Shown: positions 1 through 64,000 of the stretch, one piece after another
Layout: every line of letters starts with the position of its first letter
Numbering within the stretch: position 1 is the first letter of the stretch
Made by a program: the position numbers and the translations under genes
The notes under the pieces: model-generated
Databases searched by the model: none
The model's input: the letters and a program-made list of their open reading frames with translations, nothing else
What the model was told of the DNA's origin: nothing
Origin: Moritella sp.
GTDB taxonomy: Bacteria > Pseudomonadota > Gammaproteobacteria > Enterobacterales > Moritellaceae
Assembly (NCBI RefSeq): GCF_013215705.1
Contig: NZ_JABSQR010000013.1
Span: forward strand, 62,001 to 126,000
DNA length: 64,000 bases
Direction: 5' to 3'

Positions 1-2
1 TT

Positions 3-1067
3 AAAGGAGCTTTAAAGCATCTAACATCAATGGATTCAACACAATATATGAATTTATTCGATAAAGGGGTTGGGATACCAGATAAGGTAGTTGTAGATAT
101 ATATACAGCGGTGTATTTTGCTTTGGTAGGTTTAGCTTCAAATTTTAATAAGCTATCTATTGACATAATTTTATCGCAGCGTACTAAACACTCTTTAGAA
201 CTTTGGATTAAGGATATTCTCAGAGAAGACTATCTATCATTAGACATAAGTGATCGAGGTCTTCATCGATATACATCAGAAGATATAAGAAGAGATTCAC
301 TAGGGTTCATTCAAGAGCTTCAGGCATTGCTACAGTTTTCTAAGGTTGAAGCTCTCAAACCATTAGACACACCTGATAATTTGGTGAAAATTAGAGGTAT
401 TATTGATGAAACGGTTTATTCGACATTTCAACTTTCCGTTGCTAACTCGATCCCTTGGTTATGTGTGGATCAGCTTATGTGTATTTTGGCCCATAAATCA
501 GGATATTTAGTGGCAAATACAAATACTATTATAATTGAGTTACTTAATAGCTTGTCGTTGGAAAGTAAGAAAAAGAGCATTCAGTTTAATTTATTAACTG
601 GTGCCCCTGTACCTATATTGTATGACGATATTGCTGAATTGAGTCGTTCATCTGATAATCATGATGTGTATTTGGTAGCTAAATTTATAGAAAAATACGG
701 CGTATCGTTTGAGTCACCAGAGGTATCACTTAGTTTCTTAACTGAAATAGTAGGAAGAGTGACTGTTAATGCTTACTTAGAAGGTGGGATATTGAGTGGG
801 GGTAGGAGTCGTGACCCTAGTTATGCTGGGTTTGCTGAAGATGTCTTCAATTATTGTTGTCGTGTAGCCATCACTGCTTTAGTCGGTGATACAGCTGAGC
901 AAAGACTCGCCTTATTCATATCAAATGTGTTGCATGAATTTGGTCGAGTTCGTCGTTATACGGCTCTACTCGAAAAGTTAACATCAACTTTTGCCACTGG
1001 ACATTTTTTAGATATACAGGAAATAAATAGGATATTTGAAAGATGTTCTTTGAAATACGTGTATTAA
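3..1067 (+). CDS. hypothetical protein, 5' end cut by the window edge
   Basis: The reading frame is open all the way to the first bases of the window, so the ATG at 30 is probably internal and the true start lies upstream. At least 354 residues are visible. The protein is soluble in appearance, rich in Leu, Ser and Glu, with no signal peptide and no membrane segment, and reads like a long alpha-helical protein. I recognise no family or motif. It ends about 40 bp before the first long repeat and so belongs to the cargo upstream of the first tRNA-Leu fragment. Function unknown. Confidence 0.6.
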   Translation, partial: KGALKHLTSMDSTQYMNLFDKGVGIPDKVVVDIYTAVYFALVGLASNFNKLSIDIILSQRTKHSLELWIKDILREDYLSLDISDRGLHRYTSEDIRRDSLGFIQELQALLQFSKVEALKPLDTPDNLVKIRGIIDETVYSTFQLSVANSIPWLCVDQLMCILAHKSGYLVANTNTIIIELLNSLSLESKKKSIQFNLLTGAPVPILYDDIAELSRSSDNHDVYLVAKFIEKYGVSFESPEVSLSFLTEIVGRVTVNAYLEGGILSGGRSRDPSYAGFAEDVFNYCCRVAITALVGDTAEQRLALFISNVLHEFGRVRRYTALLEKLTSTFATGHFLDIQEINRIFERCSLKYVY

Positions 1068-1248
1068 CTTGATTGATATTAAATTTAATTTTTTTGCCAA
1101 GTATTTGCTGGAATTAAAAAACGAAAAAATATTTTGTAAATGTCATTCCTGTGCGCATCAGTAGCTAAATAGATCCAACACAATCCCAAATAATGGACAA
1201 GAATATCCAACAAGATCCTAGTGTTTATAATCACTGCAAAGGCATCTC

Positions 1249-1307
1249 AAGGAATTCAAAATCCTCTTCCGAAAGGAGTGGCGGTTCAAGTCCGCCCTCG
1301 GGCACCA
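1249..1307 (+). other. tRNA-Leu 3' half, attachment-site-like remnant A
   Basis: The stretch contains a CAA anticodon-loop-like segment, a long variable arm, a perfect T-arm (GGCGG TTCAAGT CCGCC), and the acceptor 3' strand CTCGGGC followed by ACCA. No matching 5' half precedes it, so it cannot make a tRNA. Such 3' halves are the usual footprint of tyrosine-integrase insertion into a tRNA gene. The same segment recurs at 6634, 9554, 13209 and, more diverged, at 24341 and 27304. Confidence 0.85.
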
Positions 1308-1320
1308 TATTTAAGTAATA

Positions 1321-1345
1321 GAGCCTCAACGAAAGTTGGGGCTTT
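1321..1345 (+). terminator. tRNA-Leu terminator, copy A
   Basis: A nine-base hairpin (AGCCTCAAC, GAAA loop, GTTGGGGCT) with one G-T pair is followed by a T-rich stretch. It follows the CCA end by 13 bases and is carried along with the tRNA fragment in all copies. Confidence 0.8.
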
Positions 1346-1933
1346 GTTGTATCTAGCACAATCAAAAGCTTACCTCGTATTCCCTTACGTTATATCCTTA
1401 AAAATACTCTCTAATAAACTCACGTTATTACCCTTGGAAAATTTACTCCTGTCCATATCCGGTACTTTCGCATGCAGAATCTGTGCGCAAGGTAATCTAA
1501 CTGAATCCAACACTGTTCTGTACTTTGAGGTTTGTTAGTTTTGCTGGTGGATGTAAGTGCCAGTATTAGCATGGGAGTCGGTTGGGTGGAGTTCCGGTAC
1601 TTTACGGTCCATTTCTTGTCCTTTGGAATTGGTATGCGTAATTAAGTTGATTTATTAATAACTAATGTAGCTGCGTCATTTTTTCGTAATTGGTTATTGC
1701 TGTAAGTACCTATGCCATATGGTGTTGAGGCATGTGTGTAATAAGCACGTAGGGGATAGATAATAAGTAACACACACATTACTCACCAGTTGTCAGCAGA
1801 CTTAAAATCTTGGGCTAAATCGCAAAAGTAATATTGATCATTTTTTGACTGTAATAATAATGAGTATTACTTCCTAATATTTATCGCGGCTATTTATTGC
1901 TGGTTAGTACAGCTACAAATTGTGCCTCCAAAT

Positions 1934-2932
1934 TTAAATTGATGCTAGTTTATTTTTATATGTGTAAAATTTTTTCGTTTCTTGATTCATATAGAAAAGC
2001 TGGAAATTTGTTTTTAGCTGGTTATTTAGGGTGTCAATAAAGGTGAAATCTTGTCTGGTAGGTTTACTATCAACAACAATTAATAATTTTTCATATTCAT
2101 TATGCTTTCGGTCATATATTGCGTAATCAAGTAATTGGCCTACTGCTAACCGAATACACATTTTTACAGTTCTGAAGCCTTCTAATGTGCTTTTTAATTC
2201 AGCTATATACTTCTTGTTATTGCAAGAAAAGCTGAAGTCGAAATAATCGTAACCTTCGTTTGAACCATTTTGATATTTCTTCTTAGTTTGTTCATCCGTA
2301 TCCATTACATTGTTCTGTTCATTTAACCAAATATCAAAGTATTTTGCTAAGAATTGCTCTCTATATATTATTGTTTTTTGCTGTTCAGGAAGTAAATAAT
2401 CGCTTTTTTTTAATTCTGGTTTATTAGTTTTCTTCTTTAGGGGTGGCTTATTTGCATTATTTAATCTTGTGAAGTATTCAGGGCAATCTAAGTTAATAAA
2501 CGAATCTATGTCGTGTTTGTTTGTAATGTATCCTTCAAGAGCTGGATAAGGTGTATTTTTTTTACGACTTCCAACAGCTCGAAACTCTAATAGCCCTGAT
2601 GGTATGCTTAATTGTAGTTTTTTTGCATCAGCTTTATATTTGAGGGGAATTTCAATTCTTATACCTTGAGACCTATTCTTGATTCTAATTTGTGGGTGGA
2701 ATCCTGCCGCATCAGTTGTGGTGTATGTGCTAGAAACCATACCTTTTTCAGTTTTTTTTGCTATATGACTCACGGTCTCCCAATGATAAGTGGATAATAG
2801 TTTTTTTCTAAAATAAGAAAATAAATCAGCTATATGGGGCTTGTCATGGTTTAGTAATGCTAAAGCTTTGGTGTAGCTTTCAGTGAATGTTTCGCTTAAT
2901 TGTTCATTTTTCATTTCTAGTGTTTTAGACAT
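1934..2932 (-). CDS. PD-(D/E)XK nuclease-like protein
   Basis: The 332-residue product starts at an ATG with a good AAGG site eight bases upstream; an in-frame TTG at 3022 would add 30 residues. The N-terminal half is basic and unrecognised. Around residues 235-270 there is an acidic 'DYFDF' strand, then 'AELKS', then 'AVGQLLDY', a spacing that resembles the PD-(D/E)XK fold (acidic residue, E-x-K, and a following helix with Gln). The remainder looks like an alternating strand/helix nuclease core. It stands alone in the island, opposite in strand to its neighbours. A role as a defence or DNA-processing nuclease is inferred from the fold pattern only. Confidence 0.5.
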   Translation of the reverse strand: MSKTLEMKNEQLSETFTESYTKALALLNHDKPHIADLFSYFRKKLLSTYHWETVSHIAKKTEKGMVSSTYTTTDAAGFHPQIRIKNRSQGIRIEIPLKYKADAKKLQLSIPSGLLEFRAVGSRKKNTPYPALEGYITNKHDIDSFINLDCPEYFTRLNNANKPPLKKKTNKPELKKSDYLLPEQQKTIIYREQFLAKYFDIWLNEQNNVMDTDEQTKKKYQNGSNEGYDYFDFSFSCNNKKYIAELKSTLEGFRTVKMCIRLAVGQLLDYAIYDRKHNEYEKLLIVVDSKPTRQDFTFIDTLNNQLKTNFQLFYMNQETKKFYTYKNKLASI

Positions 2933-3022
2933 ACTCTTGACCTTACTATTCTTCGATTTTGTTAATTTATTTTGAAGAAAACTTAACCCAGTTATTAACT
3001 GATGCTGCTTGTATAAATGCAA

Positions 3023-3426
3023 ATTTAGTATTCTCTACTTGAAACATGCATCAACCCAACTCATGCAATTCAGCTGATAAGTATTCTAAATAAAGAGGAG
3101 TAATTACCTTTTTATTGCAAATCTTTGATAAAGAAAAAAGTGATAGTTGAAATCGAGTTATCTTTTTGCCTTTCGCCTTTCGCCTTTGCATTTGTATTCA
3201 CTGATTTAACAATCAATGCAGCACAATCGTGGGGCGACGGTTTCATCTTCTTACCTTTTGTCATTTCAAGTGTTTGTATAATGGCAGCTGAAAGTGTGCT
3301 GATCAACTATTTTGGTGTGCTTGGAGTCTTAAATAGGTATTTATTTATTTGTGAAATGTGTTTGCGTATCTACCCTCATCTTCAAAAATATATTAATACC
3401 TTGTATCACAATTAAAGGGTATTAAT
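3023..3426. other. no convincing gene; integrase leader repeat at the end
   Basis: Two short opposing frames (about 64 and 96 codons) overlap here and neither has a clear start or family. The end of the stretch (from about 3366) repeats the leader seen before the integrase remnant at 4999, including 'acccatcttcaaaaa' and 'tattaataccttgtat'. Confidence 0.5.
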
Positions 3427-3591
3427 ATGACCATCAATAACACCAACTTTCTCACCACCAAAAATAATCAAATCCACCAATGCCACCTAGAATTACTTCC
3501 CACTAACTCTGTAAATTCATCAGTAACAGAACTTAAATTGAATGATTATCAACGTGTATTATGCTCAGATAGTATTGAGGTAATAGGTTAA
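3427..3591 (+). pseudogene. tyrosine integrase N-terminal remnant 1
   Basis: A 54-codon frame begins 'MTINN' and resembles the first 50 residues of the integrase fragment at 4999 ('LP.N..NSS.TEL' is shared). It then runs out of homology and stops. The upstream leader is also shared with the 4999 copy, so this is a decayed paralogous integrase start and not a gene of its own. There is no core-binding or catalytic domain. Confidence 0.65.
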
Positions 3592-4100
3592 TGTGTTGAT
3601 ATAAATATATTAATAGCTAACTTTCACATCTTGATAGTAGCAATGTAGAAGTGTTGCCGATATTCACCACATCATTAAGATTTGGATATTAAGCTAGAGA
3701 TTATCACCACGAAGCCTTGATAATCATGGCAATGTATCCATTGCTATAATCAAGAACTGAAATCTAATGTAAGCATCTGATTTAAAATCACTTAATAGGT
3801 AGTAACGAAACTATTAGCAGGATAATTTAGTCATGATATCAATAATTAAATATTCATGCTAAATGCCGTGACATAATTACCAGTACAGAATAAAGCAGAA
3901 TCACAAGAGTTCACTCTCCATTATCTTAACCCTCGAACCGCGAATATCATCGTTATAATCTAATCCTCTGTCTATCTAAACTGCTAGTATTAGTTGAATA
4001 GTGACGATGATATTAGTTTTATGATTTTAAGGTGTTGATTTTAAATGGAACGACTGCCATTGTGTTATAATCTTTAGGGCTGGTAGATTGGAGGGTTTAC
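3592..4100. other. AT-rich spacer with no gene seen
   Basis: Stops are frequent in all frames. A short block near 3931-3985 ('ctcgaaccg.gaatatcatcgttataatc') is repeated near 13352-13385, so this is another shared island fragment. Confidence 0.5.
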
Positions 4101-4892
4101 ATGGGACTGTTAAATATAAAACAACGATTTTCTGACGATATAGATAAACTGACAAATGAAGAAGCTGCTTATATATTAACTATTTTGATGTTAATACTTG
4201 GCCTTGCTATTCACGCTTTCCTTGAAAAAATAAATACTGAAATCAGTTTCTCACTTTACTGGTTCGCATTAATTTTCATGTTTTATGGATTTTCAAATTA
4301 TGTTTTTGAATTAATTAAAATTTTGAGTTCAAATTTACTTGGGAAATCACTGGGAGCAATAGTATTTCTAGGTGCTACAACGTTGAATTTAACTGTTGCA
4401 AACGGGTTTATCAATAATGTATTACATGTACCTGCATCGGCTTTTGGTTATACACAAACTCTTGTGTCAATTTTAACCATTCCTGTTTCTAGCTCTATAT
4501 CCTTTATGGCTTTATTCGTTATTTGTTTATCAGTAATAATGGTAGATGGAATGGTGAGTTTTAAGAGTATGAGCGCTAAGAATATACTAACACTTAAATT
4601 TATTAGAGGATTTGCTGTAGGCAGCCCATTTCTTGTTACGAGTAGAATGATATCAATTGTTATATTGTTATCACTATCCATGAGTTTTGCAAATAATAAT
4701 AAATGGTATTCTGATCAGATCTCAGTATTTACTAAATGGTTTGCTTTCAACTTTGAAATGGATAGCTACGGATACTGTATAATTCCTGATAGTGCTAAGG
4801 TTTCATACCTTCAGATGGATAATATCGTGGTTGGTGAGTTTGATGGTGAGAATTACAATTTTTATGTTAAGCGATGCCGTGATGAACTATAG
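4101..4892 (+). CDS. multi-pass membrane protein of unknown function
   Basis: The 263-residue product has an ATG preceded by a strong GGAGG site. About five hydrophobic stretches lie at roughly residues 24-40, 50-70, 82-105, 125-150 and 180-200, followed by a soluble tail of about 60 residues that contains two cysteines. I do not recognise the family. It is alone between two integrase remnants, which marks it as island cargo. A membrane location is clear from the sequence; the role is not. Confidence 0.6.
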   Translation: MGLLNIKQRFSDDIDKLTNEEAAYILTILMLILGLAIHAFLEKINTEISFSLYWFALIFMFYGFSNYVFELIKILSSNLLGKSLGAIVFLGATTLNLTVANGFINNVLHVPASAFGYTQTLVSILTIPVSSSISFMALFVICLSVIMVDGMVSFKSMSAKNILTLKFIRGFAVGSPFLVTSRMISIVILLSLSMSFANNNKWYSDQISVFTKWFAFNFEMDSYGYCIIPDSAKVSYLQMDNIVVGEFDGENYNFYVKRCRDEL

Positions 4893-4998
4893 CTAGTAGA
4901 TTTTATTACTCAACAGTAGAGAACCTTTTTTCATCGTATCTAACCCATCTTCAAAAACATATTAATACCTTGTATCCCTAACCAGACGAGGTATTAAT

Positions 4999-5583
4999 AT
5001 GACCATCAAAACCACGCCCAATAACCCTAATCCCATTACCACCAAGAAATTCAAATTCACCAATGCAAATCTAAAATCCCTTCCAGCTAATCCAGCAAAT
5101 TCATCATCAACAGAACTCGAAGTATCCGACACAGAAATCATCGGCTTGAAATGCCTATCCGGTAAAACAGGTAATAAACGTTTCTTACTACGCTATAAAT
5201 TCAACGGGCGTAAATGTAGTATCACCATTGGGCGCTCCCCAGACATCGATATTAACCAAGCTCGTAAGGTAGCGAGAAAGTATAAAGGTATGATTGCTGA
5301 TGGTGTTGACCCTAAAGCAGAGCGTGACAATCAAGTTGATTACCCAACGGTTAAGTCATTCTTCTACGATACGTACTTACCACTGGCAAAGCGCAGAAAG
5401 AAAACATGGGCTTTGGATGAGAAACGATTCCGTAAACACTGTCATGCAATTGCCAATATCAAATATAACGAGCTAACAGTTAGCCATGTAATGAAACTCC
5501 ACTTAACCCTGAGTGAAACTAAATACAAAGGTGAATATTACGCACCTGCAATTTTTAATCGAGTATTATATGTATTTTTATAA
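4999..5583 (+). pseudogene. P4-type tyrosine integrase, truncated after the core-binding domain
   Basis: The 194-codon frame has the N-terminal DUF4102-type domain ('GLKCLSGKTGNKRFLLRY', 'ITIGR.PDI', 'ARK.A.KYK', 'DGVDPKAERD') and most of the SAM-like core-binding domain ('VKSFFYDTYLPLA' to 'YYAPAIFNR'). Full-length relatives have about 400 residues with a catalytic R-H-R-Y domain, which is absent here. The frame stops right after the core-binding domain at a switch to unrelated DNA. It is the best preserved of five integrase remnants in the window and is unlikely to be active. Confidence 0.8.
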
Positions 5584-5752
5584 ATATGTGAAATCAGTTG
5601 TAATTTCAGCGATCACTAGTACTTATCTTTTTGTAATATAGGATGAATCGGTATTCTCAAATTAGCTGTTATGAGAAAGATATTTTGTCGAAATATTTGA
5701 TTTACCCAATTAAGTGAGTTTATTAAATATTAAAATAATTAAAGGAATATGA

Positions 5753-6286
5753 ATGAGTGCTCTGCCATATCAACTACCCAAAAGCGCTATGCAAAAGATA
5801 TTGCATTTATCTAAAATAACCTCAATACCAATGAATTTATTGCAAGGTGCTGGAGATGCAGAAATTGAAGCCATTGCAGCTATGATTTTATATCGTCACA
5901 TGGACCGTTTACAAAGAATTGAAGCCATGTCCGTGATTAGAAGTGTTAAAAACAGAGCGCTTATGGGGCATATATTAGATAAAACTTTAGATACTACATT
6001 TGTTAATCCTCAATGGGGGATATGGTCTCTATCAAATAAGGAGCTTTTGGAAGACATTAATTTTCATACTGTTATTGATTCTTTTGCTGGTTATGTGGGT
6101 ATTGGGGGATCAATAATAGGAGGGAAGGATATGATAAAAGATATTTGGACTCTCAAAAAAATGGGTAAAAAACACTGGACTTTGATTGTTATTTGGGGAA
6201 GTGTAATCTTTAATAAAAAAGAACTGAATAAGGCACAAGCAGAGTTAGGTAACAGGCAAACTATTAATAAATCAGGACTATATTAA
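5753..6286 (+). CDS. hypothetical protein with glycine-rich hydrophobic segment
   Basis: The 177-residue product starts at an ATG seven bases after AAGGA. The first 100 residues are helical and soluble-looking. Residues 110-125 hold a glycine-zipper-like stretch ('FAGYVGIGGSIIGG') and residues 140-155 a short hydrophobic stretch. No family is recognised. Its stop overlaps the start of the next small membrane gene (TAATG), so the two are translationally coupled. The pair lies between an integrase remnant and long repeat B, as an island cassette. A toxin-with-partner arrangement is possible but unproven. Confidence 0.5.
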   Translation: MSALPYQLPKSAMQKILHLSKITSIPMNLLQGAGDAEIEAIAAMILYRHMDRLQRIEAMSVIRSVKNRALMGHILDKTLDTTFVNPQWGIWSLSNKELLEDINFHTVIDSFAGYVGIGGSIIGGKDMIKDIWTLKKMGKKHWTLIVIWGSVIFNKKELNKAQAELGNRQTINKSGLY

Positions 6287-6477
6287 TGCTAAAATTTATT
6301 CTGTCAAAGGTTGTGTTTTATATATTTTTATTCATATGTGTCTATTGGTATTGGGAGGAGTCTGATGATAGTACTAAAACAGGGTTGTTTTATTTCGTTT
6401 TTCTAATAGCATTTTGTCAAAATATTTATTACAGCTATAAACTTTCAAAAATAGAGGCTGAAAATAAACAGCTATAA
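6286..6477 (+). CDS. small membrane protein, coupled to the upstream gene
   Basis: The 63-residue product has two hydrophobic helices (about residues 3-20 and 31-48) separated by an acidic 'EESDDS' turn, and a charged C-terminal tail. Its ATG shares a base with the stop of the preceding gene, so it probably depends on that gene for translation. No family is recognised. Small size, membrane location and tight coupling suggest that it serves the upstream protein, for example as an immunity or anchoring partner. This is an inference from layout. Confidence 0.45.
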   Translation: MLKFILSKVVFYIFLFICVYWYWEESDDSTKTGLFYFVFLIAFCQNIYYSYKLSKIEAENKQL

Positions 6478-6633
6478 CATTATGTCCAATACTGAGTCAG
6501 GATTAAAATTCAAATATTTTGGTAAATGAAATTCCTGTGTTCATCAGTAGCTAACTTGATCCAACACAATCCCAAATGATGGACAAGAATATCCAACGAG
6601 ATCCAAGTATCTATCACTACTGCAAAGGGTCTC

Positions 6634-6692
6634 AAGGAATTCAAAATCCTCTTCCGAAAGGAGTGGCGGTTCAAGTCCGCCCTCGGGCACCA
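6634..6692 (+). other. tRNA-Leu 3' half, attachment-site-like remnant B
   Basis: It is base-for-base the same as copy A from the anticodon loop to CCA. There is no 5' half upstream, so no functional tRNA. Confidence 0.85.
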
Positions 6693-6705
6693 TATTTAAG
6701 TAATA

Positions 6706-6730
6706 GAGCCTCAACGAAAGTTGGGGCTTT
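6706..6730 (+). terminator. tRNA-Leu terminator, copy B
   Basis: The same GAGCCTCAAC/GAAA/GTTGGGGCTTT hairpin as copy A. It would stop transcription leaving the 5753-6477 gene pair. Confidence 0.75.
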
Positions 6731-7062
6731 GTTGTATCTGGCAGAATTAAAAGCTTACCTACATTTTCCTTTACCTATATCTCTAGAAATACTTCCCAAT
6801 AAACTTAACTATGACCTCTAGATAATTTGTTCCTGTCCATATCCGGTACTTTCACGTGCAGAATCTGTGCGCAAAGTCATCTCACGCACTCCTAATGGAT
6901 CCAACATCGTCCTGTCCTTTGAAACTAGTATGGATTATTCGGTGGATTTATTAATGCTGGAGGTGGCTGCGTTATTTTTCCGTAATTGGTTATTGCTGGA
7001 AGTACCTATGCAGTATGGGGTTGTGGCATGTGTTTAATAAGCTCGTAGGGGATAGACAGCAG

Positions 7063-7340
7063 TGAAGACTATTAGATTCGGTTAATTCAATTTATTCGTG
7101 ATTGTGGTGTAGAGATTATCACTGAGTAGCGGTGTAACAATGACAATCGACGGTGCATTTTCTGGTGAAAAAAAAACTTGTTTTCATAATAACATAAAGC
7201 TGTTATCTTCCACTCAATCAACAGCTTATATAACATGCCTAGACTCCTTTTTTGTGAGGGAACTAGCACCACTTTAGCCGTCGGCAACTTCCCTTTAACA
7301 CCCTACAGTTTACTGTGCGCAATAGCTAAACTGGCAAAAA
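7063..7340. other. upstream region of the chemoreceptor gene, no gene seen
   Basis: AT-rich spacer between repeat B and the chemoreceptor start. No clear ribosome site or conserved element was found. Confidence 0.4.
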
Positions 7341-9260
7341 ATGAAGAAAAATATGAAATCACTTGGTTTTAAAAAAACATTAATTATTTCAATATTATTG
7401 TTAGTTACGGCATCTTTGCTAACATCAAATTGGCTTTCTTATAATAATTTAAAAGATAGTACGGTTCAGAGCATTAAAGATAAGTCAGTATCGACTGCCA
7501 GATTTGAAGCTAAGATTATTGAGGATTGGTTTCATACTAAAACCCTCGCAATTGACTCATTAGCCAACCATTACAAACTCGGAACATATGGTGATCGCTA
7601 TGTTGATATAACAAGATTCACGAAGAGTGCTAGTGACCTAACTTCTGTGTATTTTGGTTTCGATGATGGCAGTACATATTCGTCCTTAACTGGTGATCGT
7701 TGGATTAACGGCGTTGCAAATAAGGATAAATATGATCCACGTGTCCGCCCTTGGTATCAATTAGCAAAAAGAACAAATAATTTAGATATTACAGATGTTT
7801 ATAATGATACAAAAACAGGGGAACCGGTTGTCTCTATTGTAAAAAATATTGGAAATGGTGTCGTTAAAGGTGATGTTTTTTTGTCCATCTTAGATGACGC
7901 TGTAGAAAATATTAATTTTCCGGGCGCGATTACCATAATTTTAGACGGAGCGGGAAAAACGTTAGCTACCAACTCAACTGCACTAGATGTGGGTGGGCGA
8001 CTTTCCGATATCGGTATGGTCGACGTACAGAATGCAATGCTATCTCAAGACGATATATATATAGATTACACATTAAATGGTGTCGAAAAATTAGCGATCA
8101 CTAAATCTATAAAACTGGTCAATGGAAAAAAATGGTATCTATTTATCGGGGTTGATAAGTCCGTTGTCTATGCTACCGTCGATGAAGCACTGACTAATGC
8201 GCTTATCACTTCACTTGTTATGATATCCATTGTAGTTTTGCTTGTGTTAACCATGCTAAACACTTTATATCGTCCAATTCTTTCGCTTAAAGACGTTGTG
8301 CTCGATTTATCAAAAGGTAATGGTGATCTCACCCGTCGATTACCTGTAACTAGTGATGACGATTTGGGGCAAATATCAGAGGGCATTAATGTATTTATCG
8401 GCAACCTACAATCCTTAATGTTGGACGTATCACAGTCTTCTGAGCTCATCTCTCATAGTGTTGATAAACTTAAACACCAAACGGATGAAAATAACGAAGT
8501 ACTGACCGCTCACTCGGCAGAAACAGAACAAATCGTTGCTGCTATTGAAGAAATGAATGCGACTGCCAATGATGTCGCGAGTAATGCTTCCGAAGCATCT
8601 CAGTTCACTCATAATGCAAACACTCAAGTTACTGATTCTAAAAACGTTGTAATGAGCGCCACAAAGACGGTATCTGAACTCGTTGAAGAAGTTGAAAATA
8701 CATCTGTGAGTATTGCAGAAATCGGAAATGACACCAAAGATATTACCAACGTACTGAAAGTCATTGGTGAAATTGCAGAGCAAACGAACCTGCTGGCGTT
8801 AAATGCAGCTATCGAAGCGGCTCGAGCCGGGGAGCAAGGCCGAGGCTTTGCCGTTGTCGCAGATGAAGTCCGAGCGCTTGCTGCCAGAACGCAAACTAGC
8901 ACGGCAGAGATTGAACAGACGCTAAGTAAGCTACATGCGGGATCTACTACTGCAATTACAGCAATGGACTCCACTAAATTGACATGCGAAAGAACGGTGG
9001 AAACGACATCTTTGGTGGCTCAAAACCTTGATTCTATAGCTAAATCAGTAATCCATATTAATGACTTAAATATGCAGATAGCTACCGCAGCCGAGGAGCA
9101 AAGCTCTGTTACAGATGAAATCACTCGTAATATGACCGCTATTCGTGGAATCGTGGGGGAGTTGTCTGCGAATGGAGAAGCGACAACAAATGAAACCATC
9201 AATCTTGCAGCTGCGAACAGTCAGCTGAAATCTATCGTAAGTAAATTCAGGTTGCAATAA
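7341..9260 (+). CDS. methyl-accepting chemotaxis protein with dCache sensor
   Basis: This 639-residue transmembrane chemoreceptor has TM1 at about residues 13-33, a periplasmic dCache_1 domain to about 280, TM2 at about 287-308, HAMP to about 360, and a signalling coiled coil to the end. The hairpin tip near residues 475-505 carries '[20 protein letters not shown]', the CheA/CheW contact. The sensor contains 'YDPRVRPWY', which fits the Y-x4-R-x-W-Y part of the known amino-acid-binding dCache motif, so an amino-acid ligand is likely. There is no C-terminal CheR-tether pentapeptide. It is a single gene framed by repeats B and C. A second ATG lies four codons in; no strong ribosome site decides between them. 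Confidence 0.9.
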
Positions 9261-9553
9261 AAAGTATCCGCATAAGGGGATCTCGTTTCTCCAATCGAGC
9301 AGCAATGGAAGCTGCTCGATAAATCAGCTATGACCAATTATAATTGTCTATCCACTCAATATTCTCTTAAAAAACATGCTGATGATATTGTTTAGTTTAA
9401 TAGCTGTCGGCTGCGCGACAGCTATTCTTATCTGTTGGTATTAAAATTTAAGGTATTTTGGTAAATGTAATTCCTGTGCTAAATTAATGCCTAATAGATC
9501 CAATACAATCCCAAATAATATCCAAGTCTTTGTCACTAGTGCAAAGGCGTCTC

Positions 9554-9612
9554 AAGGAATTCAAAATCCTCTTCCGAAAGGAGTGGCGGTTCAAGTCCGC
9601 CCTCGGGCACCA
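9554..9612 (+). other. tRNA-Leu 3' half, attachment-site-like remnant C
   Basis: It is identical to copies A and B from the anticodon loop through CCA, again without a 5' half. Confidence 0.85.
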
Positions 9613-9625
9613 TATTTAAGTAATA

Positions 9626-9650
9626 GAGCCTCAACGAAAGTTGGGGCTTT
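9626..9650 (+). terminator. tRNA-Leu terminator, copy C
   Basis: The same hairpin and T-rich tail as in copies A and B. Confidence 0.75.
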
Positions 9651-10000
9651 GTTGTATCTGGAACAATGAAAAGCTTACGTTATCTGTCCTTAATTCATAT
9701 CCCTGAAAATACTATCTAATAAATTCACATTATTACTCTTAGAAAATTTACGCCTGTCCATATCCGGTACTTTACGGTCCATTTATTGTCCTTTGGGGCG
9801 TGGTTTAAGATAAGTTATTTGTTCGACTCTACTGTAATATTATTTCTGTAATCATAAATGTTAAGCGTTATAATATTTATTGCATTAGAGTATATTTATC
9901 ATAACTTACAGCGAGTAATATAAAAATCTTAAGAAAACTTATAAGTCACCCACCTAGTGCTGAATTGATGTTTAAATGCTGATGGATCCCAACCAATTTA

Positions 10001-10600
10001 TCATAAATCTTCATGCCTTATAGCCAGCGCTGAAAGCTGGCTATAAATATAAGAGAGCAAAGGTTCATCTGGGCAATATCTATAATCATCAACAACTTCT
10101 CGTCCGATATAAATGAATGAGAGGACGTTTCGTTTTTTCTCTGTATTCGCCTGTAACAACCTTGCCTGACCAAGCTGTGATGATGCGTATCCTAAGCACC
10201 AAAGCACAAATAGGATCATTGCAGCAACAAGTAATAAGTTGTCGTAACGCTCTGGACTTTTTGAGTTAGCATATTCCAAACTGATACCCAGTTTACTATT
10301 TTTTGTATTTATGAAATTTTCTTCTATTTGCATGCGCTGTCGCTGTTTTGAACCATTCTTTTTCTTCAACCGCTTTAAACCAAGGGGTTTTGAAAATTGC
10401 GTCGGATAAAATAATCGGCTGGCAATCTTTAGGGTGGCTCTGCTATAGTTTGTTGAGTAGGTCTCGATGAGCGTGCTCTGCGTTAAGATCTTATTCTTTA
10501 TATACTTTTCGTATAGTTTCGGTGGCTTTCACGGCAAGTGCTCTGTTTTTTTTGCGAAATAATTTGATCACCAACTGCCATAAAAGTGACCTTCTTAATA
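10001..10600 (-). mobile_element. IS4-family transposase remnant
   Basis: Read on the minus strand, the 122-codon piece at 10001-10369 carries the C-terminal signature of IS4-family transposases ('RMQIEENFINTKNSKLGISLEY', then 'ERYDNLLLVAAMILFVLWCLG'). Upstream, in other frames, 'PIILSDAIFKTPWFKAVE' and a 'KKNRALAVKATETIRKVYKE' piece are still readable, so the gene is broken by frameshifts and has lost its 5' third. Terminal inverted repeats were not found. It is a dead insertion sequence inside the island. Confidence 0.75.
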
Positions 10601-10627
10601 TTAATATTAATATTAATATTAATATTC
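10594..10627. repeat. TTAATA hexamer microsatellite
   Basis: About five perfect tandem copies of the hexamer lie at the 5' broken edge of the IS4 remnant. Such a tract is prone to slippage. Confidence 0.8.
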
Positions 10628-10836
10628 CTCAATCGCGTGGGGATTTGTCAGCGTTTTAAGCCTAATTTAACTGCTCTTCGCATTTATGAAGAAGAATAAT
10701 AACGAGTTATGTTCGATGGAAACCACGTGATTATGCTTTTATTCAGCAAGGCGCATCCAAATAGAGAGATTCGCTCAGATCCATCAAGATGTTGGCTATA
10801 CTTATAAGTGTAGTTAACCTTTTAAAGGTGAAGAAA

Positions 10837-11787
10837 ATGAGAGCTAAAACATTCACATACCATTTGAATAGTATTACTCAGCTACTTTTGGACATGACTC
10901 CAGCCCAAAGAGAGCAAGTTCATCAACTAATTCAAGATACTCAACCCGAAATTACAGTAAATGAACTTATTTAACCTATTTTTGACATCTCGCCCCAATG
11001 CCCACATTGTCATTCACTGCATTTTAATAAATGGGGTAAAGCGGGAACAGTGCAACGCTATCGCTGTAAGGCATGTGTTAAAACCTTCAATATTAAAACA
11101 AAAACACCTTTAGCCAGATTGCATAAATGTGAAATTTGGACTCGATATGCAGAATGTATGGAGCAGAAATTAACATTACGTCAAGCGGCCAAAATTTGTC
11201 ACATCAATCTTAAAACAGCATTTTTATGGCGTCATCGTTTTCTTGAAGCGCAATCAGAACAATATAAAGATAAATTATCGGGGATCATTGAGGCTGACGA
11301 ATTTTTTCTTGCCTACTCAGAGAAAGGCACAAAAAAGTTGAAGAATAATAGAGCTGCAAGAAAGCGCGGTGGTGATACCGACAAAAGAAAGAAAGACGAA
11401 CAAGTCGCCGTACTTCTGTCGATAGATAGAAGTAAACACATTATCGATGGTGTTTTGGCCGCAGATACAACCGCTGAAATAAAAACACACCTAGAGCCAT
11501 ATATAATAAAAGGTTCTGTGCTGTGTAGTGATGGTGCTTGGGCATATGTCAGTATAGCTAAGGGCGCACATTGTGATCACAAGCGACTGATAAGCAATAA
11601 AAATAGAGTGAAGGATAAGATTTATCATATTAAAACGGTGAATGGCGCAATAGCTCATTTTAAAGGCTGGGTAGATATAAAAATGCGAGGTGTGGCAACG
11701 AAGTATTTACCACATTATCTCGCTTGGTTTAGAGAAAGCTATGCTAAGTTGAATTTTCAGCAAATGTTAGTGGCGGCTTACAGGTAA
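10837..11787 (+). pseudogene. IS1595-family transposase with an internal stop
   Basis: The frame starts at ATG 10837 after an AAAGGTGAAG site and encodes a 45-residue N-terminal part, then an in-frame TAA at 10972. It continues in the same frame with a zinc-ribbon (C-P-x-C-x2-C pattern, later 'YRCKAC') and the DDE-type ISXO2-like core ('IIEADEFFLAYSEKG', 'LCSDGAWAY', and a C-terminal 'HFKGWVDIKMRGVATKYLPHY'). A restart at GTG 11050 would lose half of the zinc ribbon. Without the stop the product would be about 316 residues, a normal size for the family. The stop makes it a likely pseudogene, unless read through. Element ends were not resolved. Confidence 0.8.
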
Positions 11788-11820
11788 CAACAATATTATG
11801 GAACTGAGCCGAGATATTAC

Positions 11821-11850
11821 AAATGGAAGTAACAAATGGAAGTAACAAAT
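11821..11850 (+). repeat. 13-bp tandem duplication at the transposase/GGDEF junction
   Basis: The unit 'aaatggaagtaac' occurs twice in a row, then 'aaat' again. The first copy supplies the GGAAG ribosome site for the ATG lying in the second copy (11836). Confidence 0.7.
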
Positions 11851-12882
11851 AGGCCTAAGCATTCATTGGCTAAACATGGCAAAGACTCTGTTTCATTATT
11901 TATAGGCGACAAAAAATCGCTTTATTTTATTACTTCTGTTTCTTCTGTTTTAATTATTCTCCTTGCACTTAAAAACCATTATTTAGGCTATAGCCTTCTG
12001 GCATACTCACTAGTGTCTTTTGTTTTTTCCGCTGGTTTTCATGCATTAGCTCTTCATAAAGGTTCACGAATAACAATACACACTAATATTGTTGTTACTT
12101 TGTTGATAGTGTCTATATTTTTAACAATTTACTATTTGGGGGTGGAAACTGTTTATTGGGTGTACCCGATTTCTATTTCATTGATATTTATATTAACAAT
12201 TAAATCTGCGATCGTATTTAACACAATCATTATGGGGGTTGTAAGTGGATTTAGTTTTTTAGGTATGAAAATAGAAGAAGCATCTAGGGTTTCGGTCTCT
12301 TATCTGTTAACAGTATTAATATCCTTCGCAATACTAATGCATATAAATAAACTAAAACAACGCCTAGTTGATGAGTCAATACGAGATCCTATGACTGGCG
12401 CGTATAATAGAAGACAATTATCGATCAATTTAGAGAATTGTCTCGCTCAAAAAAAACGGAATAACATAAATTCTGCAATCTTAATGATTGATATTGATCA
12501 TTTTAAACACATCAATGATTCATTTGGACATGGTGTCGGTGACGAAGTTATTAAGCACTTAGTGAATATCATAAATGAGTACAGTCGCGAGGTAGACTTA
12601 TTATTCAGAGTTGGCGGAGAGGAGTTCATATTATTAATGCGCGATACAAACATTGATGACGCACTACATGTTGCGGACATGTTAACTGGTGCAATAAAAA
12701 CAAAACAAATAATTGTAAATCATCCAGTTACAGTAAGTATTGGTGTATGTGCTTCTTTTGACAATTTGTCAAAAGATAAGTGGATTAAATATGCTGACAC
12801 CGCACTTTATAATGCAAAAAATTCCGGAAGAAATCAGGTGCAGTTGTACAACTATTTAGTTGAATCAGCGGTCATAAACTAA
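11836..12882 (+). CDS. membrane-bound diguanylate cyclase (GGDEF)
   Basis: The 348-residue product has about six hydrophobic helices in the first 170 residues and a GGDEF domain from about residue 183 ('DPMTGAYNRR'). The active site is GGEEF at about residue 260. An R-E-V-D inhibitory I-site precedes it by the canonical five residues, so the enzyme should make cyclic-di-GMP and be feedback-inhibited. No EAL domain is present. It sits directly downstream of the IS1595-type transposase and upstream of repeat D, as single-gene cargo. The start uses a GGAAG site six bases upstream. The signal sensed by the membrane part is unknown. Confidence 0.88.
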   Translation: MEVTNRPKHSLAKHGKDSVSLFIGDKKSLYFITSVSSVLIILLALKNHYLGYSLLAYSLVSFVFSAGFHALALHKGSRITIHTNIVVTLLIVSIFLTIYYLGVETVYWVYPISISLIFILTIKSAIVFNTIIMGVVSGFSFLGMKIEEASRVSVSYLLTVLISFAILMHINKLKQRLVDESIRDPMTGAYNRRQLSINLENCLAQKKRNNINSAILMIDIDHFKHINDSFGHGVGDEVIKHLVNIINEYSREVDLLFRVGGEEFILLMRDTNIDDALHVADMLTGAIKTKQIIVNHPVTVSIGVCASFDNLSKDKWIKYADTALYNAKNSGRNQVQLYNYLVESAVIN

Positions 12883-13137
12883 GAAATTTAACTTAGATGA
12901 CCGCAAAGTGTTGAGAGCAGACATTATTCTTGTATGAAACACTCATTTTATAATGACCGCTTTGTCTCATGCTAAAGCACAAACCCTAAGGCATTTTGTG
13001 CCCCAGAACGAGATAATTCAATGACGAAAAAAATGATGAATATGCAATAAGTAATCGCCTTTTTTGCATATTTAAAGTAGGTTGCTCGAAAAGTTTGATG
13101 CTCGTAATTTCCCAATAGAGAGCTTTAATAACTCCCT
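12883..13137. other. spacer with no gene seen
   Basis: No coding frame or strong hairpin was recognised between the cyclase gene and repeat D. Confidence 0.4.
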
Positions 13138-13208
13138 GAAAAAGTGATTCTTGTGCACATCAATAGCCAACTAGATCCTAGTAATTATCACTACTGCAAA
13201 GGCGTCTC

Positions 13209-13267
13209 AAGGAATTCAAAATCCTCTTCCGAAAGGAGTGGCGGTTCAAGTCGGCCCTCGGGCACCA
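13209..13267 (+). other. tRNA-Leu 3' half, attachment-site-like remnant D
   Basis: Same as copies A-C except for one C-to-G change in the T-stem ('gtcggcc'), which breaks one T-arm base pair. Confidence 0.85.
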
Positions 13268-13280
13268 TATTTAAGTAATA

Positions 13281-13305
13281 GAGCCTCAACGAAAGTTGGG
13301 GCTTT
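13281..13305 (+). terminator. tRNA-Leu terminator, copy D
   Basis: Identical hairpin to copies A-C, downstream of the GGDEF gene. Confidence 0.75.
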
Positions 13306-13486
13306 GTTGTATCCAGTACTATCAAAAACTTACCCTGTCCATATCCTTTTTATCTCGAACCGTTAATACCATCGTTATAATCGGGCTCAGCGATTATCAG
13401 TGGTGTTCTGCTGGGTAAATGTAGTTAATTAGTTAAGATAATAAACAATACTAGGTACTAGGTTTTCATCAAGTTTACTTGTTGGG

Positions 13487-13639
13487 CTATCCACCCTTTG
13501 TTATCCACCCTTTGTTATTCCTTAATTTCCCCCATAGTTTTCTTGATCCTTGTAATGTTAGTCCGGTGATTGTTGCATATGCTGCAACTCCACATTCATT
13601 ACAATATTCCTGCTTAATATGTATTGTTTCGCTTAACAT
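13487..13639 (-). CDS. small hypothetical protein with a CxxC pair
   Basis: The 50-residue frame starts at an ATG six bases after AGGAG on the minus strand. It holds one C-x2-C pair ('YCNECG') and a basic C-terminus. The last codons fall in a 15-bp tandem duplication ('tatccaccctttgtt' twice), so the C-terminal end may be altered. No family is recognised. The good ribosome site is the main reason to list it. Confidence 0.35.
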   Translation of the reverse strand: MLSETIHIKQEYCNECGVAAYATITGLTLQGSRKLWGKLRNNKGWITKGG

Positions 13640-13711
13640 ATATTGCTCCTGTAATATATTCAGATATATATTCAGATTAATCATATGCTTAATCTAAATT
13701 TAGGAAAGGAT

Positions 13712-14220
13712 ATGATCAAAAAATTTAAATTCACCAATGCTAACCTAAAATCCCTTCCCGCGAACCCAGCAAATTCATCATCAACATAACTCGAAGTATC
13801 CGATACAGAAATCATCGGCTTGAAGTGCCTATCCGGTAAAACAGGTAATAAACGCTTTCTATTACGCTATAAATTCAACGCACGTAAATGCAGTATCAGC
13901 ATAGGGCGCTTCCCTGATATCGACATTAACCAAGCTCGTAAGGTAGCTAAAAAGTATAAAGGGTTAATCACTGATGGTATTGACCCTAAAGCCGAGCGTG
14001 ACAATCAAGTTGATCACCCAACCGTCAAATCATTCTTCTACGATACGTACTTACCACTAGCTAACCGTCAGCCATGTAATGAAGCTGCATCTTGGTTTAA
14101 GTGAGACTAAATACAAAGGTGAGTATTACGCACCAGCAACTTGTAATCGCATATTAGCGATATTAATTACGAAAAGCGTACTTCACAAGGATATATCTAG
14201 TACGTTATGTTATGCCAAAT
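13712..14220 (+). pseudogene. tyrosine integrase remnant 3
   Basis: Close relative of the fragment at 4999: 'MIKKFKFTNANLKSLPANPANSSST' is readable, then an in-frame TAA where the other copy has GAA, then the DUF4102-type domain ('GLKCLSGKTGNKRFLLRY') through 'YDTYLPLA'. About 100 bp of the core-binding domain are then missing, with 'agctaac' at the junction. After that 'ETKYKGEYYAPA' can be followed in another frame to about 14220. No catalytic domain remains. Confidence 0.8.
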
Positions 14221-14387
14221 TAAGCGAGGATAAATAAAGGGAAACAGCATCAATGATATCGATAACGTATTGCGCACATTTGTGTTAATCGAATATCAAC
14301 TAAGTGTCATGCTTTGTGGAATCGACGGCCAATAGATATCTCAAGCAATCAAAATCTGCTTGAGATATCTAGAGTATAGTATTGAAA

Positions 14388-15086
14388 CTATGGTGCTTTT
14401 ACTACACTCTGCTGTATTAGTTGAACTTGCTGATCTTTTAGATACTGAGGGTGATATGGGCCCATTGGTACTGAGTAAATAAAACGACTATTTGCTTGTT
14501 TAGCATATTGTGTATAGTCAGCTGTAGCAGTATTGATCGCGGTAACAATTGCACTTGCAATCAATCCTGCGAGACCCCCTCCGCTATTTCCACCGGATAA
14601 GTCTACAACGATTGTCCCGGTATATTTCCATAACACTTCTGATGTTTTCGTTGATTTAATTTCAGCATCAATAGAGACAGTTAGTGTTGAGGTAATAACT
14701 GTATATGACGTATCCCATTTTTGGATCTTAGTAAACAAAACCGCATCAGCGCCAAAATATTCTTGGAACTTACCCAGCGGCATATCATAAACTAATTCAG
14801 TATCATAAATACCTTGTTGCTTTAAGATCTCAGTTGTTAATTGATATGGAAAAACATAGAAACCGTGTAAAGCCATCGGCATTTCTACAGTTGTAGCATA
14901 GTAATCTTTTGCATCTGCAGCTGTGCTAAGGTTAATTGGCGGCATAATCAATAATGATTTTGGTTTTTCCGTGTACATGCCAGGAAATTCGTCCGCTTTT
15001 GTTACATATGTTGGTGTAACACAACCACTTAAATAAGTTGTAGACATAAGCGCTACGAACATAAATTTTAATAATCGACTTGGCAT
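14388..15086 (-). CDS. DUF799 / GNA1162-like lipoprotein
   Basis: The 232-residue product begins with a lipoprotein signal peptide ending 'TYLSGC', so it should be lipid-anchored. The body fits the DUF799 (GNA1162-like) family, including 'LLIMPPIN', 'GADAVLFTKIQKW' and a glycine-rich 'GGNSGGGLAGLI' near the C-terminus. It is the last gene of a four-gene lipoprotein operon, six bases after the DUF4810-like gene. Relatives usually travel with a CsgG-like and a DUF4810 lipoprotein, as here. The complex is thought to act at the outer membrane; its cargo is not known to me. Confidence 0.8.
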   Translation of the reverse strand: MPSRLLKFMFVALMSTTYLSGCVTPTYVTKADEFPGMYTEKPKSLLIMPPINLSTAADAKDYYATTVEMPMALHGFYVFPYQLTTEILKQQGIYDTELVYDMPLGKFQEYFGADAVLFTKIQKWDTSYTVITSTLTVSIDAEIKSTKTSEVLWKYTGTIVVDLSGGNSGGGLAGLIASAIVTAINTATADYTQYAKQANSRFIYSVPMGPYHPQYLKDQQVQLIQQSVVKAP

Positions 15087-15091
15087 TTTTA

Positions 15092-15445
15092 CTATCCTTG
15101 TACTTCTACTTTTTTGATTAAATTATCCATGAATTTTCCAGACTCAGGGTATGTTGCTTTTTCTTCTTGAAAAAAGAAAACTGCTTTTTCAGAATTATTT
15201 GCTTGTAAGTAAATATATCCAAGATTAGCGAATACACCTGGTGGAACTCTTAATTTATCTGATTTAGAATCTGCGATGATGTTTTCAAGTGTGCTTTTCC
15301 ATTCCATTGATGTGTCAGCATTCGTTTCTTTTTTCATTGCATAAAAACTTTCAGAATAATCACCGTAGTTATACATTGAACTTTTTGTTGCACAGCCAGT
15401 GGCTAACATCGTGAATAAAACAATCACAGGTACTTTAAACTTCAT
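15092..15445 (-). CDS. DUF4810-like lipoprotein
   Basis: The 117-residue product has a signal peptide with lipobox 'LATGC'. It continues with a motif 'YNYGDYSESFYAMKKE' and a single TPR-like helical pair ('GVFANLGYIYLQANNSEKAVFFFQEE'), which fits DUF4810. It lies between the small lipoprotein gene (22 bp upstream) and the DUF799 gene (6 bp downstream) in the same operon. It probably acts as an adaptor for its lipoprotein partners at the membrane; that role is inferred from the constant gene neighbourhood. Confidence 0.75.
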   Translation of the reverse strand: MKFKVPVIVLFTMLATGCATKSSMYNYGDYSESFYAMKKETNADTSMEWKSTLENIIADSKSDKLRVPPGVFANLGYIYLQANNSEKAVFFFQEEKATYPESGKFMDNLIKKVEVQG

Positions 15446-15466
15446 TTATTTATCTCCCTTTTATTA

Positions 15467-15763
15467 TTATTTTGGGACATGAAATTCTTTTTCATGTCCA
15501 TCTCCGAGTAATACATTTCGATTAACTAACACTTTTCCTTCACGTTTAATGACAACTAGGTGTTTGCCTGGCATTACTTGATACTGATTTTTAAAACCTG
15601 TTTTATTAATGGTGAACGGCGTTAAATCATCAATGTAGACCTGTGCTCCTTGTGCTTCACCAGTGAAATACAGATATGCGATAGGCTCAGATGTAGATGT
15701 TCCTGAATTGTATCCGCATGCCGTAATGACTGTGATAAATAACAATACAATTATATTCTTCAT
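15467..15763 (-). CDS. small lipoprotein, PEGA-like
   Basis: The 98-residue product has a signal peptide with lipobox 'VITAC'. The mature part of about 80 residues contains 'AYLYFTGEAQGAQVYIDD', a lysine- and glycine-containing 'MPGKHLVVIKREGKVL' and short strands, which looks like one PEGA-type beta domain. It is the second gene of the lipoprotein operon, three bases after the CsgG-like gene. The usual CsgG-DUF4810-DUF799 triad does not, to my knowledge, always include this member. Function unknown. Confidence 0.6.
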   Translation of the reverse strand: MKNIIVLLFITVITACGYNSGTSTSEPIAYLYFTGEAQGAQVYIDDLTPFTINKTGFKNQYQVMPGKHLVVIKREGKVLVNRNVLLGDGHEKEFHVPK

Positions 15764-15766
15764 TAC

Positions 15767-16738
15767 TTAGCCCTTTTTAATTTCTTGAATGTAAAGATTT
15801 GAGTAATCTTTAGCTTTAATATATGTATCAAGATTGCCTTTCACTAAGCTACATATTGAAACTTCTGATTCGGCGGTATCACCAAATGAACTGATGACTT
15901 TAATAACACCGAGCTGTTTACCTGGTAGCGTGATATACATACCGGTCTGTGGGTTTTTGACTTTTTTACCCTGTTTCATAATCGCAAATTCAGTACCTGG
16001 GGTAATATTCTGTGATTTACCACCTGATATAATAAGATTATTGTCTTCACTTGCTAAAACGTAAGAACGCCAAGGTTTATCCAACATGTTTTCAATAACG
16101 TTTGAAGCTAAATCAGTAATCGCAACATTTAAAACTTTGTCATTTAAAGACCCGTCATAACCAGCTTTGTTACCGACGCCGAATACAGTACCAGCTTCAG
16201 AATAAGCAATCCCTTTACCACTCTCTGAATATATAATTTGGCCTGTTGTAACATCAATCAAACGGATTTGAACAGTTGCATTAGCTTCCTGCTTTTTCAC
16301 TCGCGAAAAAATACCTACATCACTTACTTCTTTACGTCCAAATTCAGTAATTGAACCGACAATAATGAAATCAGCAGCATTTTTAAGTGCAGAGCTACCG
16401 CTCATCGTTAGTTCTTTTTGTATCTGCGCAAGGTCAGCACGCTCTAACATGATAAATTTATCAGTTTCGAATAACTTTGCTGACAGAATATCCATAGCTT
16501 GTTTGCCAAGGCGATTATTATTCTCATCAATAAAGAAACCTTGGCCATATGTGGTTTCATTTGTGAAACGGCCAATGGCAACTTTCCTCTTAAGTGATTT
16601 TGAATCTTGAACTTTTTTACTGAGTGTTTTACTCACTGACTGAGGTTGTATATCTGTTTGCACAACTAATTTTTTGTCAACAGTGGCACAACCTGAAAAT
16701 AAAACTGTAACCAGAACAATTGGCAATATTCTTTTCAT
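15767..16738 (-). CDS. CsgG-family lipoprotein
   Basis: The 323-residue product starts at the ATG behind GGAG (six bases), not at an upstream in-frame start ten codons earlier. The lipobox is 'LFSGC'. The body has CsgG features: 'KVAIGRFTNET', 'LFETDKFIMLERADL', 'ADFIIVGSITEFG', 'ATVQIRLIDVTTGQIIYSESG'. About 100 extra C-terminal residues follow the CsgG core. CsgG itself is the curli export pore; this relative has no curli genes near it and heads an operon of four lipoproteins. It more likely builds a related outer-membrane assembly whose substrate is unknown. Confidence 0.8.
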   Translation of the reverse strand: MKRILPIVLVTVLFSGCATVDKKLVVQTDIQPQSVSKTLSKKVQDSKSLKRKVAIGRFTNETTYGQGFFIDENNNRLGKQAMDILSAKLFETDKFIMLERADLAQIQKELTMSGSSALKNAADFIIVGSITEFGRKEVSDVGIFSRVKKQEANATVQIRLIDVTTGQIIYSESGKGIAYSEAGTVFGVGNKAGYDGSLNDKVLNVAITDLASNVIENMLDKPWRSYVLASEDNNLIISGGKSQNITPGTEFAIMKQGKKVKNPQTGMYITLPGKQLGVIKVISSFGDTAESEVSICSLVKGNLDTYIKAKDYSNLYIQEIKKG

Positions 16739-16768
16739 ATCATCTCCGTAATGATTTTCATTTAACAA

Positions 16769-17080
16769 TAGGTTGAATCATAGCATTGTAATTTAACGTA
16801 AAGAAGTTTTAATACCCATTTAGGGGCTGTGAGTGCTGCTGTAGGGGGATACGGTGTTGTTATTGAAGATAGATATTGTGAAATATGTCATTCCTGTGTT
16901 CTTCGTAATTGGTTATCTCGAAAATAAAACTGACAATATAGCTCTTCGATAACAGTTATATGTATGTTATAGAATTGTGATAAATACCTCTTTATTAATA
17001 TTTAATTGTTTCTTTAACTATAGGTGCATATACAATAATGGGTGTCTTTATGGTTTTACGATATATTTTATGAGGTTCGG
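16769..17080. other. divergent promoter region
   Basis: This lies between the lipoprotein operon (minus) and a chemoreceptor (plus). A short piece of the island repeat ('atgtcattcctgtgttcttcgtaattggttat', about 16882-16915, in two blocks) survives here without a tRNA part. No other feature was seen. Confidence 0.4.
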
Positions 17081-18157
17081 ATGTTTGTTTTACAATCAAA
17101 ATATAGTGTTATGTTTCAAGAAAATGGAGATCTGCAGGATCAAGTTGATGATTTAAAATTGCAAAATAGAAATTTGGAATTAAAAAACCAAGCACTATCT
17201 GAGCAGTTGGATAAAGCATTGAATAATCCTGATATCGAATTTAAACATATGCTTCTGAAATGTACTATTGAGTGTATCAACCATGTCGAAGGGGTTAGAG
17301 AAACCGTATTGTCTTCATATCAAGCAATTGAGTTAGAGAATCAATCGAGTGACGATATTAAAGAGTTACTTGATGTTTCAAGTCATTCTTTGAAGCATAT
17401 TGTTTCTGAAATGCAAGACTTAACCCATAAAATGAGGGGGATGACGGATAATATTTCTGGACTGTCAAAAATGGCCGCGAGTATAAGTACTTTCGTTTCG
17501 ACAATCTCAAAGATTTCGGACCAAACTAATTTACTTGCACTGAATGCTGCCATAGAAGCTGCGCGCGCTGGCGATGCTGGCAGAGGATTTAGTGTTGTCG
17601 CGGATGAAGTTAGAGCATTAGCCAATAATACCAATTCATCTGCAAACGAGGTGGCTGAATTGGTGAATGGCATTATTGAATCGACGTCTGAGACAGTCGG
17701 TTCAGTAAATGATATCCAACATAGTAATAGCCAATTATCAGGTGGTGTCGAGAAATTAAATGATGATTATACTTCGATTGTGAGCCACTGCACTTCAATG
17801 AACCAAACAATTAACCATGCCTCATTACGCACTTTTATTCAAACTGTGAAATTAGATCATATTGTTTGGAAGGGGGAGGTTTATGCCGTTGCATCGGGTG
17901 TTAGTAATAAGTCAATTGATGACTTTACAGATCATACTATGTGCCGATTAGGTAAATGGTATCAAAGTGTGGGAGCTGAAATTTATGGCAATACATCAGC
18001 GTTTAGAAAGCTAGATGAACCACATCGAGAAGTACATAAAAACGGAGTTGCCGCTTTATTTTTAATATCTAACGGTGATAAAAAACGGGCAATTGAACAT
18101 TTACTCGCTATGGAAGACGCGAGCAAAATGGTGATGAAATATCTTGATGATCTATAA
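17081..18157 (+). CDS. soluble methyl-accepting chemotaxis protein with CZB domain
   Basis: The 358-residue product starts at the ATG after 'tgaggttcgg'; an upstream start would add 13 residues with no ribosome site. It has no membrane segment. A coiled coil spans residues 15-55. A short MCP signalling domain follows, with the tip '[20 protein letters not shown]' near residues 150-170. The C-terminal CZB domain carries the zinc ligands in 'KLDHIVWK', 'CRLGKWY' and 'PHREVHKNG'. CZB receptors sense zinc or hypochlorous acid in studied species. A decayed duplicate lies at 21390. Confidence 0.88.
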
Positions 18158-18330
18158 TGTATTTGGTCTCATTTTATCTAACCTTATGTCCGGTACTTTA
18201 CGGTCCTAGTCCTGTCCTTTGGAGTGAGTACGGATAATTGTGCCAATTTAAAATCCCTTTCTTTTTCGTTGGCGCTCAAGTTCATTACGTTCAGATCGGT
18301 TTAAGTTTTTTTGTTTGGTTCTGGTCTAGT

Positions 18331-18735
18331 TTATTCAATTAAATTTTTTAACCAAATATGGCGTTGTGAATTGCGATTACGGGTATGCCAGATTTTTACT
18401 ATTTCAAAAGGAGGCACTTCAAAAGGTGCTGGGGTTTGCGCGAATTCTTTGAATAATGATTCAGACAGTTTTGAAGGCATTGTCGCTATAATATCAGTGC
18501 CTTTAATTAAAGAGGCTAGGGCGCTAAAATTTGGTGCACTAGCAACAATTTTTCGCTTGGCGCCAAAACGCTGCAAGTCCACATCAATATCTGTTCTCAG
18601 CGAGTTATTAAATGACATTATGGCATGCGGTAATTGACAGTATTGCGCTAATGTTTTTGGGGCACTCTGATACTCTGGATCGTAAAAACACACTTCTCTA
18701 TCACTGAATAATGTTGTTTGTACTAGATCGAGTTC
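18331..18735 (-). pseudogene. LysR regulator, 3' fragment (duplicate)
   Basis: The last 134 codons are identical in protein to the C-terminus of the intact LysR gene at 21973-22860, ending in the same 'WLKNLIE'. Homology stops abruptly at about 18735 at 'gatcgagttcac', where unrelated DNA begins. The helix-turn-helix half is missing, so this copy cannot act as a regulator. Confidence 0.9.
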
Positions 18736-18782
18736 ACACATGCAACACTCACGCACCAACACATAACACTCAATACGCGTTA

Positions 18783-18908
18783 TCAATCACCACCTCGAAT
18801 CTGAGCAATCGTGTAATCAAATTCAACAATTCTCGCCGCTGTACCTTGGTTAGATTTAAGCACTACCTTGGCCTTGAATGCTTCAACAAATAAATCAAAT
18901 GTACTCAT
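18783..18908 (-). CDS. small hypothetical protein
   Basis: The 41-residue frame starts at an ATG about nine bases after AAGGA on the minus strand and begins 'MSTFDLFVEAFKAKVV'. It is well-formed and charged but matches nothing I know. It sits right at the breakpoint of the truncated LysR copy and may itself be the start of a longer gene cut by that event. Confidence 0.3.
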   Translation of the reverse strand: MSTFDLFVEAFKAKVVLKSNQGTAARIVEFDYTIAQIRGGD

Positions 18909-19256
18909 TTTTCAGTTTCCTTATGCACAGAATAGCCCCTGAATAAAAAGTGAGGATCATTAAAATTTTAACTAATTTATTGTTGAATAGGTTTGAATTA
19001 AAAAGGTGATTTTAGAAGATGTTAAGTGCGGTAAATGAGAGAGGCTCCGCAATTGGTTTGATCGTAAGTCATTGTTTTAAAGTTGTTAAAGTGTAATTCT
19101 AAAAGGTTTATATGGGTAAGAGATAATCAGCGGCATCGAGCAGTGCAATTAAGAAGCCTAATTCAGGCACATTACCCCTCTTAATCCAACCATTACCCCC
19201 ATTGATAAATGTCGTTATGACGCTTCTATCGTGATTGGCGATAACATAAAAGTTAA
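18909..19256. other. spacer with a possible gene fragment
   Basis: On the minus strand, about 19114-19260 reads without stops as a protein-like end ('NGWIKRGNVPELGFLIALL' then 'DAADYLLPI' and stop) but has no start codon of its own. It may be the 3' tail of a lost gene. I recognise no family. Confidence 0.3.
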
Positions 19257-19291
19257 CACACCCGGACTTAAAAAAGTTTATCCCGGGTGTG
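19257..19291 (-). terminator. terminator of the metalloprotease gene
   Basis: A nine-base perfect stem (CACACCCGG / CCGGGTGTG) with an A/T-rich loop lies just beyond the stop of the protease gene. Confidence 0.6.
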
Positions 19292-19301
19292 AGATTTGTT
19301 G

Positions 19302-21191
19302 TTATTGAGTTTTAAAACTACCAGTTAGTGAGATATCACTAATCTGATCCCAAGCTTGCACCATTATGTAATAAGTGCCAGCTTTAACATCTGATATTCG
19401 ACATGATTCACTACTCGTTAGTGATGTACTTTTACAATCGGAAGTAGTCAGTGAAGGAATACCTCCAAAACGTACATACAGATCTGCATCACCACTGCCA
19501 CCTGTTGTGGTAAATTCTAATTCTGTTGCACCATTTGGTACTTTCATTGTGTAAAATAAGGCGGTATTTTTATTGCCCGATATACCTGTTTTGGCAATAC
19601 CGTTTTCTAATACGTTATCACTCACTCCTGTTGTTGGACATTTACCAACACCAACTGCACACCATGCTGTTTCAACGGCCGTTTTTTCTGCAGGGCCATA
19701 AAGATCAAGTGCTGATTGTGCTGTTGCACTACGCGCGGCTGAAAAGTTAGAACTGGGATTCATGTATGTGGTTAGTGCTCGATAAAAGATTTGCTCTGAC
19801 TTGAGTAATCCAATTGCTGGTACTTGCGCGATAGATTTATTTCGAGGGTGAGTACCACCATCACTTAATAATACAAATGCCAAGTTTGCAATACCCGAAT
19901 TACCATGTACCCCACCCTGATCGTTTAAATCAGAAGGCTGACTTGTGTAAGGAATGCGGTCTGGCCACCAATCTCGTGAATAGCGATCTTTCGTTGGATT
20001 GTTCATGTAGCGTAACGCATCACCAGGATAATTTGGTGTGTAGCTTTCTTCACCCAGTAACCAATCACCCTGAGTTGTGTTTTGACTATAAGCATAGGCT
20101 GCGACGCCCAAGATATCTGACCATGCTTCGTTTAACGCCCCGGATGCATTGTTGTAAATTAGGCCAGCGGTATATTGCGTAACACCATGAGTTAACTCAT
20201 GACCGATAACATCGAAGCTTAGAGTTAAATCTGCAAGTGTGCCGTTACCGTCACCATATAACATTTGGGTACCGTTCCAATAGGCATTACCAACATTATC
20301 ACCATAGTGTACACTCGATATCATAGGTAAGTCTCTGTTATTAATACTTTTACGATTGAATCTCGCTTTGTAATAGTCATATACTTTGGCTGCACCATCA
20401 TGTGCACGTTGTGCTGAGGCATCATTGCAGTTCTGATTATTGGTACATAAAAGTTGACCAGGAGCATCGTCGTCCAGTTGATTATTTAGATCGTGGGTCT
20501 TCCAGGTCTTTGCGGAATGAACAGTCGCATGGCGAGTAAGTAGTTCAAAGCTATTAATATCATAGAAAAGAATATCACGACCAAAGTCTTCATCACCATT
20601 ATTCCAAGTAACTTCGACCTTCCAAGCTAGTCGGGCCTCTTCAAGTATAGGTAAATAAACATATACTTGTTCTGGTTCAGATGTTACATCTCCAAGTTTA
20701 CCCGCTATGTTTCTGATGCTGTCTGCATCATCAGTCACATCGCGTTGTGCAATACTTGAGGAGAATGAAGGTGATGTGTTGGATTGTTTCGAGGCAATAA
20801 TGCCAGAAATAGCATATACATCGCTACCAGAGCTACGCAGGAATCCATTTGAGACTTGATTGGTATGTAGGGTAATACTGGTACCATGGACAAGCAAATT
20901 ATCAATGTATTGGGCAAGTTTAATATGGGTTTTGCCTAAATCATCAGTCCATTTTTGGGTGACTTTGAATGTCTCGTTATCATTTAGCTTAGCATGGTTG
21001 TATTTTGCTAATATTTGTTTAATTTCATCAGACGACATTTCATTACTGATTGTGCCTATTTCTCCAGTGGTAAAACTCGATGTTCCTTTTTCTGTTACCG
21101 ATTTAATTTCTAAATCATCTGTTGCAAAAGAGCAAATCGAATAACCACTCATTACAGCTACAACTATATATTGAAGATATTTGGGTTTCAT
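19302..21191 (-). CDS. secreted M4 zinc metalloprotease (vibriolysin/thermolysin type)
   Basis: The 629-residue preproprotein starts at the ATG behind AAGGA; an upstream in-frame start would add 24 residues and spoil the signal peptide. It has a signal peptide (1-22), an FTP/PepSY propeptide to about residue 210, and an M4 catalytic domain with HELTH at about 330 and the third zinc ligand Glu in 'NEAWSD' at about 353. The linker carries 'VGVGKCP'. A C-terminal PPC domain (about 540-629) is of the kind usually removed on secretion. It should degrade extracellular protein. It is flanked by the two copies of the MCP-LysR duplication, suggesting acquisition with or between them. Confidence 0.9.
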   Translation of the reverse strand: MKPKYLQYIVVAVMSGYSICSFATDDLEIKSVTEKGTSSFTTGEIGTISNEMSSDEIKQILAKYNHAKLNDNETFKVTQKWTDDLGKTHIKLAQYIDNLLVHGTSITLHTNQVSNGFLRSSGSDVYAISGIIASKQSNTSPSFSSSIAQRDVTDDADSIRNIAGKLGDVTSEPEQVYVYLPILEEARLAWKVEVTWNNGDEDFGRDILFYDINSFELLTRHATVHSAKTWKTHDLNNQLDDDAPGQLLCTNNQNCNDASAQRAHDGAAKVYDYYKARFNRKSINNRDLPMISSVHYGDNVGNAYWNGTQMLYGDGNGTLADLTLSFDVIGHELTHGVTQYTAGLIYNNASGALNEAWSDILGVAAYAYSQNTTQGDWLLGEESYTPNYPGDALRYMNNPTKDRYSRDWWPDRIPYTSQPSDLNDQGGVHGNSGIANLAFVLLSDGGTHPRNKSIAQVPAIGLLKSEQIFYRALTTYMNPSSNFSAARSATAQSALDLYGPAEKTAVETAWCAVGVGKCPTTGVSDNVLENGIAKTGISGNKNTALFYTMKVPNGATELEFTTTGGSGDADLYVRFGGIPSLTTSDCKSTSLTSSESCRISDVKAGTYYIMVQAWDQISDISLTGSFKTQ

Positions 21192-21263
21192 AATTATTCC
21201 TTTTATTAACATTAGTTGATTGATTTGTACATTTTTCTTCATGTAAATGAATATCATTTGCAA

Positions 21264-21389
21264 TAAAATAAATAAATAGAGAATGTTTTTTGTGATGTGT
21301 TTGTGCGATCTACCTCTTAATTTTGGAGCGCTAAGTGTGACCGGTGTTTTATTTTTGTTGGGGGATTAGGATGTCTGCAGATCTTTATG
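21264..21389. other. promoter side of the protease gene
   Basis: AT-rich, with no gene seen. A 'aatgaatatcatttgcaata' stretch near 21246-21265 looks vaguely like half a Fur-type site but is too weak to call. Confidence 0.3.
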
Positions 21390-21952
21390 CTGTATTTATG
21401 GTTTTTACGTTTCAAAAAATGGAAATTTGCAGGATTAAGTTGATTATTTAAAATTGCAAAATAGGAATTTAGAATTAAAAAACCAAGCACTATCTGAGCA
21501 GTTGGATAAAGCATTGAATAATCCTGATATCGAATTTAAACATATGCTTCTGAAATGAACTATTGAGTGTATCAACCATGTCGAAGGGATTAGAGAAACC
21601 GTATTGTCTTCATATCAAGCAATTGAGTTAGAGAATCAATCGAGTGACGGATAATATTTCTGGACTGTCAAAAATGGCGCGAGTATAAGTACTTTCGTTT
21701 CGGCAATCTCAAAGATTTCGGACCAAACTAATTTACTTGCACTGAATGCTGCCATAGAAGCTGCGCGATGCTGGCAGAGGATTTAGTGTTGTCGCGGATG
21801 AAGTTAGAGCATTAGCCAATAATACCAATTCATCTGCAAACGAGGTGGCTGAATTGGTGGCAATACATCAGCGTTTAGAAAGCTAGATGAACCACATCGA
21901 GAAATACATAAAAACGGAGTTGCCGCTTTAGTTTTAATATCTAACCTTATGT
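21390..21952 (+). pseudogene. decayed duplicate of the CZB chemoreceptor
   Basis: It is collinear with 17050-18205 but shortened by at least four deletions, a single-base loss ('atggcgcg' for 'atggccgcg') and several point changes, one making a TGA. Pieces of the coiled coil, the MCP tip ('[11 protein letters not shown]') and the end of the CZB domain can be followed in different frames. The receptor cannot be made from this copy. Confidence 0.9.
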
Positions 21953-21972
21953 CCGGTACTTTACGGTTTTCT

Positions 21973-22860
21973 TTATTCAATTAAATTTTTTAACCAAATA
22001 TGGCGTTGTGAATTGCGATTACGGGTATGCCAGATTTTTACTATTTCAAAAGGAGGCACTTCAAAAGGTGCTGGGGTTTGCGCGAATTCTTTGAATAATG
22101 ATTCAGACAGTTTTGAAGGCATTGTCGCTATAATATCAGTGCCTTTAATTAAAGAGGCTAGGGCGCTAAAATTTGGTGCACTAGCAACAATTTTTCGCTT
22201 GGCGCCAAAACGCTGCAAGTCCACATCAATATCTGTTCTCAGCGAGTTATTAAATGACATTATGGCATGCGGTAATTGACAGTATTGCGCTAATGTTTTT
22301 GGGGCACTCTGATACTCTGGATCGTAAAAACACACTTCTCTATCACTGAATAATGTTGTTTGTACTAGATCGAGTTCACTGCTATCTAAGGTTGGAGATA
22401 GCACGAAATCGACCTCTCCTGAACGTAATACATTCGCCCACTGAGATTGCGTTCGTGCAGGGGCAATGTGCAGTGAACTCAACGGTGCTTGTACCCGAAG
22501 TTTTTTCAGTAGCGGTTTGATAATGGTTTCTATCTCATAATCGCTAGCCGCGATGGTAAAGGTAGAAGTATCTAGCATGGGATTATACTGCTCTGGGGTG
22601 GCGAAATCTTGCATTGCGACAATAATCTCACGAGCTTTATCTATCAGTACATCTGCTTTTGGTGTCGCGGTAATACTTCTACCAGACTGTACAAACAAAT
22701 CATCTTGTACTATCTGGCGCAATTGATTAAGGCCGTGACTAACGGTTGATTGTGTCAATTCCAATTTCGCAGCCGCTTTCGTGACAGATTGGCAGTCATA
22801 AACGCTGATAAACATGCGCAGCAAGCGCACATCCAAGGACGTATAATCGATTTTTTTCAT
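21973..22860 (-). CDS. LysR-family transcriptional regulator
   Basis: This 295-residue protein of normal family length has an N-terminal winged helix-turn-helix ('LDVRLLRMFISVYDCQSVTK' to 'QSTVSHGLNQLRQIV', residues 8-50). A periplasmic-binding-like effector domain runs from about residue 90 to the end. It is divergent from the SnoaL-like secreted gene at 22948, with 87 bp between the starts, the typical layout for a LysR protein and its target. Its 3' 400 bp are duplicated exactly at 18331. The ligand is unknown. Confidence 0.88.
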   Translation of the reverse strand: MKKIDYTSLDVRLLRMFISVYDCQSVTKAAAKLELTQSTVSHGLNQLRQIVQDDLFVQSGRSITATPKADVLIDKAREIIVAMQDFATPEQYNPMLDTSTFTIAASDYEIETIIKPLLKKLRVQAPLSSLHIAPARTQSQWANVLRSGEVDFVLSPTLDSSELDLVQTTLFSDREVCFYDPEYQSAPKTLAQYCQLPHAIMSFNNSLRTDIDVDLQRFGAKRKIVASAPNFSALASLIKGTDIIATMPSKLSESLFKEFAQTPAPFEVPPFEIVKIWHTRNRNSQRHIWLKNLIE

Positions 22861-22947
22861 AGGTGGTATTTAACTCATGATATTTATTAATTCAATGTGA
22901 CTAATCATAATCGTTTTAATCTCACAACAACAGATGGATATTTCACA

Positions 22948-23841
22948 ATGATATTAAAACGGACTTTAGTTACAGCGATACTTAGTTTGGGGTTGTTGCT
23001 AGCGGCGCCGATCTTTGCTCAAATTAAGATGATAGACGAACAGACAGAACAGTCCGTTGAAATAGCGCAGGGATTTTACTTTGATGTCATTAAGTATCGA
23101 AACCTTAATAACTTCTCTCGATATGTAGGTGAAACATACTTGCAGCACGCTCCCGCCTATGGTGACGGCCCTGCACAGTTAATTTCAGCCGTGGCGCTAG
23201 AGTTGACGAATGATCCAGGTGTTAAGGTCGAAATTTTACGCACTATCGCAGAAGGTCCTTATGTTGCAATTCATTCAGCATGGACGGCAACCAGTGGCGA
23301 TGTGTATGTCTATATCGATATTTGGCGTACAGAAAAAGGGAAGTTAGTCGAGCACTGGGATCATTATCAGCAGGTGCCTGCAGAATCAGCGAATAAAAAT
23401 ACGATGTATCAAGGCCCTGACGCTGATATATATTCGCGACAGAACAAAGAGCAAAACAGAGCGCGTTCACTGGCAATATTAGCGTCGTTTAATAACCCAT
23501 CAAATGTTTCTGCTGTTGATAATTTCGTTGCCGAGCAGTACATCCAACATAACCCCTATGTTGCAGATGGTCCGCAGGCGCTTGTTGATTATTTGAAAAG
23601 CTTAGCCTCTGATGGTGTTCGTTTAAAAACGGAGATAGCTAAAACGATAGCAATGGGCGATATGGTTCTCGTCCATTCACGCCAAACTAATCTCGATATC
23701 AAAAATGATCTCGGCACTGGCTACATCGATATTTTTCGCTTTAATGACGAAGGCAAAATAGTAGAGCATTGGGATATAGAAGAAAAAGTTAGCGGTAAGT
23801 CTAATAACGACAATGATATCTTTGGTTACTCTCAAAAATAA
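22948..23841 (+). CDS. exported protein with two SnoaL/NTF2-like domains
   Basis: The 297-residue product starts at the ATG that gives a clean signal peptide ('LSLGLLLAAPIFAQ', cleavage near residue 25); an upstream start would add 17 residues. Two similar NTF2-fold units follow (about residues 45-150 and 185-285), each with 'YIQH.P....GP' and a 'VEHWD' ending. This pattern is common in SnoaL-like proteins that bind small hydrophobic ligands. It is divergently paired with the LysR gene, so probably regulated by it. No enzyme activity can be assigned. Confidence 0.75.
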   Translation: MILKRTLVTAILSLGLLLAAPIFAQIKMIDEQTEQSVEIAQGFYFDVIKYRNLNNFSRYVGETYLQHAPAYGDGPAQLISAVALELTNDPGVKVEILRTIAEGPYVAIHSAWTATSGDVYVYIDIWRTEKGKLVEHWDHYQQVPAESANKNTMYQGPDADIYSRQNKEQNRARSLAILASFNNPSNVSAVDNFVAEQYIQHNPYVADGPQALVDYLKSLASDGVRLKTEIAKTIAMGDMVLVHSRQTNLDIKNDLGTGYIDIFRFNDEGKIVEHWDIEEKVSGKSNNDNDIFGYSQK

Positions 23842-23896
23842 ACCTTTCTCGATCAGGTTTATATACACGACTATTTTAAATGCTAACTCAGGATTT

Positions 23897-24115
23897 CGAA
23901 TGGTCGTGGTTATATGTCCGTGGGATAGAGATATTTTATTGTTGGTTCTACGTTGAAAACGAATAGAGCGGTCGAAATTGAGGGCATTACATATCTATTG
24001 CACCACTGGATATATCAAGCGAATCGCATCCTTTTATACGGGTAAACAAAAAACGATCCAAAGTGATGGTCGTGTGGCACAGTTTAATCGCCGTTTTGGT
24101 GGGTCAAAGAGTTAA
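23897..24115 (+). pseudogene. rpmE2: ribosomal protein L31 type B, broken
   Basis: Pieces of an L31B protein are readable in successive frames: '[21 protein letters not shown]', then '[12 protein letters not shown]', then '[23 protein letters not shown]' ending at TAA 24113-24115. At least two frameshifts separate them, one in a T run at 24033-24036. The N-terminus is unreadable. In relatives this zinc-independent L31 is the first gene of a Zur-controlled pair with the L36 paralogue, which follows here 13 bp later and is intact. Confidence 0.8.
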
Positions 24116-24128
24116 AAGGAGCTTTGAT

Positions 24129-24272
24129 ATGAAGGTTTTAAGCTCCCTTAAAAGCGCTAAGCAGAGACACCCTGATTGCCAGATTGTGAAACGTCGTGGT
24201 CGTGTTTATGTTATTTGCAAAGCCAACCCGAGATTCAAAGCGGTTCAGGGAAGAACGAAAAAACGAGCTTAA
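24129..24272 (+). CDS. rpmJ: ribosomal protein L36, zinc-independent paralogue
   Basis: The 47-residue product starts at the ATG after AAAGGAG; a longer frame upstream belongs to the broken L31 gene. The sequence matches the YkgO-type L36 ('[19 protein letters not shown]', '[10 protein letters not shown]'). It lacks the four-ligand zinc ribbon of the housekeeping L36, keeping only two cysteines. Such paralogues replace the zinc protein in ribosomes under zinc shortage, normally under Zur control. No clear Zur box was found, and the partner gene upstream is broken. Confidence 0.9.
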
Positions 24273-24340
24273 GCTTTAACATCATTGTAGCGAGTAATCT
24301 AACCTGATCCAAAGATTTATAATTACTGAAAGGTGTCTCA

Positions 24341-24397
24341 AAGAATTCAGCATCCTCTTCCGAAAGGAGTGACGGTCAAGTCCGTCCTCGGGCACCA
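24341..24397 (+). other. tRNA-Leu 3' half, attachment-site-like remnant E
   Basis: A diverged copy: the anticodon-loop part reads 'attcagca', one T-loop base is deleted ('gacggtcaagtccgtc'), and the T-stem pair has changed on both sides (GACGG/CCGTC) so that pairing is kept. The acceptor strand and CCA are intact. Confidence 0.8.
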
Positions 24398-24410
24398 TAT
24401 TTAAATGACA

Positions 24411-24435
24411 AAGCCTTAACGTTAGTTGGGGCTTT
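24411..24435 (+). terminator. tRNA-Leu terminator, copy E
   Basis: The hairpin 'aagccttaac..gttggggcttt' is weaker than in copies A-D but retained. Confidence 0.6.
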
Positions 24436-24687
24436 GTTGTATCCGGTACTTTCGCGTGCAGGGTCTGCGCGCAAGCTATTTAAGAAAAAAGTTCACTCGA
24501 TCCAACGCTGTCATGTACTTTGAAGATTGTTAGTTTTGCTGGAGGTTGTCTGTGGCAGTATTAGCATGGTGTTAGGTTAGGGGAAGGAGTGCTGAAAGGC
24601 CGCATAATGCGACCTTTCAGAACAGCGTACTACGGTGTTATGGTTTAATGTCGGTATTAAGTATTTATGTTGTAACTTATATGACCC

Positions 24688-26658
24688 TTACAATGTGAAT
24701 TTTTGTGCTTCATCATTTAAAACGTTCGCCATGCGTGATAACTCATGGCTCGATTCTGCAATATGTCTGACCGCGAGCTCTGTTTCAGTAGTGCCTGTAT
24801 TGATCGCTTCAATGTTTTTCGCTATCTCATCAATGGTCATGGTTTGTTGTTCGGTTGCGGTGGCAATCTGGACCACTATATCAAAGATACCATTGACCTC
24901 GGCCGCGACCTCACTATTGATCTGATTTGCTTGATTGGCAATTTCTTGCACTCTGGTGGTCTGTTCAACATTGGCTGTCATTGTTTCTACAGCGGCATTA
25001 CTACTCTTAACAATGGCTTCGATAATAACGTCTATTTCTATTGTTGATTTTTGTGTCGATTGTGCAAGATTACGCACTTCATCGGCAACCACGGCAAACC
25101 CACGGCCTTGCTCTCCCGCTCGAGCCGCTTCAATAGCTGCATTTAACGCTAACAGATTAGTTTGATCGGCTATTTGCTTAATCACCCCCAACACATTAAC
25201 AATCCTGTCTGAGTCTTGACGTAGTGTGGCCACCTGCTCGGCAGTGGTTTGCGTTGTTTCACCTAGGGCAACTAATGCACTATAGGTGCTCTCTATATGT
25301 GCAGCGCCTTGTTTCGATTTACGCTGAATCTCTTCGCAAATATTAGAGGCCGTGGCTGTGGTGGTGGCAATTTCTCTGATCGTCGCGCTCATTTCTGTTG
25401 TAGCGGCGACAACTTGCATTGTTTGTGACTGCTGCTCTGTCACCGCAGCGCTGGTTTCTTCGGTTACTGAGGCGAGTTCTGTGGCTGTCGTACCTTGTTG
25501 CACTGCCACATTCGACAATTCTAAAATCATTGAACGTAGATTGTTGATCATGGTATGTAAAGCGGTTTGCAGTGTGCCAACTTCATCATGCGCATGTACT
25601 GTGATATTAGCAGTAAGATCGCCTGCGGCCACTTTATCCGCAATCGAGGCGGCAGCAATGATAGGGTTCGCTATTTTTTGAGCAAAGAAAAATCCAATCA
25701 AGGCGACAATGACTGCAGAGCCCGCAATAAGCAATACAGAAAGTAATGTGCCTTGTTTAACCGAAGCGAGTGCTTCTGCATCGTCAATTTCACTGATAAT
25801 AACCCAACGAAAATCGCCGATTGTAATACTGTCATAAGCAGATAGAACCAGATTGCCGTTGTAATCTTTAATCGTCGCAACACCTTTCTCGCCATTTAAG
25901 GCTCGATTAACCGCGTCGGTATCAACACCATTATTCGTGACGTTTCCAGTAAAGCTTGCCTTTATGGAGTGGTTGGTTGGATCCAGATATGAATCAGAAC
26001 GCATCAATTTATCTTCACCAACCAGATAACTTTCGCCTGTTTCACCCATACCATCACGTAAACCCATTATCTTATTGGTACCTTCGCTGGAAATTTGCAG
26101 TGCTAATATTATGTCGCTGCCCTGGATGGGGATAGCGATAAATGCAGCGGGTTCGTCATTACTTGGCGCATAAGGTTGGTAATCAATGATGCCATAGCTG
26201 CCTGACTGTTTAACTTGTTGAATCAGCGAGCCTAAATTAGAACTGGCATATTGACCAGTTAAAATATTGGTCTGATAATCGGCCTCTTTTGCTTGGGTGT
26301 AATAAATTAGGCCCTGTGCATCAATCAAAAATAGGTCGTAGTAACCATACAGCTTGATGTAATCAGTGAAATAGGTATCGTAACTATGTTCATCTAAGTT
26401 CGGAACCGTATTGGCGAGTATCTGAATATCAGCGTGGCGTTCACTAAAAAAGGTTTCAATTTGAGCGCGTTTGATTTGGTTAATCGCTTGCAGGGATTGC
26501 GAAACTTGATACTCAATATTGGTTGAAAATTTCAACGTGCTAATCGTAGTAACAATCAATGCGGGTAACAGGCCCACAAATAAGAAAGCTAACGTTAATT
26601 TGGTTTTTAAGCTCCAATAGCGAACATTAAAGATCGAGCGATTCTCTAGGTTTAACAT
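24688..26658 (-). CDS. methyl-accepting chemotaxis protein, dCache-HAMP type
   Basis: The 656-residue receptor starts at an ATG nine bases after AAGGA. TM1 lies at about residues 17-38, a periplasmic double-Cache domain runs to about 290 (with '[13 protein letters not shown]' and '[13 protein letters not shown]', typical of this type), TM2 is at about 296-318, then HAMP and the signalling domain. The tip '[20 protein letters not shown]' is near residue 495. There is no C-terminal pentapeptide tether. The sensor differs from that of the receptor at 7341, so the ligand is likely different. It is isolated between repeat E and an integrase remnant. Confidence 0.9.
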
Positions 26659-26964
26659 TAATGAATTCCTTTAATAACAGTCCCAATCGGTGCCGAGCCT
26701 CAAATTATTCGCAATATACTTTCAGTGTAACTGACGTGTTTATAGTGTATTTTCTGTGTATTACAACGCATTGAGAAGGCATTATTGGTTTATATGGTGT
26801 TTTTCACCCGAACTTTAATGTATTTTAAAATATTTTAAAATACACATCTTTAGGTACAACCAAAGGGAAAGGCACGTACAGGGGGGCTTGGGATTGGGTA
26901 TTCACGATATAACTAAACGTATCTAACTCATCTTCAAGAACATATTAATAATCCCACTGCCATC
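26659..26964. other. spacer upstream of the chemoreceptor, no gene
   Basis: It contains a tandem 'tattttaaaa' pair near 26820-26840 and, from about 26925, the integrase leader ('ctcatcttcaagaacatattaat'). Confidence 0.4.
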
Positions 26965-27129
26965 ATGACCAAGAAATTTAAATTAAAATTAATCAATGGT
27001 AATTTAAAATACTTTCCCGTTAACCCAGTAAATTTATCATCAACGAATTAGAAGCATCCGATACAGAAATCATCGGTTTAAAATGTCTATCAGGTAAGAC
27101 GGGTAATAAATGTTTATTATTACGTTCTC
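26965..27129 (+). pseudogene. tyrosine integrase remnant 4
   Basis: It reads 'MTKKFKL' and continues with diverged matches to the 4999 fragment; after a frameshift 'EASDTEIIGLKCLSGKTGNK' is clear. It ends in the first beta strands of the DUF4102-type domain. This is the shortest remnant with a start codon. Confidence 0.75.
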
Positions 27130-27303
27130 ATTGAGTACTCACGAGGCCTAACCATGTCTCTGCGCCAAGTCTTGATTAATAAGTCATGAAGGTAATCGAC
27201 CGCTTTTGAGCCCTGATATTTTTTGCTCCGATACACGGCTGTGGTTTTATAAAATTGGACACCTAAATAAGGTGAATTAACTTTATTACTTCAGTATTCC
27301 ATC

Positions 27304-27324
27304 TCAAGTTCGCACTCGGGCACC
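27304..27324 (+). other. tRNA-Leu 3' end, attachment-site-like remnant F
   Basis: Only the last part survives: 'aagttcgcactcgggcacca' (half T-arm, acceptor strand, CCA). It is followed by the same spacing and terminator as copy E ('atttaaatgacaaagcct'). It marks the right-hand edge of the tandem array. Confidence 0.7.
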
Positions 27325-27338
27325 ATCTTTAAATGACA

Positions 27339-27363
27339 AAGCCTCAGCTTACACTGGGGCTTT
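27339..27363 (+). terminator. tRNA-Leu terminator, copy F
   Basis: Hairpin AAAGCCTCAG / CTGGGGCTTT with a short loop, followed by 'gttgtat' as in the other copies. It faces the end of the racemase gene on the other strand. Confidence 0.65.
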
Positions 27364-27427
27364 GTTGTATCTGGCACTATCTTATTTCTTATTTAAAATA
27401 AGTTAAGCTACCTTTCGTTACATTTAT

Positions 27428-28507
27428 CTATTCTTTATCAAAATCTTGATGGCTGAATGATTTATGTATATAAGGCGAGGACATAGCAAGTAAGACCGCG
27501 CCATAGTCTAAGTTGAACTGTATTTTTTGGCCGACGAGCAAGGCTTCTCCAGATGTTTCAATAACCAGGTGATCACTGGTTGATGACACAATTGTGATGC
27601 CTGCTGGCGGTTTGAGTCCGGCAACATGCACATCTAGGCGACCTAATGCGAGCAGCGCTTGTGACACATTCCCTCTATTTGGGAGTGCTGGTTTTTCTCC
27701 AAACGCATTTCTTCCTCGCTCCCCCCAAGGTAACGACGGTTTTACTTTCGACTCAATAACTTCAGCTGTGAGCGTGATGGCATCGGTAAATAAGCCTTCG
27801 ATTGGCTCTTGATATAATGGCTCGCAACCGAGGAAAATGGCTTCACCTATTCGTAGGTTATTAATGCGGCTGCTTGCCTCATGATTAAGTGCCCAATTAA
27901 TCGAGGCGGAATTACCGCCTGAGATAATGTCTAACTGAATAGAAAATGCTTGTTCGACTTCATCTGCAAGTGCAGAAAGTTGCGACATTTTGTCATTATC
28001 AGGTGATATACCATAGCGGCAGGCCAAATTTGTCCCGATGCCTTTTATTACAATGTTTGGCAAATGAATGATGTTACCGATAAATGCCAATAAATTGTCA
28101 GGCATCACACCTTCCCGCAGATCCCCCAGTTCAACCATGATAATAATGCCATGGATAATATTTGTTTGGCTAGCAACGAGGGACAGTTGTTCAATCACCG
28201 CTATTTCACTGTTAAGGCTGATATTACAATTATTAACAACGCTTGCAGCCTGACTTAACATGGGAGTGCGGATCAGCATCGTCGGTAATGAAATGCCTGC
28301 TTGCCTGATCTTTTCGATATTCTCGACACGGGAATCCGCAATCATATTGGCCCCTGCGCTAATCAAAGTATGAGCAATGATCGGATGGCCTAAACATACT
28401 TTAGTGACGGGGGTTACTGATATGCCTTTATGATTTAATCGGTTTATCAACGTTTTAGTATTATGGTAAATTTTAGTGCAGTTGATGTCTACCCTGGGGT
28501 AGTTCAA
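27428..28507 (-). CDS. PLP-dependent alanine/ornithine racemase-family protein
   Basis: The 359-residue protein has the fold-type III PLP barrel pattern: 'RVDINCTKIYHNTKTL' at the start, the PLP lysine in 'VTPVTKVCLGHP' (about residue 41), 'ISGGNSASINW' for phosphate binding, and a C-terminal beta domain. It belongs with the alanine/ornithine-racemase-like group and not with biosynthetic Alr. Its start overlaps the stop of the DUF1611 gene by four bases, so the two form an operon. It probably interconverts L- and D-forms of an amino acid used by that partner. The substrate cannot be told from sequence. Confidence 0.78.
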   Translation of the reverse strand: MNYPRVDINCTKIYHNTKTLINRLNHKGISVTPVTKVCLGHPIIAHTLISAGANMIADSRVENIEKIRQAGISLPTMLIRTPMLSQAASVVNNCNISLNSEIAVIEQLSLVASQTNIIHGIIIMVELGDLREGVMPDNLLAFIGNIIHLPNIVIKGIGTNLACRYGISPDNDKMSQLSALADEVEQAFSIQLDIISGGNSASINWALNHEASSRINNLRIGEAIFLGCEPLYQEPIEGLFTDAITLTAEVIESKVKPSLPWGERGRNAFGEKPALPNRGNVSQALLALGRLDVHVAGLKPPAGITIVSSTSDHLVIETSGEALLVGQKIQFNLDYGAVLLAMSSPYIHKSFSHQDFDKE

Positions 28508-29661
28508 GACGTTAACATCATTTTTCGTTCTAGGTGAGGATAAGCAGAAGAAACGATTTGTACAAGGTGGTCTGTTGGTTGGGATAGCGCGTCGGTAACC
28601 GGTATCCTTAATTGAGTTGCGAAGTCATCAATTGCACTCCGTATTTCCTGCGAAGACATATCTTCATGATTAAGGGTTAAGCCAATTACGCGGGTATCCG
28701 CAAATGTTTCAATCAGGTTTATTTCTGAAGCGACTGTAGGCATCAGTGCTTTAGGGAAATCAGCACGGTATTCACGTTTAGGCGCATGTTGCAGAATGAC
28801 GCTTGTTGGGCAGCTGCCGCGAAGTATAAAAGAACTGGTCGAAAATGCGGGGTGACTTAATGAGCCTTGGCCTTCAATAATGATCAGGTCAGGATTTTCT
28901 TGTTCGTATGCTTTGACTATGATTGCTTCTAGTTCACCGGCACAAAATTGCGAAGGTACCGCATCTAACGCAACCCCATAAGGTGCGCCTTGAATAATGC
29001 CCGTTTGCCCTGTGGCAATCATGACCACGTTAAGCCCTTTGTCTTGTAGTGCTTTAACTAATATTGTGGCTGTTGTCCGTTTGCCGATGGCACAATCGGT
29101 ACCCAGGACCGCAATACGTGGACATTTTACATTGTGTATTTCACCGCTAAATGTCTGTAATTCTTCTTTATTTTTAGGTTTTCGGATATCTAAAATAGTG
29201 ACGTTGTGTTTTATACTAGCGGCTAAAAAAGTAGGATCTTCACTTAAGAATTCATGTAATCCATTGACTATATTCATCTTTAATGACATGGCATCTAAAA
29301 TGATTGTTTTTTCGGTATCGGATAACAACCCACTTGATGGTGCGATCCCAAAAATGAAATAGTCAGGAACTGTGCCTGCATGTGTGAGTGCTGCTTCCAT
29401 GTCGGTCAAAATGGGGATGCCATTTTTTTCTTCATTTAGCACTTCACCTGAATTCAAACCGGCTGTTTTGCTATCAATCACAGAGAGAATACGATAATTG
29501 TGTGAATATCTAACAAGACCATTGGCTGTTTTGCCATCAATTTTACCAAATTGACCTTCGCAATAAATAATCGCAGTCGGTATTACGGCATCGTTCTTTT
29601 CTGGATTTTTGGTGTTATTAAAAGGAAAGATATTCGTTAAATTCTGGGTTGAATCAGACAT
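28504..29661 (-). CDS. DUF1611-family P-loop protein (DgcN-like)
   Basis: The 385-residue protein has a Rossmann-like N-terminal domain (about residues 25-160) and a P-loop domain with 'GTDCAIGKRTTA' near residues 187-198, followed by 'LIIIEGQGSLSHP'. This matches DUF1611. Members studied in marine bacteria (DgcN) act in D-glutamate use as an N-acetyltransferase, usually beside an epimerase; here the partner is instead a PLP racemase-family protein in the same operon. A D-amino-acid role fits both genes. It is first in the operon, with about 350 bp of free upstream DNA. Confidence 0.75.
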   Translation of the reverse strand: MSDSTQNLTNIFPFNNTKNPEKNDAVIPTAIIYCEGQFGKIDGKTANGLVRYSHNYRILSVIDSKTAGLNSGEVLNEEKNGIPILTDMEAALTHAGTVPDYFIFGIAPSSGLLSDTEKTIILDAMSLKMNIVNGLHEFLSEDPTFLAASIKHNVTILDIRKPKNKEELQTFSGEIHNVKCPRIAVLGTDCAIGKRTTATILVKALQDKGLNVVMIATGQTGIIQGAPYGVALDAVPSQFCAGELEAIIVKAYEQENPDLIIIEGQGSLSHPAFSTSSFILRGSCPTSVILQHAPKREYRADFPKALMPTVASEINLIETFADTRVIGLTLNHEDMSSQEIRSAIDDFATQLRIPVTDALSQPTDHLVQIVSSAYPHLERKMMLTS

Positions 29662-30008
29662 AATATTACCTAGTGCTTTAAGGCTTAGGAGGGCGACTGA
29701 AAAGTGCCGAGATATAACGTCGGAAAATATAATAAGTCCCTACTAAGCGGTAGAGGGGGGAGTACAAGGTAACATAGTTAACATAGTTATGTATATATTT
29801 TAACATTTCGTGGTTTGTATTTAACATTTAACATTTATAATTTGACTTTTATTTGTTGCTATGGCGGGTTAAATTCAACTTTTTGGTATTCAAAAGTATT
29901 TAATGTCAGTTGTAATATTCAAATACTCTTAAAGATCGGACATAGAAACAGTGTCATAAAAAATGAACTCATTAATGCAATGGAGTTTGTTATTCGAGAG
30001 GTACTAAC
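29662..30008. other. AT-rich intergenic region
   Basis: It holds the promoter side of the DUF1611 operon and short tandem motifs ('aacatagtt' twice near 29771-29790, 'taacattt' three times near 29800-29835). No gene was seen. Confidence 0.4.
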
Positions 30009-30690
30009 ATGCTGGTACTAGATAATCGAACACTGCTTGTCATAACTGTCCTCATCTCGATTGGCTCAGCTGTGGCGTTGCTCTCTCTATGGCGAGTGCA
30101 ATAACGGCGTGGTTTCTGGGGGGGATTTATCATCGGCGGGATTGTGACCACCTTAATTCTACTGATAGCTCTGGCGCTATTGACTACGTAAACCCAGCTT
30201 TAACTGAAAAACGGGGTACCTTCCTGAGGACGTTATTGGGACCCCCCCCTCATATTTTGCATGCGGGTGACATGCCTGCTGAGGACTACGATTTTCTTTG
30301 GTAATTGCTTGCCGCTGGTAATACATGGCGGGGTGAGTTCCATAGCCGTAAAAATAATGGTGAATTATTTTGGAGCATTGCGTCGATAGCACCAGTCAAG
30401 CAACGCATCCATCATTTAGCCTACCATGATGCAGGTGATCTACTTCTAAAGAAAACGGGAGAACGCTTGTGTGCCTGTGTTCGAGACGTTGATACCGTCG
30501 CGCGTATCGGTGGTGACGAATTCTTAATATTACAGCTAGTATTGGTATTGCATTATATCCAAATGATGCTGAAGTAGTCAGAAGTTGATCAAGGGGGTTG
30601 ACCTAGCGATGAACGAAATAAAGCGCCGAGGGAAGAATGATTACGCGTTCGCAAACGCTATTACTCTGCCCTATTTGACTGGTATGCGAT
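30009..30690 (+). pseudogene. PAS-GGDEF signalling gene, wrecked
   Basis: Pieces in several frames line up as one gene: an N-terminal membrane helix ('LLVITVLISIGSAVALLSLW'), a second hydrophobic stretch, a PAS domain ('DYVNPALTEK', 'HILHAGDMPAEDYDFLW', 'GNTWRGEFHSRKNNGELFW'), then GGDEF parts ('HDAGDLLLKKTGERL', 'ARIGGDEFL', 'ASIGIALYPNDAE') and the end 'MNEIKRRGKNDYAFAN'. Large parts between PAS and GGDEF and inside GGDEF are missing, and stops and frameshifts are frequent. No cyclase can be made. Confidence 0.85.
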
Positions 30691-30726
30691 AACACTTAGC
30701 TCGATTTTCTATTATGACAGTATGAA

Positions 30727-30771
30727 TTTATCGGGCGTAAATGCAGTATCACCATAGGACGATTTCCAATG
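30727..30771 (+). pseudogene. tyrosine integrase remnant 5
   Basis: A 45-bp scrap matching the 'FNGRKCSITIGR.P' part of the integrase at 4999 ('gggcgtaaatgcagtatcac' is nearly identical). It lies 3.4 kb beyond the last tRNA-Leu fragment. Confidence 0.6.
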
Positions 30772-30923
30772 GTTATTTGTTTTATATTTTTCGATACGCG
30801 CACAACTGTTTAAGAGTGATCCGCAACCCATCGTATTTTTAGCAACATTTATTACGGTAGCGCTTGAGCGTTAGGTCTATATTGCCTACAATAGCGCACT
30901 TTTATTCACTACAGGTCACGAAC

Positions 30924-31172
30924 ATGAACGACATTAAATCGAAACCAGCTTTACCAGATCGCCTTGCGGGTAATCCACGTAGCCCACATCATGTAGAAGA
31001 AGTTTTCCAGCATGACATTGGTATTATGCTTAACGGCAAAGAGCGTTTCGATGTCGAGGAATATTGCATCAGTGAAGGTTGGGTAAAAGTACCGTCACAC
31101 AAAGCATTGGACCGTCGCGGACAACCACTTATGATGACGATAAAAGGGACGGTTGAACCGTTTTATCGTTAA
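30924..31172 (+). CDS. DUF3297 family protein
   Basis: The 82-residue product starts at the ATG that gives the family-typical 'MNDIKSKPALPDRLAGNPRSP'; an upstream start would add 20 residues. It continues with 'DIGIMLNGKERFDVEEYC' and ends 'GTVEPFYR', both characteristic of DUF3297. The protein is small and soluble and its function is not known to me. It is a single gene with a strong terminator at 31286. It probably marks the return to ordinary chromosome beyond the island. Confidence 0.85.
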   Translation: MNDIKSKPALPDRLAGNPRSPHHVEEVFQHDIGIMLNGKERFDVEEYCISEGWVKVPSHKALDRRGQPLMMTIKGTVEPFYR

Positions 31173-31285
31173 GACGTATCAATGAAAATAGATAGCTTAG
31201 TCAACGGTGATCCCCTTACTGAGTTGGCGTCATAGTTAAGTCGTGTTGCAATACCACTTAATTATTTGAATCTAAGTTATCGCCA

Positions 31286-31313
31286 AAAGGGCCTGGAGAG
31301 ATTTAGGCCCTTT
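31286..31313 (+). terminator. terminator after the DUF3297 gene
   Basis: Stem AAAGGGCCT / AGGCCCTTT with an eight-to-ten-base loop, followed by 'gtattatt'. Confidence 0.75.
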
Positions 31314-31365
31314 GTATTATTAATATCCCAGAAAACATGCCTAGTATGCCCATTTACCAATAAAG

Positions 31366-31677
31366 ATGCCTTGCTTAACGTACGTTGATTATACGCCAGA
31401 TATCCTCTCTATATTATGTCTTTTTATTCATATCACTATTAATTGGATTTCTTTATTTGTTTTAGACATGTTGCTATTAGCAAGGAAACGACTGAGTTTG
31501 AATGTGGCTTTATTAATTCATGATACAGGTCATAGCCTTACAAATGTATCCTTAGGCCACGGGTATAATGGCAAAGCCGAACCTGCTAACTTTATCTCCA
31601 CATTTGACATTTTAGTCTTGTTAGCTTGTAGTGTGTTCGGTAGTATCGGTATTTTTATAGCATTTTATATTGGATGA
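31366..31677 (+). CDS. possible small membrane protein
   Basis: The 103-codon frame has hydrophobic stretches at about residues 13-37 and 80-101 and a polar middle. There is no clear ribosome site, and the start could be the Met at residue 35. Its stop overlaps the region of the next gene's start, which argues for a real, coupled gene. No family is recognised, and it may be a chance frame. Confidence 0.3.
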   Translation: MPCLTYVDYTPDILSILCLFIHITINWISLFVLDMLLLARKRLSLNVALLIHDTGHSLTNVSLGHGYNGKAEPANFISTFDILVLLACSVFGSIGIFIAFYIG

Positions 31678-31682
31678 ACAAG

Positions 31683-32798
31683 ATGAAGAAAACCCTGTGT
31701 GCGGCGATTATACTATCGGCTGCTGGATTATCAGGTTGTGCGTCGACTGAAGCAACGCAAGATAATGTTCATAATACCAATGATATTGAAGCCATGGATG
31801 AAGCCGCGCTGGCAATACAAAAGATCAAAGCCTTAGCTGAACATGTTGAACAACAATATGACGCGGGCAAAGATGACAACTACGTCTATTTTGCACCTGA
31901 CAGTTGGAAAAGAATTAATTCTGCGGTGAGAACAATGCGGACGCTGGTGGCGAATTTTGATCCCAACGATCAAGGATTTTTTGGTGGCCCATCAGAAAGT
32001 AAGGTCATGGATAAAATTGAAGACGCGCAGGAAGCGTTAGATAACGCCGTGCGTATCAAAACATTAGTGTCTGAGTTTTTAACGCAACAACTCGCCGATA
32101 TTGCCTATTTATCTCCCCAAGTACATGGTCAATGGCAGAATGAATTAGACGATATTAACGAAACTATCGCCGACTTAATTGCTGATATTGAAGATGATGA
32201 TTCAACCGACGGTTATGAAAAGCGTAGCGCGAGAGTACAAGACCGCTTATTGCAACTTGAAATTATAATGGTTAAAAGTACTTCTTATACGCCACTTGTC
32301 AAGAAAATGAAAAAGCTGGATCGAGATCTGATCCCACAAACATATGCACAGATCCAACAACGTATTACGCAGTTAAATGATGCGATTGTGCTGGCGCCGC
32401 GAAATCAGCATATTATCGATACCATTATCGTTAAGGTTGAAGATGATTTACGTCGTGCTGTTAACGTGACAACAGAAGTTAAATGGATCAATCGTATTGA
32501 TCGTTCGGAAAGTGAAAAAATAGCGTTACGTTATCGTGATGCTATCGCGACCGTGGCATTTGATGTATTTGCAGAAGACATTTCGAGCTTAACTTATATC
32601 GAACAAATCGCGTATTTTGATCATGCCCTGCGTAATAAATTGGACCAACAACAAGCGCTCAATGAGGAACAAGCACTGCTGCTCATTCCGCTAACCGAAA
32701 AGGTGAGAGACGTATTGATTGAGACTGAAAATTTAGCCGTGACTCAGACTATTAATAACGATATTAATAACGATATTAATACGATCGTTGCCGACTAA
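31683..32798 (+). CDS. coiled-coil lipoprotein
   Basis: The 371-residue product starts at the ATG eight bases after GGA; an in-frame ATG three codons earlier (31674) is also possible. It has a signal peptide with lipobox 'GLSGC'. The mature protein is almost wholly helical and acidic, with long heptad-like stretches ('EAMDEAALAIQKIKALAEHV', 'RLLQLEIIMVKS'). The last residues are a low-complexity 'NNDINNDIN' repeat. Similar long helical lipoproteins are found in marine gammaproteobacteria without a known role. It is probably periplasmic and membrane-anchored. Confidence 0.7.
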   Translation: MKKTLCAAIILSAAGLSGCASTEATQDNVHNTNDIEAMDEAALAIQKIKALAEHVEQQYDAGKDDNYVYFAPDSWKRINSAVRTMRTLVANFDPNDQGFFGGPSESKVMDKIEDAQEALDNAVRIKTLVSEFLTQQLADIAYLSPQVHGQWQNELDDINETIADLIADIEDDDSTDGYEKRSARVQDRLLQLEIIMVKSTSYTPLVKKMKKLDRDLIPQTYAQIQQRITQLNDAIVLAPRNQHIIDTIIVKVEDDLRRAVNVTTEVKWINRIDRSESEKIALRYRDAIATVAFDVFAEDISSLTYIEQIAYFDHALRNKLDQQQALNEEQALLLIPLTEKVRDVLIETENLAVTQTINNDINNDINTIVAD

Positions 32799-32871
32799 TG
32801 ACCCTACTGATTGAGTCGCTTACTCCGCATATTAGCGCCTTGATCCATAACATTGATCTTGTTCAATAGAA

Positions 32872-33123
32872 ACCGTTACACTGACACTGGTGAAGAAGTC
32901 TTATTAATGGACAATTCACCCGTTATATTATTGGTATGAACCGAGATGACAGTAATGCCTTACTTGCTAAGCTGTTTGCTATGGCCAGACAGCCTGAATA
33001 TCAGTACGTTTTAAATGGCAGGCCAATTCATTAGCAATTTGGGATAACCGCAGTACTCAACATTATGCGGTGATTGATTATGCCGATAACCCTCGTAAAT
33101 TGCACCGCGTCACCGTCGTGTAA
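32872..33123 (+). pseudogene. TauD-type dioxygenase, 3' fragment
   Basis: Parts of the C-terminal third of a taurine/alpha-ketoglutarate dioxygenase are readable over two frameshifts: 'DTGEEVLLMDN', 'FTRYIIGMNRDDSNALLAKL', then 'WQANSLAIWDNRSTQHYAV' and 'DYADNPRKLHRVTVV' before TAA. The last part carries the family's distal His ('TQH') and Arg ('HRVT') positions. The first two thirds are absent. Confidence 0.75.
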
Positions 33124-33144
33124 GCAAGCGCAGTTGGTTTTTAT

Positions 33145-33498
33145 TTAATGCGTTATGGTGGTTGAAAATACATTAATGATGACACTGCCAAGTAAGATGA
33201 GACTGATCCCCAGAATGGCGACCCAATCCAGTTGTTGGCCATACCACAACCAACTAATCATGGTCACCAGTACGATGCCTGCACCACACCAGATCGCATA
33301 CGCGATACCAATCGGTACTGATTTAATGGTGATAGACAGTAAGAAAAATGCCACTGCATAGCAGATAAGCACGACCGCACTCATTAAGGGCTGACTAAAT
33401 TGTTGCGTTTTTGGTAGCAAGGAGGTCGCGACCACCTCAAAAACAATGGCAAATAGCAGCAGTAAATTAGGCGGCAGGGTAGTGAGTATGTTTAGCAT
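33145..33498 (-). CDS. small multidrug resistance (SMR) family transporter
   Basis: The 117-residue product has four hydrophobic helices, the usual SMR size. The essential membrane-embedded Glu is in 'AIVFEVVATSLL' (about residue 19) and the family motif 'AYAIWCGAG' is near residues 67-75. SMR proteins work as dual-topology dimers that export cationic compounds or guanidinium against protons. The sequence is closer to the EmrE/QacE-like type than to SugE. It is a single gene, convergent with the TauD fragment. Confidence 0.87.
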   Translation of the reverse strand: MLNILTTLPPNLLLLFAIVFEVVATSLLPKTQQFSQPLMSAVVLICYAVAFFLLSITIKSVPIGIAYAIWCGAGIVLVTMISWLWYGQQLDWVAILGISLILLGSVIINVFSTTITH

Positions 33499-33813
33499 GG
33501 TGTCTTATCATTTATATCAACATTAGTCAGCGCGCCACCATACCTGAATAAGATGACCGTAGCTATAGTACCGACCTTAGATTTAATGATTTTCATCAAA
33601 CTGTTATAAATATGTAATCTAAACGTCACTGTAAACATATAAAGGAACGCTTGTTCACTTATTTTTATTTTTAATCTTCTATTTTATACCTGTAAGTGGT
33701 TGTATTTAAGGTTATTAATTTTCGTTACTTATGTTTTAAATAAATAAAAAATACTGATGGATCATTCTAGTGTACACGTGTAAGCTCTTTTGAACTTTTA
33801 GGGAGAACACGAC
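33499..33813. other. divergent promoter region of SMR and desaturase genes
   Basis: AT-rich; contains the FabR/DesT-like palindrome at 33769 and 'aaggaacgcttgttcac' near 33641. No gene was seen. Confidence 0.5.
33769..33786. promoter_or_regulatory. FabR/DesT-like operator
   Basis: The 18-mer AGTGTACACGTGTAAGCT has a perfect TACACGTGTA core and near-symmetric flanks. It resembles, from memory, the palindromes bound by FabR and DesT, TetR-family sensors of unsaturated acyl thioesters. It lies 27 bp before the start of the ferredoxin reductase/desaturase operon, where such a repressor would act. Confidence 0.65.
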
Positions 33814-34938
33814 ATGCTTCATGATTTAACTAATAAATTGTCACTGACGTTATTTAATAACGATACGTTTAAGGCTTATTTTTCACCATTTTCAACCAAA
33901 CCGGTTGCCGTATTGATGGGTGATATGTTCGCCGCGAAGGTTGTTGCAATAAAACCTGAAAACAATGATATGTATTCATTAACATTAGCAGTTTCTGGCA
34001 AGGTCGATGCGCAGTCATTTTCTTTCCAGCCTGGTCAATATGTGGAACTGCAGGTAAAGAAAAATGGCAGTTACGTTAAACGCCCTTTTACTATTTCATC
34101 GCCGCTAGCACAGTTACAACAAGATAAGACCATCACCTTAACCATTAAAAAGCAATCTGAAGGGCGTATCACGCCCTGGTTAGCAGATGCTGTTGAAAAT
34201 GGGGATTTATTCGGTATTTCACCTGCAAAAGGTGATTTTGTACTGAGTACTGCTGTATTACGTAGCGCAAATAAACAGGAAAACAAAGACGTTATATTTA
34301 TTGCTGGAGGCAGTGGTATTACCCCCTTCCACAGCTTGTTAATGTCACATGTCGCTAATAATCCGACGATTAATTTTACGTTGCTGTATTTTGTACGCGC
34401 TAATCAACATGTGTTGAGCGATACCTTGGTTGCTTTAGAGCTAGAACACGAAAATTTCACCTTGCAGTTGTTACACAGTGAACGTGATGGTTATTGCTCG
34501 AAAGCGCATATAAACACGATCACCAGTGAGTTAAATGACTGTACTGTATATATCTGTGGTCCAAACAGCATGATGGATAGTACACAAACATTATTACTTG
34601 ATATGGGCTTAGCGCAGGATGCTATTCACCTTGAACAATTCGGTCTGGCTAGTTTCAGCAATGTCGATGTCACCGCCGTACGTAATGTTTTATTTACCAC
34701 GACCAACAGAAACATTGTTGTGAGCGAAGACAACCAGCAAACATTATTAACCTTGGCTGAGGACAATTATGTATCGGCTAAATATGGTTGTCGTATAGGC
34801 ATTTGCCAAGAGTGTAAGTGTAAGAAGGTAAGTGGTGTGGTTTATAACAGTCAAACCAAAACCTATTCCGATACCGGTGAAGAAGATATTCAGATTTGTA
34901 TCAGTGTTCCAGTGACGGACGTCGTGATTAATTTATAG
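33814..34938 (+). CDS. ferredoxin reductase with 2Fe-2S domain, partner of desaturase
   Basis: The 374-residue product has a leader of about 35 residues, an FAD-binding barrel ('RPFTISSPLA' at about 90), an NAD-binding domain ('IFIAGGSGITPF' at about 162-173) and a C-terminal plant-type ferredoxin domain. Cluster cysteines are in 'CRIGICQEC' (about 325, 330, 333) and 'QICISV' (about 367). It should pass electrons from NAD(P)H to the fatty-acid desaturase encoded 10 bp downstream. This domain order is typical of bacterial desaturase reductases. The start follows 'agggagaac'. Confidence 0.9.
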   Translation: MLHDLTNKLSLTLFNNDTFKAYFSPFSTKPVAVLMGDMFAAKVVAIKPENNDMYSLTLAVSGKVDAQSFSFQPGQYVELQVKKNGSYVKRPFTISSPLAQLQQDKTITLTIKKQSEGRITPWLADAVENGDLFGISPAKGDFVLSTAVLRSANKQENKDVIFIAGGSGITPFHSLLMSHVANNPTINFTLLYFVRANQHVLSDTLVALELEHENFTLQLLHSERDGYCSKAHINTITSELNDCTVYICGPNSMMDSTQTLLLDMGLAQDAIHLEQFGLASFSNVDVTAVRNVLFTTTNRNIVVSEDNQQTLLTLAEDNYVSAKYGCRIGICQECKCKKVSGVVYNSQTKTYSDTGEEDIQICISVPVTDVVINL

Positions 34939-34948
34939 GGAGAGCGTA

Positions 34949-36055
34949 ATGGCAAAATTAAATGAACAACAGTTAGAGCAACTGGCGATAGACCTTGATG
35001 CTGTGAAAGCAAGGGCAATGAAAGAAGTCGGTAGTGTTGATGAGCGTTACATCAAAAAAATTATTCGTTTGCAACGTACGTTAGAAATCTCTGGGCGTAT
35101 TTGTCTGGTACTGGGCTTTCTTTCATTGTATTTCTGGGGTGTAGGTGTACTGCTATTAAGCGCGTCGAAGATTTTAGATAATATGGAAATTGGTCATAAC
35201 GTATTACACGGTCAATATGACTGGATGAATGATCCAACAATCAACTCACAAACGTTTGAATGGGATATTGCCTGTAGTTCGGAGTCCTGGAAGCGTGTGC
35301 ATAATTATGAACATCATACCTACACTAATATTGTCGGTAAGGATCGTGATTTTGGTTACGGGTTATTACGCTTAAGTGATGATTTTTCTTGGCGTCTACG
35401 TAACTTATGGCAATTTGGCACTTATCTTGTGTTAAGTGCTTTATTTCAGTGGGGCATCGCCTTTCATGAAATGGCGGGCGAACGGGTATTTTTTGGTAAA
35501 AGAAAAGCCAGTCGTGAGTCACATGTTGATATAGAACGCTTAAAGAAAGTGTTCTACCGTAAATCAACACGCCAAATATTAAAAGATTACGTTATTTTTC
35601 CTGCGCTTGCGGGCCCATTTTTTGTGATGGTATTATTGGGTAATATAGTGGCTAATCTAATGCGTAATTTTTGGACTTCAACGGTTATTTTCTGTGGTCA
35701 TTTTCCAACTGAGGTATATAGCTTTACCGAAAAAGAATGTGAAAATGAATCCCGTGGTCATTGGTATTATCGTCAGATCTTAGGCTCGGCAAACTTAACA
35801 GGGCCTAAATGGTTTCATATTTTAACGGGTCATTTGAGCTGTCAGGTAGAGCATCATTTATTCCCTGAGGTGCCTGCGCATCGTTATGTTGCTATGTCCA
35901 AAGAAGTGCAAGCTATTACCGCTAAATACGGTATCGCGTACAACACGGGTAACTTCTTTAGCCAGTATGCTTCTGTATTGCAACGGGTTATTTATTTCTC
36001 ATTCCCAGTAGGTAAAGTCACTGGTAAGAATGCGGCACTTTATCCTCGATTGTAA
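34949..36055 (+). CDS. membrane fatty acid desaturase
   Basis: The 368-residue acyl-lipid or acyl-CoA desaturase has the three histidine boxes of the di-iron family: 'GHNVLHGQ', 'HNYEHHTYTN' and 'QVEHHLFPEVPAH'. Hydrophobic segments surround them (about residues 50-75, 155-175 and 205-235). It introduces a double bond into membrane fatty acids with electrons from the reductase upstream, to which it is tightly linked. The start follows 'agggagagcgta'. The upstream palindrome suggests repression when unsaturated acyl chains are plentiful. The exact position of desaturation cannot be read from sequence. Confidence 0.9.
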   Translation: MAKLNEQQLEQLAIDLDAVKARAMKEVGSVDERYIKKIIRLQRTLEISGRICLVLGFLSLYFWGVGVLLLSASKILDNMEIGHNVLHGQYDWMNDPTINSQTFEWDIACSSESWKRVHNYEHHTYTNIVGKDRDFGYGLLRLSDDFSWRLRNLWQFGTYLVLSALFQWGIAFHEMAGERVFFGKRKASRESHVDIERLKKVFYRKSTRQILKDYVIFPALAGPFFVMVLLGNIVANLMRNFWTSTVIFCGHFPTEVYSFTEKECENESRGHWYYRQILGSANLTGPKWFHILTGHLSCQVEHHLFPEVPAHRYVAMSKEVQAITAKYGIAYNTGNFFSQYASVLQRVIYFSFPVGKVTGKNAALYPRL

Positions 36056-36111
36056 CGCTTATTAAGATCAGTGATACTGATTCGTTAACTGGCAATCAGT
36101 AAATATTAAAC

Positions 36112-36142
36112 AGCCTGACTGGGTGCATAGTCAGGCTTTTTT
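36112..36142 (+). terminator. terminator of the desaturase operon
   Basis: Stem AGCCTGACT / AGTCAGGCT with an eight-base loop and a run of six T. Confidence 0.85.
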
Positions 36143-36174
36143 GTGCGTCCAATATAAGTGCGTATATAGGTTAT

Positions 36175-36849
36175 TTATGCAGGCTTGTGCTGTGACCAAG
36201 CTAATTGCGGCCAGTGCTGCGCTTGCGCATGGCGGGCTAACTGTGGGCAAGGGTTAACAACATGAGGATATTGACTAAATTCACACAAAGGCAGATCGTT
36301 AATTGAATCTGTATAAAAATAAGTATCAGTAAAGATCTCGGTTTGCTCTGCTAACCAAGATCCTAAGCGGGTTACTTTACCTTCTCGATAACTGGCTACG
36401 CCGAGTATGGTTGCCGAATAACAGCCATTTTCAACTAACATATCGATACCCATCGCATGGTCGATACCGAGTTGCAGGGCGACTTTTTTAACAATAAAGC
36501 TGACTGTCGCCGAGATCAATACCGTGGTGATATTGTCTTGTTTAAGCTGTGCTAATAGTTGCAGTGCCTGTGGAAATACCGTTGGCATAATGTATTTTTC
36601 GACACATTCATCCACCAAACTATCGACTTGCTCTTTAGTGAGTTGTGCAAGGGGGGCCATGGCAAAATTAAGGTATTCAGGCATATTCAATTTACCCGCA
36701 GAATAAAGGCTCATTAAGCGCTTATCTTCTGCTAAAAAATTGTCGTCCGTGACGATGCGTTTTTCGACTAAAAATCGATGCCATAACATTGAACTATCGG
36801 CATTAATTAAAGTTTCATCAAGGTCAAAAATGTATAATGGTTGGCTCAT
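36175..36849 (-). CDS. HAD-superfamily phosphatase, SerB-like (HAD-IB)
   Basis: The 224-residue product has the catalytic 'FDLDETLI' at the N-terminus (nucleophile Asp at about residue 9), 'TTVLISATVSF' for motif II, and 'YTDSINDLPL' for the metal-binding motif. The helical cap after motif I is of the phosphoserine-phosphatase type. Such proteins are often annotated SerB-like but their substrates vary. It is a single gene ending just after the desaturase terminator, on the other strand. Confidence 0.8.
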   Translation of the reverse strand: MSQPLYIFDLDETLINADSSMLWHRFLVEKRIVTDDNFLAEDKRLMSLYSAGKLNMPEYLNFAMAPLAQLTKEQVDSLVDECVEKYIMPTVFPQALQLLAQLKQDNITTVLISATVSFIVKKVALQLGIDHAMGIDMLVENGCYSATILGVASYREGKVTRLGSWLAEQTEIFTDTYFYTDSINDLPLCEFSQYPHVVNPCPQLARHAQAQHWPQLAWSQHKPA

Positions 36850-37138
36850 TTGAATATATTTCCTTAGTCGCTGGTGATTATTGGTGAGATATAATAGCGA
36901 GTATCTATGACAGCTTTATGACTTTATATGACATTTTAACAAAAGCTTAATAATCATTACATGTTTATGATAGCGTTGAAATTATTCAGTGTAATGTGCT
37001 GTTATCTAAGGTTTTACGCTATCTCGTTGCATTCCCATTTTAGTGGTTTAGATTTCTATTTTTGTGCTGTATGATGCGCCTATTATCATCAACAGAAGGT
37101 TGAACTAATAAGGATGTGAATGTTCATTAAGTAAATTA
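36850..37138. other. promoter region, no gene
   Basis: AT-rich divergent spacer between the HAD gene and the Cache protein gene; nothing else was recognised. Confidence 0.4.
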
Positions 37139-37717
37139 ATGTTAAAAACAATATCACTAGAAAAAAAATTGCTATTAGTCGCTGGGTCTCTGTCTTTGCT
37201 ATTTATCGGGTTGAGTACCAGTTATTTTTTGTATGTCCGTCATAATGTTATCGAACAACGTCGATGTGCATTGGAACCCCGCATTAAATTTATCGGTTCT
37301 ATCATCACCGGTTATTATCAACAATATCTTGACCGTGAGTTAAGCCTTGTTCAGGCGCAGCAGCAGGCGATTGGAAAAATTCATGAAATCAATCAGGTAA
37401 ATGAAAATTATATTTTTGTTTTTAATAATGACTACTTACTCTTAGAGTCTGTGAATAATGCTGTCATGAAGAATCAAAATGTAAAAGATGACGTTGATAT
37501 TAAGGGCGTTAAATTATACCAATTATTACGTACCGAAGCTCTATCTCGTGCAAACAACGGCTACTCTCGTTATTATTCTTACTCTAACGTTACGCGTGAA
37601 GAACAGGACAAGATTTCCTACACTCAGTATTTTTCGCCTTGGGGCTGGATCTATGGTGAGGGGGTGTATATCAATGATGTCGATGCGTCTATTCTCAATA
37701 TGCTGACTTCTCACTAG
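37139..37717 (+). CDS. stand-alone single-Cache sensor protein
   Basis: The 192-residue product has one membrane helix (about residues 10-30) and a periplasmic single-Cache (sCache_2-like) domain, with 'QAIGKIHEINQVNENYIFVF' in the middle and 'YTQYFSPWGWIYGEGVYIND' at the end, a classic Cache ending. Chemoreceptors and kinases continue at this point with a second membrane helix and a signalling domain. Here the gene stops about 15 residues later and a terminator follows, so no output domain is attached. It may work with a separate partner or be a truncated receptor. Confidence 0.75.
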   Translation: MLKTISLEKKLLLVAGSLSLLFIGLSTSYFLYVRHNVIEQRRCALEPRIKFIGSIITGYYQQYLDRELSLVQAQQQAIGKIHEINQVNENYIFVFNNDYLLLESVNNAVMKNQNVKDDVDIKGVKLYQLLRTEALSRANNGYSRYYSYSNVTREEQDKISYTQYFSPWGWIYGEGVYINDVDASILNMLTSH

Positions 37718-37745
37718 TCTTTATTTCTGTTTATATTGTTATCAC

Positions 37746-37778
37746 AAAACCTCAGCTGGCTGGGGTTTTGTTGTTTTC
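37746..37778 (+). terminator. terminator after the Cache gene
   Basis: Stem AAAACCTCAGC / GCTGGGGTTTT, followed by 'gttgtttt'. Confidence 0.8.
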
Positions 37779-37913
37779 AATCCAGCATTTTATTCTGAAT
37801 TAATCAATATCAATAGACCTCAATATCTGACCTCCGTTAATATTTAAGTTGGCCTTATTATTGCATTGAAAATGAAATAACCAAATTTTGACGGTGTGAT
37901 CAAGGAATCGAAA

Positions 37914-39305
37914 ATGAGAAAATCAATAATAACTTCAGTGTTGGCTAGTGTACTGCTATCAGGCTGCGGCAGCGGTGGCAGTGATCGTAGTGACTCAGGT
38001 TCAGGTTCCAGTTCGACGCCAACCACTAAGTATACGCTTCAGTTTGTGCAATTAGTTGAAGAGGTCGAAGGCTCTGCAACTAGCTGTACGTTATTTGATA
38101 TTACCGGTCAGTCTGTAGGTATGCAAACATATGCAAGATTAGCGTCAGATGTCAGGGTAAAGACGTATGATGCTGACGGTAATTTTAACAAAGATTTATC
38201 TGATTTGGTAAGCAATACTGGTGTATTAAATATTACTGAAAGTGACATAGATAATGGTGGCTATATCTCTATTATTAATTCAGAAAGTAGTTCATCTACA
38301 GAGTACGAAGTATTGTCAATCCAAAAAGAACTTCTGGGTGACATTATGATTGCAGTAGAGCGAAATCAGGGAGTTAACTCGTCTTGTTATAAAGAAAACC
38401 CTGTAACTGTAAATACAGGTTTTGCTTCTGTTTACGCTACTGATACTGGCGTTGATGCCTATGCTTTTAGTTCATCACAGAGTGAATTTACTGCTGGAAC
38501 TCATGCTAGCAAGGAGGTCAGTGCACTTAATAATGAAGATGTATTAGTACGTGCTTATCACAATGATAAATTGGTTGATTATGCATTTGTATCAACGCTA
38601 ACAGTAGCTGAACGTGGTGATCAAAAACCTTTATCAGGGTTTGCTTTTTCGAGTTATAATTGGAGTATTAACCAAACGCTTACTGGGCAGCTCTTTGGAT
38701 TATCGGTACGCTTAAATCAAGGTAATTATAGTTATCCATGGTTAGATGCGACATTTGATACTGTAACTGGCGATACGACTGGCTTTGCTCGCGTATATCG
38801 AGGAACGAGCTGGAGTTATAGCGCAGAAGGTAAAACAAACTTTGATTGGAACTTTAAACATAACGAGGCATTATCTGCTACGTTGGATGTGCAATTACCG
38901 ACAGAATTAACCCTCACAGATAATGATCCCGAGATTTCCAATTTTGTATTCCAAGCGCAGGGTATTGATTCTACATTAACCCGTTTACAAAGAAGTAGCT
39001 ACTACATAGAAGTTTCTGATAACGGTAAAACAAATAAATTAAATCATGTTATTTACAGTGAAGTTGCAAGCGGTGACGATGTGATTATTCCAAACCTTGG
39101 ATTGGCTAACTTGGATGATCCTATGAGAGCGATAAACCTCACTATCGCGGTATTATCGGCTGATAAATTAACGTCTGATTTTAAAAAATTTTTTATGTAT
39201 GAAAATGCAGCATCAGATTTAGTTTCAGTTGTATTAACACCGACAGACACAGTGAAAAATAATAAAACTAAAAATACGGGTTCTTATACTTTGCTCAATC
39301 GTTAA
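37914..39305 (+). CDS. large lipoprotein of unknown function
   Basis: The 463-residue product starts at the ATG giving 'MRKSIITSVLASVLLSGCG', a clear lipobox; an upstream start would add six residues. After the lipid cysteine there is a Gly/Ser-rich linker, then about 420 residues of beta-rich sequence with no recognised domain and two further cysteines near residues 55 and 155. It looks like a surface or periplasmic lipoprotein of the kind found in Vibrio and Moritella, possibly flagellar-sheath related, but I cannot confirm this. A terminator follows. Confidence 0.65.
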   Translation: MRKSIITSVLASVLLSGCGSGGSDRSDSGSGSSSTPTTKYTLQFVQLVEEVEGSATSCTLFDITGQSVGMQTYARLASDVRVKTYDADGNFNKDLSDLVSNTGVLNITESDIDNGGYISIINSESSSSTEYEVLSIQKELLGDIMIAVERNQGVNSSCYKENPVTVNTGFASVYATDTGVDAYAFSSSQSEFTAGTHASKEVSALNNEDVLVRAYHNDKLVDYAFVSTLTVAERGDQKPLSGFAFSSYNWSINQTLTGQLFGLSVRLNQGNYSYPWLDATFDTVTGDTTGFARVYRGTSWSYSAEGKTNFDWNFKHNEALSATLDVQLPTELTLTDNDPEISNFVFQAQGIDSTLTRLQRSSYYIEVSDNGKTNKLNHVIYSEVASGDDVIIPNLGLANLDDPMRAINLTIAVLSADKLTSDFKKFFMYENAASDLVSVVLTPTDTVKNNKTKNTGSYTLLNR

Positions 39306-39333
39306 TACGCACCATATAAATATTAATGATAAC

Positions 39334-39366
39334 AAAACCTCAGCCTTCTGGGGTTTTGTTGTTTTT
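39334..39366 (+). terminator. terminator after the lipoprotein gene
   Basis: Stem AAAACCTCAG / CTGGGGTTTT and 'gttgttttt'; nearly the same hairpin as at 37746. Confidence 0.8.
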
Positions 39367-39507
39367 AAACCCTGAGAATTGTGATGTCCTAGATGAATAG
39401 AGTCTTTAATTAGATAAAAATAGTTGCCAGGTGATGAAATCGCTGGGTAGACTGCTGGCTTATATACATATATTCAAGTGTGAGTTTAGCGCGACAAGGA
39501 GTTGCCA

Positions 39508-40122
39508 ATGTTGGTCTATAGCCTAGAAATGATATGCATTGTTGCGTTTGCACTCAGTGGGGTATTGGTCGAGTCTAATCGTGGTAAAGATATTGTCAGT
39601 ATCATGATGCTAGGTTGGATCACGGCATTAGGCGGTGGCACCTTACGCGATCTAATTTTGTCTGCCGAGGCGATATTTTGGATCCGTGATCCCAGTTATT
39701 TCTGGACGGCATTGATCAGTGCGGTTATTGGTTTTTTCACTATTACTCATATCCGTAAAAATCGCCTCAACAAACTTATTATTATGTTTGATACCATCGG
39801 CGTATCACTATTCTCGATATTGGTTACGCAACAACTATACAGCGGCGGTTATGCGGCTTATGTTTCAGTCTCTATGGGGTTGGTTACGGCTATATTTGGT
39901 GGGGTATTACGGGATATTATCGCGCATCGCCAAACCTTGTTTAATAATACCGAGCTGTATGCAACGCCGGTTATTTTAGGCTGTTGTCTGTATATTGTGT
40001 TGGTAAAATTAGGTGTCGAAATCACACTGGCAGCACTTATCTGTATGGTGTTTATTGTATCTATGCGCTGGTATATTGTTGTAAAAAAGATCAATTTCCC
40101 TGCTTTTTTATTATTAAAATAA
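39508..40122 (+). CDS. TRIC-type cation channel family protein (UPF0126, YadS/YicG-like)
   Basis: The 204-residue membrane protein has about seven helices in two inverted three-helix repeats, each with the glycine-rich signature: 'GGGTLRDLIL' near residue 46 and 'FGGVLRDIIA' near residue 132. This matches the prokaryotic TRIC/UPF0126 family. Members form cation channels in structural studies; some relatives are linked to glycine uptake. The start at 39508 follows AAGGAG. It is a single gene. Confidence 0.85.
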   Translation: MLVYSLEMICIVAFALSGVLVESNRGKDIVSIMMLGWITALGGGTLRDLILSAEAIFWIRDPSYFWTALISAVIGFFTITHIRKNRLNKLIIMFDTIGVSLFSILVTQQLYSGGYAAYVSVSMGLVTAIFGGVLRDIIAHRQTLFNNTELYATPVILGCCLYIVLVKLGVEITLAALICMVFIVSMRWYIVVKKINFPAFLLLK

Positions 40123-40270
40123 CCAACTAAACTAGTATTCAATTACAGCGCTGATTAATTGAGGTACTGTCGTAATAGTAAATGAGTGTAATAATGCTTG
40201 TAACATATAGTGGTAATAATGCTTGTAACATATATTATTAATAATGCGGATTAAAGAGGTGACAAGAACG

Positions 40271-40723
40271 ATGATGAATAAATCTTCGACCAAGCCAAGT
40301 ACAACTGAGTTTGATGGTATGGCTAATGACCCCATAATTGCTGAAAATTTTTTAGTATCGCAGCCATGGCGGGCATTATTGCTGTGTGCTGGCTGTCTTG
40401 CGGTTACGCTTGGTGTGCTGGGTATTTTTTTACCTTTATTACCGACTGTGCCATTTTTGTTGTTGGCCGCGGCGTGTTTTAGTCGTTCTTCACGAAAATT
40501 ACAGTTGTGGCTGTTTAACCATCGCTATCTCGGTTCTTATTTAACAAATTATCTATTACGTAAAGGTATTAGCAAAAAGCAGCTATGGAGTTCACTCTCG
40601 AGTATGTGGCTGGCGATGTTATTGGCCATCTATTTTGCGCCTATCTGGACTATAAAAATACTATTGTTGGTCACAGCTTGTCTTGTTAGCCGCCACCTCC
40701 TATCCTTACAACGCTTACCATAA
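40271..40723 (+). CDS. ybaN: DUF454 inner-membrane protein (YbaN-like)
   Basis: The 150-residue protein starts at the ATG about eleven bases after AGAGG, with a second ATG next to it. A soluble N-terminal part of about 30 residues is followed by the DUF454 core: 'GVLGIFLPLLPTVPFLLLAA', then 'CFSRSSRKLQLWLFNHRYLG', and two more hydrophobic helices at the end. YbaN-type proteins sit in the inner membrane and have no settled function. A 24-base direct repeat ('aataatgcttgtaacatata') just upstream is probably promoter-side slippage. Confidence 0.8.
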   Translation: MMNKSSTKPSTTEFDGMANDPIIAENFLVSQPWRALLLCAGCLAVTLGVLGIFLPLLPTVPFLLLAAACFSRSSRKLQLWLFNHRYLGSYLTNYLLRKGISKKQLWSSLSSMWLAMLLAIYFAPIWTIKILLLVTACLVSRHLLSLQRLP

Positions 40724-40908
40724 AGACTAGTTCTCTGATTTTTATGCGGCATTTTGGCTTAAATTTCTGCATAAACTGAAGTGAAATACTAATTATTTTA
40801 TATAAAACGCATTTTCTTTCTATTTCTGCTAACTAACTCATATTATTTCTGTATCTTTAATGTAACACTCCCGCAGCATTAAATTTCGTAAGTTAAGAGG
40901 ACCTTGGT

Positions 40909-43900
40909 ATGTTTAAAGCGTTAGATGCACTTTCTCCGTCGTTTATCGACCGTCCATTGGATGAACTTTGGCAGTTAATATCTCCTTTGTATATGGTTGA
41001 TGAGTCAACATGGTTAGCAGAATTGCTACCAATAGCCCGCCCATCTGCAGAAGAAAAATCTCAGATCACCACCAATGCAACTGTATTAATTGAACGCGTG
41101 CGCGCTGATAAACAAGCCATCCAAATGATTGATGCCTTGTTACTAGAATACAGCCTAGATACCAAAGAAGGTATCCTGTTGATGTGTCTTGCAGAAGCAT
41201 TGATGCGTATTCCGGATGCGGCCACAGCAGATGCATTAATCCGTGACAAATTAAGCGTCGCAGATTGGAAGTCACATCTAAAAAATTCTGATTCAACATT
41301 TGTGAATGCATCCACTTGGGGACTATTACTGACAGGTAAAGTGGTCAGCATGGATCGCAAAGACACTAAATCGGCGAGCAGCACCATTAGCCGTTTAGTG
41401 AATAAAGTATCAGAACCGATCATTCGTCAAGCAATGAACCAAGCCATGAAGATCATGGGACACCAATTCGTATTGGGTCGTAACATTGTTGAAGCGCAAA
41501 AAAATAGCCGTTCATTTCGCGATAAAGGTTTTACCTATTCGTTTGATATGTTGGGTGAATCGGCATTAACAACCGCCGACGCGAAGAAATATTTTAATGA
41601 TTACATCAAAGCCGTCGAATCGGTGGGTAACAACAAATACGGCAATGACAAAACGCCTTCGCCAACGGTTTCAATTAAGTTATCTGCATTGCACCCACGT
41701 TATGAAGTGGCTAACGAAGCGCGCGTGATGACAGAACTGCACGACACTGTATTAGAACTACTATTACGTGCACGGGATTTAGATGTTGGCATTACTATCG
41801 ATGCGGAAGAAGCAGACCGTTTAGAGTTATCACTCGCATTATTTGAAAAACTGTATCGTCATCCGAAACTACAAGGTTGGGGTCAATTCGGTATCGTGGT
41901 ACAAGCTTATTCTAAGCGTGCTTTGCCGACACTCGTTTGGCTTGCGGCATTAGCAAAAGAGCAGGGTGATGTGATCCCGCTGCGCTTAGTGAAAGGTGCT
42001 TATTGGGATACTGAACTTAAATTATCACAGCAAAATGGTTATGATGCTTACCCGGTTTATACCCGCAAAGAAGCAACCGATGTTGCCTATCTTGCGTGTG
42101 CCCGCTTCTTGTTAAGTCAACAAGTTCGCGGTTGTATCTATCCACAGTTTGCCAGTCACAATGCGCACACTGTATCAGCAATTGCGACCATGGCTGAGCA
42201 TAAAGAATTTGAATTCCAACGATTACACGGCATGGGTGATGCGCTGTATAACCACGCATTAGCGATCTATGGGATAAATGTCCGTATTTACGCGCCAGTG
42301 GGTAGCCATAAAGACTTGCTGCCATACTTGGTTCGCCGTTTATTAGAAAATGGTGCCAACAGCTCGTTTGTACATCGTTTGGTTGATGCCGATTGTCCGA
42401 TTGCGGAATTAACGGAGCATCCGGTTGATACCCTAGATAGTCGCCCGACATTACATAACAGTTTAATTCCATTACCGACTAAGATCTTTGCAGGGCGTAA
42501 AAACTCATGCAACATCAATGTTGATATCATCAGTGAGATCACGCCGTTTAATGCCGAGCTAAGCTTACAGATGCAAAAAACCTGGCAAGCAGCGCCTGTG
42601 GTAAATGGGCAAGTGATCACCACTGAATTAGCCAATGCGAAACCAGTCAGTGCCCCTTATGATCGTCGTATTCACGTGGGTCAAGTATTGTGGTCAACAC
42701 CGGCAGAAGTCACCACAGCGTTAGATACCGCGGCGGATTACTTTCCTACATGGTCTGCAGTACCAGTGGCAGAGCGTGCGGCATGTTTAAATAAGGTTGC
42801 CGATTTACTGGAAGCGAACTTAGCGGAATTAGTGGCGTTATGTCATAAAGAAGCCGGTAAAACGATTCACGACAGTCTAGATGAAGTGCGTGAAGCGGTT
42901 GATTTCTGTCGTTACTACGCGATGCAAGCCACTGAAAACTTCTCGGTAGCAAAAAACCAAGTACGTTTTGATGGTATCGCTCAGCAAGTAACGCGTCAGG
43001 GACAAGGTGTGTTTGTTTGTATCAGTCCTTGGAACTTCCCGTTAGCGATCTTCCTTGGTCAAGTTGCAGCGGCATTAGTCAGCGGTAATACCGTTATCGC
43101 GAAACCTGCAGAGCAAACCAGTTTGATTGCGGCGCGTACCATGGCATTACTGTTAGAAGCGGGTGTGCCTAAAGAAGCGGTACATCTTCTGCCTGGTGGC
43201 GGTGCTGCGGTTGGTTCACTACTGACCGCTGACGAGCGTATCGCCGGTGTAGTATTCACGGGTTCAACAGCAACGGCACAAGTCATTAACCGTGCATTAG
43301 CGAAACGAGATACGAAGGTCGCGACGCTGATCGCTGAAACCGGTGGTCAAAATACCATGATCGTTGACAGTACTGCGCTACCTGAGCAAGTTGTACGTGA
43401 TGTCATGCGTTCTGCGTTTGCGTCTGCGGGGCAACGTTGCAGCGCACTGCGCGTACTGTTTTTACAAGAAGATGTTGCCGACCGAATTACCACCTTGATC
43501 CAAGGTGCAATGCAAGAATTACATGTTGGTTCTCCACAGCTGCATCATACCGATGTCGGTCCGGTGATTGATTTACTGGCGAAGAAAAAGCTGCAAGCGC
43601 ACATCGATAAAATGCGTGCGACAAGTAAGTTGGTTGGTGAAGTTAGCTTGAGTGACGAATGTAATTTTGGTGACTTTATTGCGCCTATTGCCTTTGAAAT
43701 TGACAGTATTAGCCAGCTTGAAGATGAACAGTTTGGTCCTATTCTACATATCGTGCGTTATAAAGCCGCTGATTTAGATAAGGTGATTAGCGAAATCAAT
43801 GCCACTGGTTTTGGTTTGACCATGGGGATCCACAGTCGTAATGAACGTACCTATACCGATATTGAGCGTCAAATAAGAGTGGGTAATTGCTACATTAACC

Positions 43901-44025
43901 GTGACCAAGTTGGCGCTGTTGTTGGTGTGCAACCTTTCGGTGGCCAAGGTTTATCAGGTACGGGTCCAAAAGCGGGTGGTCCACATTATCTTTATCGTTT
44001 CACTAAGCAAGTTGTTAGCGCTTAA
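40909..44025 (+). CDS. putA: bifunctional proline dehydrogenase / P5C dehydrogenase PutA
   Basis: The 1038-residue product lacks the N-terminal ribbon-helix-helix of E. coli PutA, so it is an enzyme only and not a repressor. The proline dehydrogenase barrel covers about residues 150-450 ('VSIKLSALHPRYE', 'DAEEADRLELSL', 'RLVKGAYWDTE'). The aldehyde dehydrogenase domain covers about 560-1030, with the general base in 'AETGGQN' (about 809) and the catalytic Cys in 'AGQRCSALR' (about 843). It oxidises proline to glutamate through a channelled intermediate. It is followed 31 bp later by an ALDH-like paralogue, probably in one operon. Confidence 0.95.
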   Translation: MFKALDALSPSFIDRPLDELWQLISPLYMVDESTWLAELLPIARPSAEEKSQITTNATVLIERVRADKQAIQMIDALLLEYSLDTKEGILLMCLAEALMRIPDAATADALIRDKLSVADWKSHLKNSDSTFVNASTWGLLLTGKVVSMDRKDTKSASSTISRLVNKVSEPIIRQAMNQAMKIMGHQFVLGRNIVEAQKNSRSFRDKGFTYSFDMLGESALTTADAKKYFNDYIKAVESVGNNKYGNDKTPSPTVSIKLSALHPRYEVANEARVMTELHDTVLELLLRARDLDVGITIDAEEADRLELSLALFEKLYRHPKLQGWGQFGIVVQAYSKRALPTLVWLAALAKEQGDVIPLRLVKGAYWDTELKLSQQNGYDAYPVYTRKEATDVAYLACARFLLSQQVRGCIYPQFASHNAHTVSAIATMAEHKEFEFQRLHGMGDALYNHALAIYGINVRIYAPVGSHKDLLPYLVRRLLENGANSSFVHRLVDADCPIAELTEHPVDTLDSRPTLHNSLIPLPTKIFAGRKNSCNINVDIISEITPFNAELSLQMQKTWQAAPVVNGQVITTELANAKPVSAPYDRRIHVGQVLWSTPAEVTTALDTAADYFPTWSAVPVAERAACLNKVADLLEANLAELVALCHKEAGKTIHDSLDEVREAVDFCRYYAMQATENFSVAKNQVRFDGIAQQVTRQGQGVFVCISPWNFPLAIFLGQVAAALVSGNTVIAKPAEQTSLIAARTMALLLEAGVPKEAVHLLPGGGAAVGSLLTADERIAGVVFTGSTATAQVINRALAKRDTKVATLIAETGGQNTMIVDSTALPEQVVRDVMRSAFASAGQRCSALRVLFLQEDVADRITTLIQGAMQELHVGSPQLHHTDVGPVIDLLAKKKLQAHIDKMRATSKLVGEVSLSDECNFGDFIAPIAFEIDSISQLEDEQFGPILHIVRYKAADLDKVISEINATGFGLTMGIHSRNERTYTDIERQIRVGNCYINRDQVGAVVGVQPFGGQGLSGTGPKAGGPHYLYRFTKQVVSA

Positions 44026-44056
44026 GCTGCGTCATTGTAAATTAAGGAGTTAAACC

Positions 44057-44794
44057 ATGGTTGTAGAAAATAAAGTAGTCCAGACGCAGCAGCTGATTGA
44101 AACTGGCCTTTGTGCGTGGCAGAGTTGGAATGATCGGGGAGTAATTGCCCGTGCCGAGCTGATTGCTAAATGGGTCGAGATCATTAGCCAGGAAGCGGCA
44201 TTAGGTAAACTGGCTGGTGAAATGGCGAAATACCAAAAACACCAAGCCATTACGTTATTGGGCGATGAAAAATTAATGCCAGGGCCGACAGGTGAAGTGA
44301 ACGAGCTTTACAGTGCTGGACGTGGTTTATTTATTGTCGCCGCAACAGATGCCGATCAAAGCAGTACCATTAATGCCATTGTTGGCCATGTTAGTGCGGC
44401 GTTATTATCCGGTAATACCTTGGTATTAGCATTGCCGCAAGCACAGCAGGCATTACAGTTTGTGTTACTTAATACACTGCATGCTGCGGGTATCCCAGAG
44501 CTTGTGGTACAGGGCGCTGAGGAAACAGAGTTAACGGCACTGATTGAATCACCGCAAGTAGCGGGTGTGGCGTTTACCGGGGATGAAAAAACCGCGCAAA
44601 CGCTTAACCGTACCTTGTCTACACGTGATGGTTTATTGGCGCAACTGGTTGCTGAAGTGAGTGGCAGTGCCTTGGCTTATGTGACCGATGACCACTTTAT
44701 TTTACGTTTTATTACCGAGCGTACCCGTACTATTAATATTACGGCTGTGGGTGGTAATGCAATCTTGTTAGAGCTCGGTGGCGGTGACCATTAA
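44057..44794 (+). CDS. ALDH-fold pseudoenzyme of the put operon
   Basis: The 245-residue protein, with AAGGAG before the ATG, lines up with the cofactor-binding half of the PutA aldehyde dehydrogenase domain: 'GHVSAALLSGNTLVLALP' parallels 'GQVAAALVSGNTVIAKP', and 'GVAFTGDEKTAQTLNRTLSTRD' parallels the PutA segment 'GVVFTGSTATAQVINRALAKRD'. The 'AETGGQN' base is replaced by 'AEVSGSA', and the whole catalytic-Cys domain is absent. It thus cannot be a normal dehydrogenase. Placement right after putA suggests that it binds or modulates PutA. I believe similar genes exist in Vibrio put clusters. Confidence 0.75.
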   Translation: MVVENKVVQTQQLIETGLCAWQSWNDRGVIARAELIAKWVEIISQEAALGKLAGEMAKYQKHQAITLLGDEKLMPGPTGEVNELYSAGRGLFIVAATDADQSSTINAIVGHVSAALLSGNTLVLALPQAQQALQFVLLNTLHAAGIPELVVQGAEETELTALIESPQVAGVAFTGDEKTAQTLNRTLSTRDGLLAQLVAEVSGSALAYVTDDHFILRFITERTRTINITAVGGNAILLELGGGDH

Positions 44795-44839
44795 TTGCTA
44801 GCGCGATTAACAGTAAAATTTTTCGTGTAATATGAATAA

Positions 44840-44875
44840 CCCATATCAGGTACGCATGTGAGTGCCTGATATGGG
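44840..44875 (+). terminator. long hairpin after the put operon
   Basis: Perfect 11-bp stem CCCATATCAGG / CCTGATATGGG with a 14-base loop. There is no T run, so it may be a protected 3' end or a protein site and not an intrinsic terminator. Confidence 0.5.
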
Positions 44876-44963
44876 ATACCTATCAGTGTAAGTTCCTTTA
44901 TTTAGTAGTATCATCAGCCTCATTGTCTTAAGTTATTATTTATAAATTTACAGTAGGTCACTG

Positions 44964-45428
44964 ATGCAAAAAACTACCCGTTGCATGGCAACGAACAAAC
45001 GTATTGCGCTTGTAGCCCATGATCACATGAAGTCAGAGCTGATTGCTTGGTCAAAAGCACGTGTTGATATTCTCCAAAAACACCATTTATTCGGTACTGG
45101 CACTACGGCCACATTATTGACCAAACACGTTGAACTACCTGTTAAAGCACTGTTGAGCGGACCTATGGGGGGCGATCAACAGCTTGGCGCACTGATTGCC
45201 GAAGGCGAGATTGATATGATGATCTTCTTCTGGGACCCTATGAATGCAGTGCCACACGATCCGGATGTAAAAGCATTATTACGTTTAGCTGCAGTGTGGA
45301 ATATTCCGGTGGCAACCAATCCAGCCACAGCTGATTTCATTATTGATTCTATTCATACCACTAGCAAATACGAATATGCAGTGCCTGATTACGAAGGTTA
45401 TTTAGCAGAGCGTATTAGCGAGCTATAA
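44964..45428 (+). CDS. mgsA: methylglyoxal synthase
   Basis: The 154-residue enzyme converts dihydroxyacetone phosphate to methylglyoxal, a bypass of lower glycolysis. The phosphate-binding 'TGTTATLL' and the catalytic regions '[18 protein letters not shown]' and '[20 protein letters not shown]' are all present, and the length is normal. It is a single gene, preceded by 'gtaggtcactg' and convergent with ribA, with a shared terminator between. Confidence 0.95.
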
Positions 45429-45497
45429 CCTAGTAAATAACGATTTTTTGGCATAACAGAAAATAACAATTGTTTTGAAATAAACTGTATGAAAGGT

Positions 45498-45526
45498 AAT
45501 AACAGCAGCGCGTGTCTGCTGTTATT
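45498..45526. terminator. bidirectional terminator between mgsA and ribA
   Basis: Stem AATAACAGCAG / CTGCTGTTATT with a short loop, A-rich on one side and T-rich on the other; it can serve both convergent genes. Confidence 0.75.
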
Positions 45527-45546
45527 ATTGATTGATGTGAGTCGCG

Positions 45547-46155
45547 TTAATCTTCTTTGAAGTGCTGTTCTGTCATCATATGCCCAAGCTTGTCGGCTTT
45601 GGTTCGCAAATAATGTTCATTGTGCATATTTTTACCCACTTGTAATGGCTGACGTGCCACCACATTAACGCCGTATTCTTCCATCGCCGCTAATTTTTTC
45701 GGGTTATTGGTCATGAGCCTCACTTTGCTAATACCGAGGTGGTCCAACATAGGTTTGCACATGGCATAATTACGTAGGTCTGCAGCAAAGCCTAATTTTT
45801 CATTCGCTTCAACCGTATTGGCACCAGCGTCTTGTAAATTATACGCACGAATCTTGTTTAATAGACCAATACCCCGACCTTCTTGACGTAAATACAGAAT
45901 AAAGCCTGAACCTGCTTCGGTGATATTTTTCATTGCAGTTTCAAGTTGAAAGCCACAATCACAACGTAAACTAAACAAGGCATCACCGGTTAAACATTCT
46001 GAATGTATGCGACCTAATATGACTTTGTCTTCATCTAACTCGCCATAAGTTAGCGCCACATGTTCTTTGCCTGTTTCTGAGTCTTCGAAGCCGTGCATAG
46101 TGAAAGTACCAAAAGGTGTTGGTAGTTTTGAAGATGCGATAAATTTAATAGACAC
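45547..46155 (-). CDS. ribA: GTP cyclohydrolase II
   Basis: This 202-residue protein of usual length opens the GTP ring as the first step of riboflavin synthesis. The zinc cysteines are in '[18 protein letters not shown]', GTP is bound by '[15 protein letters not shown]', and '[10 protein letters not shown]' is the conserved late motif. It is a monofunctional RibA without a fused RibB. It is a single gene; no FMN riboswitch was seen in its short upstream region. Confidence 0.95.
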
Positions 46156-46299
46156 GGATTACCTCTTACTATTCATCGCTTATGATTAGTGATGAACGTC
46201 AAATAGAATTACTTTAGGCGTAGTTTACGCGTTTATGGCGGCAATCTGAATAGACAATTGTAAAAAGACGGGATAATTATTATTCGCTGTCATGAACAT

Positions 46300-46329
46300 A
46301 GCAAAGTACATTAAATTATGTACTTTGCT
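46300..46329. terminator. hairpin between ribA and the SieB-like gene
   Basis: Perfect stem AGCAAAGTACA / TGTACTTTGCT with an eight-base loop. It lies downstream of the SieB-like gene on the minus strand; the T run is weak. Confidence 0.5.
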
Positions 46330-46373
46330 GTGTCGGTTTCTATCGGTTAGCGAGCGTTGGTGTCTGTTGCGGC

Positions 46374-46961
46374 TTAGTGACGAATGTAAAACTCTTTGGC
46401 AAATGCAGGGCGTGCTGATTTTAAGGCCTGTGCTTGCAGTTCGGTCATTTTACCTGTTGGAAAGCCTAATGCTTTATGATCAAGTAACGGACGCGCTTTA
46501 ATATTAATGCAAAGTTTAATTTTGCTGCCGCTGCCAATGATTTCTTGACTGTTTAATGCCGGTACCAAAATACAGTTATCCACTAAATTAGCCACGGCAG
46601 CGGCTTCTAATGGCAGTGAAATGATATCTTTCTTTTGAATAATAAATTCACGGATCACCGCTTGCTCAGAAGTATTCATCACCTTTACCATTTTATGGAT
46701 CTTGTTCATGGTACCGATTTCGGTTTGCTTCTCAAGTATCGATTGCCCGGTTTGCACAAGCAATAATGCGATAAAATATGCAACCGCTGAGATGACAATA
46801 ATAGAGATATAACCACGGTATTCAGTGACCCATTGATCTAAACCCGATACCGACAGTGCTGTGGTTGGTAATAGTAATACTAATGCTGCGGCAAGCAGTA
46901 ACCAAGTGGTGGCAATGTTTATCTGTTTGTAATTTTGAATATATTGCTTAAATTCGTGCAT
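46374..46961 (-). CDS. SieB-like membrane protein
   Basis: The 195-residue product starts at the ATG eight bases after GAGG. Two membrane helices lie at about residues 17-36 and 51-72, then a soluble C-terminal domain ('VIREFIIQKKDIISLPLEAAAVANLV'). The plan is that of super-infection exclusion protein B family members: two helices followed by a domain that begins with a long helix. Chromosomal relatives are common and their role is unknown; phage SieB blocks superinfection. It stands alone between ribA and the siroheme-synthase-like gene. Confidence 0.6.
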   Translation of the reverse strand: MHEFKQYIQNYKQINIATTWLLLAAALVLLLPTTALSVSGLDQWVTEYRGYISIIVISAVAYFIALLLVQTGQSILEKQTEIGTMNKIHKMVKVMNTSEQAVIREFIIQKKDIISLPLEAAAVANLVDNCILVPALNSQEIIGSGSKIKLCINIKARPLLDHKALGFPTGKMTELQAQALKSARPAFAKEFYIRH

Positions 46962-47167
46962 GATAAAGCCTCGACTAATAACTGCTGTCAAAAAAATGTC
47001 TGATATATGACATTATTTCTGTATTTATTCTTAGATTTCTTGTTATGTAGATATAAGCATTTTTTGTGCCACTAAATTAATTATTTTCTATAGTCGTGAT
47101 GTTGATGACTATCAGCATCTTGCGCCGTATACTAAGTGCTGTTTATGCACTTTTAAATGGATGTAAC

Positions 47168-48112
47168 ATGCAGTATTTGCCAATTTTTATGGATGTAAAT
47201 GATAAAAACGTGCTGGTAGTTGGTGGCGGTGAAGTGGCCAGTCGAAAAGTTGACTTGCTATTGAGTGCGAATGCCAAGGTGACGGTTTTATCTCCGCGTT
47301 TAAATGATACGCTGCAACGTTATCGTGATAATGCCAAAATTACGGCGATCATCGACGGTTATCATCGCGATTACCTTGGTGATTACGTGATGGTATGGGT
47401 GACGACTGACAATACCTTGCTTAATAAACAAGTATGGCAAGACTGCTGTGAACGTAACTTATTAGTCAATGTTGCAGATCAACCTGAACTGTGTGAATTT
47501 ATCACCCCTTCTATTATCGATCGTTCACCATTACAAATCGCGATATCCAGTGGCGGTTTGTCGCCGGTATTGATCCGTTATTTACGTGAAAAACTCGAAG
47601 CTTTGTTACCGGAAACGCTGGGACCACTCGGTGCCTTTGCTGGTGAGCAACGTGAGCGGGTAAAACAAAAATTTAGTAGCGTGACAGAGCGACGTCGTTT
47701 TTGGGAGCGTTTCTTCAGTTCTAAAGCAGTGAGCCTAGCAACCGACAAAGGGCAATTACAACGAGAGTTTGACCTGCAATTAATGACATCACATAGTGAT
47801 GTTGACGGTGATATTTATTTAATTAAATTACCTGACGAAACAGATTTATTACGACTAAGATCCTTACGCTTAATGCAACAAGCTGATGTGATCTTATACG
47901 TTGAAGACGGTGATGACTGTAATGAACGTATCGCCGATTTTGTTGAATTATGTCGCCGTGATGCCGAGCGTTATCCGCTATTAAGTACTGATTTTGCTAC
48001 GCAAGCACAAGCGCGTAAACAGCAAGGTGAGCGTGTCTGTGTATTGATTAATAGCTCTGCACAGTTTGAGATACTCACTAATACGCTTGAGGCGATAAGT
48101 GTCGTCGCTTAA
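47168..48112 (+). CDS. siroheme synthase N-terminal domain protein with degenerate C-terminal module
   Basis: The 314-residue product starts at the ATG giving the standard CysG opening 'MQYLPIFMDVNDKNVLVVGG'. Residues 1-115 are the NAD-binding precorrin-2 dehydrogenase/ferrochelatase fold ('GGGEVASRKVDLLL', catalytic Asp in 'NVADQPELCEF'). Residues 115-212 are the dimerisation part. From about 213, 'GDIYLIKLPDETDLLRLRSL' and 'MQQADVILYVEDGD' follow the opening of the CysG methyltransferase domain, but only about 100 of its 260 residues exist and the SAM-binding signature is lost. It can probably finish siroheme from precorrin-2 made elsewhere. Confidence 0.82.
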   Translation: MQYLPIFMDVNDKNVLVVGGGEVASRKVDLLLSANAKVTVLSPRLNDTLQRYRDNAKITAIIDGYHRDYLGDYVMVWVTTDNTLLNKQVWQDCCERNLLVNVADQPELCEFITPSIIDRSPLQIAISSGGLSPVLIRYLREKLEALLPETLGPLGAFAGEQRERVKQKFSSVTERRRFWERFFSSKAVSLATDKGQLQREFDLQLMTSHSDVDGDIYLIKLPDETDLLRLRSLRLMQQADVILYVEDGDDCNERIADFVELCRRDAERYPLLSTDFATQAQARKQQGERVCVLINSSAQFEILTNTLEAISVVA

Positions 48113-48134
48113 TTAAACATGGACTGACGTTAAC

Positions 48135-49034
48135 ATGTATGCAGGATTTCTTATTGTTATCGTGCCCTTGGTACTGGGTTACGCTGTTGCGCTAAAGCAG
48201 CAGAAACATATTCATTGGGTCAACGTTGCCACCAGTAAAATGGTGTACGTGATCTTATTCTTGATGGGCATTAGCTTGTCACATCTGGATAACCTTGCGC
48301 AAAATATTCAGAATATCGGGTTATACAGTTTTACGGTGTGGGCTTGTGTGTCTGCCGCTAACTTGCTTGCCTTATGGGGACTGGATAAACGTTTATCCAA
48401 AACAGTCGCAGGTGAAGGTGAGTCATTAAGTAAATGGCATCTGATTTTAGAGTCAGTACAGTTAATCTTTGTGATTGCCGCTGGCTTTATTAGTGGTCTG
48501 TTCATTTCGCCAGAGCTGATTGATATTGATACTATCAGTGAAGGTGCATTGGTATTATTACTGCTGTTTATTGGTTGCCAGTTACGGAACAGTGGCATGC
48601 AGTTACGGGAAATATTACTCAATAGCTGGGGTATTAAGATAGCGCTAGTAATGATGACGAGTTCTTGGATTGGCGGGTTGGTTGCCGCCTTGTTGCTTGA
48701 TATACCGCTCAGTAATGGTCTGGCGCTGGCATCGGGGTTTGGTTGGTATTCGTTATCAGGCATCTTAATTACCGATGGCTTATCACCGGTATTTGGCGGA
48801 GCAGCGTTTATTATTGATTTAGGCCGCGAGTTGGTGGCTATTCTGATTATTCCATCATTGATCCGCTTATACCCATCCACCGCGATTGGTTATGCTGGCG
48901 CGACGGCCATGGACTTTACATTACCGATGATCCAGAAATCCGGTGGTAATGGTTATGTACCGTTGGCGATTGTCAGTGGCTTTATTTTAAGCCTGTCGTC
49001 ACCGTTATTTATCAGTTTGTTCTTGGTGTTATGA
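48135..49034 (+). CDS. lysO: LysO-family lysine exporter
   Basis: The 299-residue membrane protein has about eight helices and the DUF340/LysO pattern: an N-terminal part with 'LFLMGISLSHLDNL', and the C-terminal part with 'GFGWYSLSGILITDG', 'FIIDLGRELVAILIIPSL' and 'GATAMDFTLPMIQKSGG'. LysO (YbjE) exports L-lysine and its toxic analogue in E. coli. It is 22 bp downstream of the siroheme-synthase-like gene, possibly cotranscribed. No lysine riboswitch was seen. Confidence 0.85.
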   Translation: MYAGFLIVIVPLVLGYAVALKQQKHIHWVNVATSKMVYVILFLMGISLSHLDNLAQNIQNIGLYSFTVWACVSAANLLALWGLDKRLSKTVAGEGESLSKWHLILESVQLIFVIAAGFISGLFISPELIDIDTISEGALVLLLLFIGCQLRNSGMQLREILLNSWGIKIALVMMTSSWIGGLVAALLLDIPLSNGLALASGFGWYSLSGILITDGLSPVFGGAAFIIDLGRELVAILIIPSLIRLYPSTAIGYAGATAMDFTLPMIQKSGGNGYVPLAIVSGFILSLSSPLFISLFLVL

Positions 49035-49066
49035 TTATTTTATAAATCATGATGTGTAGGTAAGCA

Positions 49067-49102
49067 AAAGGGAGACGCTGTTAGTCAGCGTCTCCCTTTT
49101 TG
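49067..49102. terminator. strong terminator between lysO and prkB
   Basis: Stem AAAAGGGAGACGCTG / CAGCGTCTCCCTTTTT with a four-to-six-base loop; it serves the convergent genes on both sides. Confidence 0.9.
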
Positions 49103-49135
49103 TATTTATAAACTGAGCCGTTAACTCACTACTGG

Positions 49136-50005
49136 TTAGCTAATCTTACCTTCGACTAATAGCTGACGAATAAGCGGCGCACAGATAAGCTCCATCGCTA
49201 ATGCCATTTTTCCGCCAGGTACAACCAAGGTATTGATACCAGAAATAAACGAGCCATCGATCATGGTTAGCAAATAAGGGAAATCTATATTCTTCACGCT
49301 TTGGAAACGGATCACCACCAAACTTTCATCTAACGTTGGGATCGCTGTCGCACTAAATGGATTCGAGGTATCGACTAACGGCACGCGCTGAAAGTTAATG
49401 TGGGTACGTGAAAACTGTGGGGTAATAAAGTTAATGTAGTCATCCATTGAACGGACGATCGAATCTGTTACCGCTTCACGAGAGTGACCACGGTCTTCTG
49501 TGTCACGGACTAACTTTTGGATCCATTCTAAGTTGACGATTGGCACCATGCCGATCAACAGATCAACATGTTTCGCTACGTTATTGTCTTTGGTTGCGAC
49601 ACCGCCGTGTAGACCTTCATAAAACAAAAGATCAGTACCCGCATCGATATCTTGCCAAGGGGTAAAGGTACCCGGCATTAAGTTATACGGTACGGCCTCG
49701 TCAAACGAGTGTAGGTAACGACGGTATTTACCGCTGCCATCACGGCCATAGTCTTGAAAGAAATTTTCCAGTAACTCAAAGTCATTGGCTTCAGGGCCAA
49801 AATAGCTGATATGTCGACCTTGTTCACGGGCCTTGCGGATCGCCACGTCCATTTCGGGACGGGTATAACGATGAAAACTGTCGCCTTCGATAAAAGACGC
49901 TTTGATGTTTTCTTGCTGGAACATGTGTGCAAAGGCCAAGCTAGTGGTAGAAGTACCGGCGCCTGATGAACCTGTCACAGCAATAATAGGATGTTTTGCT
50001 GACAT
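49136..50005 (-). CDS. prkB: phosphoribulokinase-family protein
   Basis: The 289-residue product starts at the ATG of 'MSAKHPIIAVTG'; a TTG four codons earlier is less likely. Walker A is 'GSSGAGTSTT', followed by 'IEGDSFHRYTRPEMD' and 'LLFYEGLHGG'. The last part, 'GSFISGINTLVVPGGKMALA', is standard for this bacterial PrkB group. There is no Rubisco context; gammaproteobacterial PrkB proteins are not known to serve a Calvin cycle. It lies downstream of yheU, as in E. coli. Confidence 0.9.
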   Translation of the reverse strand: MSAKHPIIAVTGSSGAGTSTTSLAFAHMFQQENIKASFIEGDSFHRYTRPEMDVAIRKAREQGRHISYFGPEANDFELLENFFQDYGRDGSGKYRRYLHSFDEAVPYNLMPGTFTPWQDIDAGTDLLFYEGLHGGVATKDNNVAKHVDLLIGMVPIVNLEWIQKLVRDTEDRGHSREAVTDSIVRSMDDYINFITPQFSRTHINFQRVPLVDTSNPFSATAIPTLDESLVVIRFQSVKNIDFPYLLTMIDGSFISGINTLVVPGGKMALAMELICAPLIRQLLVEGKIS

Positions 50006-50090
50006 TTGATCGACCAACTAGTTGAGTTAAAGGAGTGGTGCTATGTTATACGAGTTAAATGAACTGAGATCAAGTATAAAATATGCATGA

Positions 50091-50318
50091 TTATTGTGGG
50101 TTTTTAAGAACTTCGCTCTTTGGCAGGATGTTCACACTGTCATGTAATTCTGAGTAAACGATAACCACATCACCACATTCAAGTTGTTTGATTACCTGAC
50201 ATACTTTTTCTGACATCGACATCTCTAGACTGCCATAATCAGTGCCTTCTCGTAACACGAAGTGTTCTATTAGGGTATTTAGTGTATCGTTATCGAGTTG
50301 CTTATAGGGAATGATCAT
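50091..50318 (-). CDS. yheU: UPF0270 family protein YheU
   Basis: The 75-residue product starts at the ATG of 'MIIPYKQLDNDTLNTLIEHF', the family-typical opening; upstream in-frame starts would add 34 unconserved residues. The 'LREGTDYG' and 'GDVVIVYSELHDSVNI' segments are the other conserved parts. It is a small soluble protein of unknown role, usually just upstream of prkB as here. Confidence 0.9.
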   Translation of the reverse strand: MIIPYKQLDNDTLNTLIEHFVLREGTDYGSLEMSMSEKVCQVIKQLECGDVVIVYSELHDSVNILPKSEVLKNPQ

Positions 50319-50405
50319 AATTGTGCTCTGCAGTGTGTTTACCAATAATGGGTACAATATTAACATATTTTTTTTGAATTCATTGCTAAATACGCTCAGC
50401 TTAAA

Positions 50406-50424
50406 TACAATGATTCTCATTTAG
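50406..50424. promoter_or_regulatory. Fur-like box upstream of the TonB cluster
   Basis: TACAATGATTCTCATTTAG matches the 19-base Fur consensus at about 12 positions, including both core arms AATGAT and TCATT. It is 83 bp before the first gene of the TonB cluster, where iron repression would be expected. Confidence 0.6.
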
Positions 50425-50506
50425 CTTGGCGACTGATGCATTTATTAAGTCTATGCATCACATTACTCACCATATTTAATTATCACGGCATAAACAGTGG
50501 AAGAAT

Positions 50507-51301
50507 ATGAACTATTCAGCAATTTGGTCTATCGGGTTACTTGCAGGCTTGTTAATCATGCCTGTTCAAGCGACGAGCGAGCTTGATAATATTATCGACA
50601 GTAAGCAGCTATCACAGGCGCAAGCGCAACGTACTCAAAAAAACATTGCAGAATTAGATGAAAAAACCAGTGAAACGGTGGCTGAGTACCGGGCATTATT
50701 ACGTGAAAATGCGGTGCTTACCACGTATACCAGCCAACTTGAAAAGCAGGTAGCGCAACAGCAGCTGTTATTAATTAGTTTAGAAAAAAACATGGCGAAC
50801 GTCCGTGAAACACGGATGGAACTGACGCCGTTAATGCAACAAATGGTGCAAGTACTGACACTGTTTGTCGAACAAGATATCCCTTTTTTATGGCAAGAAC
50901 GCCAACTGCGTTTAGCGGAGCTCAATCGCTTGTTAGATAACCCTAATATCAGTGTTGCAGATAAATATCGCCGTATCTTAGAAGCCTATCAAATTGAAAC
51001 TGAATATGGCGACACGATCGAAACATGGCAAGCACAATTACCCTTAAGCGATGCTGACAAAACTGTACAGCTTATTCGTGTTGGTCGGGTGGCTTTGTAT
51101 TATCTGACGCCAGATCGTAACCACGCCGGTTATTGGGATAACAGTAGTCGCACTTGGTTAGACTTACCGGCAACTTGGTTGTCGAAAGTGAAACAAGCCT
51201 ATGAGGTGGCGGATAATAAAACCGTACCGACCTTACTCGCGTTACCTTTGTTAGAAGCTGCGCATACTGTTTCAGCAACATCGCAGCAGGAGGCGCTATA
51301 A
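50507..51301 (+). CDS. DUF3450 periplasmic coiled-coil protein
   Basis: The 264-residue product has a signal peptide (about 1-22, 'GLLIMPVQATS') and then a long coiled coil to about residue 110 ('KNIAELDEKTSETVAEYRAL'). A globular domain follows with 'PFLWQERQLRLAELNRLLDN' and 'LIRVGRVALYYLTPDRNHAG', characteristic of DUF3450. It is the first gene of the six-gene TonB cluster and shares its last base with the next start. In Vibrio-type TonB2 systems this member accompanies TtpC and probably contacts the energising complex in the periplasm. Confidence 0.85.
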   Translation: MNYSAIWSIGLLAGLLIMPVQATSELDNIIDSKQLSQAQAQRTQKNIAELDEKTSETVAEYRALLRENAVLTTYTSQLEKQVAQQQLLLISLEKNMANVRETRMELTPLMQQMVQVLTLFVEQDIPFLWQERQLRLAELNRLLDNPNISVADKYRRILEAYQIETEYGDTIETWQAQLPLSDADKTVQLIRVGRVALYYLTPDRNHAGYWDNSSRTWLDLPATWLSKVKQAYEVADNKTVPTLLALPLLEAAHTVSATSQQEAL

Positions 51302-52731
51302 TGTTTAACATATCACCTACGCTCACAACCCGGGTTATGCGTTGCAACGCTGTGATTATTATTGCTACTAGTTTATTGATGTTTAACGCTAATGCGACGC
51401 CATTGGATGAGCTGTTAAAGCAAGTGAAACAAAGTAATGTCGCAGAAACCAAGATAGACAATGCAGCATTAAGCCGATTCAAAGCTAATCTAGCCAGCCA
51501 AAAAGCTAATTTGGCCAAACAAACACAACGCAACCAAGCCTTGCAGCAAAAAATGACCCAGTTGCAAGATTCGATTGCTGCCAATAATAAACTGATCTTA
51601 GCCAAGAAAAAACTCGCCAACAGTGAGAAATTCGATTTGGATAAAGTGTTCAGCGAATTTCGCGGTGCCAGTCAGGATCTACGCGGGCAATTAAATAAAA
51701 GCGCATTAAGTGCCACGCTATCTGGACGTGCAACGCAACTGTCACCTTACAGTGAAACGAATTATGAACCGGATCTTGGTGCGATTAAAAACTTATGGTT
51801 ATTGTTTACCGAACAAATGGTGGCAAGCAGTAAAGTCACTACCACAGAGATTCCAGTCACGATGGCGGATGGCAGTAAAGAAACTTTAGCTGTGACCCAA
51901 ATTGCAGGCTTTACCGCCTTTACTGCGCAAGGACCTTTACTGTATCAACCCGCGAGTGAAAGCTATCAGTTATTACCGTCAAATTCGGCGGATATCAGCG
52001 CCCGTATTGCCGGATTCACACACCCACAAGACGGCTTTGTCAGTGCCTTAATCGATCCTTCTGCGGGGGGATTACTTAAACGTGCCACAGAGGCTAAAGC
52101 TTGGTGGAAGGTATTTTCTGACGCGGGTATTGTCGGTGGCATTATTGTCGCCGTGGGTATTATTGGCATGGGCATTGGTTTATTCCGCTTGTTGGTATTA
52201 GGTCGTGAAGCGAAGAAGATTAAAGTACAAAAACAGCAATTAAATACCTTAACCGATAATTCACTTGGTCGTATTATTGGTGTCGCTGACCGTCATGAAA
52301 ACAGTAATGCGGATGAATTAGCGCGTTTTCTCGACGAAGCAATTTTGGCAGAACTACCAGAATGTCGTAAAGGATTGGGCTCGATAGCGGTACTGGCGAC
52401 TATTGCACCCATGCTGGGGTTATTAGGTACGGTAGCAGGGATGATTGAAACATTCCAGGCGATCACTGCTTATGGCAACAGTGATCCACAAGTATTATCC
52501 AGCGGTATTTCAAAAGCGTTATTAACGACTAAGTTTGGTTTGATTGCCGCAGTGCCATTGATGTTATTACACAGCTTATTAACCAGTAAAAGTGACAGTA
52601 TCGTGCATGTGATAGAGCATCAAAGTGCCGGTCTATTAGCACAACGTCAACAGCGTTTGAATTTATGCGTGAATGATAGTGCGTCAGCACCTGTTGCTGT
52701 GGAGCAACAGCAAGTGACAGGTAACGTATAA
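51301..52731 (+). CDS. ttpC: TtpC-like MotA/TolQ/ExbB proton channel protein
   Basis: The 476-residue product is about twice the ExbB size. It has a signal peptide-like N-terminus, a periplasmic coiled-coil domain (about residues 35-110) and a further periplasmic part to about 270. The proton-channel domain then has helices near 275-300, 365-390 and 400-425 ('LATIAPMLGLLGTVAGMIETFQ', split here by the family TLLG-type motif). This is the plan of Vibrio TtpC, which TonB2 needs for iron-siderophore uptake. It overlaps the preceding gene by one base and abuts the ExbB gene. Confidence 0.88.
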   Translation: MFNISPTLTTRVMRCNAVIIIATSLLMFNANATPLDELLKQVKQSNVAETKIDNAALSRFKANLASQKANLAKQTQRNQALQQKMTQLQDSIAANNKLILAKKKLANSEKFDLDKVFSEFRGASQDLRGQLNKSALSATLSGRATQLSPYSETNYEPDLGAIKNLWLLFTEQMVASSKVTTTEIPVTMADGSKETLAVTQIAGFTAFTAQGPLLYQPASESYQLLPSNSADISARIAGFTHPQDGFVSALIDPSAGGLLKRATEAKAWWKVFSDAGIVGGIIVAVGIIGMGIGLFRLLVLGREAKKIKVQKQQLNTLTDNSLGRIIGVADRHENSNADELARFLDEAILAELPECRKGLGSIAVLATIAPMLGLLGTVAGMIETFQAITAYGNSDPQVLSSGISKALLTTKFGLIAAVPLMLLHSLLTSKSDSIVHVIEHQSAGLLAQRQQRLNLCVNDSASAPVAVEQQQVTGNV

Positions 52732-53238
52732 ATGTCTGGGTTTCTTGAGTTCCTAGGTCATGCATCGCTGATCTTCTGGGTCATCATGTTGCTATCTGTG
52801 GTGATGTGGTGGACGATTGCGCGCTGTTATTTACAGTATGGCTTGCAATATCCACTGCTGTCTAAGCATTACCAAACTGAATGGGCACAGTGGCAAAATC
52901 AATCACATTTATTGGCGGTCGCGGTGCGTGATGGGTTTATTTCTGAATTACAGAGTCAGCTCACCCGTAAGCTCATTTTTATTAAAACCTTAACTGGTGT
53001 TTTACCCTTGTTAGGCTTGCTGGGCACGGTTGATGGCATGATTGATAATTTCTCGGTATTGTCGGACAGCCTCGGGGTATCTGAGTTATTTAGCAGTGGT
53101 ATTGCGCAAGCATTATTAACCACGTTAGCCGGATTGGTAACGGGGTCATCGGGGTTATTCTTTTGTCATAGCTTAAACAAACGCGCTAATTTATTGACCT
53201 TGGATTTGGCGCAAAAATTAGTGGTTAAAGGGATATAA
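52732..53238 (+). CDS. exbB: ExbB-type proton channel subunit
   Basis: The 168-residue product has helices at about residues 12-35, 90-112 and 125-150. The channel signature 'TGVLPLLGLLGTVDGMIDNF' is in the second and 'QALLTTLAGLVTGSSGLFF' in the third. It is shorter than E. coli ExbB, as is normal for the ExbB2 type. With ExbD it uses the proton gradient to drive TonB. It begins directly at the TtpC stop and ends at the ExbD start, so the genes are tightly coupled. Confidence 0.9.
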   Translation: MSGFLEFLGHASLIFWVIMLLSVVMWWTIARCYLQYGLQYPLLSKHYQTEWAQWQNQSHLLAVAVRDGFISELQSQLTRKLIFIKTLTGVLPLLGLLGTVDGMIDNFSVLSDSLGVSELFSSGIAQALLTTLAGLVTGSSGLFFCHSLNKRANLLTLDLAQKLVVKGI

Positions 53239-53637
53239 ATGAGAACACGATTTAGTCGAAATAACAGTGACGCGCTGACTGTCGATTTAACACCTATGAT
53301 TGATATGGTGTTTATTTTACTTATCTTCTTTTTAGTGACCGCCTCGTTTAACAAGATGAATGCCATTGATATACAACGTCCCGATGGTGCGACTAACGAT
53401 ATGCAAGGGGCGGTGAGTTTAGTGGTATCGATTGATGCTAAAAACGGTGTTTGGATCGAAGGCGAACCGGTTGATATTCGTAAATTGCGTAGCCGAGTTA
53501 AAACCTTAAGTGGTGCTCATACCTCGGTGATGTTAAATGCCGATCGAACCGTTGATACCGGGCGTTTAATTGAAGTATTAGATCAAGTTAGATTAGCTGG
53601 GGTGGACAATGTTGCAGTCGCAACAGCGCAGCAGTAA
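53239..53637 (+). CDS. exbD: ExbD-type proton channel subunit
   Basis: The 132-residue product has one membrane helix at about residues 18-38 with the essential Asp in 'LTPMIDMVFILLIFFLVTAS', then a periplasmic domain ending in 'DRTVDTGRLIEVLDQVRLAG'. The size and layout are standard. Its 3' end overlaps the tonB start by 29 bases. Confidence 0.92.
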   Translation: MRTRFSRNNSDALTVDLTPMIDMVFILLIFFLVTASFNKMNAIDIQRPDGATNDMQGAVSLVVSIDAKNGVWIEGEPVDIRKLRSRVKTLSGAHTSVMLNADRTVDTGRLIEVLDQVRLAGVDNVAVATAQQ

Positions 53638-54313
53638 GGGCTATTGGCTGCTGGCGTTTACGCTGGCTGTGCTGGTTAATATCAGTTTGGCGGGATTAAT
53701 TTATTCGCTAACCATTGGCAGTAATAAAACCCCGGTGCAGGATTCTATTTCGATCAATTTTCGTCAGTTCACTGATTCGAGTGTGGAAGAGCAGGATCTC
53801 ACCCCTGAGCTAGAGGTGATCCCAGAGCCAAAACCACAACAAGAAATGGTGACATTGCCGCAGCCTGTGCAGCCGAGTTTTGATGTTAGTAATATTAATT
53901 TAAATAGCAGCATTACCTTACCAGTGTTATCGGTGCCGACCTTTGATGTATCTCCGCAACTTGTTGATGTCACCAGCCATATTCAGCCGCAAGTTGAAGT
54001 TGCGCCTGTGGTGGTGGCGAATATTGAACAAGCGACGGTTGGTGAGCCAAAAATTGGTTTTGCTAAAGTATTACGCAAAACCAACCCGCAGTATCCGTAC
54101 AAAGCTAAGCGCCTGAAAATTGAAGGTTATGTGTTATTACATATCTTGGTGAATGATGATGGCCGCGCAGAAGAGATCAACATTGTCGAAGAAAAACCGC
54201 GTGGTTACTTTGGCAAAGTCTCACGTAAATCAGTACGTCGCTGGCAGTTTGAAAAAGCCCCAGCAGGGACCGCAGTATGGAAAAAATGGAGAATGGTCTT
54301 TGAACTTAATTAA
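53609..54313 (+). CDS. tonB: TonB energy-transducing protein
   Basis: The 234-residue product has an N-terminal membrane helix (about residues 12-32), a Pro/Val/Glu-rich periplasmic spacer to about 145 ('PELEVIPEPKPQQEMVTLPQ'), and the TonB C-terminal domain ('LRKTNPQYPYKAKRLKIEGY' to 'VRRWQFEKAPAG'). The spacer is short, as in TonB2 types. It transmits energy to outer-membrane receptors. It starts inside exbD and is overlapped by the next gene. Confidence 0.92.
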   Translation: MLQSQQRSSKGYWLLAFTLAVLVNISLAGLIYSLTIGSNKTPVQDSISINFRQFTDSSVEEQDLTPELEVIPEPKPQQEMVTLPQPVQPSFDVSNINLNSSITLPVLSVPTFDVSPQLVDVTSHIQPQVEVAPVVVANIEQATVGEPKIGFAKVLRKTNPQYPYKAKRLKIEGYVLLHILVNDDGRAEEINIVEEKPRGYFGKVSRKSVRRWQFEKAPAGTAVWKKWRMVFELN

Positions 54314-55673
54314 CGTGAAGCAGCCTAGTTCATCACTGTTGTCGGGCTCAGTGTTGGGTTCAATATGGTTATTGGGACTGCTGTTATCAATACTGCTTCT
54401 GCCATCAGCACAAGCACAGCAAGTACCAGCCGCTGTTTATAGCCGTTATGTTACCTTAACAACGGCTTTTGCTAAGCTGTCGGCACAGGATGAGCAGCAA
54501 ACTAAAGCCAAGGCTGAATCGAATCAGATCTTGATAAACAACATCGCTGACTTTTATCAGCAGCAGCGTGAACACTCGACAGAACGGCAATTGCTAGCGA
54601 GTAATTTACAGCTGCAAGTTCTGCTGATGAAGCAGGACTCTTTACAAGGTTATGAGCAAGGCTATCAAGTAGTTACTCAGCTATTAAGCTTATCATTAGA
54701 GCTTGATCAGCAACTGATATTCCAACAGTTGGCTGCACAGCTAGCCGCATCGTTAACACCATTCACGGATGCTAATAAAACCCCAAATATCAAGTCATGG
54801 GCGTTGGTTACTCAACACCTTATCGCTTGGTTTAAGCTGGTGGACCAACTTGATGTTGAACAACGTGAAATTTATAAGATCACCAATGCTCAACAAGCCA
54901 GTAATGCCGCGTTATTAGCGCAAGCATATTATTTACAAGACAAGTTAACCGCTGCATTAGCGCCATCAAAACGCGCTTACAAACTTGTGCCTGAAAATGA
55001 ATCTTACCTGAAGTTGTTGTTAGCGTTATTGCAGCGTTTAGAGCAGGATAAACAGCTGAATGAACATCTTGAAATTGCTGTGGTAGATTTCCCCAAATCA
55101 AAAGATTATTGGGAACGTTTGGCGTATAGCTACCTGACTTTAGAACAGAATAAATCGGCGTTATCAACACTGGCGATCACCCGTAATCAAGGTTTACTCA
55201 CCGCACAAGGTTATCGGGTATTAGCCTCGTTATATTTACAACAGCAACAACCGCGATTAGCCGCTGCTGTGTATCTGGAAGGCGCAGAGAAGAAATTATT
55301 ACAGCAAGATCAGGCTTTCTTTAAAGGCTTGAGTAATGCGTGGTTAATGGCGCGTGAACGCAGTAAGGCGCTGGCTGTGTTTTCACAGGCTACAGATGCT
55401 GGCGTTAAATTGGCTAAACACGATCAACAGCAAGCGCAGTTATTGTACTTAGAAGCGCGTTGGGAAGAAGCTGAATCAGCTTATATCGCGTTGTTGGATC
55501 ATGGTGTTAAGGGCGAAGATCAAAAGACCTTACTGATGACGGACAAATGGCGCTTTTTATTAGCTGTTAGCCAGATTGAACAAGGTAAAAAAGCCCAAGC
55601 GAAAGATAATTTACTGCTATTACAGACCAAGCAATATCAAGGTTACAGTAAGGGCTGGTTAGCACAGTTGTAG
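54300..55673 (+). CDS. TPR protein of the TonB cluster
   Basis: About 457 residues. The likely start is TTG 54300, nine bases after GGAG; GTG 54315 is an alternative. Further upstream the frame only mirrors tonB. A signal peptide ('WLLGLLLSILLLPSAQAQ') is followed by a helical TPR-rich body, with repeats readable as 'LLAQAYYLQDKLTAALAPSK' and later 'ALSTLAITRNQGLLTAQGYR'. TPR proteins close many TonB2-type clusters and are thought to scaffold the complex in the periplasm. It overlaps tonB, so it is co-translated. Confidence 0.8.
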   Translation: MNLINVKQPSSSLLSGSVLGSIWLLGLLLSILLLPSAQAQQVPAAVYSRYVTLTTAFAKLSAQDEQQTKAKAESNQILINNIADFYQQQREHSTERQLLASNLQLQVLLMKQDSLQGYEQGYQVVTQLLSLSLELDQQLIFQQLAAQLAASLTPFTDANKTPNIKSWALVTQHLIAWFKLVDQLDVEQREIYKITNAQQASNAALLAQAYYLQDKLTAALAPSKRAYKLVPENESYLKLLLALLQRLEQDKQLNEHLEIAVVDFPKSKDYWERLAYSYLTLEQNKSALSTLAITRNQGLLTAQGYRVLASLYLQQQQPRLAAAVYLEGAEKKLLQQDQAFFKGLSNAWLMARERSKALAVFSQATDAGVKLAKHDQQQAQLLYLEARWEEAESAYIALLDHGVKGEDQKTLLMTDKWRFLLAVSQIEQGKKAQAKDNLLLLQTKQYQGYSKGWLAQL

Positions 55674-55807
55674 GCTTGTTAGCGTCTATGACGGTAGTTT
55701 TTATTTTAAAGCGCATACCAATCTCACCTTAACCTAATAATGGCTAGGGCAGGATGATTGAATAGCCTCTATAGTTAAATGATAAAAAATTATAGAAGGC
55801 AACCGTA

Positions 55808-56167
55808 ATGAAACTATCTAATATAGTACAACGTGGTTGGGATGCTGTTGGTGCAGGTGATTTCGACACCTTAATCAATGATTACACGGATGATATGACA
55901 TTCATCATGCCGGGGCAGGCGGATATTCTCAGGGGACGGCGGACATTTCGTAAGGCGCTGAATAATCTGGGCGGCATGCTGCCACCTGGTTTTGAAATTA
56001 CCGAACTGCGTCAGGTTGAAGGCGAAAATGAAGTGGTTTCAATCGTGGAGTGGAAAGCCAATAACATAGAGTTCTCCGCATTAGCCGTCTTGTTCAGATT
56101 TGAAGGCGACAAAATCTATGAGGAGCGCTGGTTCGTTGATACCGAGCAATGGAAACGTTTATTCTAA
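55808..56167 (+). CDS. SnoaL-like (NTF2-fold) protein
   Basis: The 119-residue cytosolic protein, with GAAGG before the ATG, fits a single SnoaL/NTF2-like domain: 'GWDAVGAGDFDTLINDYTDD', 'MPGQADILRGRRTFRKAL' and a final 'KIYEERWFVDTEQW'. Such proteins bind or isomerise small molecules, and the ligand cannot be inferred. It is a single gene between the TonB cluster and yheS, unrelated in detail to the two-domain secreted protein at 22948. Confidence 0.75.
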   Translation: MKLSNIVQRGWDAVGAGDFDTLINDYTDDMTFIMPGQADILRGRRTFRKALNNLGGMLPPGFEITELRQVEGENEVVSIVEWKANNIEFSALAVLFRFEGDKIYEERWFVDTEQWKRLF

Positions 56168-56263
56168 GTGTTTAATAAATATAATGGTGTAACGCGGGTT
56201 GTGGAGGGGAAGTTAAAAATAAGTAGAGGCTGATACCAGTTCAACCTCTACTCACAATATTGT

Positions 56264-58177
56264 TTAAGCTTTTTCGCTTTCTTCGATCATTTCTTCAAGT
56301 TGTTCGTTCAAGTCCATCCAGGTGGTTTCAGCATCTTCAATCGCCACAACAAACTTCGCTTGCTCGCTTAATGCAGTTTTTAGCTTAGCTTTGTTTTGAT
56401 CTTCATAAATACTGGTTTCACTGAGTTGTGTTTCAACGGCTGTCAGCTTGTCAGCTAAGGTTTCTAGCTGCTTGTCTATTTTTTCAATGTGCTTGCGTAC
56501 TGGCTGCGTTAGCTTACGCAATTCAGCTGCTTTACGTTTTTGCTCTTTCTTCGCTTGGGCACTGTTCGCACCGGTATTGATCACTTGTGTGGCTTGCTTT
56601 TCAACTTTTTGTTGTTCGCTTAACCAGCTATGGTAATCATCTAAGTCGCCGTCAAACGGTAATACCTTCTTATCGTGTACCAAGTACAGCTCATCAGTCG
56701 TAGAGCGTAATAAATGACGATCATGCGATACGACAATCATCGCGCCTTCGAAGCCTTGTAGGGCAACTGACAGCGCGTGACGCATTTCCAAATCCAAGTG
56801 GTTGGTTGGTTCATCAAGGAGTAACAGGTTCGGTTTTTGCCATACGATTAGGGCTAATACCAAACGCGCTTTTTCACCACCCGAGAATGGACCTACGAGA
56901 TCTAATGCTTTTTCACCGATGAAACCAAAACCGCCTAAGAATTTACGCAATTCTAATTCTGTTTTATCGGGCGCAAGACGCACCATATGTTGTAATGGCG
57001 TCTCGTCCAAACGTAAGAATTCTAATTGGTGCTGGGCAAAGTAACCGACTTTTGAATTCGGATTAACTTCTAACGAGCCTCTTAGTGGCGCCATTTCAGC
57101 AGATAACAATTTAATTAATGTTGATTTACCTGCGCCGTTACGACCCAATAAACCGATACGGCTGCCTGGGACTAAATTCAACTTAATGTTATCAAGAATC
57201 AGGGTGTCGCCATAACCTGCACACACATTTTCCATTGTTAACAACGGCATTGGCAGCGCATCGGGTTTTAAGAAACGAAAGCTAAATTGCGAATCGGCAT
57301 TGGCCGCAGAAATAAGCTCCATACGTTCCATCGCTTTAATACGACTTTGCGCTTGTTTGGCTTTTGACGCTTTGTAACGGAAACGGTCGATGTAACTTTG
57401 CATATGGGCAACTTCACGCTGTTGCTTTTCAAACATAGACTGTTGTTGAGAAAGTTTTTCAGCACGTTGTTTTTCGAACGAGGTATAGTCACCTGTGTAT
57501 TCGTTGAGCTTTTGGTCTTCAACGTGAATGATCTTAGTAATAATGGCATCGAGGAAATCACGGTCATGCGAGATCAACATTAAGGTACCATCGTACTGTT
57601 TTAACCATTTTTCTAACCAAATAACCGCATCTAAATCCAAGTGGTTGGTTGGTTCATCTAGTAGTAATAAGTCAGAACGACATAATAGTGCTTGGGCTAG
57701 GTTTAAGCGCATACGCCAACCACCCGAGAAACTTTGCACTGACAGTTGCTGTTTGTCTTCGCTAAAACCTAAACCTGATAATAACTCAGAACAACGGGCG
57801 TTAATGCTGTAAGCACCAATCGCATCAAGTTTGCCGTGGATCTCTGCAATTTTATTGCCGTTATCCGCCGCTTCAGCTTGTGCAAGGTCTGCTTCTAGTT
57901 GACGGAAACCGGTATCGCCATCCAGTACATAATCATGGGCGCTACGATCGAGAGCAGGCGTTTCCTGTTTTACGCTCGATACTTGCCAGCTGCTTGGATA
58001 GGTAAGGCTACCGTTATCCAAACTAATTTCATGGCGAATAAGGGCAAATAGGCTGGATTTACCACAACCATTTTTACCGACTAAACCAACTTTTTGACCT
58101 GGGTTGATTTTGGCACTGGTGTTCGTAATTAGTGGCTTGCCACCACGCAGAAGTTCAATATCGCTAGCTATGATCAT
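56264..58177 (-). CDS. yheS: ABC-F ATPase YheS
   Basis: The 637-residue protein has two ABC ATPase domains and no membrane part. Domain 1 has 'GLVGKNGCGKSS', 'SFSGGWRMRL' and 'LLLLDEPTNHLD'; domain 2 has 'GLLGRNGAGKST', 'PFSGGEKARL' and the same Walker B. The linker between them is the ABC-F type, and a C-terminal coiled coil (about 540-637) follows. ABC-F proteins act on the ribosome E-site; YheS helps translation of difficult sequences. It is divergent from yheV. Confidence 0.94.
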   Translation of the reverse strand: MIIASDIELLRGGKPLITNTSAKINPGQKVGLVGKNGCGKSSLFALIRHEISLDNGSLTYPSSWQVSSVKQETPALDRSAHDYVLDGDTGFRQLEADLAQAEAADNGNKIAEIHGKLDAIGAYSINARCSELLSGLGFSEDKQQLSVQSFSGGWRMRLNLAQALLCRSDLLLLDEPTNHLDLDAVIWLEKWLKQYDGTLMLISHDRDFLDAIITKIIHVEDQKLNEYTGDYTSFEKQRAEKLSQQQSMFEKQQREVAHMQSYIDRFRYKASKAKQAQSRIKAMERMELISAANADSQFSFRFLKPDALPMPLLTMENVCAGYGDTLILDNIKLNLVPGSRIGLLGRNGAGKSTLIKLLSAEMAPLRGSLEVNPNSKVGYFAQHQLEFLRLDETPLQHMVRLAPDKTELELRKFLGGFGFIGEKALDLVGPFSGGEKARLVLALIVWQKPNLLLLDEPTNHLDLEMRHALSVALQGFEGAMIVVSHDRHLLRSTTDELYLVHDKKVLPFDGDLDDYHSWLSEQQKVEKQATQVINTGANSAQAKKEQKRKAAELRKLTQPVRKHIEKIDKQLETLADKLTAVETQLSETSIYEDQNKAKLKTALSEQAKFVVAIEDAETTWMDLNEQLEEMIEESEKA

Positions 58178-58366
58178 ATGAGGGCTATTAGTAACTATAA
58201 TTGCGGCGATTTTAGCCGATTTACGCGCAGTTTAAAATGTTAAACTTTGAAATTTGTACCAAGAATAAAGTACACTCATAGTTAAACGAGAGTAATAGAC
58301 CAAAGATCAGCAACGATACGCTGATGATTTAAGTTAACTTACATCGTAAATGACTGGGAGGTTGCA

Positions 58367-58570
58367 GTGGTTGAACGGAAGAAAAAACGCTTTGTCGCCG
58401 GTGCTAAGTGCCCGACGTGCAATGAAATAGATGTGATCCAGCTATTTCAAGTGAATGAGGTAGAAACAATTGAATGTGTCAGTTGTGGCTATACGCAAGC
58501 GCAAGCCGATGGAGAGGTGAGTACCGCCACCCGCGATTTTGAACAAATGATAGGTGTCTTTAAGCAATAG
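58367..58570 (+). CDS. yheV: YheV family putative metal-binding protein
   Basis: The 67-residue product starts at GTG after GGGAGG. Two cysteine pairs ('CPTCNE' and 'CVSCGY') form a zinc-ribbon, and the basic 'VERKKKRFVAGAKCP' opening is typical of YheV (DUF2387). The role is unknown. It lies 50 bp before slyD, as a close neighbour in many gammaproteobacteria. Confidence 0.9.
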   Translation: MVERKKKRFVAGAKCPTCNEIDVIQLFQVNEVETIECVSCGYTQAQADGEVSTATRDFEQMIGVFKQ

Positions 58571-58621
58571 TCTTGTTTAAAGAAAACCATAAATAGTTAA
58601 TCAGGAATGAAGAGAATAGAT

Positions 58622-59194
58622 ATGTTTATTGAAGCAAACTCAGTAGTAGTACTACACTTCGCAGTAACAGACGATAAAGGCGAGCTTATCGATGATACGC
58701 GTGATTCATCACCACTGGAATTTTTAATGGGTTCTGGTTACCTTGTTCCTGGTCTTGAAGCTGAATTAGAAGGCCTAGCAGTAGGTAACGAATTTGACGT
58801 GACTATCCAACCTGAACAAGGTTATGGCATCTACGATCCTGAACTTGTTCAAGAAGTACCTGCTGAGTTATTCGACGGTGTTGAAGGCGTTGAACCGGGT
58901 ATGGCATTCAGTGCAGACACTGATGCTGGTCACCGTACTGTTATCGTTACTGCTGTTGAAGACGACATTATTGTTGTTGATGCAAACCACCCATTTGCGG
59001 GTCGTACACTGCAATTCAACGGCGAAGTTATCGGTATTCGTGAAGCAACTGAAGAAGAGCTAGAACACGGCCATATTCATGGCGCTGGCGGTTGTGGTCA
59101 TGATCACGGACACGAGCATGATCATGAAGGTGGCTGTTGTGGTTCTGAAGAACCAAAAGAAGAGAAAAAAGACGGTTGCTGCGGCGGTCACTAG
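58622..59194 (+). CDS. slyD: FKBP-type peptidyl-prolyl isomerase SlyD
   Basis: The 190-residue product starts at the second Met ('MFIEANSVVVLHF'), because the first one directly abuts AGGA. The FKBP domain has the inserted IF chaperone loop ('VTIQPEQGYGIYDPELVQEV') and 'DANHPFAGRTLQFNGEVIGI'. The tail from about residue 145 is rich in His and Cys ('GCGHDHGHEHDHEGGCCG'), the nickel-binding region used in hydrogenase maturation in E. coli. A terminator follows. Confidence 0.94.
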   Translation: MFIEANSVVVLHFAVTDDKGELIDDTRDSSPLEFLMGSGYLVPGLEAELEGLAVGNEFDVTIQPEQGYGIYDPELVQEVPAELFDGVEGVEPGMAFSADTDAGHRTVIVTAVEDDIIVVDANHPFAGRTLQFNGEVIGIREATEEELEHGHIHGAGGCGHDHGHEHDHEGGCCGSEEPKEEKKDGCCGGH

Positions 59195-59272
59195 TCGTTA
59201 GACATCTTGGGGTGTCGGTTATTGATTGTCGATGACCCACAATAACAATTAAATTTCGGTTTAATTAAAAGC

Positions 59273-59304
59273 AAAATGCCAGTCACCGTGACTGGCATTT
59301 TATT
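59273..59304. terminator. terminator between slyD and slyX
   Basis: Stem AAAATGCCAGTCA / TGACTGGCATTTT, which can serve both convergent genes. Confidence 0.88.
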
Positions 59305-59358
59305 GCTTACAGTAAATACCTGCTATTTTTGCTCTCGGCAACCACAGCCATTCATGTA

Positions 59359-59580
59359 TTAATAATGCGGTGGTGGTGTCTCATCTGCTTCGCTCGCCAG
59401 TCCACTACCCACTTGCATTGTTTTGATGCGACTAATTAAAAAAGTCAGCTGTACTTTCTGATCTTCAAGTGTTTTTTGCTGTTCAATAATAGCATTATTT
59501 AATTGTTCGATAGTATCGTCCTGAAAACTTAGTTTCATCTCTAAGTCACAAACACGCTCTTCTAAGTGTTGAATTTCCAT
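59359..59580 (-). CDS. slyX: SlyX family protein
   Basis: The 73-residue coiled-coil protein opens 'MEIQHLEERVCDLEMKLSFQ' and ends in the family hallmark 'ETPPPHY'. No function is established. Its position between slyD and fkpA is the standard gammaproteobacterial one. Confidence 0.93.
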   Translation of the reverse strand: MEIQHLEERVCDLEMKLSFQDDTIEQLNNAIIEQQKTLEDQKVQLTFLISRIKTMQVGSGLASEADETPPPHY

Positions 59581-59858
59581 TTTTTTTCCGCTATGGCTAT
59601 AATTTTCTGAATTAAGCTTAACATGTAATGTCGATTTATTTGAGCTGAAATACTAGCCTAGATAGGATGTAAAACTAAGTAAAGTAGAGTGAATTATCAT
59701 TTTTAGTATTTATAGTGGTTAATATCTTGTATGGAAGCATCAAATAGTTATGATAACTCGTAGGGTTTAGGAATTAAGTAACTTAGACGTAGTTTAGGTA
59801 TAAGTAACTTAGCACGTAGTTGTGGAATTACACGGCATTATTTTAATTAGGTATTTCG
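59581..59858. other. divergent promoter region of slyX and fkpA
   Basis: It contains an imperfect direct repeat ('aagtaacttag.cgtagtt', twice, 59777-59822). No gene was seen. Confidence 0.5.
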
Positions 59859-60611
59859 ATGAAAAAATTTTTTAAAGTAACGATACTCGCTTCAGCAGTA
59901 TCTCTGTTGGCTGCATGTGGTCAAGAAGCACCAGAAGCGCCAGCAGAAAAAATAACAGACATTAAGACATACAGTGAAGATCAACAAGCGGCTTATGCAA
60001 TTGGTTCAATCGTTGCACGCAACTTGGTGGCACCCCTTAAGCGTCAAGAAGAGCTAGGTGCACCATTAGATAAGGACATCATCGTCCAAGGTATTACTGA
60101 TGCGTTAAATGAATCTACGCAATTATCTGATGAAGAGCTACAAGCTGTATTAAAAGCGTATGACGAAAAAATGAATACGCTTTCAACGGAAGCAGCTCGT
60201 ATCGAAGGTGAAAAACTGGAAGCTGAAGCCGCTAGTTTTTTTGCTGAAAACGGTAAGAAAGAAGGTATTACAACTACCGACTCAGGTCTTCAATATGAAG
60301 TACTCACGGCTGGTGAAGGTGAACTTGCATCGCCTGATGATACCGTAACTGTGCATTACACCGGTTCACTATTAGACGGTTCGGTATTTGATAGTTCTGT
60401 CGAACGTGGCGAACCAGCAACATTTGCACTTAATCGTGTGATCCCTGGTTGGACTGAAGGTGTTTCACTCATGAACGTGGGCAGCAAGTATAAATTATAC
60501 ATCCCATCTGAGCTAGGTTATGGCGCACAAGGTGCGGGTGCCGATATCCCACCAAATTCAACATTGGTATTTGAAGTTGAATTGATCGAAATTGCGGGAC
60601 AAGAAAAATAA
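59859..60611 (+). CDS. fkpA: FKBP-type peptidyl-prolyl isomerase FkpA
   Basis: The 250-residue product has a signal peptide that ends in a lipobox ('SLLAACG'), so it is probably lipid-anchored in the periplasm, unlike soluble E. coli FkpA. An N-terminal helical dimerisation/chaperone domain ('DQQAAYAIGSIVARNL', about residues 40-130) precedes the FKBP domain (about 140-247) with 'VTVHYTGSLLDGSVFDSS' and 'IPSELGYGAQGAG'. It folds periplasmic and outer-membrane proteins. Confidence 0.93.
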   Translation: MKKFFKVTILASAVSLLAACGQEAPEAPAEKITDIKTYSEDQQAAYAIGSIVARNLVAPLKRQEELGAPLDKDIIVQGITDALNESTQLSDEELQAVLKAYDEKMNTLSTEAARIEGEKLEAEAASFFAENGKKEGITTTDSGLQYEVLTAGEGELASPDDTVTVHYTGSLLDGSVFDSSVERGEPATFALNRVIPGWTEGVSLMNVGSKYKLYIPSELGYGAQGAGADIPPNSTLVFEVELIEIAGQEK

Positions 60612-60676
60612 TTAAACGTTTTAAAATCCAGTAGCCGAGTCATTCGGTGACTGTTGTTTTGTGCGTGCTCTTATCC

Positions 60677-60712
60677 AAACCCATTCATATTAATCGTGTG
60701 AATGGGTTTTTT
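60677..60712. terminator. terminator between fkpA and rsd
   Basis: Stem AAACCCATTCA / TGAATGGGTTT followed by T residues. Confidence 0.85.
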
Positions 60713-60765
60713 ATTAGCCGTCTATTTATCTGCACATGGATACTTATTCTATTTTATTCTGGTCG

Positions 60766-61254
60766 TTATTCTGCGCCGACAACTTCGCGGTGATAGGTTG
60801 CTAGGGTATATAGCAGTTGATCTTCTAATTCAAAACGCTGTTCTAATAGTTCGCCTACTTTCGACATATCATTATCTAAAGACATGATTAATGCATCGTC
60901 ATCTTGATTGCCTTCAGCATATTTATCGTTGAACTCAACCAGTGCTTCGGTTGTTAATACGATCCTCGGTTGGATTTCTTGCGCAAGTTTCAGACTTTGG
61001 GTGCTGTACTCGGCACATTGAGAGACGATTTGATCGTAAACTTCAAAATGACCTGTTGATAGATAATCGATTAAAATTTGGCAAAAGGCTTGTAGTTCAT
61101 CTTTACTGGGTAGTGCGGCGGTTTTTTCAAATGGGGGTAAGCCTTCGAGTTTGCAATAATCGACAATCAATTCTTGTCGCTCTTCGAGCCAATGATCAAT
61201 GGCGTTGTGCGTACCGCCCCAAGCTTGTTGCGCTTGTTCTAATTTGGTTAACAT
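60766..61254 (-). CDS. rsd: regulator of sigma D (Rsd/AlgQ family)
   Basis: The 162-residue helical protein opens 'MLTKLEQAQQAWGGTHNAID', continues with 'WLEERQELIVDYCKLEGL' and 'FCQILIDYLSTGHFEVYDQI', all diagnostic of Rsd. It binds the housekeeping sigma factor and frees core RNA polymerase for alternative sigma factors. The ATG follows GGAG by about eight bases. It is divergent from hemE across a 500-bp spacer, as in many relatives. Confidence 0.93.
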   Translation of the reverse strand: MLTKLEQAQQAWGGTHNAIDHWLEERQELIVDYCKLEGLPPFEKTAALPSKDELQAFCQILIDYLSTGHFEVYDQIVSQCAEYSTQSLKLAQEIQPRIVLTTEALVEFNDKYAEGNQDDDALIMSLDNDMSKVGELLEQRFELEDQLLYTLATYHREVVGAE

Positions 61255-61760
61255 ATGACTTACTCCATGTACCCTTAAAAAACTAAGGTGTCCTATTACT
61301 AAATTTTTTACCGTAAAACGTCAACACTATTTTATCTGGTCAAACCTGATTAATTAGTGCCGCAATAACAGATATGTCTGCTAAAGCACGGCGACGAATT
61401 GAAAACTGTTGTAGGTCTAATAATAGCACATAAGTGTTTGTTATGACTGATTTTTGATTTTGTTCGTTATGCTTGTTAAGTAATTGTGATTGATGTCTCT
61501 GATTCAGTTACTGATAATTGTGCAAATTAGTTACCTAAATAAAAATGGTCTGAGATTGGCGTGTTGCTGAGGTTGCAAATTTGTTGTTTTTTTCTCCGCT
61601 GAAGTGTCAATTTTGGTGTGTTATTTTGTATTTTGGCGACGAATGCCGTGTTGGGATCAACTTGTGGTTAAATTAACCATGAAAGTGGCGTCAGATATTT
61701 TGTCAATTGTTGAATAATGTTACAATCACGCCATATTAGAGCCGCAATTCAGGAAAGGAT
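61255..61760. other. long divergent region between rsd and hemE, no gene
   Basis: AT-rich, stops in every frame, and no strong hairpin. The right end (61700-61745) has 'ttgtcaattg..gaataatgttacaat', a plausible promoter for hemE. Confidence 0.4.
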
Positions 61761-62825
61761 ATGAGCGAGTTAAAGAATGATCGTTATTTACGTGCGTTAG
61801 CCAAAGAATCGGTAGACCAAACACCAGTATGGATGATGCGCCAAGCAGGCCGTTATTTACCAGAATATAAAGCAACGCGCGCTGAAGCGGGTGACTTTAT
61901 GTCGCTGTGTAAAAATGCAGAACTTGCTTGTGAAGTAACGTTACAACCATTACGCCGTTTTCCACTTGATGCGGCTATTCTGTTTTCTGATATCTTAACT
62001 ATCCCTGACGCTATGGGGTTAGGTTTGTATTTTTCAGAAGGTGAAGGCCCTAAATTTGAGCGTCCGATCACGTGTAAAGCAGACGTTGATAAAATCGGTA
62101 TGCCAGATCCAGAAGGCGAATTACAATATGTGATGAACGCGGTGCGTACTATTCGTAAAAATCTTAATGGTTCAGTGCCGTTAATTGGTTTTTCTGGTAG
62201 CCCGTGGACGTTAGCAACTTATATGGTTGAAGGTAGCGGTACTAAAACCTTCACTAAAATTAAGAAGATGGGATTTGCTGAACCACAAACGTTACACTTA
62301 TTATTAGATAAGTTAGCCGATTCTGTTATCTCTTACCTGAATGCGCAAATTGCTGCGGGTGCACAATCTGTGATGGTATTTGATACTTGGGGTGGCGTAT
62401 TGTCACCACGTGATTACAAAGACTTCTCACTACAGTACATGCATAAAATTGTTGATGGCTTAACGCGTTTCAACGATGGCCGTAAAGTACCGGTTACTTT
62501 GTTTACCAAGAACGGTGGTCAATGGATCGAGCAGATCGCGGCAACCGGTTGTGATGCGATTGGTTTAGATTGGACCATTGATATTGCTGAAGCTAAAGCA
62601 CGTGTTGGTGATAAAGTTGCGCTGCAAGGTAATATGGACCCTTCAATGCTGTATGCATCGCCAGAACGTATTCGTGAAGAAGTAAGCACGATCTTAGCTG
62701 GTTTTGGTACAGGTAATGGCCACGTGATGAACTTAGGTCACGGTATCCATTTAGATGTTGAACCTGAAAAAGCAGGTGTATTCATCGACGCGGTTGGTGA
62801 ATTGAGTAAGCAATACCATAAATAG
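61761..62825 (+). CDS. hemE: uroporphyrinogen decarboxylase
   Basis: The 354-residue enzyme of heme synthesis removes four carboxyls from uroporphyrinogen III. The substrate-binding '[15 protein letters not shown]' (about 21-35), '[14 protein letters not shown]' with its key Asp, and '[16 protein letters not shown]' are intact, and '[13 protein letters not shown]' closes the site. The ATG follows AGGAAAGGAT. The length is normal. It is a single gene with a strong terminator. Confidence 0.96.
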
Positions 62826-62873
62826 GCGTAGGCTTAGTACGGTAGCGTTAGGCTTAATGTCATAAATACAAAC

Positions 62874-62909
62874 AAAAACGGCGTCTATTTACATAGGCGC
62901 CGTTTTTTT
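62874..62909 (+). terminator. terminator after hemE
   Basis: Stem AAAAACGGCG.CTAT / ATAGGCGCCGTTTTTTT with a short loop. Confidence 0.88.
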
Positions 62910-62955
62910 ATATTTTATTTTTAGCGATAATAATCATCGTGAGATGCACTCAGCA

Positions 62956-63693
62956 TTAACTGGCGTTAGCCGCTAAGATTTTTTTAGCATTGGCTTTCAG
63001 CGTTGGTTGCTCTAAAATATCGTACGCTTTAATCATTACTTTTAATGCTCCGATACGTGATTCTGTATTCGCAAAATTATCGATAATGTGTTGTGCACGT
63101 TGGATCGCAGCGATGTAAGCCTTACGTTTCATGTAATATTCTGCGGCAGATAACTCATAACGCGCTAGGCGATTTTTAATCGCAATCGCACGTTTCTGCG
63201 CATCAGCAACATACTCACTTTGTGGGTAGCGCTTGATTAAGCGAGTGAAGTCATTGAAGGCCGCATTTGCATAACTTGGGTCTCGATCTGAACGATCTAT
63301 ATTAAATAGGTCATGAAATAGGTTATAATCCGCGCCCATATTGGTAAGTCCACGCATATAGTAGACATAGTCTATGTCTTTATGGCTTGGATTTAAGCGA
63401 ATAAAGCGATCTATATTGGCCAATGCCTGTGCTGTGTCACTATTCTTGTAGTAAGCATAGATCAAGTCTAACTGCACTTGCACTGTGTGCGGGCCAAATG
63501 GGTAACGTGTATCAAGCGCTTCAAGCGTTTCAATTGCGGACACAAAATTACCCGCTTGTAACGATTGTTGAGCGATGCTGTACAGCTCAATGGCTGGTTT
63601 ATCTGGTACGTTTGGCTCTGATTTTGAAGAGCAACCGGTTGCCATAACCAGTGCGAGCGATAAACTTATGGCTAATTTTATTGATTTTTTCAT
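62956..63693 (-). CDS. bamD: outer membrane assembly lipoprotein BamD
   Basis: The 245-residue product has a lipoprotein signal with lipobox 'MATGC'. Tandem TPR motifs follow ('QQSLQAGNFVSAIETLEALD', 'YAYYKNSDTAQALANIDRFI', 'DFTRLIKRYPQSEYVADAQK'), with 'YYMRGLTNMGAD' as in all BamD proteins. It is the essential partner of BamA in inserting beta-barrel proteins. It is divergent from rluD, the standard gammaproteobacterial arrangement. Confidence 0.95.
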   Translation of the reverse strand: MKKSIKLAISLSLALVMATGCSSKSEPNVPDKPAIELYSIAQQSLQAGNFVSAIETLEALDTRYPFGPHTVQVQLDLIYAYYKNSDTAQALANIDRFIRLNPSHKDIDYVYYMRGLTNMGADYNLFHDLFNIDRSDRDPSYANAAFNDFTRLIKRYPQSEYVADAQKRAIAIKNRLARYELSAAEYYMKRKAYIAAIQRAQHIIDNFANTESRIGALKVMIKAYDILEQPTLKANAKKILAANAS

Positions 63694-63830
63694 TAGGTTG
63701 GATTTATTCCAAATTGCTTAATGCGAAAAATAGTTATGTAGCTAATATGCTACAGCAAAATAAAAGGCTAAAATAGCCTGAATCCTGTAATTATACTGAA
63801 AATTAGGACCGAAGAGGGTCCCTGCTACCT

Positions 63831-64000
63831 ATGAGCCAACATATCGAACTTTCTGCCGTTGTTGCAGAACACCAAGTCGGTCAACGTTTAGACCAAGTTT
63901 TAGCCGAGATGTTCCCAGATTATTCTCGTACACGTCTGAAAGAATGGATTCTTGCAGGATTTGTTAACTTAAATGGCAACGTTGTCGTTAAAGCACGTGA
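63831..64000 (+). CDS. rluD: 23S rRNA pseudouridine synthase RluD, 3' end outside window
   Basis: The first 56 residues are present, starting at an ATG 14 bases after GAGGG. They form the N-terminal S4 RNA-binding domain ('QVGQRLDQVLAEMFPDYSRT' and 'LKEWILAGFVNLNG'). The catalytic domain lies beyond the window. RluD modifies helix 69 of 23S rRNA. The divergent position next to bamD supports the assignment over RluA or RluC. Confidence 0.9.
   Translation, partial: MSQHIELSAVVAEHQVGQRLDQVLAEMFPDYSRTRLKEWILAGFVNLNGNVVVKAR

Follow-up and report, generated by a model that had tools for sequence, protein, structure and literature searches.

Probable integration history of the tRNA-Leu(CAA) locus

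How did one stretch of the chromosome of a marine Moritella bacterium come to hold six partial copies of the same tRNA gene, all on one strand and each without a 5' half? The window, i.e., the whole 64,000-nt stretch analyzed, belongs to Moritella sp. assembly GCF_013215705.1 (contig NZ_JABSQR010000013.1, hereafter C10, positions 62,001-126,000, with the window starting at C10:62001). ARAGORN detected no tRNA gene in the window, and an Rfam scan of the window at the gathering threshold gave no match. The original prediction had placed an intact tRNA-Leu(CAA) gene upstream of the first base, on the same strand and with the same 3' half and terminator. Such a gene was found at C10:50340-50424; it precedes copy 1 by 12.9 kb and shares its contig and strand. 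The six displaced 3' parts are all on the plus strand of the window, and the displaced copies include the hairpin terminator of the tRNA, as read from the sequence (Table 1). An intact tRNA gene followed downstream by a displaced 3' fragment in the same orientation is the signature of a tRNA-targeted island.

The proposed division into four copies that are the same or one base apart and two diverged ones agrees with the alignments, copies 1-3 being identical to one another over 99 nt. The repeated segment was expected to run from the anticodon loop to the CCA end and terminator throughout. This is the case for copies 1-5, but copy 6 lacks the anticodon loop, its match being confined to query bases 32-99 (T arm, CCA end and terminator). 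In a whole-genome search the weakest copy had an E-value of 1.1e-11, which excludes a chance origin of the repeats. Seven long matches to the 3' half were found in the genome, on one strand of one contig and at most 39 kb apart; the remaining six matches are short and coincide wholly or partly with other tRNA genes. One comparable but degraded scar is located off-site on contig C1, and off-site scraps indicate that element ends also occur, to some extent, away from the tRNA gene. The 3' halves are nevertheless not scattered across unrelated loci, as was expected of a single integration site. Successive copies are 5.4, 2.9, 3.7, 11.1 and 3.0 kb apart, matching the spacing of 2.9-11 kb from which five modules had been deduced (E1 to E5). 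That count missed a sixth module, E0, the 12.9-kb stretch between the intact tRNA gene and copy 1, which is mostly outside the window and has only its last 1.25 kb inside it.

Table 1. Features of the tRNA-Leu(CAA) locus. Positions refer to the window unless preceded by C10.
Feature	Position	Strand	Remarks
Module E0, right-hand end	1..1253	+	remainder upstream, C10:50425-62000
E0 intact tyrosine integrase, 405 aa	C10:51741-52955		1.3 kb after tRNA gene
GapS6b, C-terminal part	within 1..1253, ends 1067	+	NCBIfam
E0 conserved right end	about 1164-1253	+	right-end motif
Copy 1, displaced tRNA-Leu(CAA) 3' half and terminator	1254..1353	+	100% over 99 nt
Module E1	1254..6638	+	
E1 element left end	about 1308-1788		
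E1 ORFs (three) without Pfam match	1934-3022; 4101-4892; 5753-6286	-; +; +	
E1 integrase N-terminal remnant	4999-5583		
E1 conserved right end	6550-6638		
Copy 2, displaced tRNA-Leu(CAA) 3' half	6639..6738	+	100%
Module E2	6639..9558	+	partial left end, dCache chemoreceptor, right end
E2 dCache chemoreceptor	7341-9260		
Copy 3, displaced tRNA-Leu(CAA) 3' half	9559..9658	+	100%
Module E3	9559..13213	+	partial left end, cargo, right end
E3 IS1595-type transposase	11050-11787		
E3 GGDEF diguanylate cyclase	11836-12882		
Copy 4, displaced tRNA-Leu(CAA) 3' half	13214..13313	+	99%, one mismatch
Module E4	13214..24344	+	
E4 integrase remnant	13712-14407		eight stops
E4 lipoprotein operon with GNA1162-like and CsgG-like proteins	14388-16768		
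E4 chemoreceptor-like ORF	17042-18157		grouped with chemoreceptors by BLASTP
E4 M4 protease	19302-21263		
E4 LysR regulator	21973-22860		
E4 SnoaL-like protein	22897-23841		
Copy 5, displaced tRNA-Leu(CAA) 3' half	24345..24443	+	88%
Module E5	24345..27303	+	
E5 chemoreceptor	24688-26658	-	
E5 integrase remnant	26947-27125		
Copy 6, deepest displaced fragment found	27304..27371	+	81%; T arm through terminator
Right flank of the array in this lineage, 359-aa ORF and DUF1611 gene	27428..29661	-	common to G003 and G005

Decay of displaced fragments and integrases with distance from the tRNA gene

Identity of the copies to the tRNA falls with distance from the gene, from 99% down to 79%. Displaced fragments were detected in 9 of 11 Moritella genomes, with one to six per genome and 24 in total. 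When fragments were compared pairwise within genomes, the nearer one was closer to its tRNA in 27 of 32 pairs, worse in one and tied in four, and none of 20,000 permutations gave an order as extreme (24 fragments, 9 genomes). The integrases follow the same course in this genome: intact in E0, interrupted by one stop in E1 and by eight in E4, and reduced to short remnants in E5. Among the 24 modules of the genus, four carry an intact integrase, and all four adjoin the tRNA gene; eight carry a remnant and 12 none. The conserved right end was found directly left of 16 of the 24 fragments, with no right-end match for the other eight. The tyrosine integrase held responsible for the footprint was thus recovered, intact 1.3 kb past the tRNA gene and as remnants in three of the five window modules. 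The proposed stacking of insertions of different age could also be given a definite order which, judged from sequence decay, is from the youngest at the tRNA gene to the oldest at the far end.

Our interpretation, with a probability of about 0.93, is that elements accreted into an array at the tRNA-Leu(CAA) gene on the chromosome of this Moritella species. The sequence itself shows the positions, common orientation and decay order of the copies, the conserved ends, the one intact integrase nearest the gene and the deep modules common to relatives. Recombination between the element's attP core and the tRNA anticodon arm would be carried out by a tyrosine integrase of one element family. The incoming element would bring its own 3' half and terminator and so leave the tRNA gene intact, and the earlier 3' half would be displaced to the far end of the element. 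The rebuilt gene would again be a target, and the next element would enter between the gene and the previous element; six such rounds appear to be recorded in this genome. Displaced 3' halves, integrase genes and element ends would decay once out of use, and cargo such as the chemoreceptors, the cyclase, the protease and the antiphage pair may persist.

Direct repeats in one orientation could also arise by tandem duplication of one chromosomal segment, with no integration at all. What lies between the copies changes from one module to the next, however, the common parts being mainly element ends and integrase remnants, and the 3' copies long enough to tell have an element right end, not a tRNA 5' half, in front of them. 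Since the cargo between copies differs, tandem duplication was rejected, and we regard it as extremely improbable. Alternatively, the displaced 3' halves might be retained for a function of their own, e.g., as insulating terminators or tRNA-derived regulatory RNAs, which would fit the presence of the tRNA hairpin terminator. Their decay with distance and the truncation of the deepest copy are instead the behavior of unused sequence; on these grounds such a function was also rejected and seems very unlikely.

The accretion array documents successive gene gains at a single locus: position gives their order and decay their relative age, and 11 genomes of one genus allow the record to be traced. 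The locus appears like rock strata in which insertions grow older away from the intact gene, the newest lying beside it. Cargo such as chemoreceptors and a lipoprotein operon was retained long after mobility was lost, and the last arrival brought an antiphage pair.

Comparison of the locus among Moritella genomes and outgroups

The original prediction anticipated that relatives would carry fewer modules or a clean tRNA junction. The same gene does carry fewer or different modules in relatives, but no perfectly empty site was found among them, the nearest being an 825-bp remnant in one genome (G007). Two of the 11 genomes (G001 and G003) lack a displaced 3' fragment, although in both other element sequence lies beside the tRNA gene. 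Both observations weigh against the accretion reading. The deepest window module, E5, is common to a sister species at core-gene identity: it shares 94.4% identity with its counterpart in Moritella sp. PE36 (G005), beside the same flank, compared with 93.4% for the right flank and 94.8% for core genes. The PE36 version is 2.7 kb longer. Parts of E4, which is possibly a merger of two or more older insertions, are common to G008, G009, G006 and G002. One part is 95.2% identical to G006, above the core genes at 90.8%, so not all of the deep DNA appears purely inherited. E1 matched other loci through integrase remnants and short pieces only, and neither E2 nor E3 had a match at the tRNA locus of the other Moritella genomes. 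The nearest genus relatives of the E2 chemoreceptor are at most 66% identical and are located elsewhere in their genomes.

The genes pepA-lptF-lptG-RDD lie left of the tRNA gene in all 11 genomes and at four of seven outgroup loci, with RDD alone at a fifth. A clean empty site was sought at these seven outgroup loci, and the Moritella right-flank genes were found at none of them. Outside the genus, one of ten loci with the tRNA gene in the stretch carried a displaced tRNA fragment (G202). In enterobacteria leuX, a tRNA-Leu(CAA) gene with lptFG and pepA as neighbors, is a hotspot for islands. The Moritella locus involves the same tRNA species and the same neighbors. A further likeness is to the tycheposons of marine picocyanobacteria, in which elements with a tyrosine recombinase bring diverse cargo to tRNA genes. 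The Moritella array was not named in the titles or abstract openings of the open-licence papers searched.

The youngest module carries an intact integrase and a GapS6 pair

The only intact integrase of the array lies in E0, between the tRNA gene and the displaced fragment. It contains a Phage_integrase domain (PF00589, E=2.9e-21) and an N-terminal arm-binding domain (Arm-DNA-bind_3, PF13356, E=4.3e-13), matches the integrase family phrog_1 of PHROGs (E=5.4e-53), and can be aligned over the C-terminal half with XerC-like and XerA recombinases of known structure. This integrase is presumably active and probably recognizes the anticodon-arm core. E0 also encodes adjacent GapS6a (119.6 bits, cut-off 90) and GapS6b (1049 bits, cut-off 850) proteins, both above the curated NCBIfam cut-offs and forming the GapS6 antiphage pair. 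The 2023 version of PADLOC gave no match for either protein; its matches were all to the WYL regulator, from five WYL models and, weakly, Cas3c.

A link of E0 to a phage or satellite may exist, a possibility that we retain because, in addition to the integrase, six E0 proteins (136, 198, 140, 293 and 166 aa and, weakly, GapS6b) have matches among PHROGs families of unknown function. The 198-aa backbone protein had no match in phage records, and no relative of E0 was found in viral contigs. No integrase relative with at least 60% identity was present in 118 phage and 397 plasmid records, the top-ranked matches listed being at 25.8% and 38.5%. Neither relaxase nor type IV secretion genes were detected among the 7 of 14 E0 ORFs scanned with Pfam.

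Modules without an integrase

E2 and E3 have att sites at both ends and left ends that are only partly conserved. Neither contains any trace of an integrase, so that movement of their own is putative. Modules of this kind were presumably either att-flanked cargo helped by the integrase of another element or elements that lost their integrase later. Stacking of att-flanked, integrase-less cargo beside an integrase-bearing element is known from accretion of ICEs and IMEs. The modules beside E0 resemble this arrangement; mobilization is putative here, with no conjugation gene among the E0 ORFs tested.

Under the first of these readings, E2 and E3 together with 10 of the 18 modules of relatives would be cis-mobilizable (as the term is used in the part of PMC3146451 available) or trans-mobilized cargo that arrived without an integrase and entered through that of a co-resident element, which recognizes the shared ends. 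Half of the 24 modules, including small ones of 2.3-3.7 kb, have no integrase trace, E2 and E3 show element-type sequence at both ends, and integrase-less ssrA islands of Dehalococcoides are suggested to be such units in the same part of that paper. This reading, to which we give slightly less than an even chance, has against it that E2 and E3 are unmatched at the locus in any other genome and that the integrase remnants of eight modules show that loss after arrival does happen. If decay were the only process, the modules would have been autonomous elements from which integrase and backbone were deleted after integration. Integrase remnants in E1, E4, E5 and five modules of relatives, several of them beside the right end, point this way, as does the increase of decay with distance. 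Yet E2 and E3 are high in the stack and have identical 3' halves with zero integrase trace, while the deeper E4 and E5 keep remnants; we consider the odds of decay only to be even. The integrase sequences break off near the same codon in E1 and E4, and near another in G002 and G004. These common break points were considered as a sign that a defective unit had spread, but were not used as evidence, as separate deletions may also account for them.

Relation to described island arrays

The array belongs to the known class of island arrays at tRNA and other RNA genes. The available part of McMurdie et al. 2011 (PMC3146451) describes tandem ssrA islands of Dehalococcoides, in which a single RNA gene is followed by many displaced 3' repeats; the islands are of different ages with recent ones adjoining the gene, and several lack an integration module. 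The Moritella array shares the displaced repeats, the age order and the integrase-less members with the islands described there. By contrast, the Dehalococcoides islands target the tmRNA T-loop through a CcrB-like serine recombinase (PMC3146451, same part), whereas the Moritella elements use the anticodon arm of tRNA-Leu and a tyrosine integrase.

Islander islands, in the sections of PMC4383910 available, consist of an intact tRNA gene, a displaced fragment downstream in the same orientation and an integrase between them, and an anticodon-centred crossover is a major class. E0 conforms to this description. Islander accepts a tandem only if every member has its own integrase, and reports four tandems of three or more in 2168 genomes (PMC4383910, same sections). 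Members of the Moritella array do not each have an integrase. Unlike these tandems, most lack an intact one, so the rule as described there would miss most of the array, and any island finder demanding an integrase per member would miss most modules.

Two mirror-image forms of integration

That the 3' halves never occur with a 5' half was true of this genome, but orphan tRNA 5' halves occur in two relatives (G004 and G009), derived from a mirror-image element that brings in the promoter together with the 5' half. In form A the left end carries the 3' half of the tRNA with its terminator; in form B the right end carries the 5' half with the promoter. If both forms share one crossover, it would lie within 12 nt of the anticodon arm, ATTCAAAATCCT, and the mirror forms thereby narrow the crossover site without an experiment. 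One integrase family may make two mirror-image uses of the same 12-nt anticodon core, form A stacking to the right and form B (G004 and G009, perhaps in eroded state also in G007, G008 and G010) to the left, so that the hotspot grows both ways. Polarity would be switched by swapping the tRNA half, and integrase-less cargo with form A ends would ride along; we judge this model about evenly balanced between right and wrong. Integration in two polarities is the least ordinary part of the system. In the parts of the sources available, 5' fragments occur in 159 of 3919 Islander islands (PMC4383910), 9 of 88 phage-related sequences of Sinorhizobium meliloti match a tRNA 5' end (PMC11476347), and pTN3-like archaeal integrases use the tRNA 5' half (PMC8371274). 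Form B resembles the islands described there that restore the 5' part of a tRNA; Moritella differs in that the integrases of both forms are close relatives, 90-95% identical, at one gene.

Insertions stacked at a tRNA-Leu(CAA) gene

A search of the host genome (4.86-Mb, 58 contigs) with a 99-nt query covering the tRNA 3' half and its terminator gave 13 matches. Six are short and lie within or overlap other tRNA genes, and the seven long ones are found only on the plus strand of contig C10, inside 39 kb. ARAGORN detected no tRNA gene in the window, which spans C10:62001-126000; one of the seven long matches is the intact tRNA-Leu(CAA) gene, located upstream and on the same strand as expected from the original prediction. 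The other six correspond to the tandem 3' halves described there. All six are present on the plus strand; the sixth is cut short, with no anticodon loop. From the nearest to the farthest from the gene, copies 1 to 6 share 100, 100, 100, 99, 88 and 81% identity with the query. The modules between the gene and the successive copies are hereafter named E0 (nearest) to E5 (deepest).

Tandem duplication of the locus was excluded, as the cargo differs between copies, and nothing indicated that the displaced halves are retained for a function. The proposal that insertions of different age are stacked at this site is supported and extended by the intact gene, the order of decay and the strata seen across the genus. 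This kind of system, tandem islands at one RNA gene, is already known, the best match being the Dehalococcoides ssrA islands (PMC3146451). What goes beyond the routine case is how large the array is, its stratigraphy across the genus and the presence of two polarities.

Features of the array and related fragments
Feature	Position	Context	Basis
Intact tRNA-Leu(CAA) gene	C10:50340-50424	upstream of the window	99-nt query
GapS6b, C-terminal part	window 1-1067, continuing upstream	first gene of the window; GapS6a upstream	NCBIfam
Perfect 408-bp duplicate	window 18330-18737 and 21972-22379	E4; spans the 3' part of a LysR gene	
Integrase scrap	window 30706-30767	right of copy 6	62 bp, 77% identical, E = 3e-6
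A-type right end with tRNA-Leu scrap	C1:50270-50349 (L087:8270-8349)	away from tRNA	30-nt anticodon-arm scrap
Piece of right-end region	C19:61469-61549 (L088:9469-9549)	without att core	80 bp

Decay across the genus

The locus was fetched from ten Moritella relatives (G001 to G010) and set beside that of the genome under study (G000); a genus-wide search spanned these 11 genomes as well. In all of them, the neighbours on the left side of the gene are pepA, lptF, lptG and an RDD-domain gene. Displaced 3' fragments were found in 9 of the 11 genomes (24 fragments in total, one to six per genome), with none found in M. dasanensis ArB 0140 (G001) and G003. Among 32 within-genome pairs, the nearer fragment was the better match to the genome's own tRNA in 27, the worse in one and tied in four, an order as extreme as which was obtained in 0 of 20,000 shuffles. 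The integrase is intact in four of the 24 modules, a remnant in eight and missing in 12, a tally that leaves out a second, about 25% similar tyrosine recombinase of three relatives; all four intact copies are in gene-adjacent modules. Along the array of G000, E0 holds the undamaged integrase; the matched part in E1 contains one stop, the E4 remnant contains eight, and only short pieces are left in E5.

The second recombinase is carried by the youngest module of Moritella sp. PE36 (G005), G009 and G010 (loci L044-L046 and L052-L059); the protein encoded after it, of about 800-900 aa, had no family match above the cut-off. The youngest module of G010 also encodes a small protein whose weak similarity to RNase H stays under the curated cut-off.

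Ages of the layers

Identity of the layers was compared with that of the core genes pepA-lptFG. Between G000 and G005, it is 94.8% for the core, 94.4% for E5 (2.7 kb longer in G005) and 93.4% for its right flank; E5 is thus older than the split of these genomes, since E5 and its flank are close to core-gene identity. Parts of E4 share 85.5% identity with G008 (core 86.7%), 90.2% with G009 (core 89.4%) and 86.9% with G002 (core 87.9%). With G006 they are closer than the core (95.2% versus 90.8%), a result not expected from simple inheritance. No match to E2 or E3 was found at the loci of the other genomes, and E1 matched nothing there beyond integrase remnants and, in G005 and G010, pieces of about 220 bp. 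With E4 and E5 shared and the young modules private, the old layers look inherited and the young ones look private, as stacking at the gene would predict. Displaced halves also keep old tRNA variants: the variable-arm bases of the present G003 tRNA occur in the third fragment of G009. Because an integrase scrap lies to the right of copy 6, layers older than this copy may exist beyond the deepest tRNA fragment. E4 contains a perfect duplicate, with further repeats of about 95% beside it.

Element ends and cargo of E0

The left end is a stretch of up to about 500 bp shared by the sequences that follow the tRNA and, in part, those that follow the more recent copies; the right end is a stretch of about 90 bp shared by the sequences that precede the copies. 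This right end directly precedes 16 of the 24 displaced fragments in the genus, the other eight including copy 6 of G000 and the deepest fragments of several relatives. Such ends are present in E1, E2 and E3, although no trace of an integrase is seen in the last two, which may either have moved with help or have lost their integrase. The family is defined by these shared ends and not by cargo.

The youngest element, E0, is contained in the 12.9 kb, mostly beyond the window, that separate the gene from copy 1. It encodes an intact 405-aa integrase with Phage_integrase and arm-binding domains, 136- and 198-aa proteins matching only PHROGs families of unknown function, then a DUF2787 protein and a WYL regulator. 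Its far-end cargo is GapS6a/GapS6b, both exceeding NCBIfam cut-offs, a named defence pair whose putative antiphage role is taken from the NCBIfam name. No conjugation genes were seen among the seven of 14 E0 ORFs scanned with Pfam.

Two scraps lie off-site in G000. The one on contig C1, which could represent either relocation or a secondary-site insertion, directly follows a trypsin-like gene. In G004 and G007-G010, relatives of this gene are part of the hotspot's right flank, and no A-type right end was found beside them there. The other is on C19.

Mirror-image elements and a possible shared crossover

The elements described so far (form A) bring a tRNA 3' half and terminator. Two relatives, G004 and G009, have an orphan 5' half of the tRNA next to the original left flank. 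After it comes an element whose intact integrase shares 95% (G004) or 90% (G009) identity with the E0 integrase, and the whole tRNA gene is reached 15-16 kb farther right. The left end of this mirror-image element (form B) has no 3' half, and its right end supplies promoter and 5' half. In G009, the 145-bp stretches that precede its two 5' halves share 99.3% identity; the G004 copies have diverged more. G007, G008 and G010 also have a right end of form B type on the left side of the gene, beside a full or partial AbgT transporter gene; in G010, a left end lies between two such right ends and there is no orphan 5' half. These ends may be what erosion has left of form B insertions, or may show the flank that was the source of form B.

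In form A, gene and displaced fragment agree from ATTCAAAATCC on; in form B, orphan and gene agree as far as ATTCAAAATCCT. If both forms use one crossover, the alignments would place it within 12 nt, in the anticodon loop and 3' stem. 5' fragments are known for 159 of 3919 Islander islands (PMC4383910), and 5' restoration for 9 of 88 phage-related sequences of S. meliloti (PMC11476347) and for pTN3-like archaeal integrases (PMC8371274). In the passages covered by a small literature search, no mention was found of one integrase family with both polarities at one gene.

Distribution beyond Moritella

In an even draw of 295 genomes from the order, an integrase match (E <= 1e-30) was obtained for 23, including eight Moritella genomes; outside Moritella, full-length matches reached 61% identity. 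The 11 non-genus stretches fetched contain tRNA-Leu(CAA) (4), tRNA-Leu(TAA) (4), tRNA-Trp (1), tRNA-Phe (1) or no tRNA (1), and carry relatives of the E0 198-aa protein (7), DUF2787 protein (6) and WYL regulator (2). Only one, in G202, contains a displaced tRNA fragment. Judged from sequence similarity, the element family extends past Moritella, and the tRNAs present in these stretches suggest that it is probably not restricted to a single tRNA. In five loci from other families of the order (L079, L080, L081, L082 and L086), an integrase of this family occurs near tRNA-Leu(TAA) or tRNA-Leu(CAA) together with proteins related to the 198-aa and DUF2787 ones; L079 has a WYL regulator as well.
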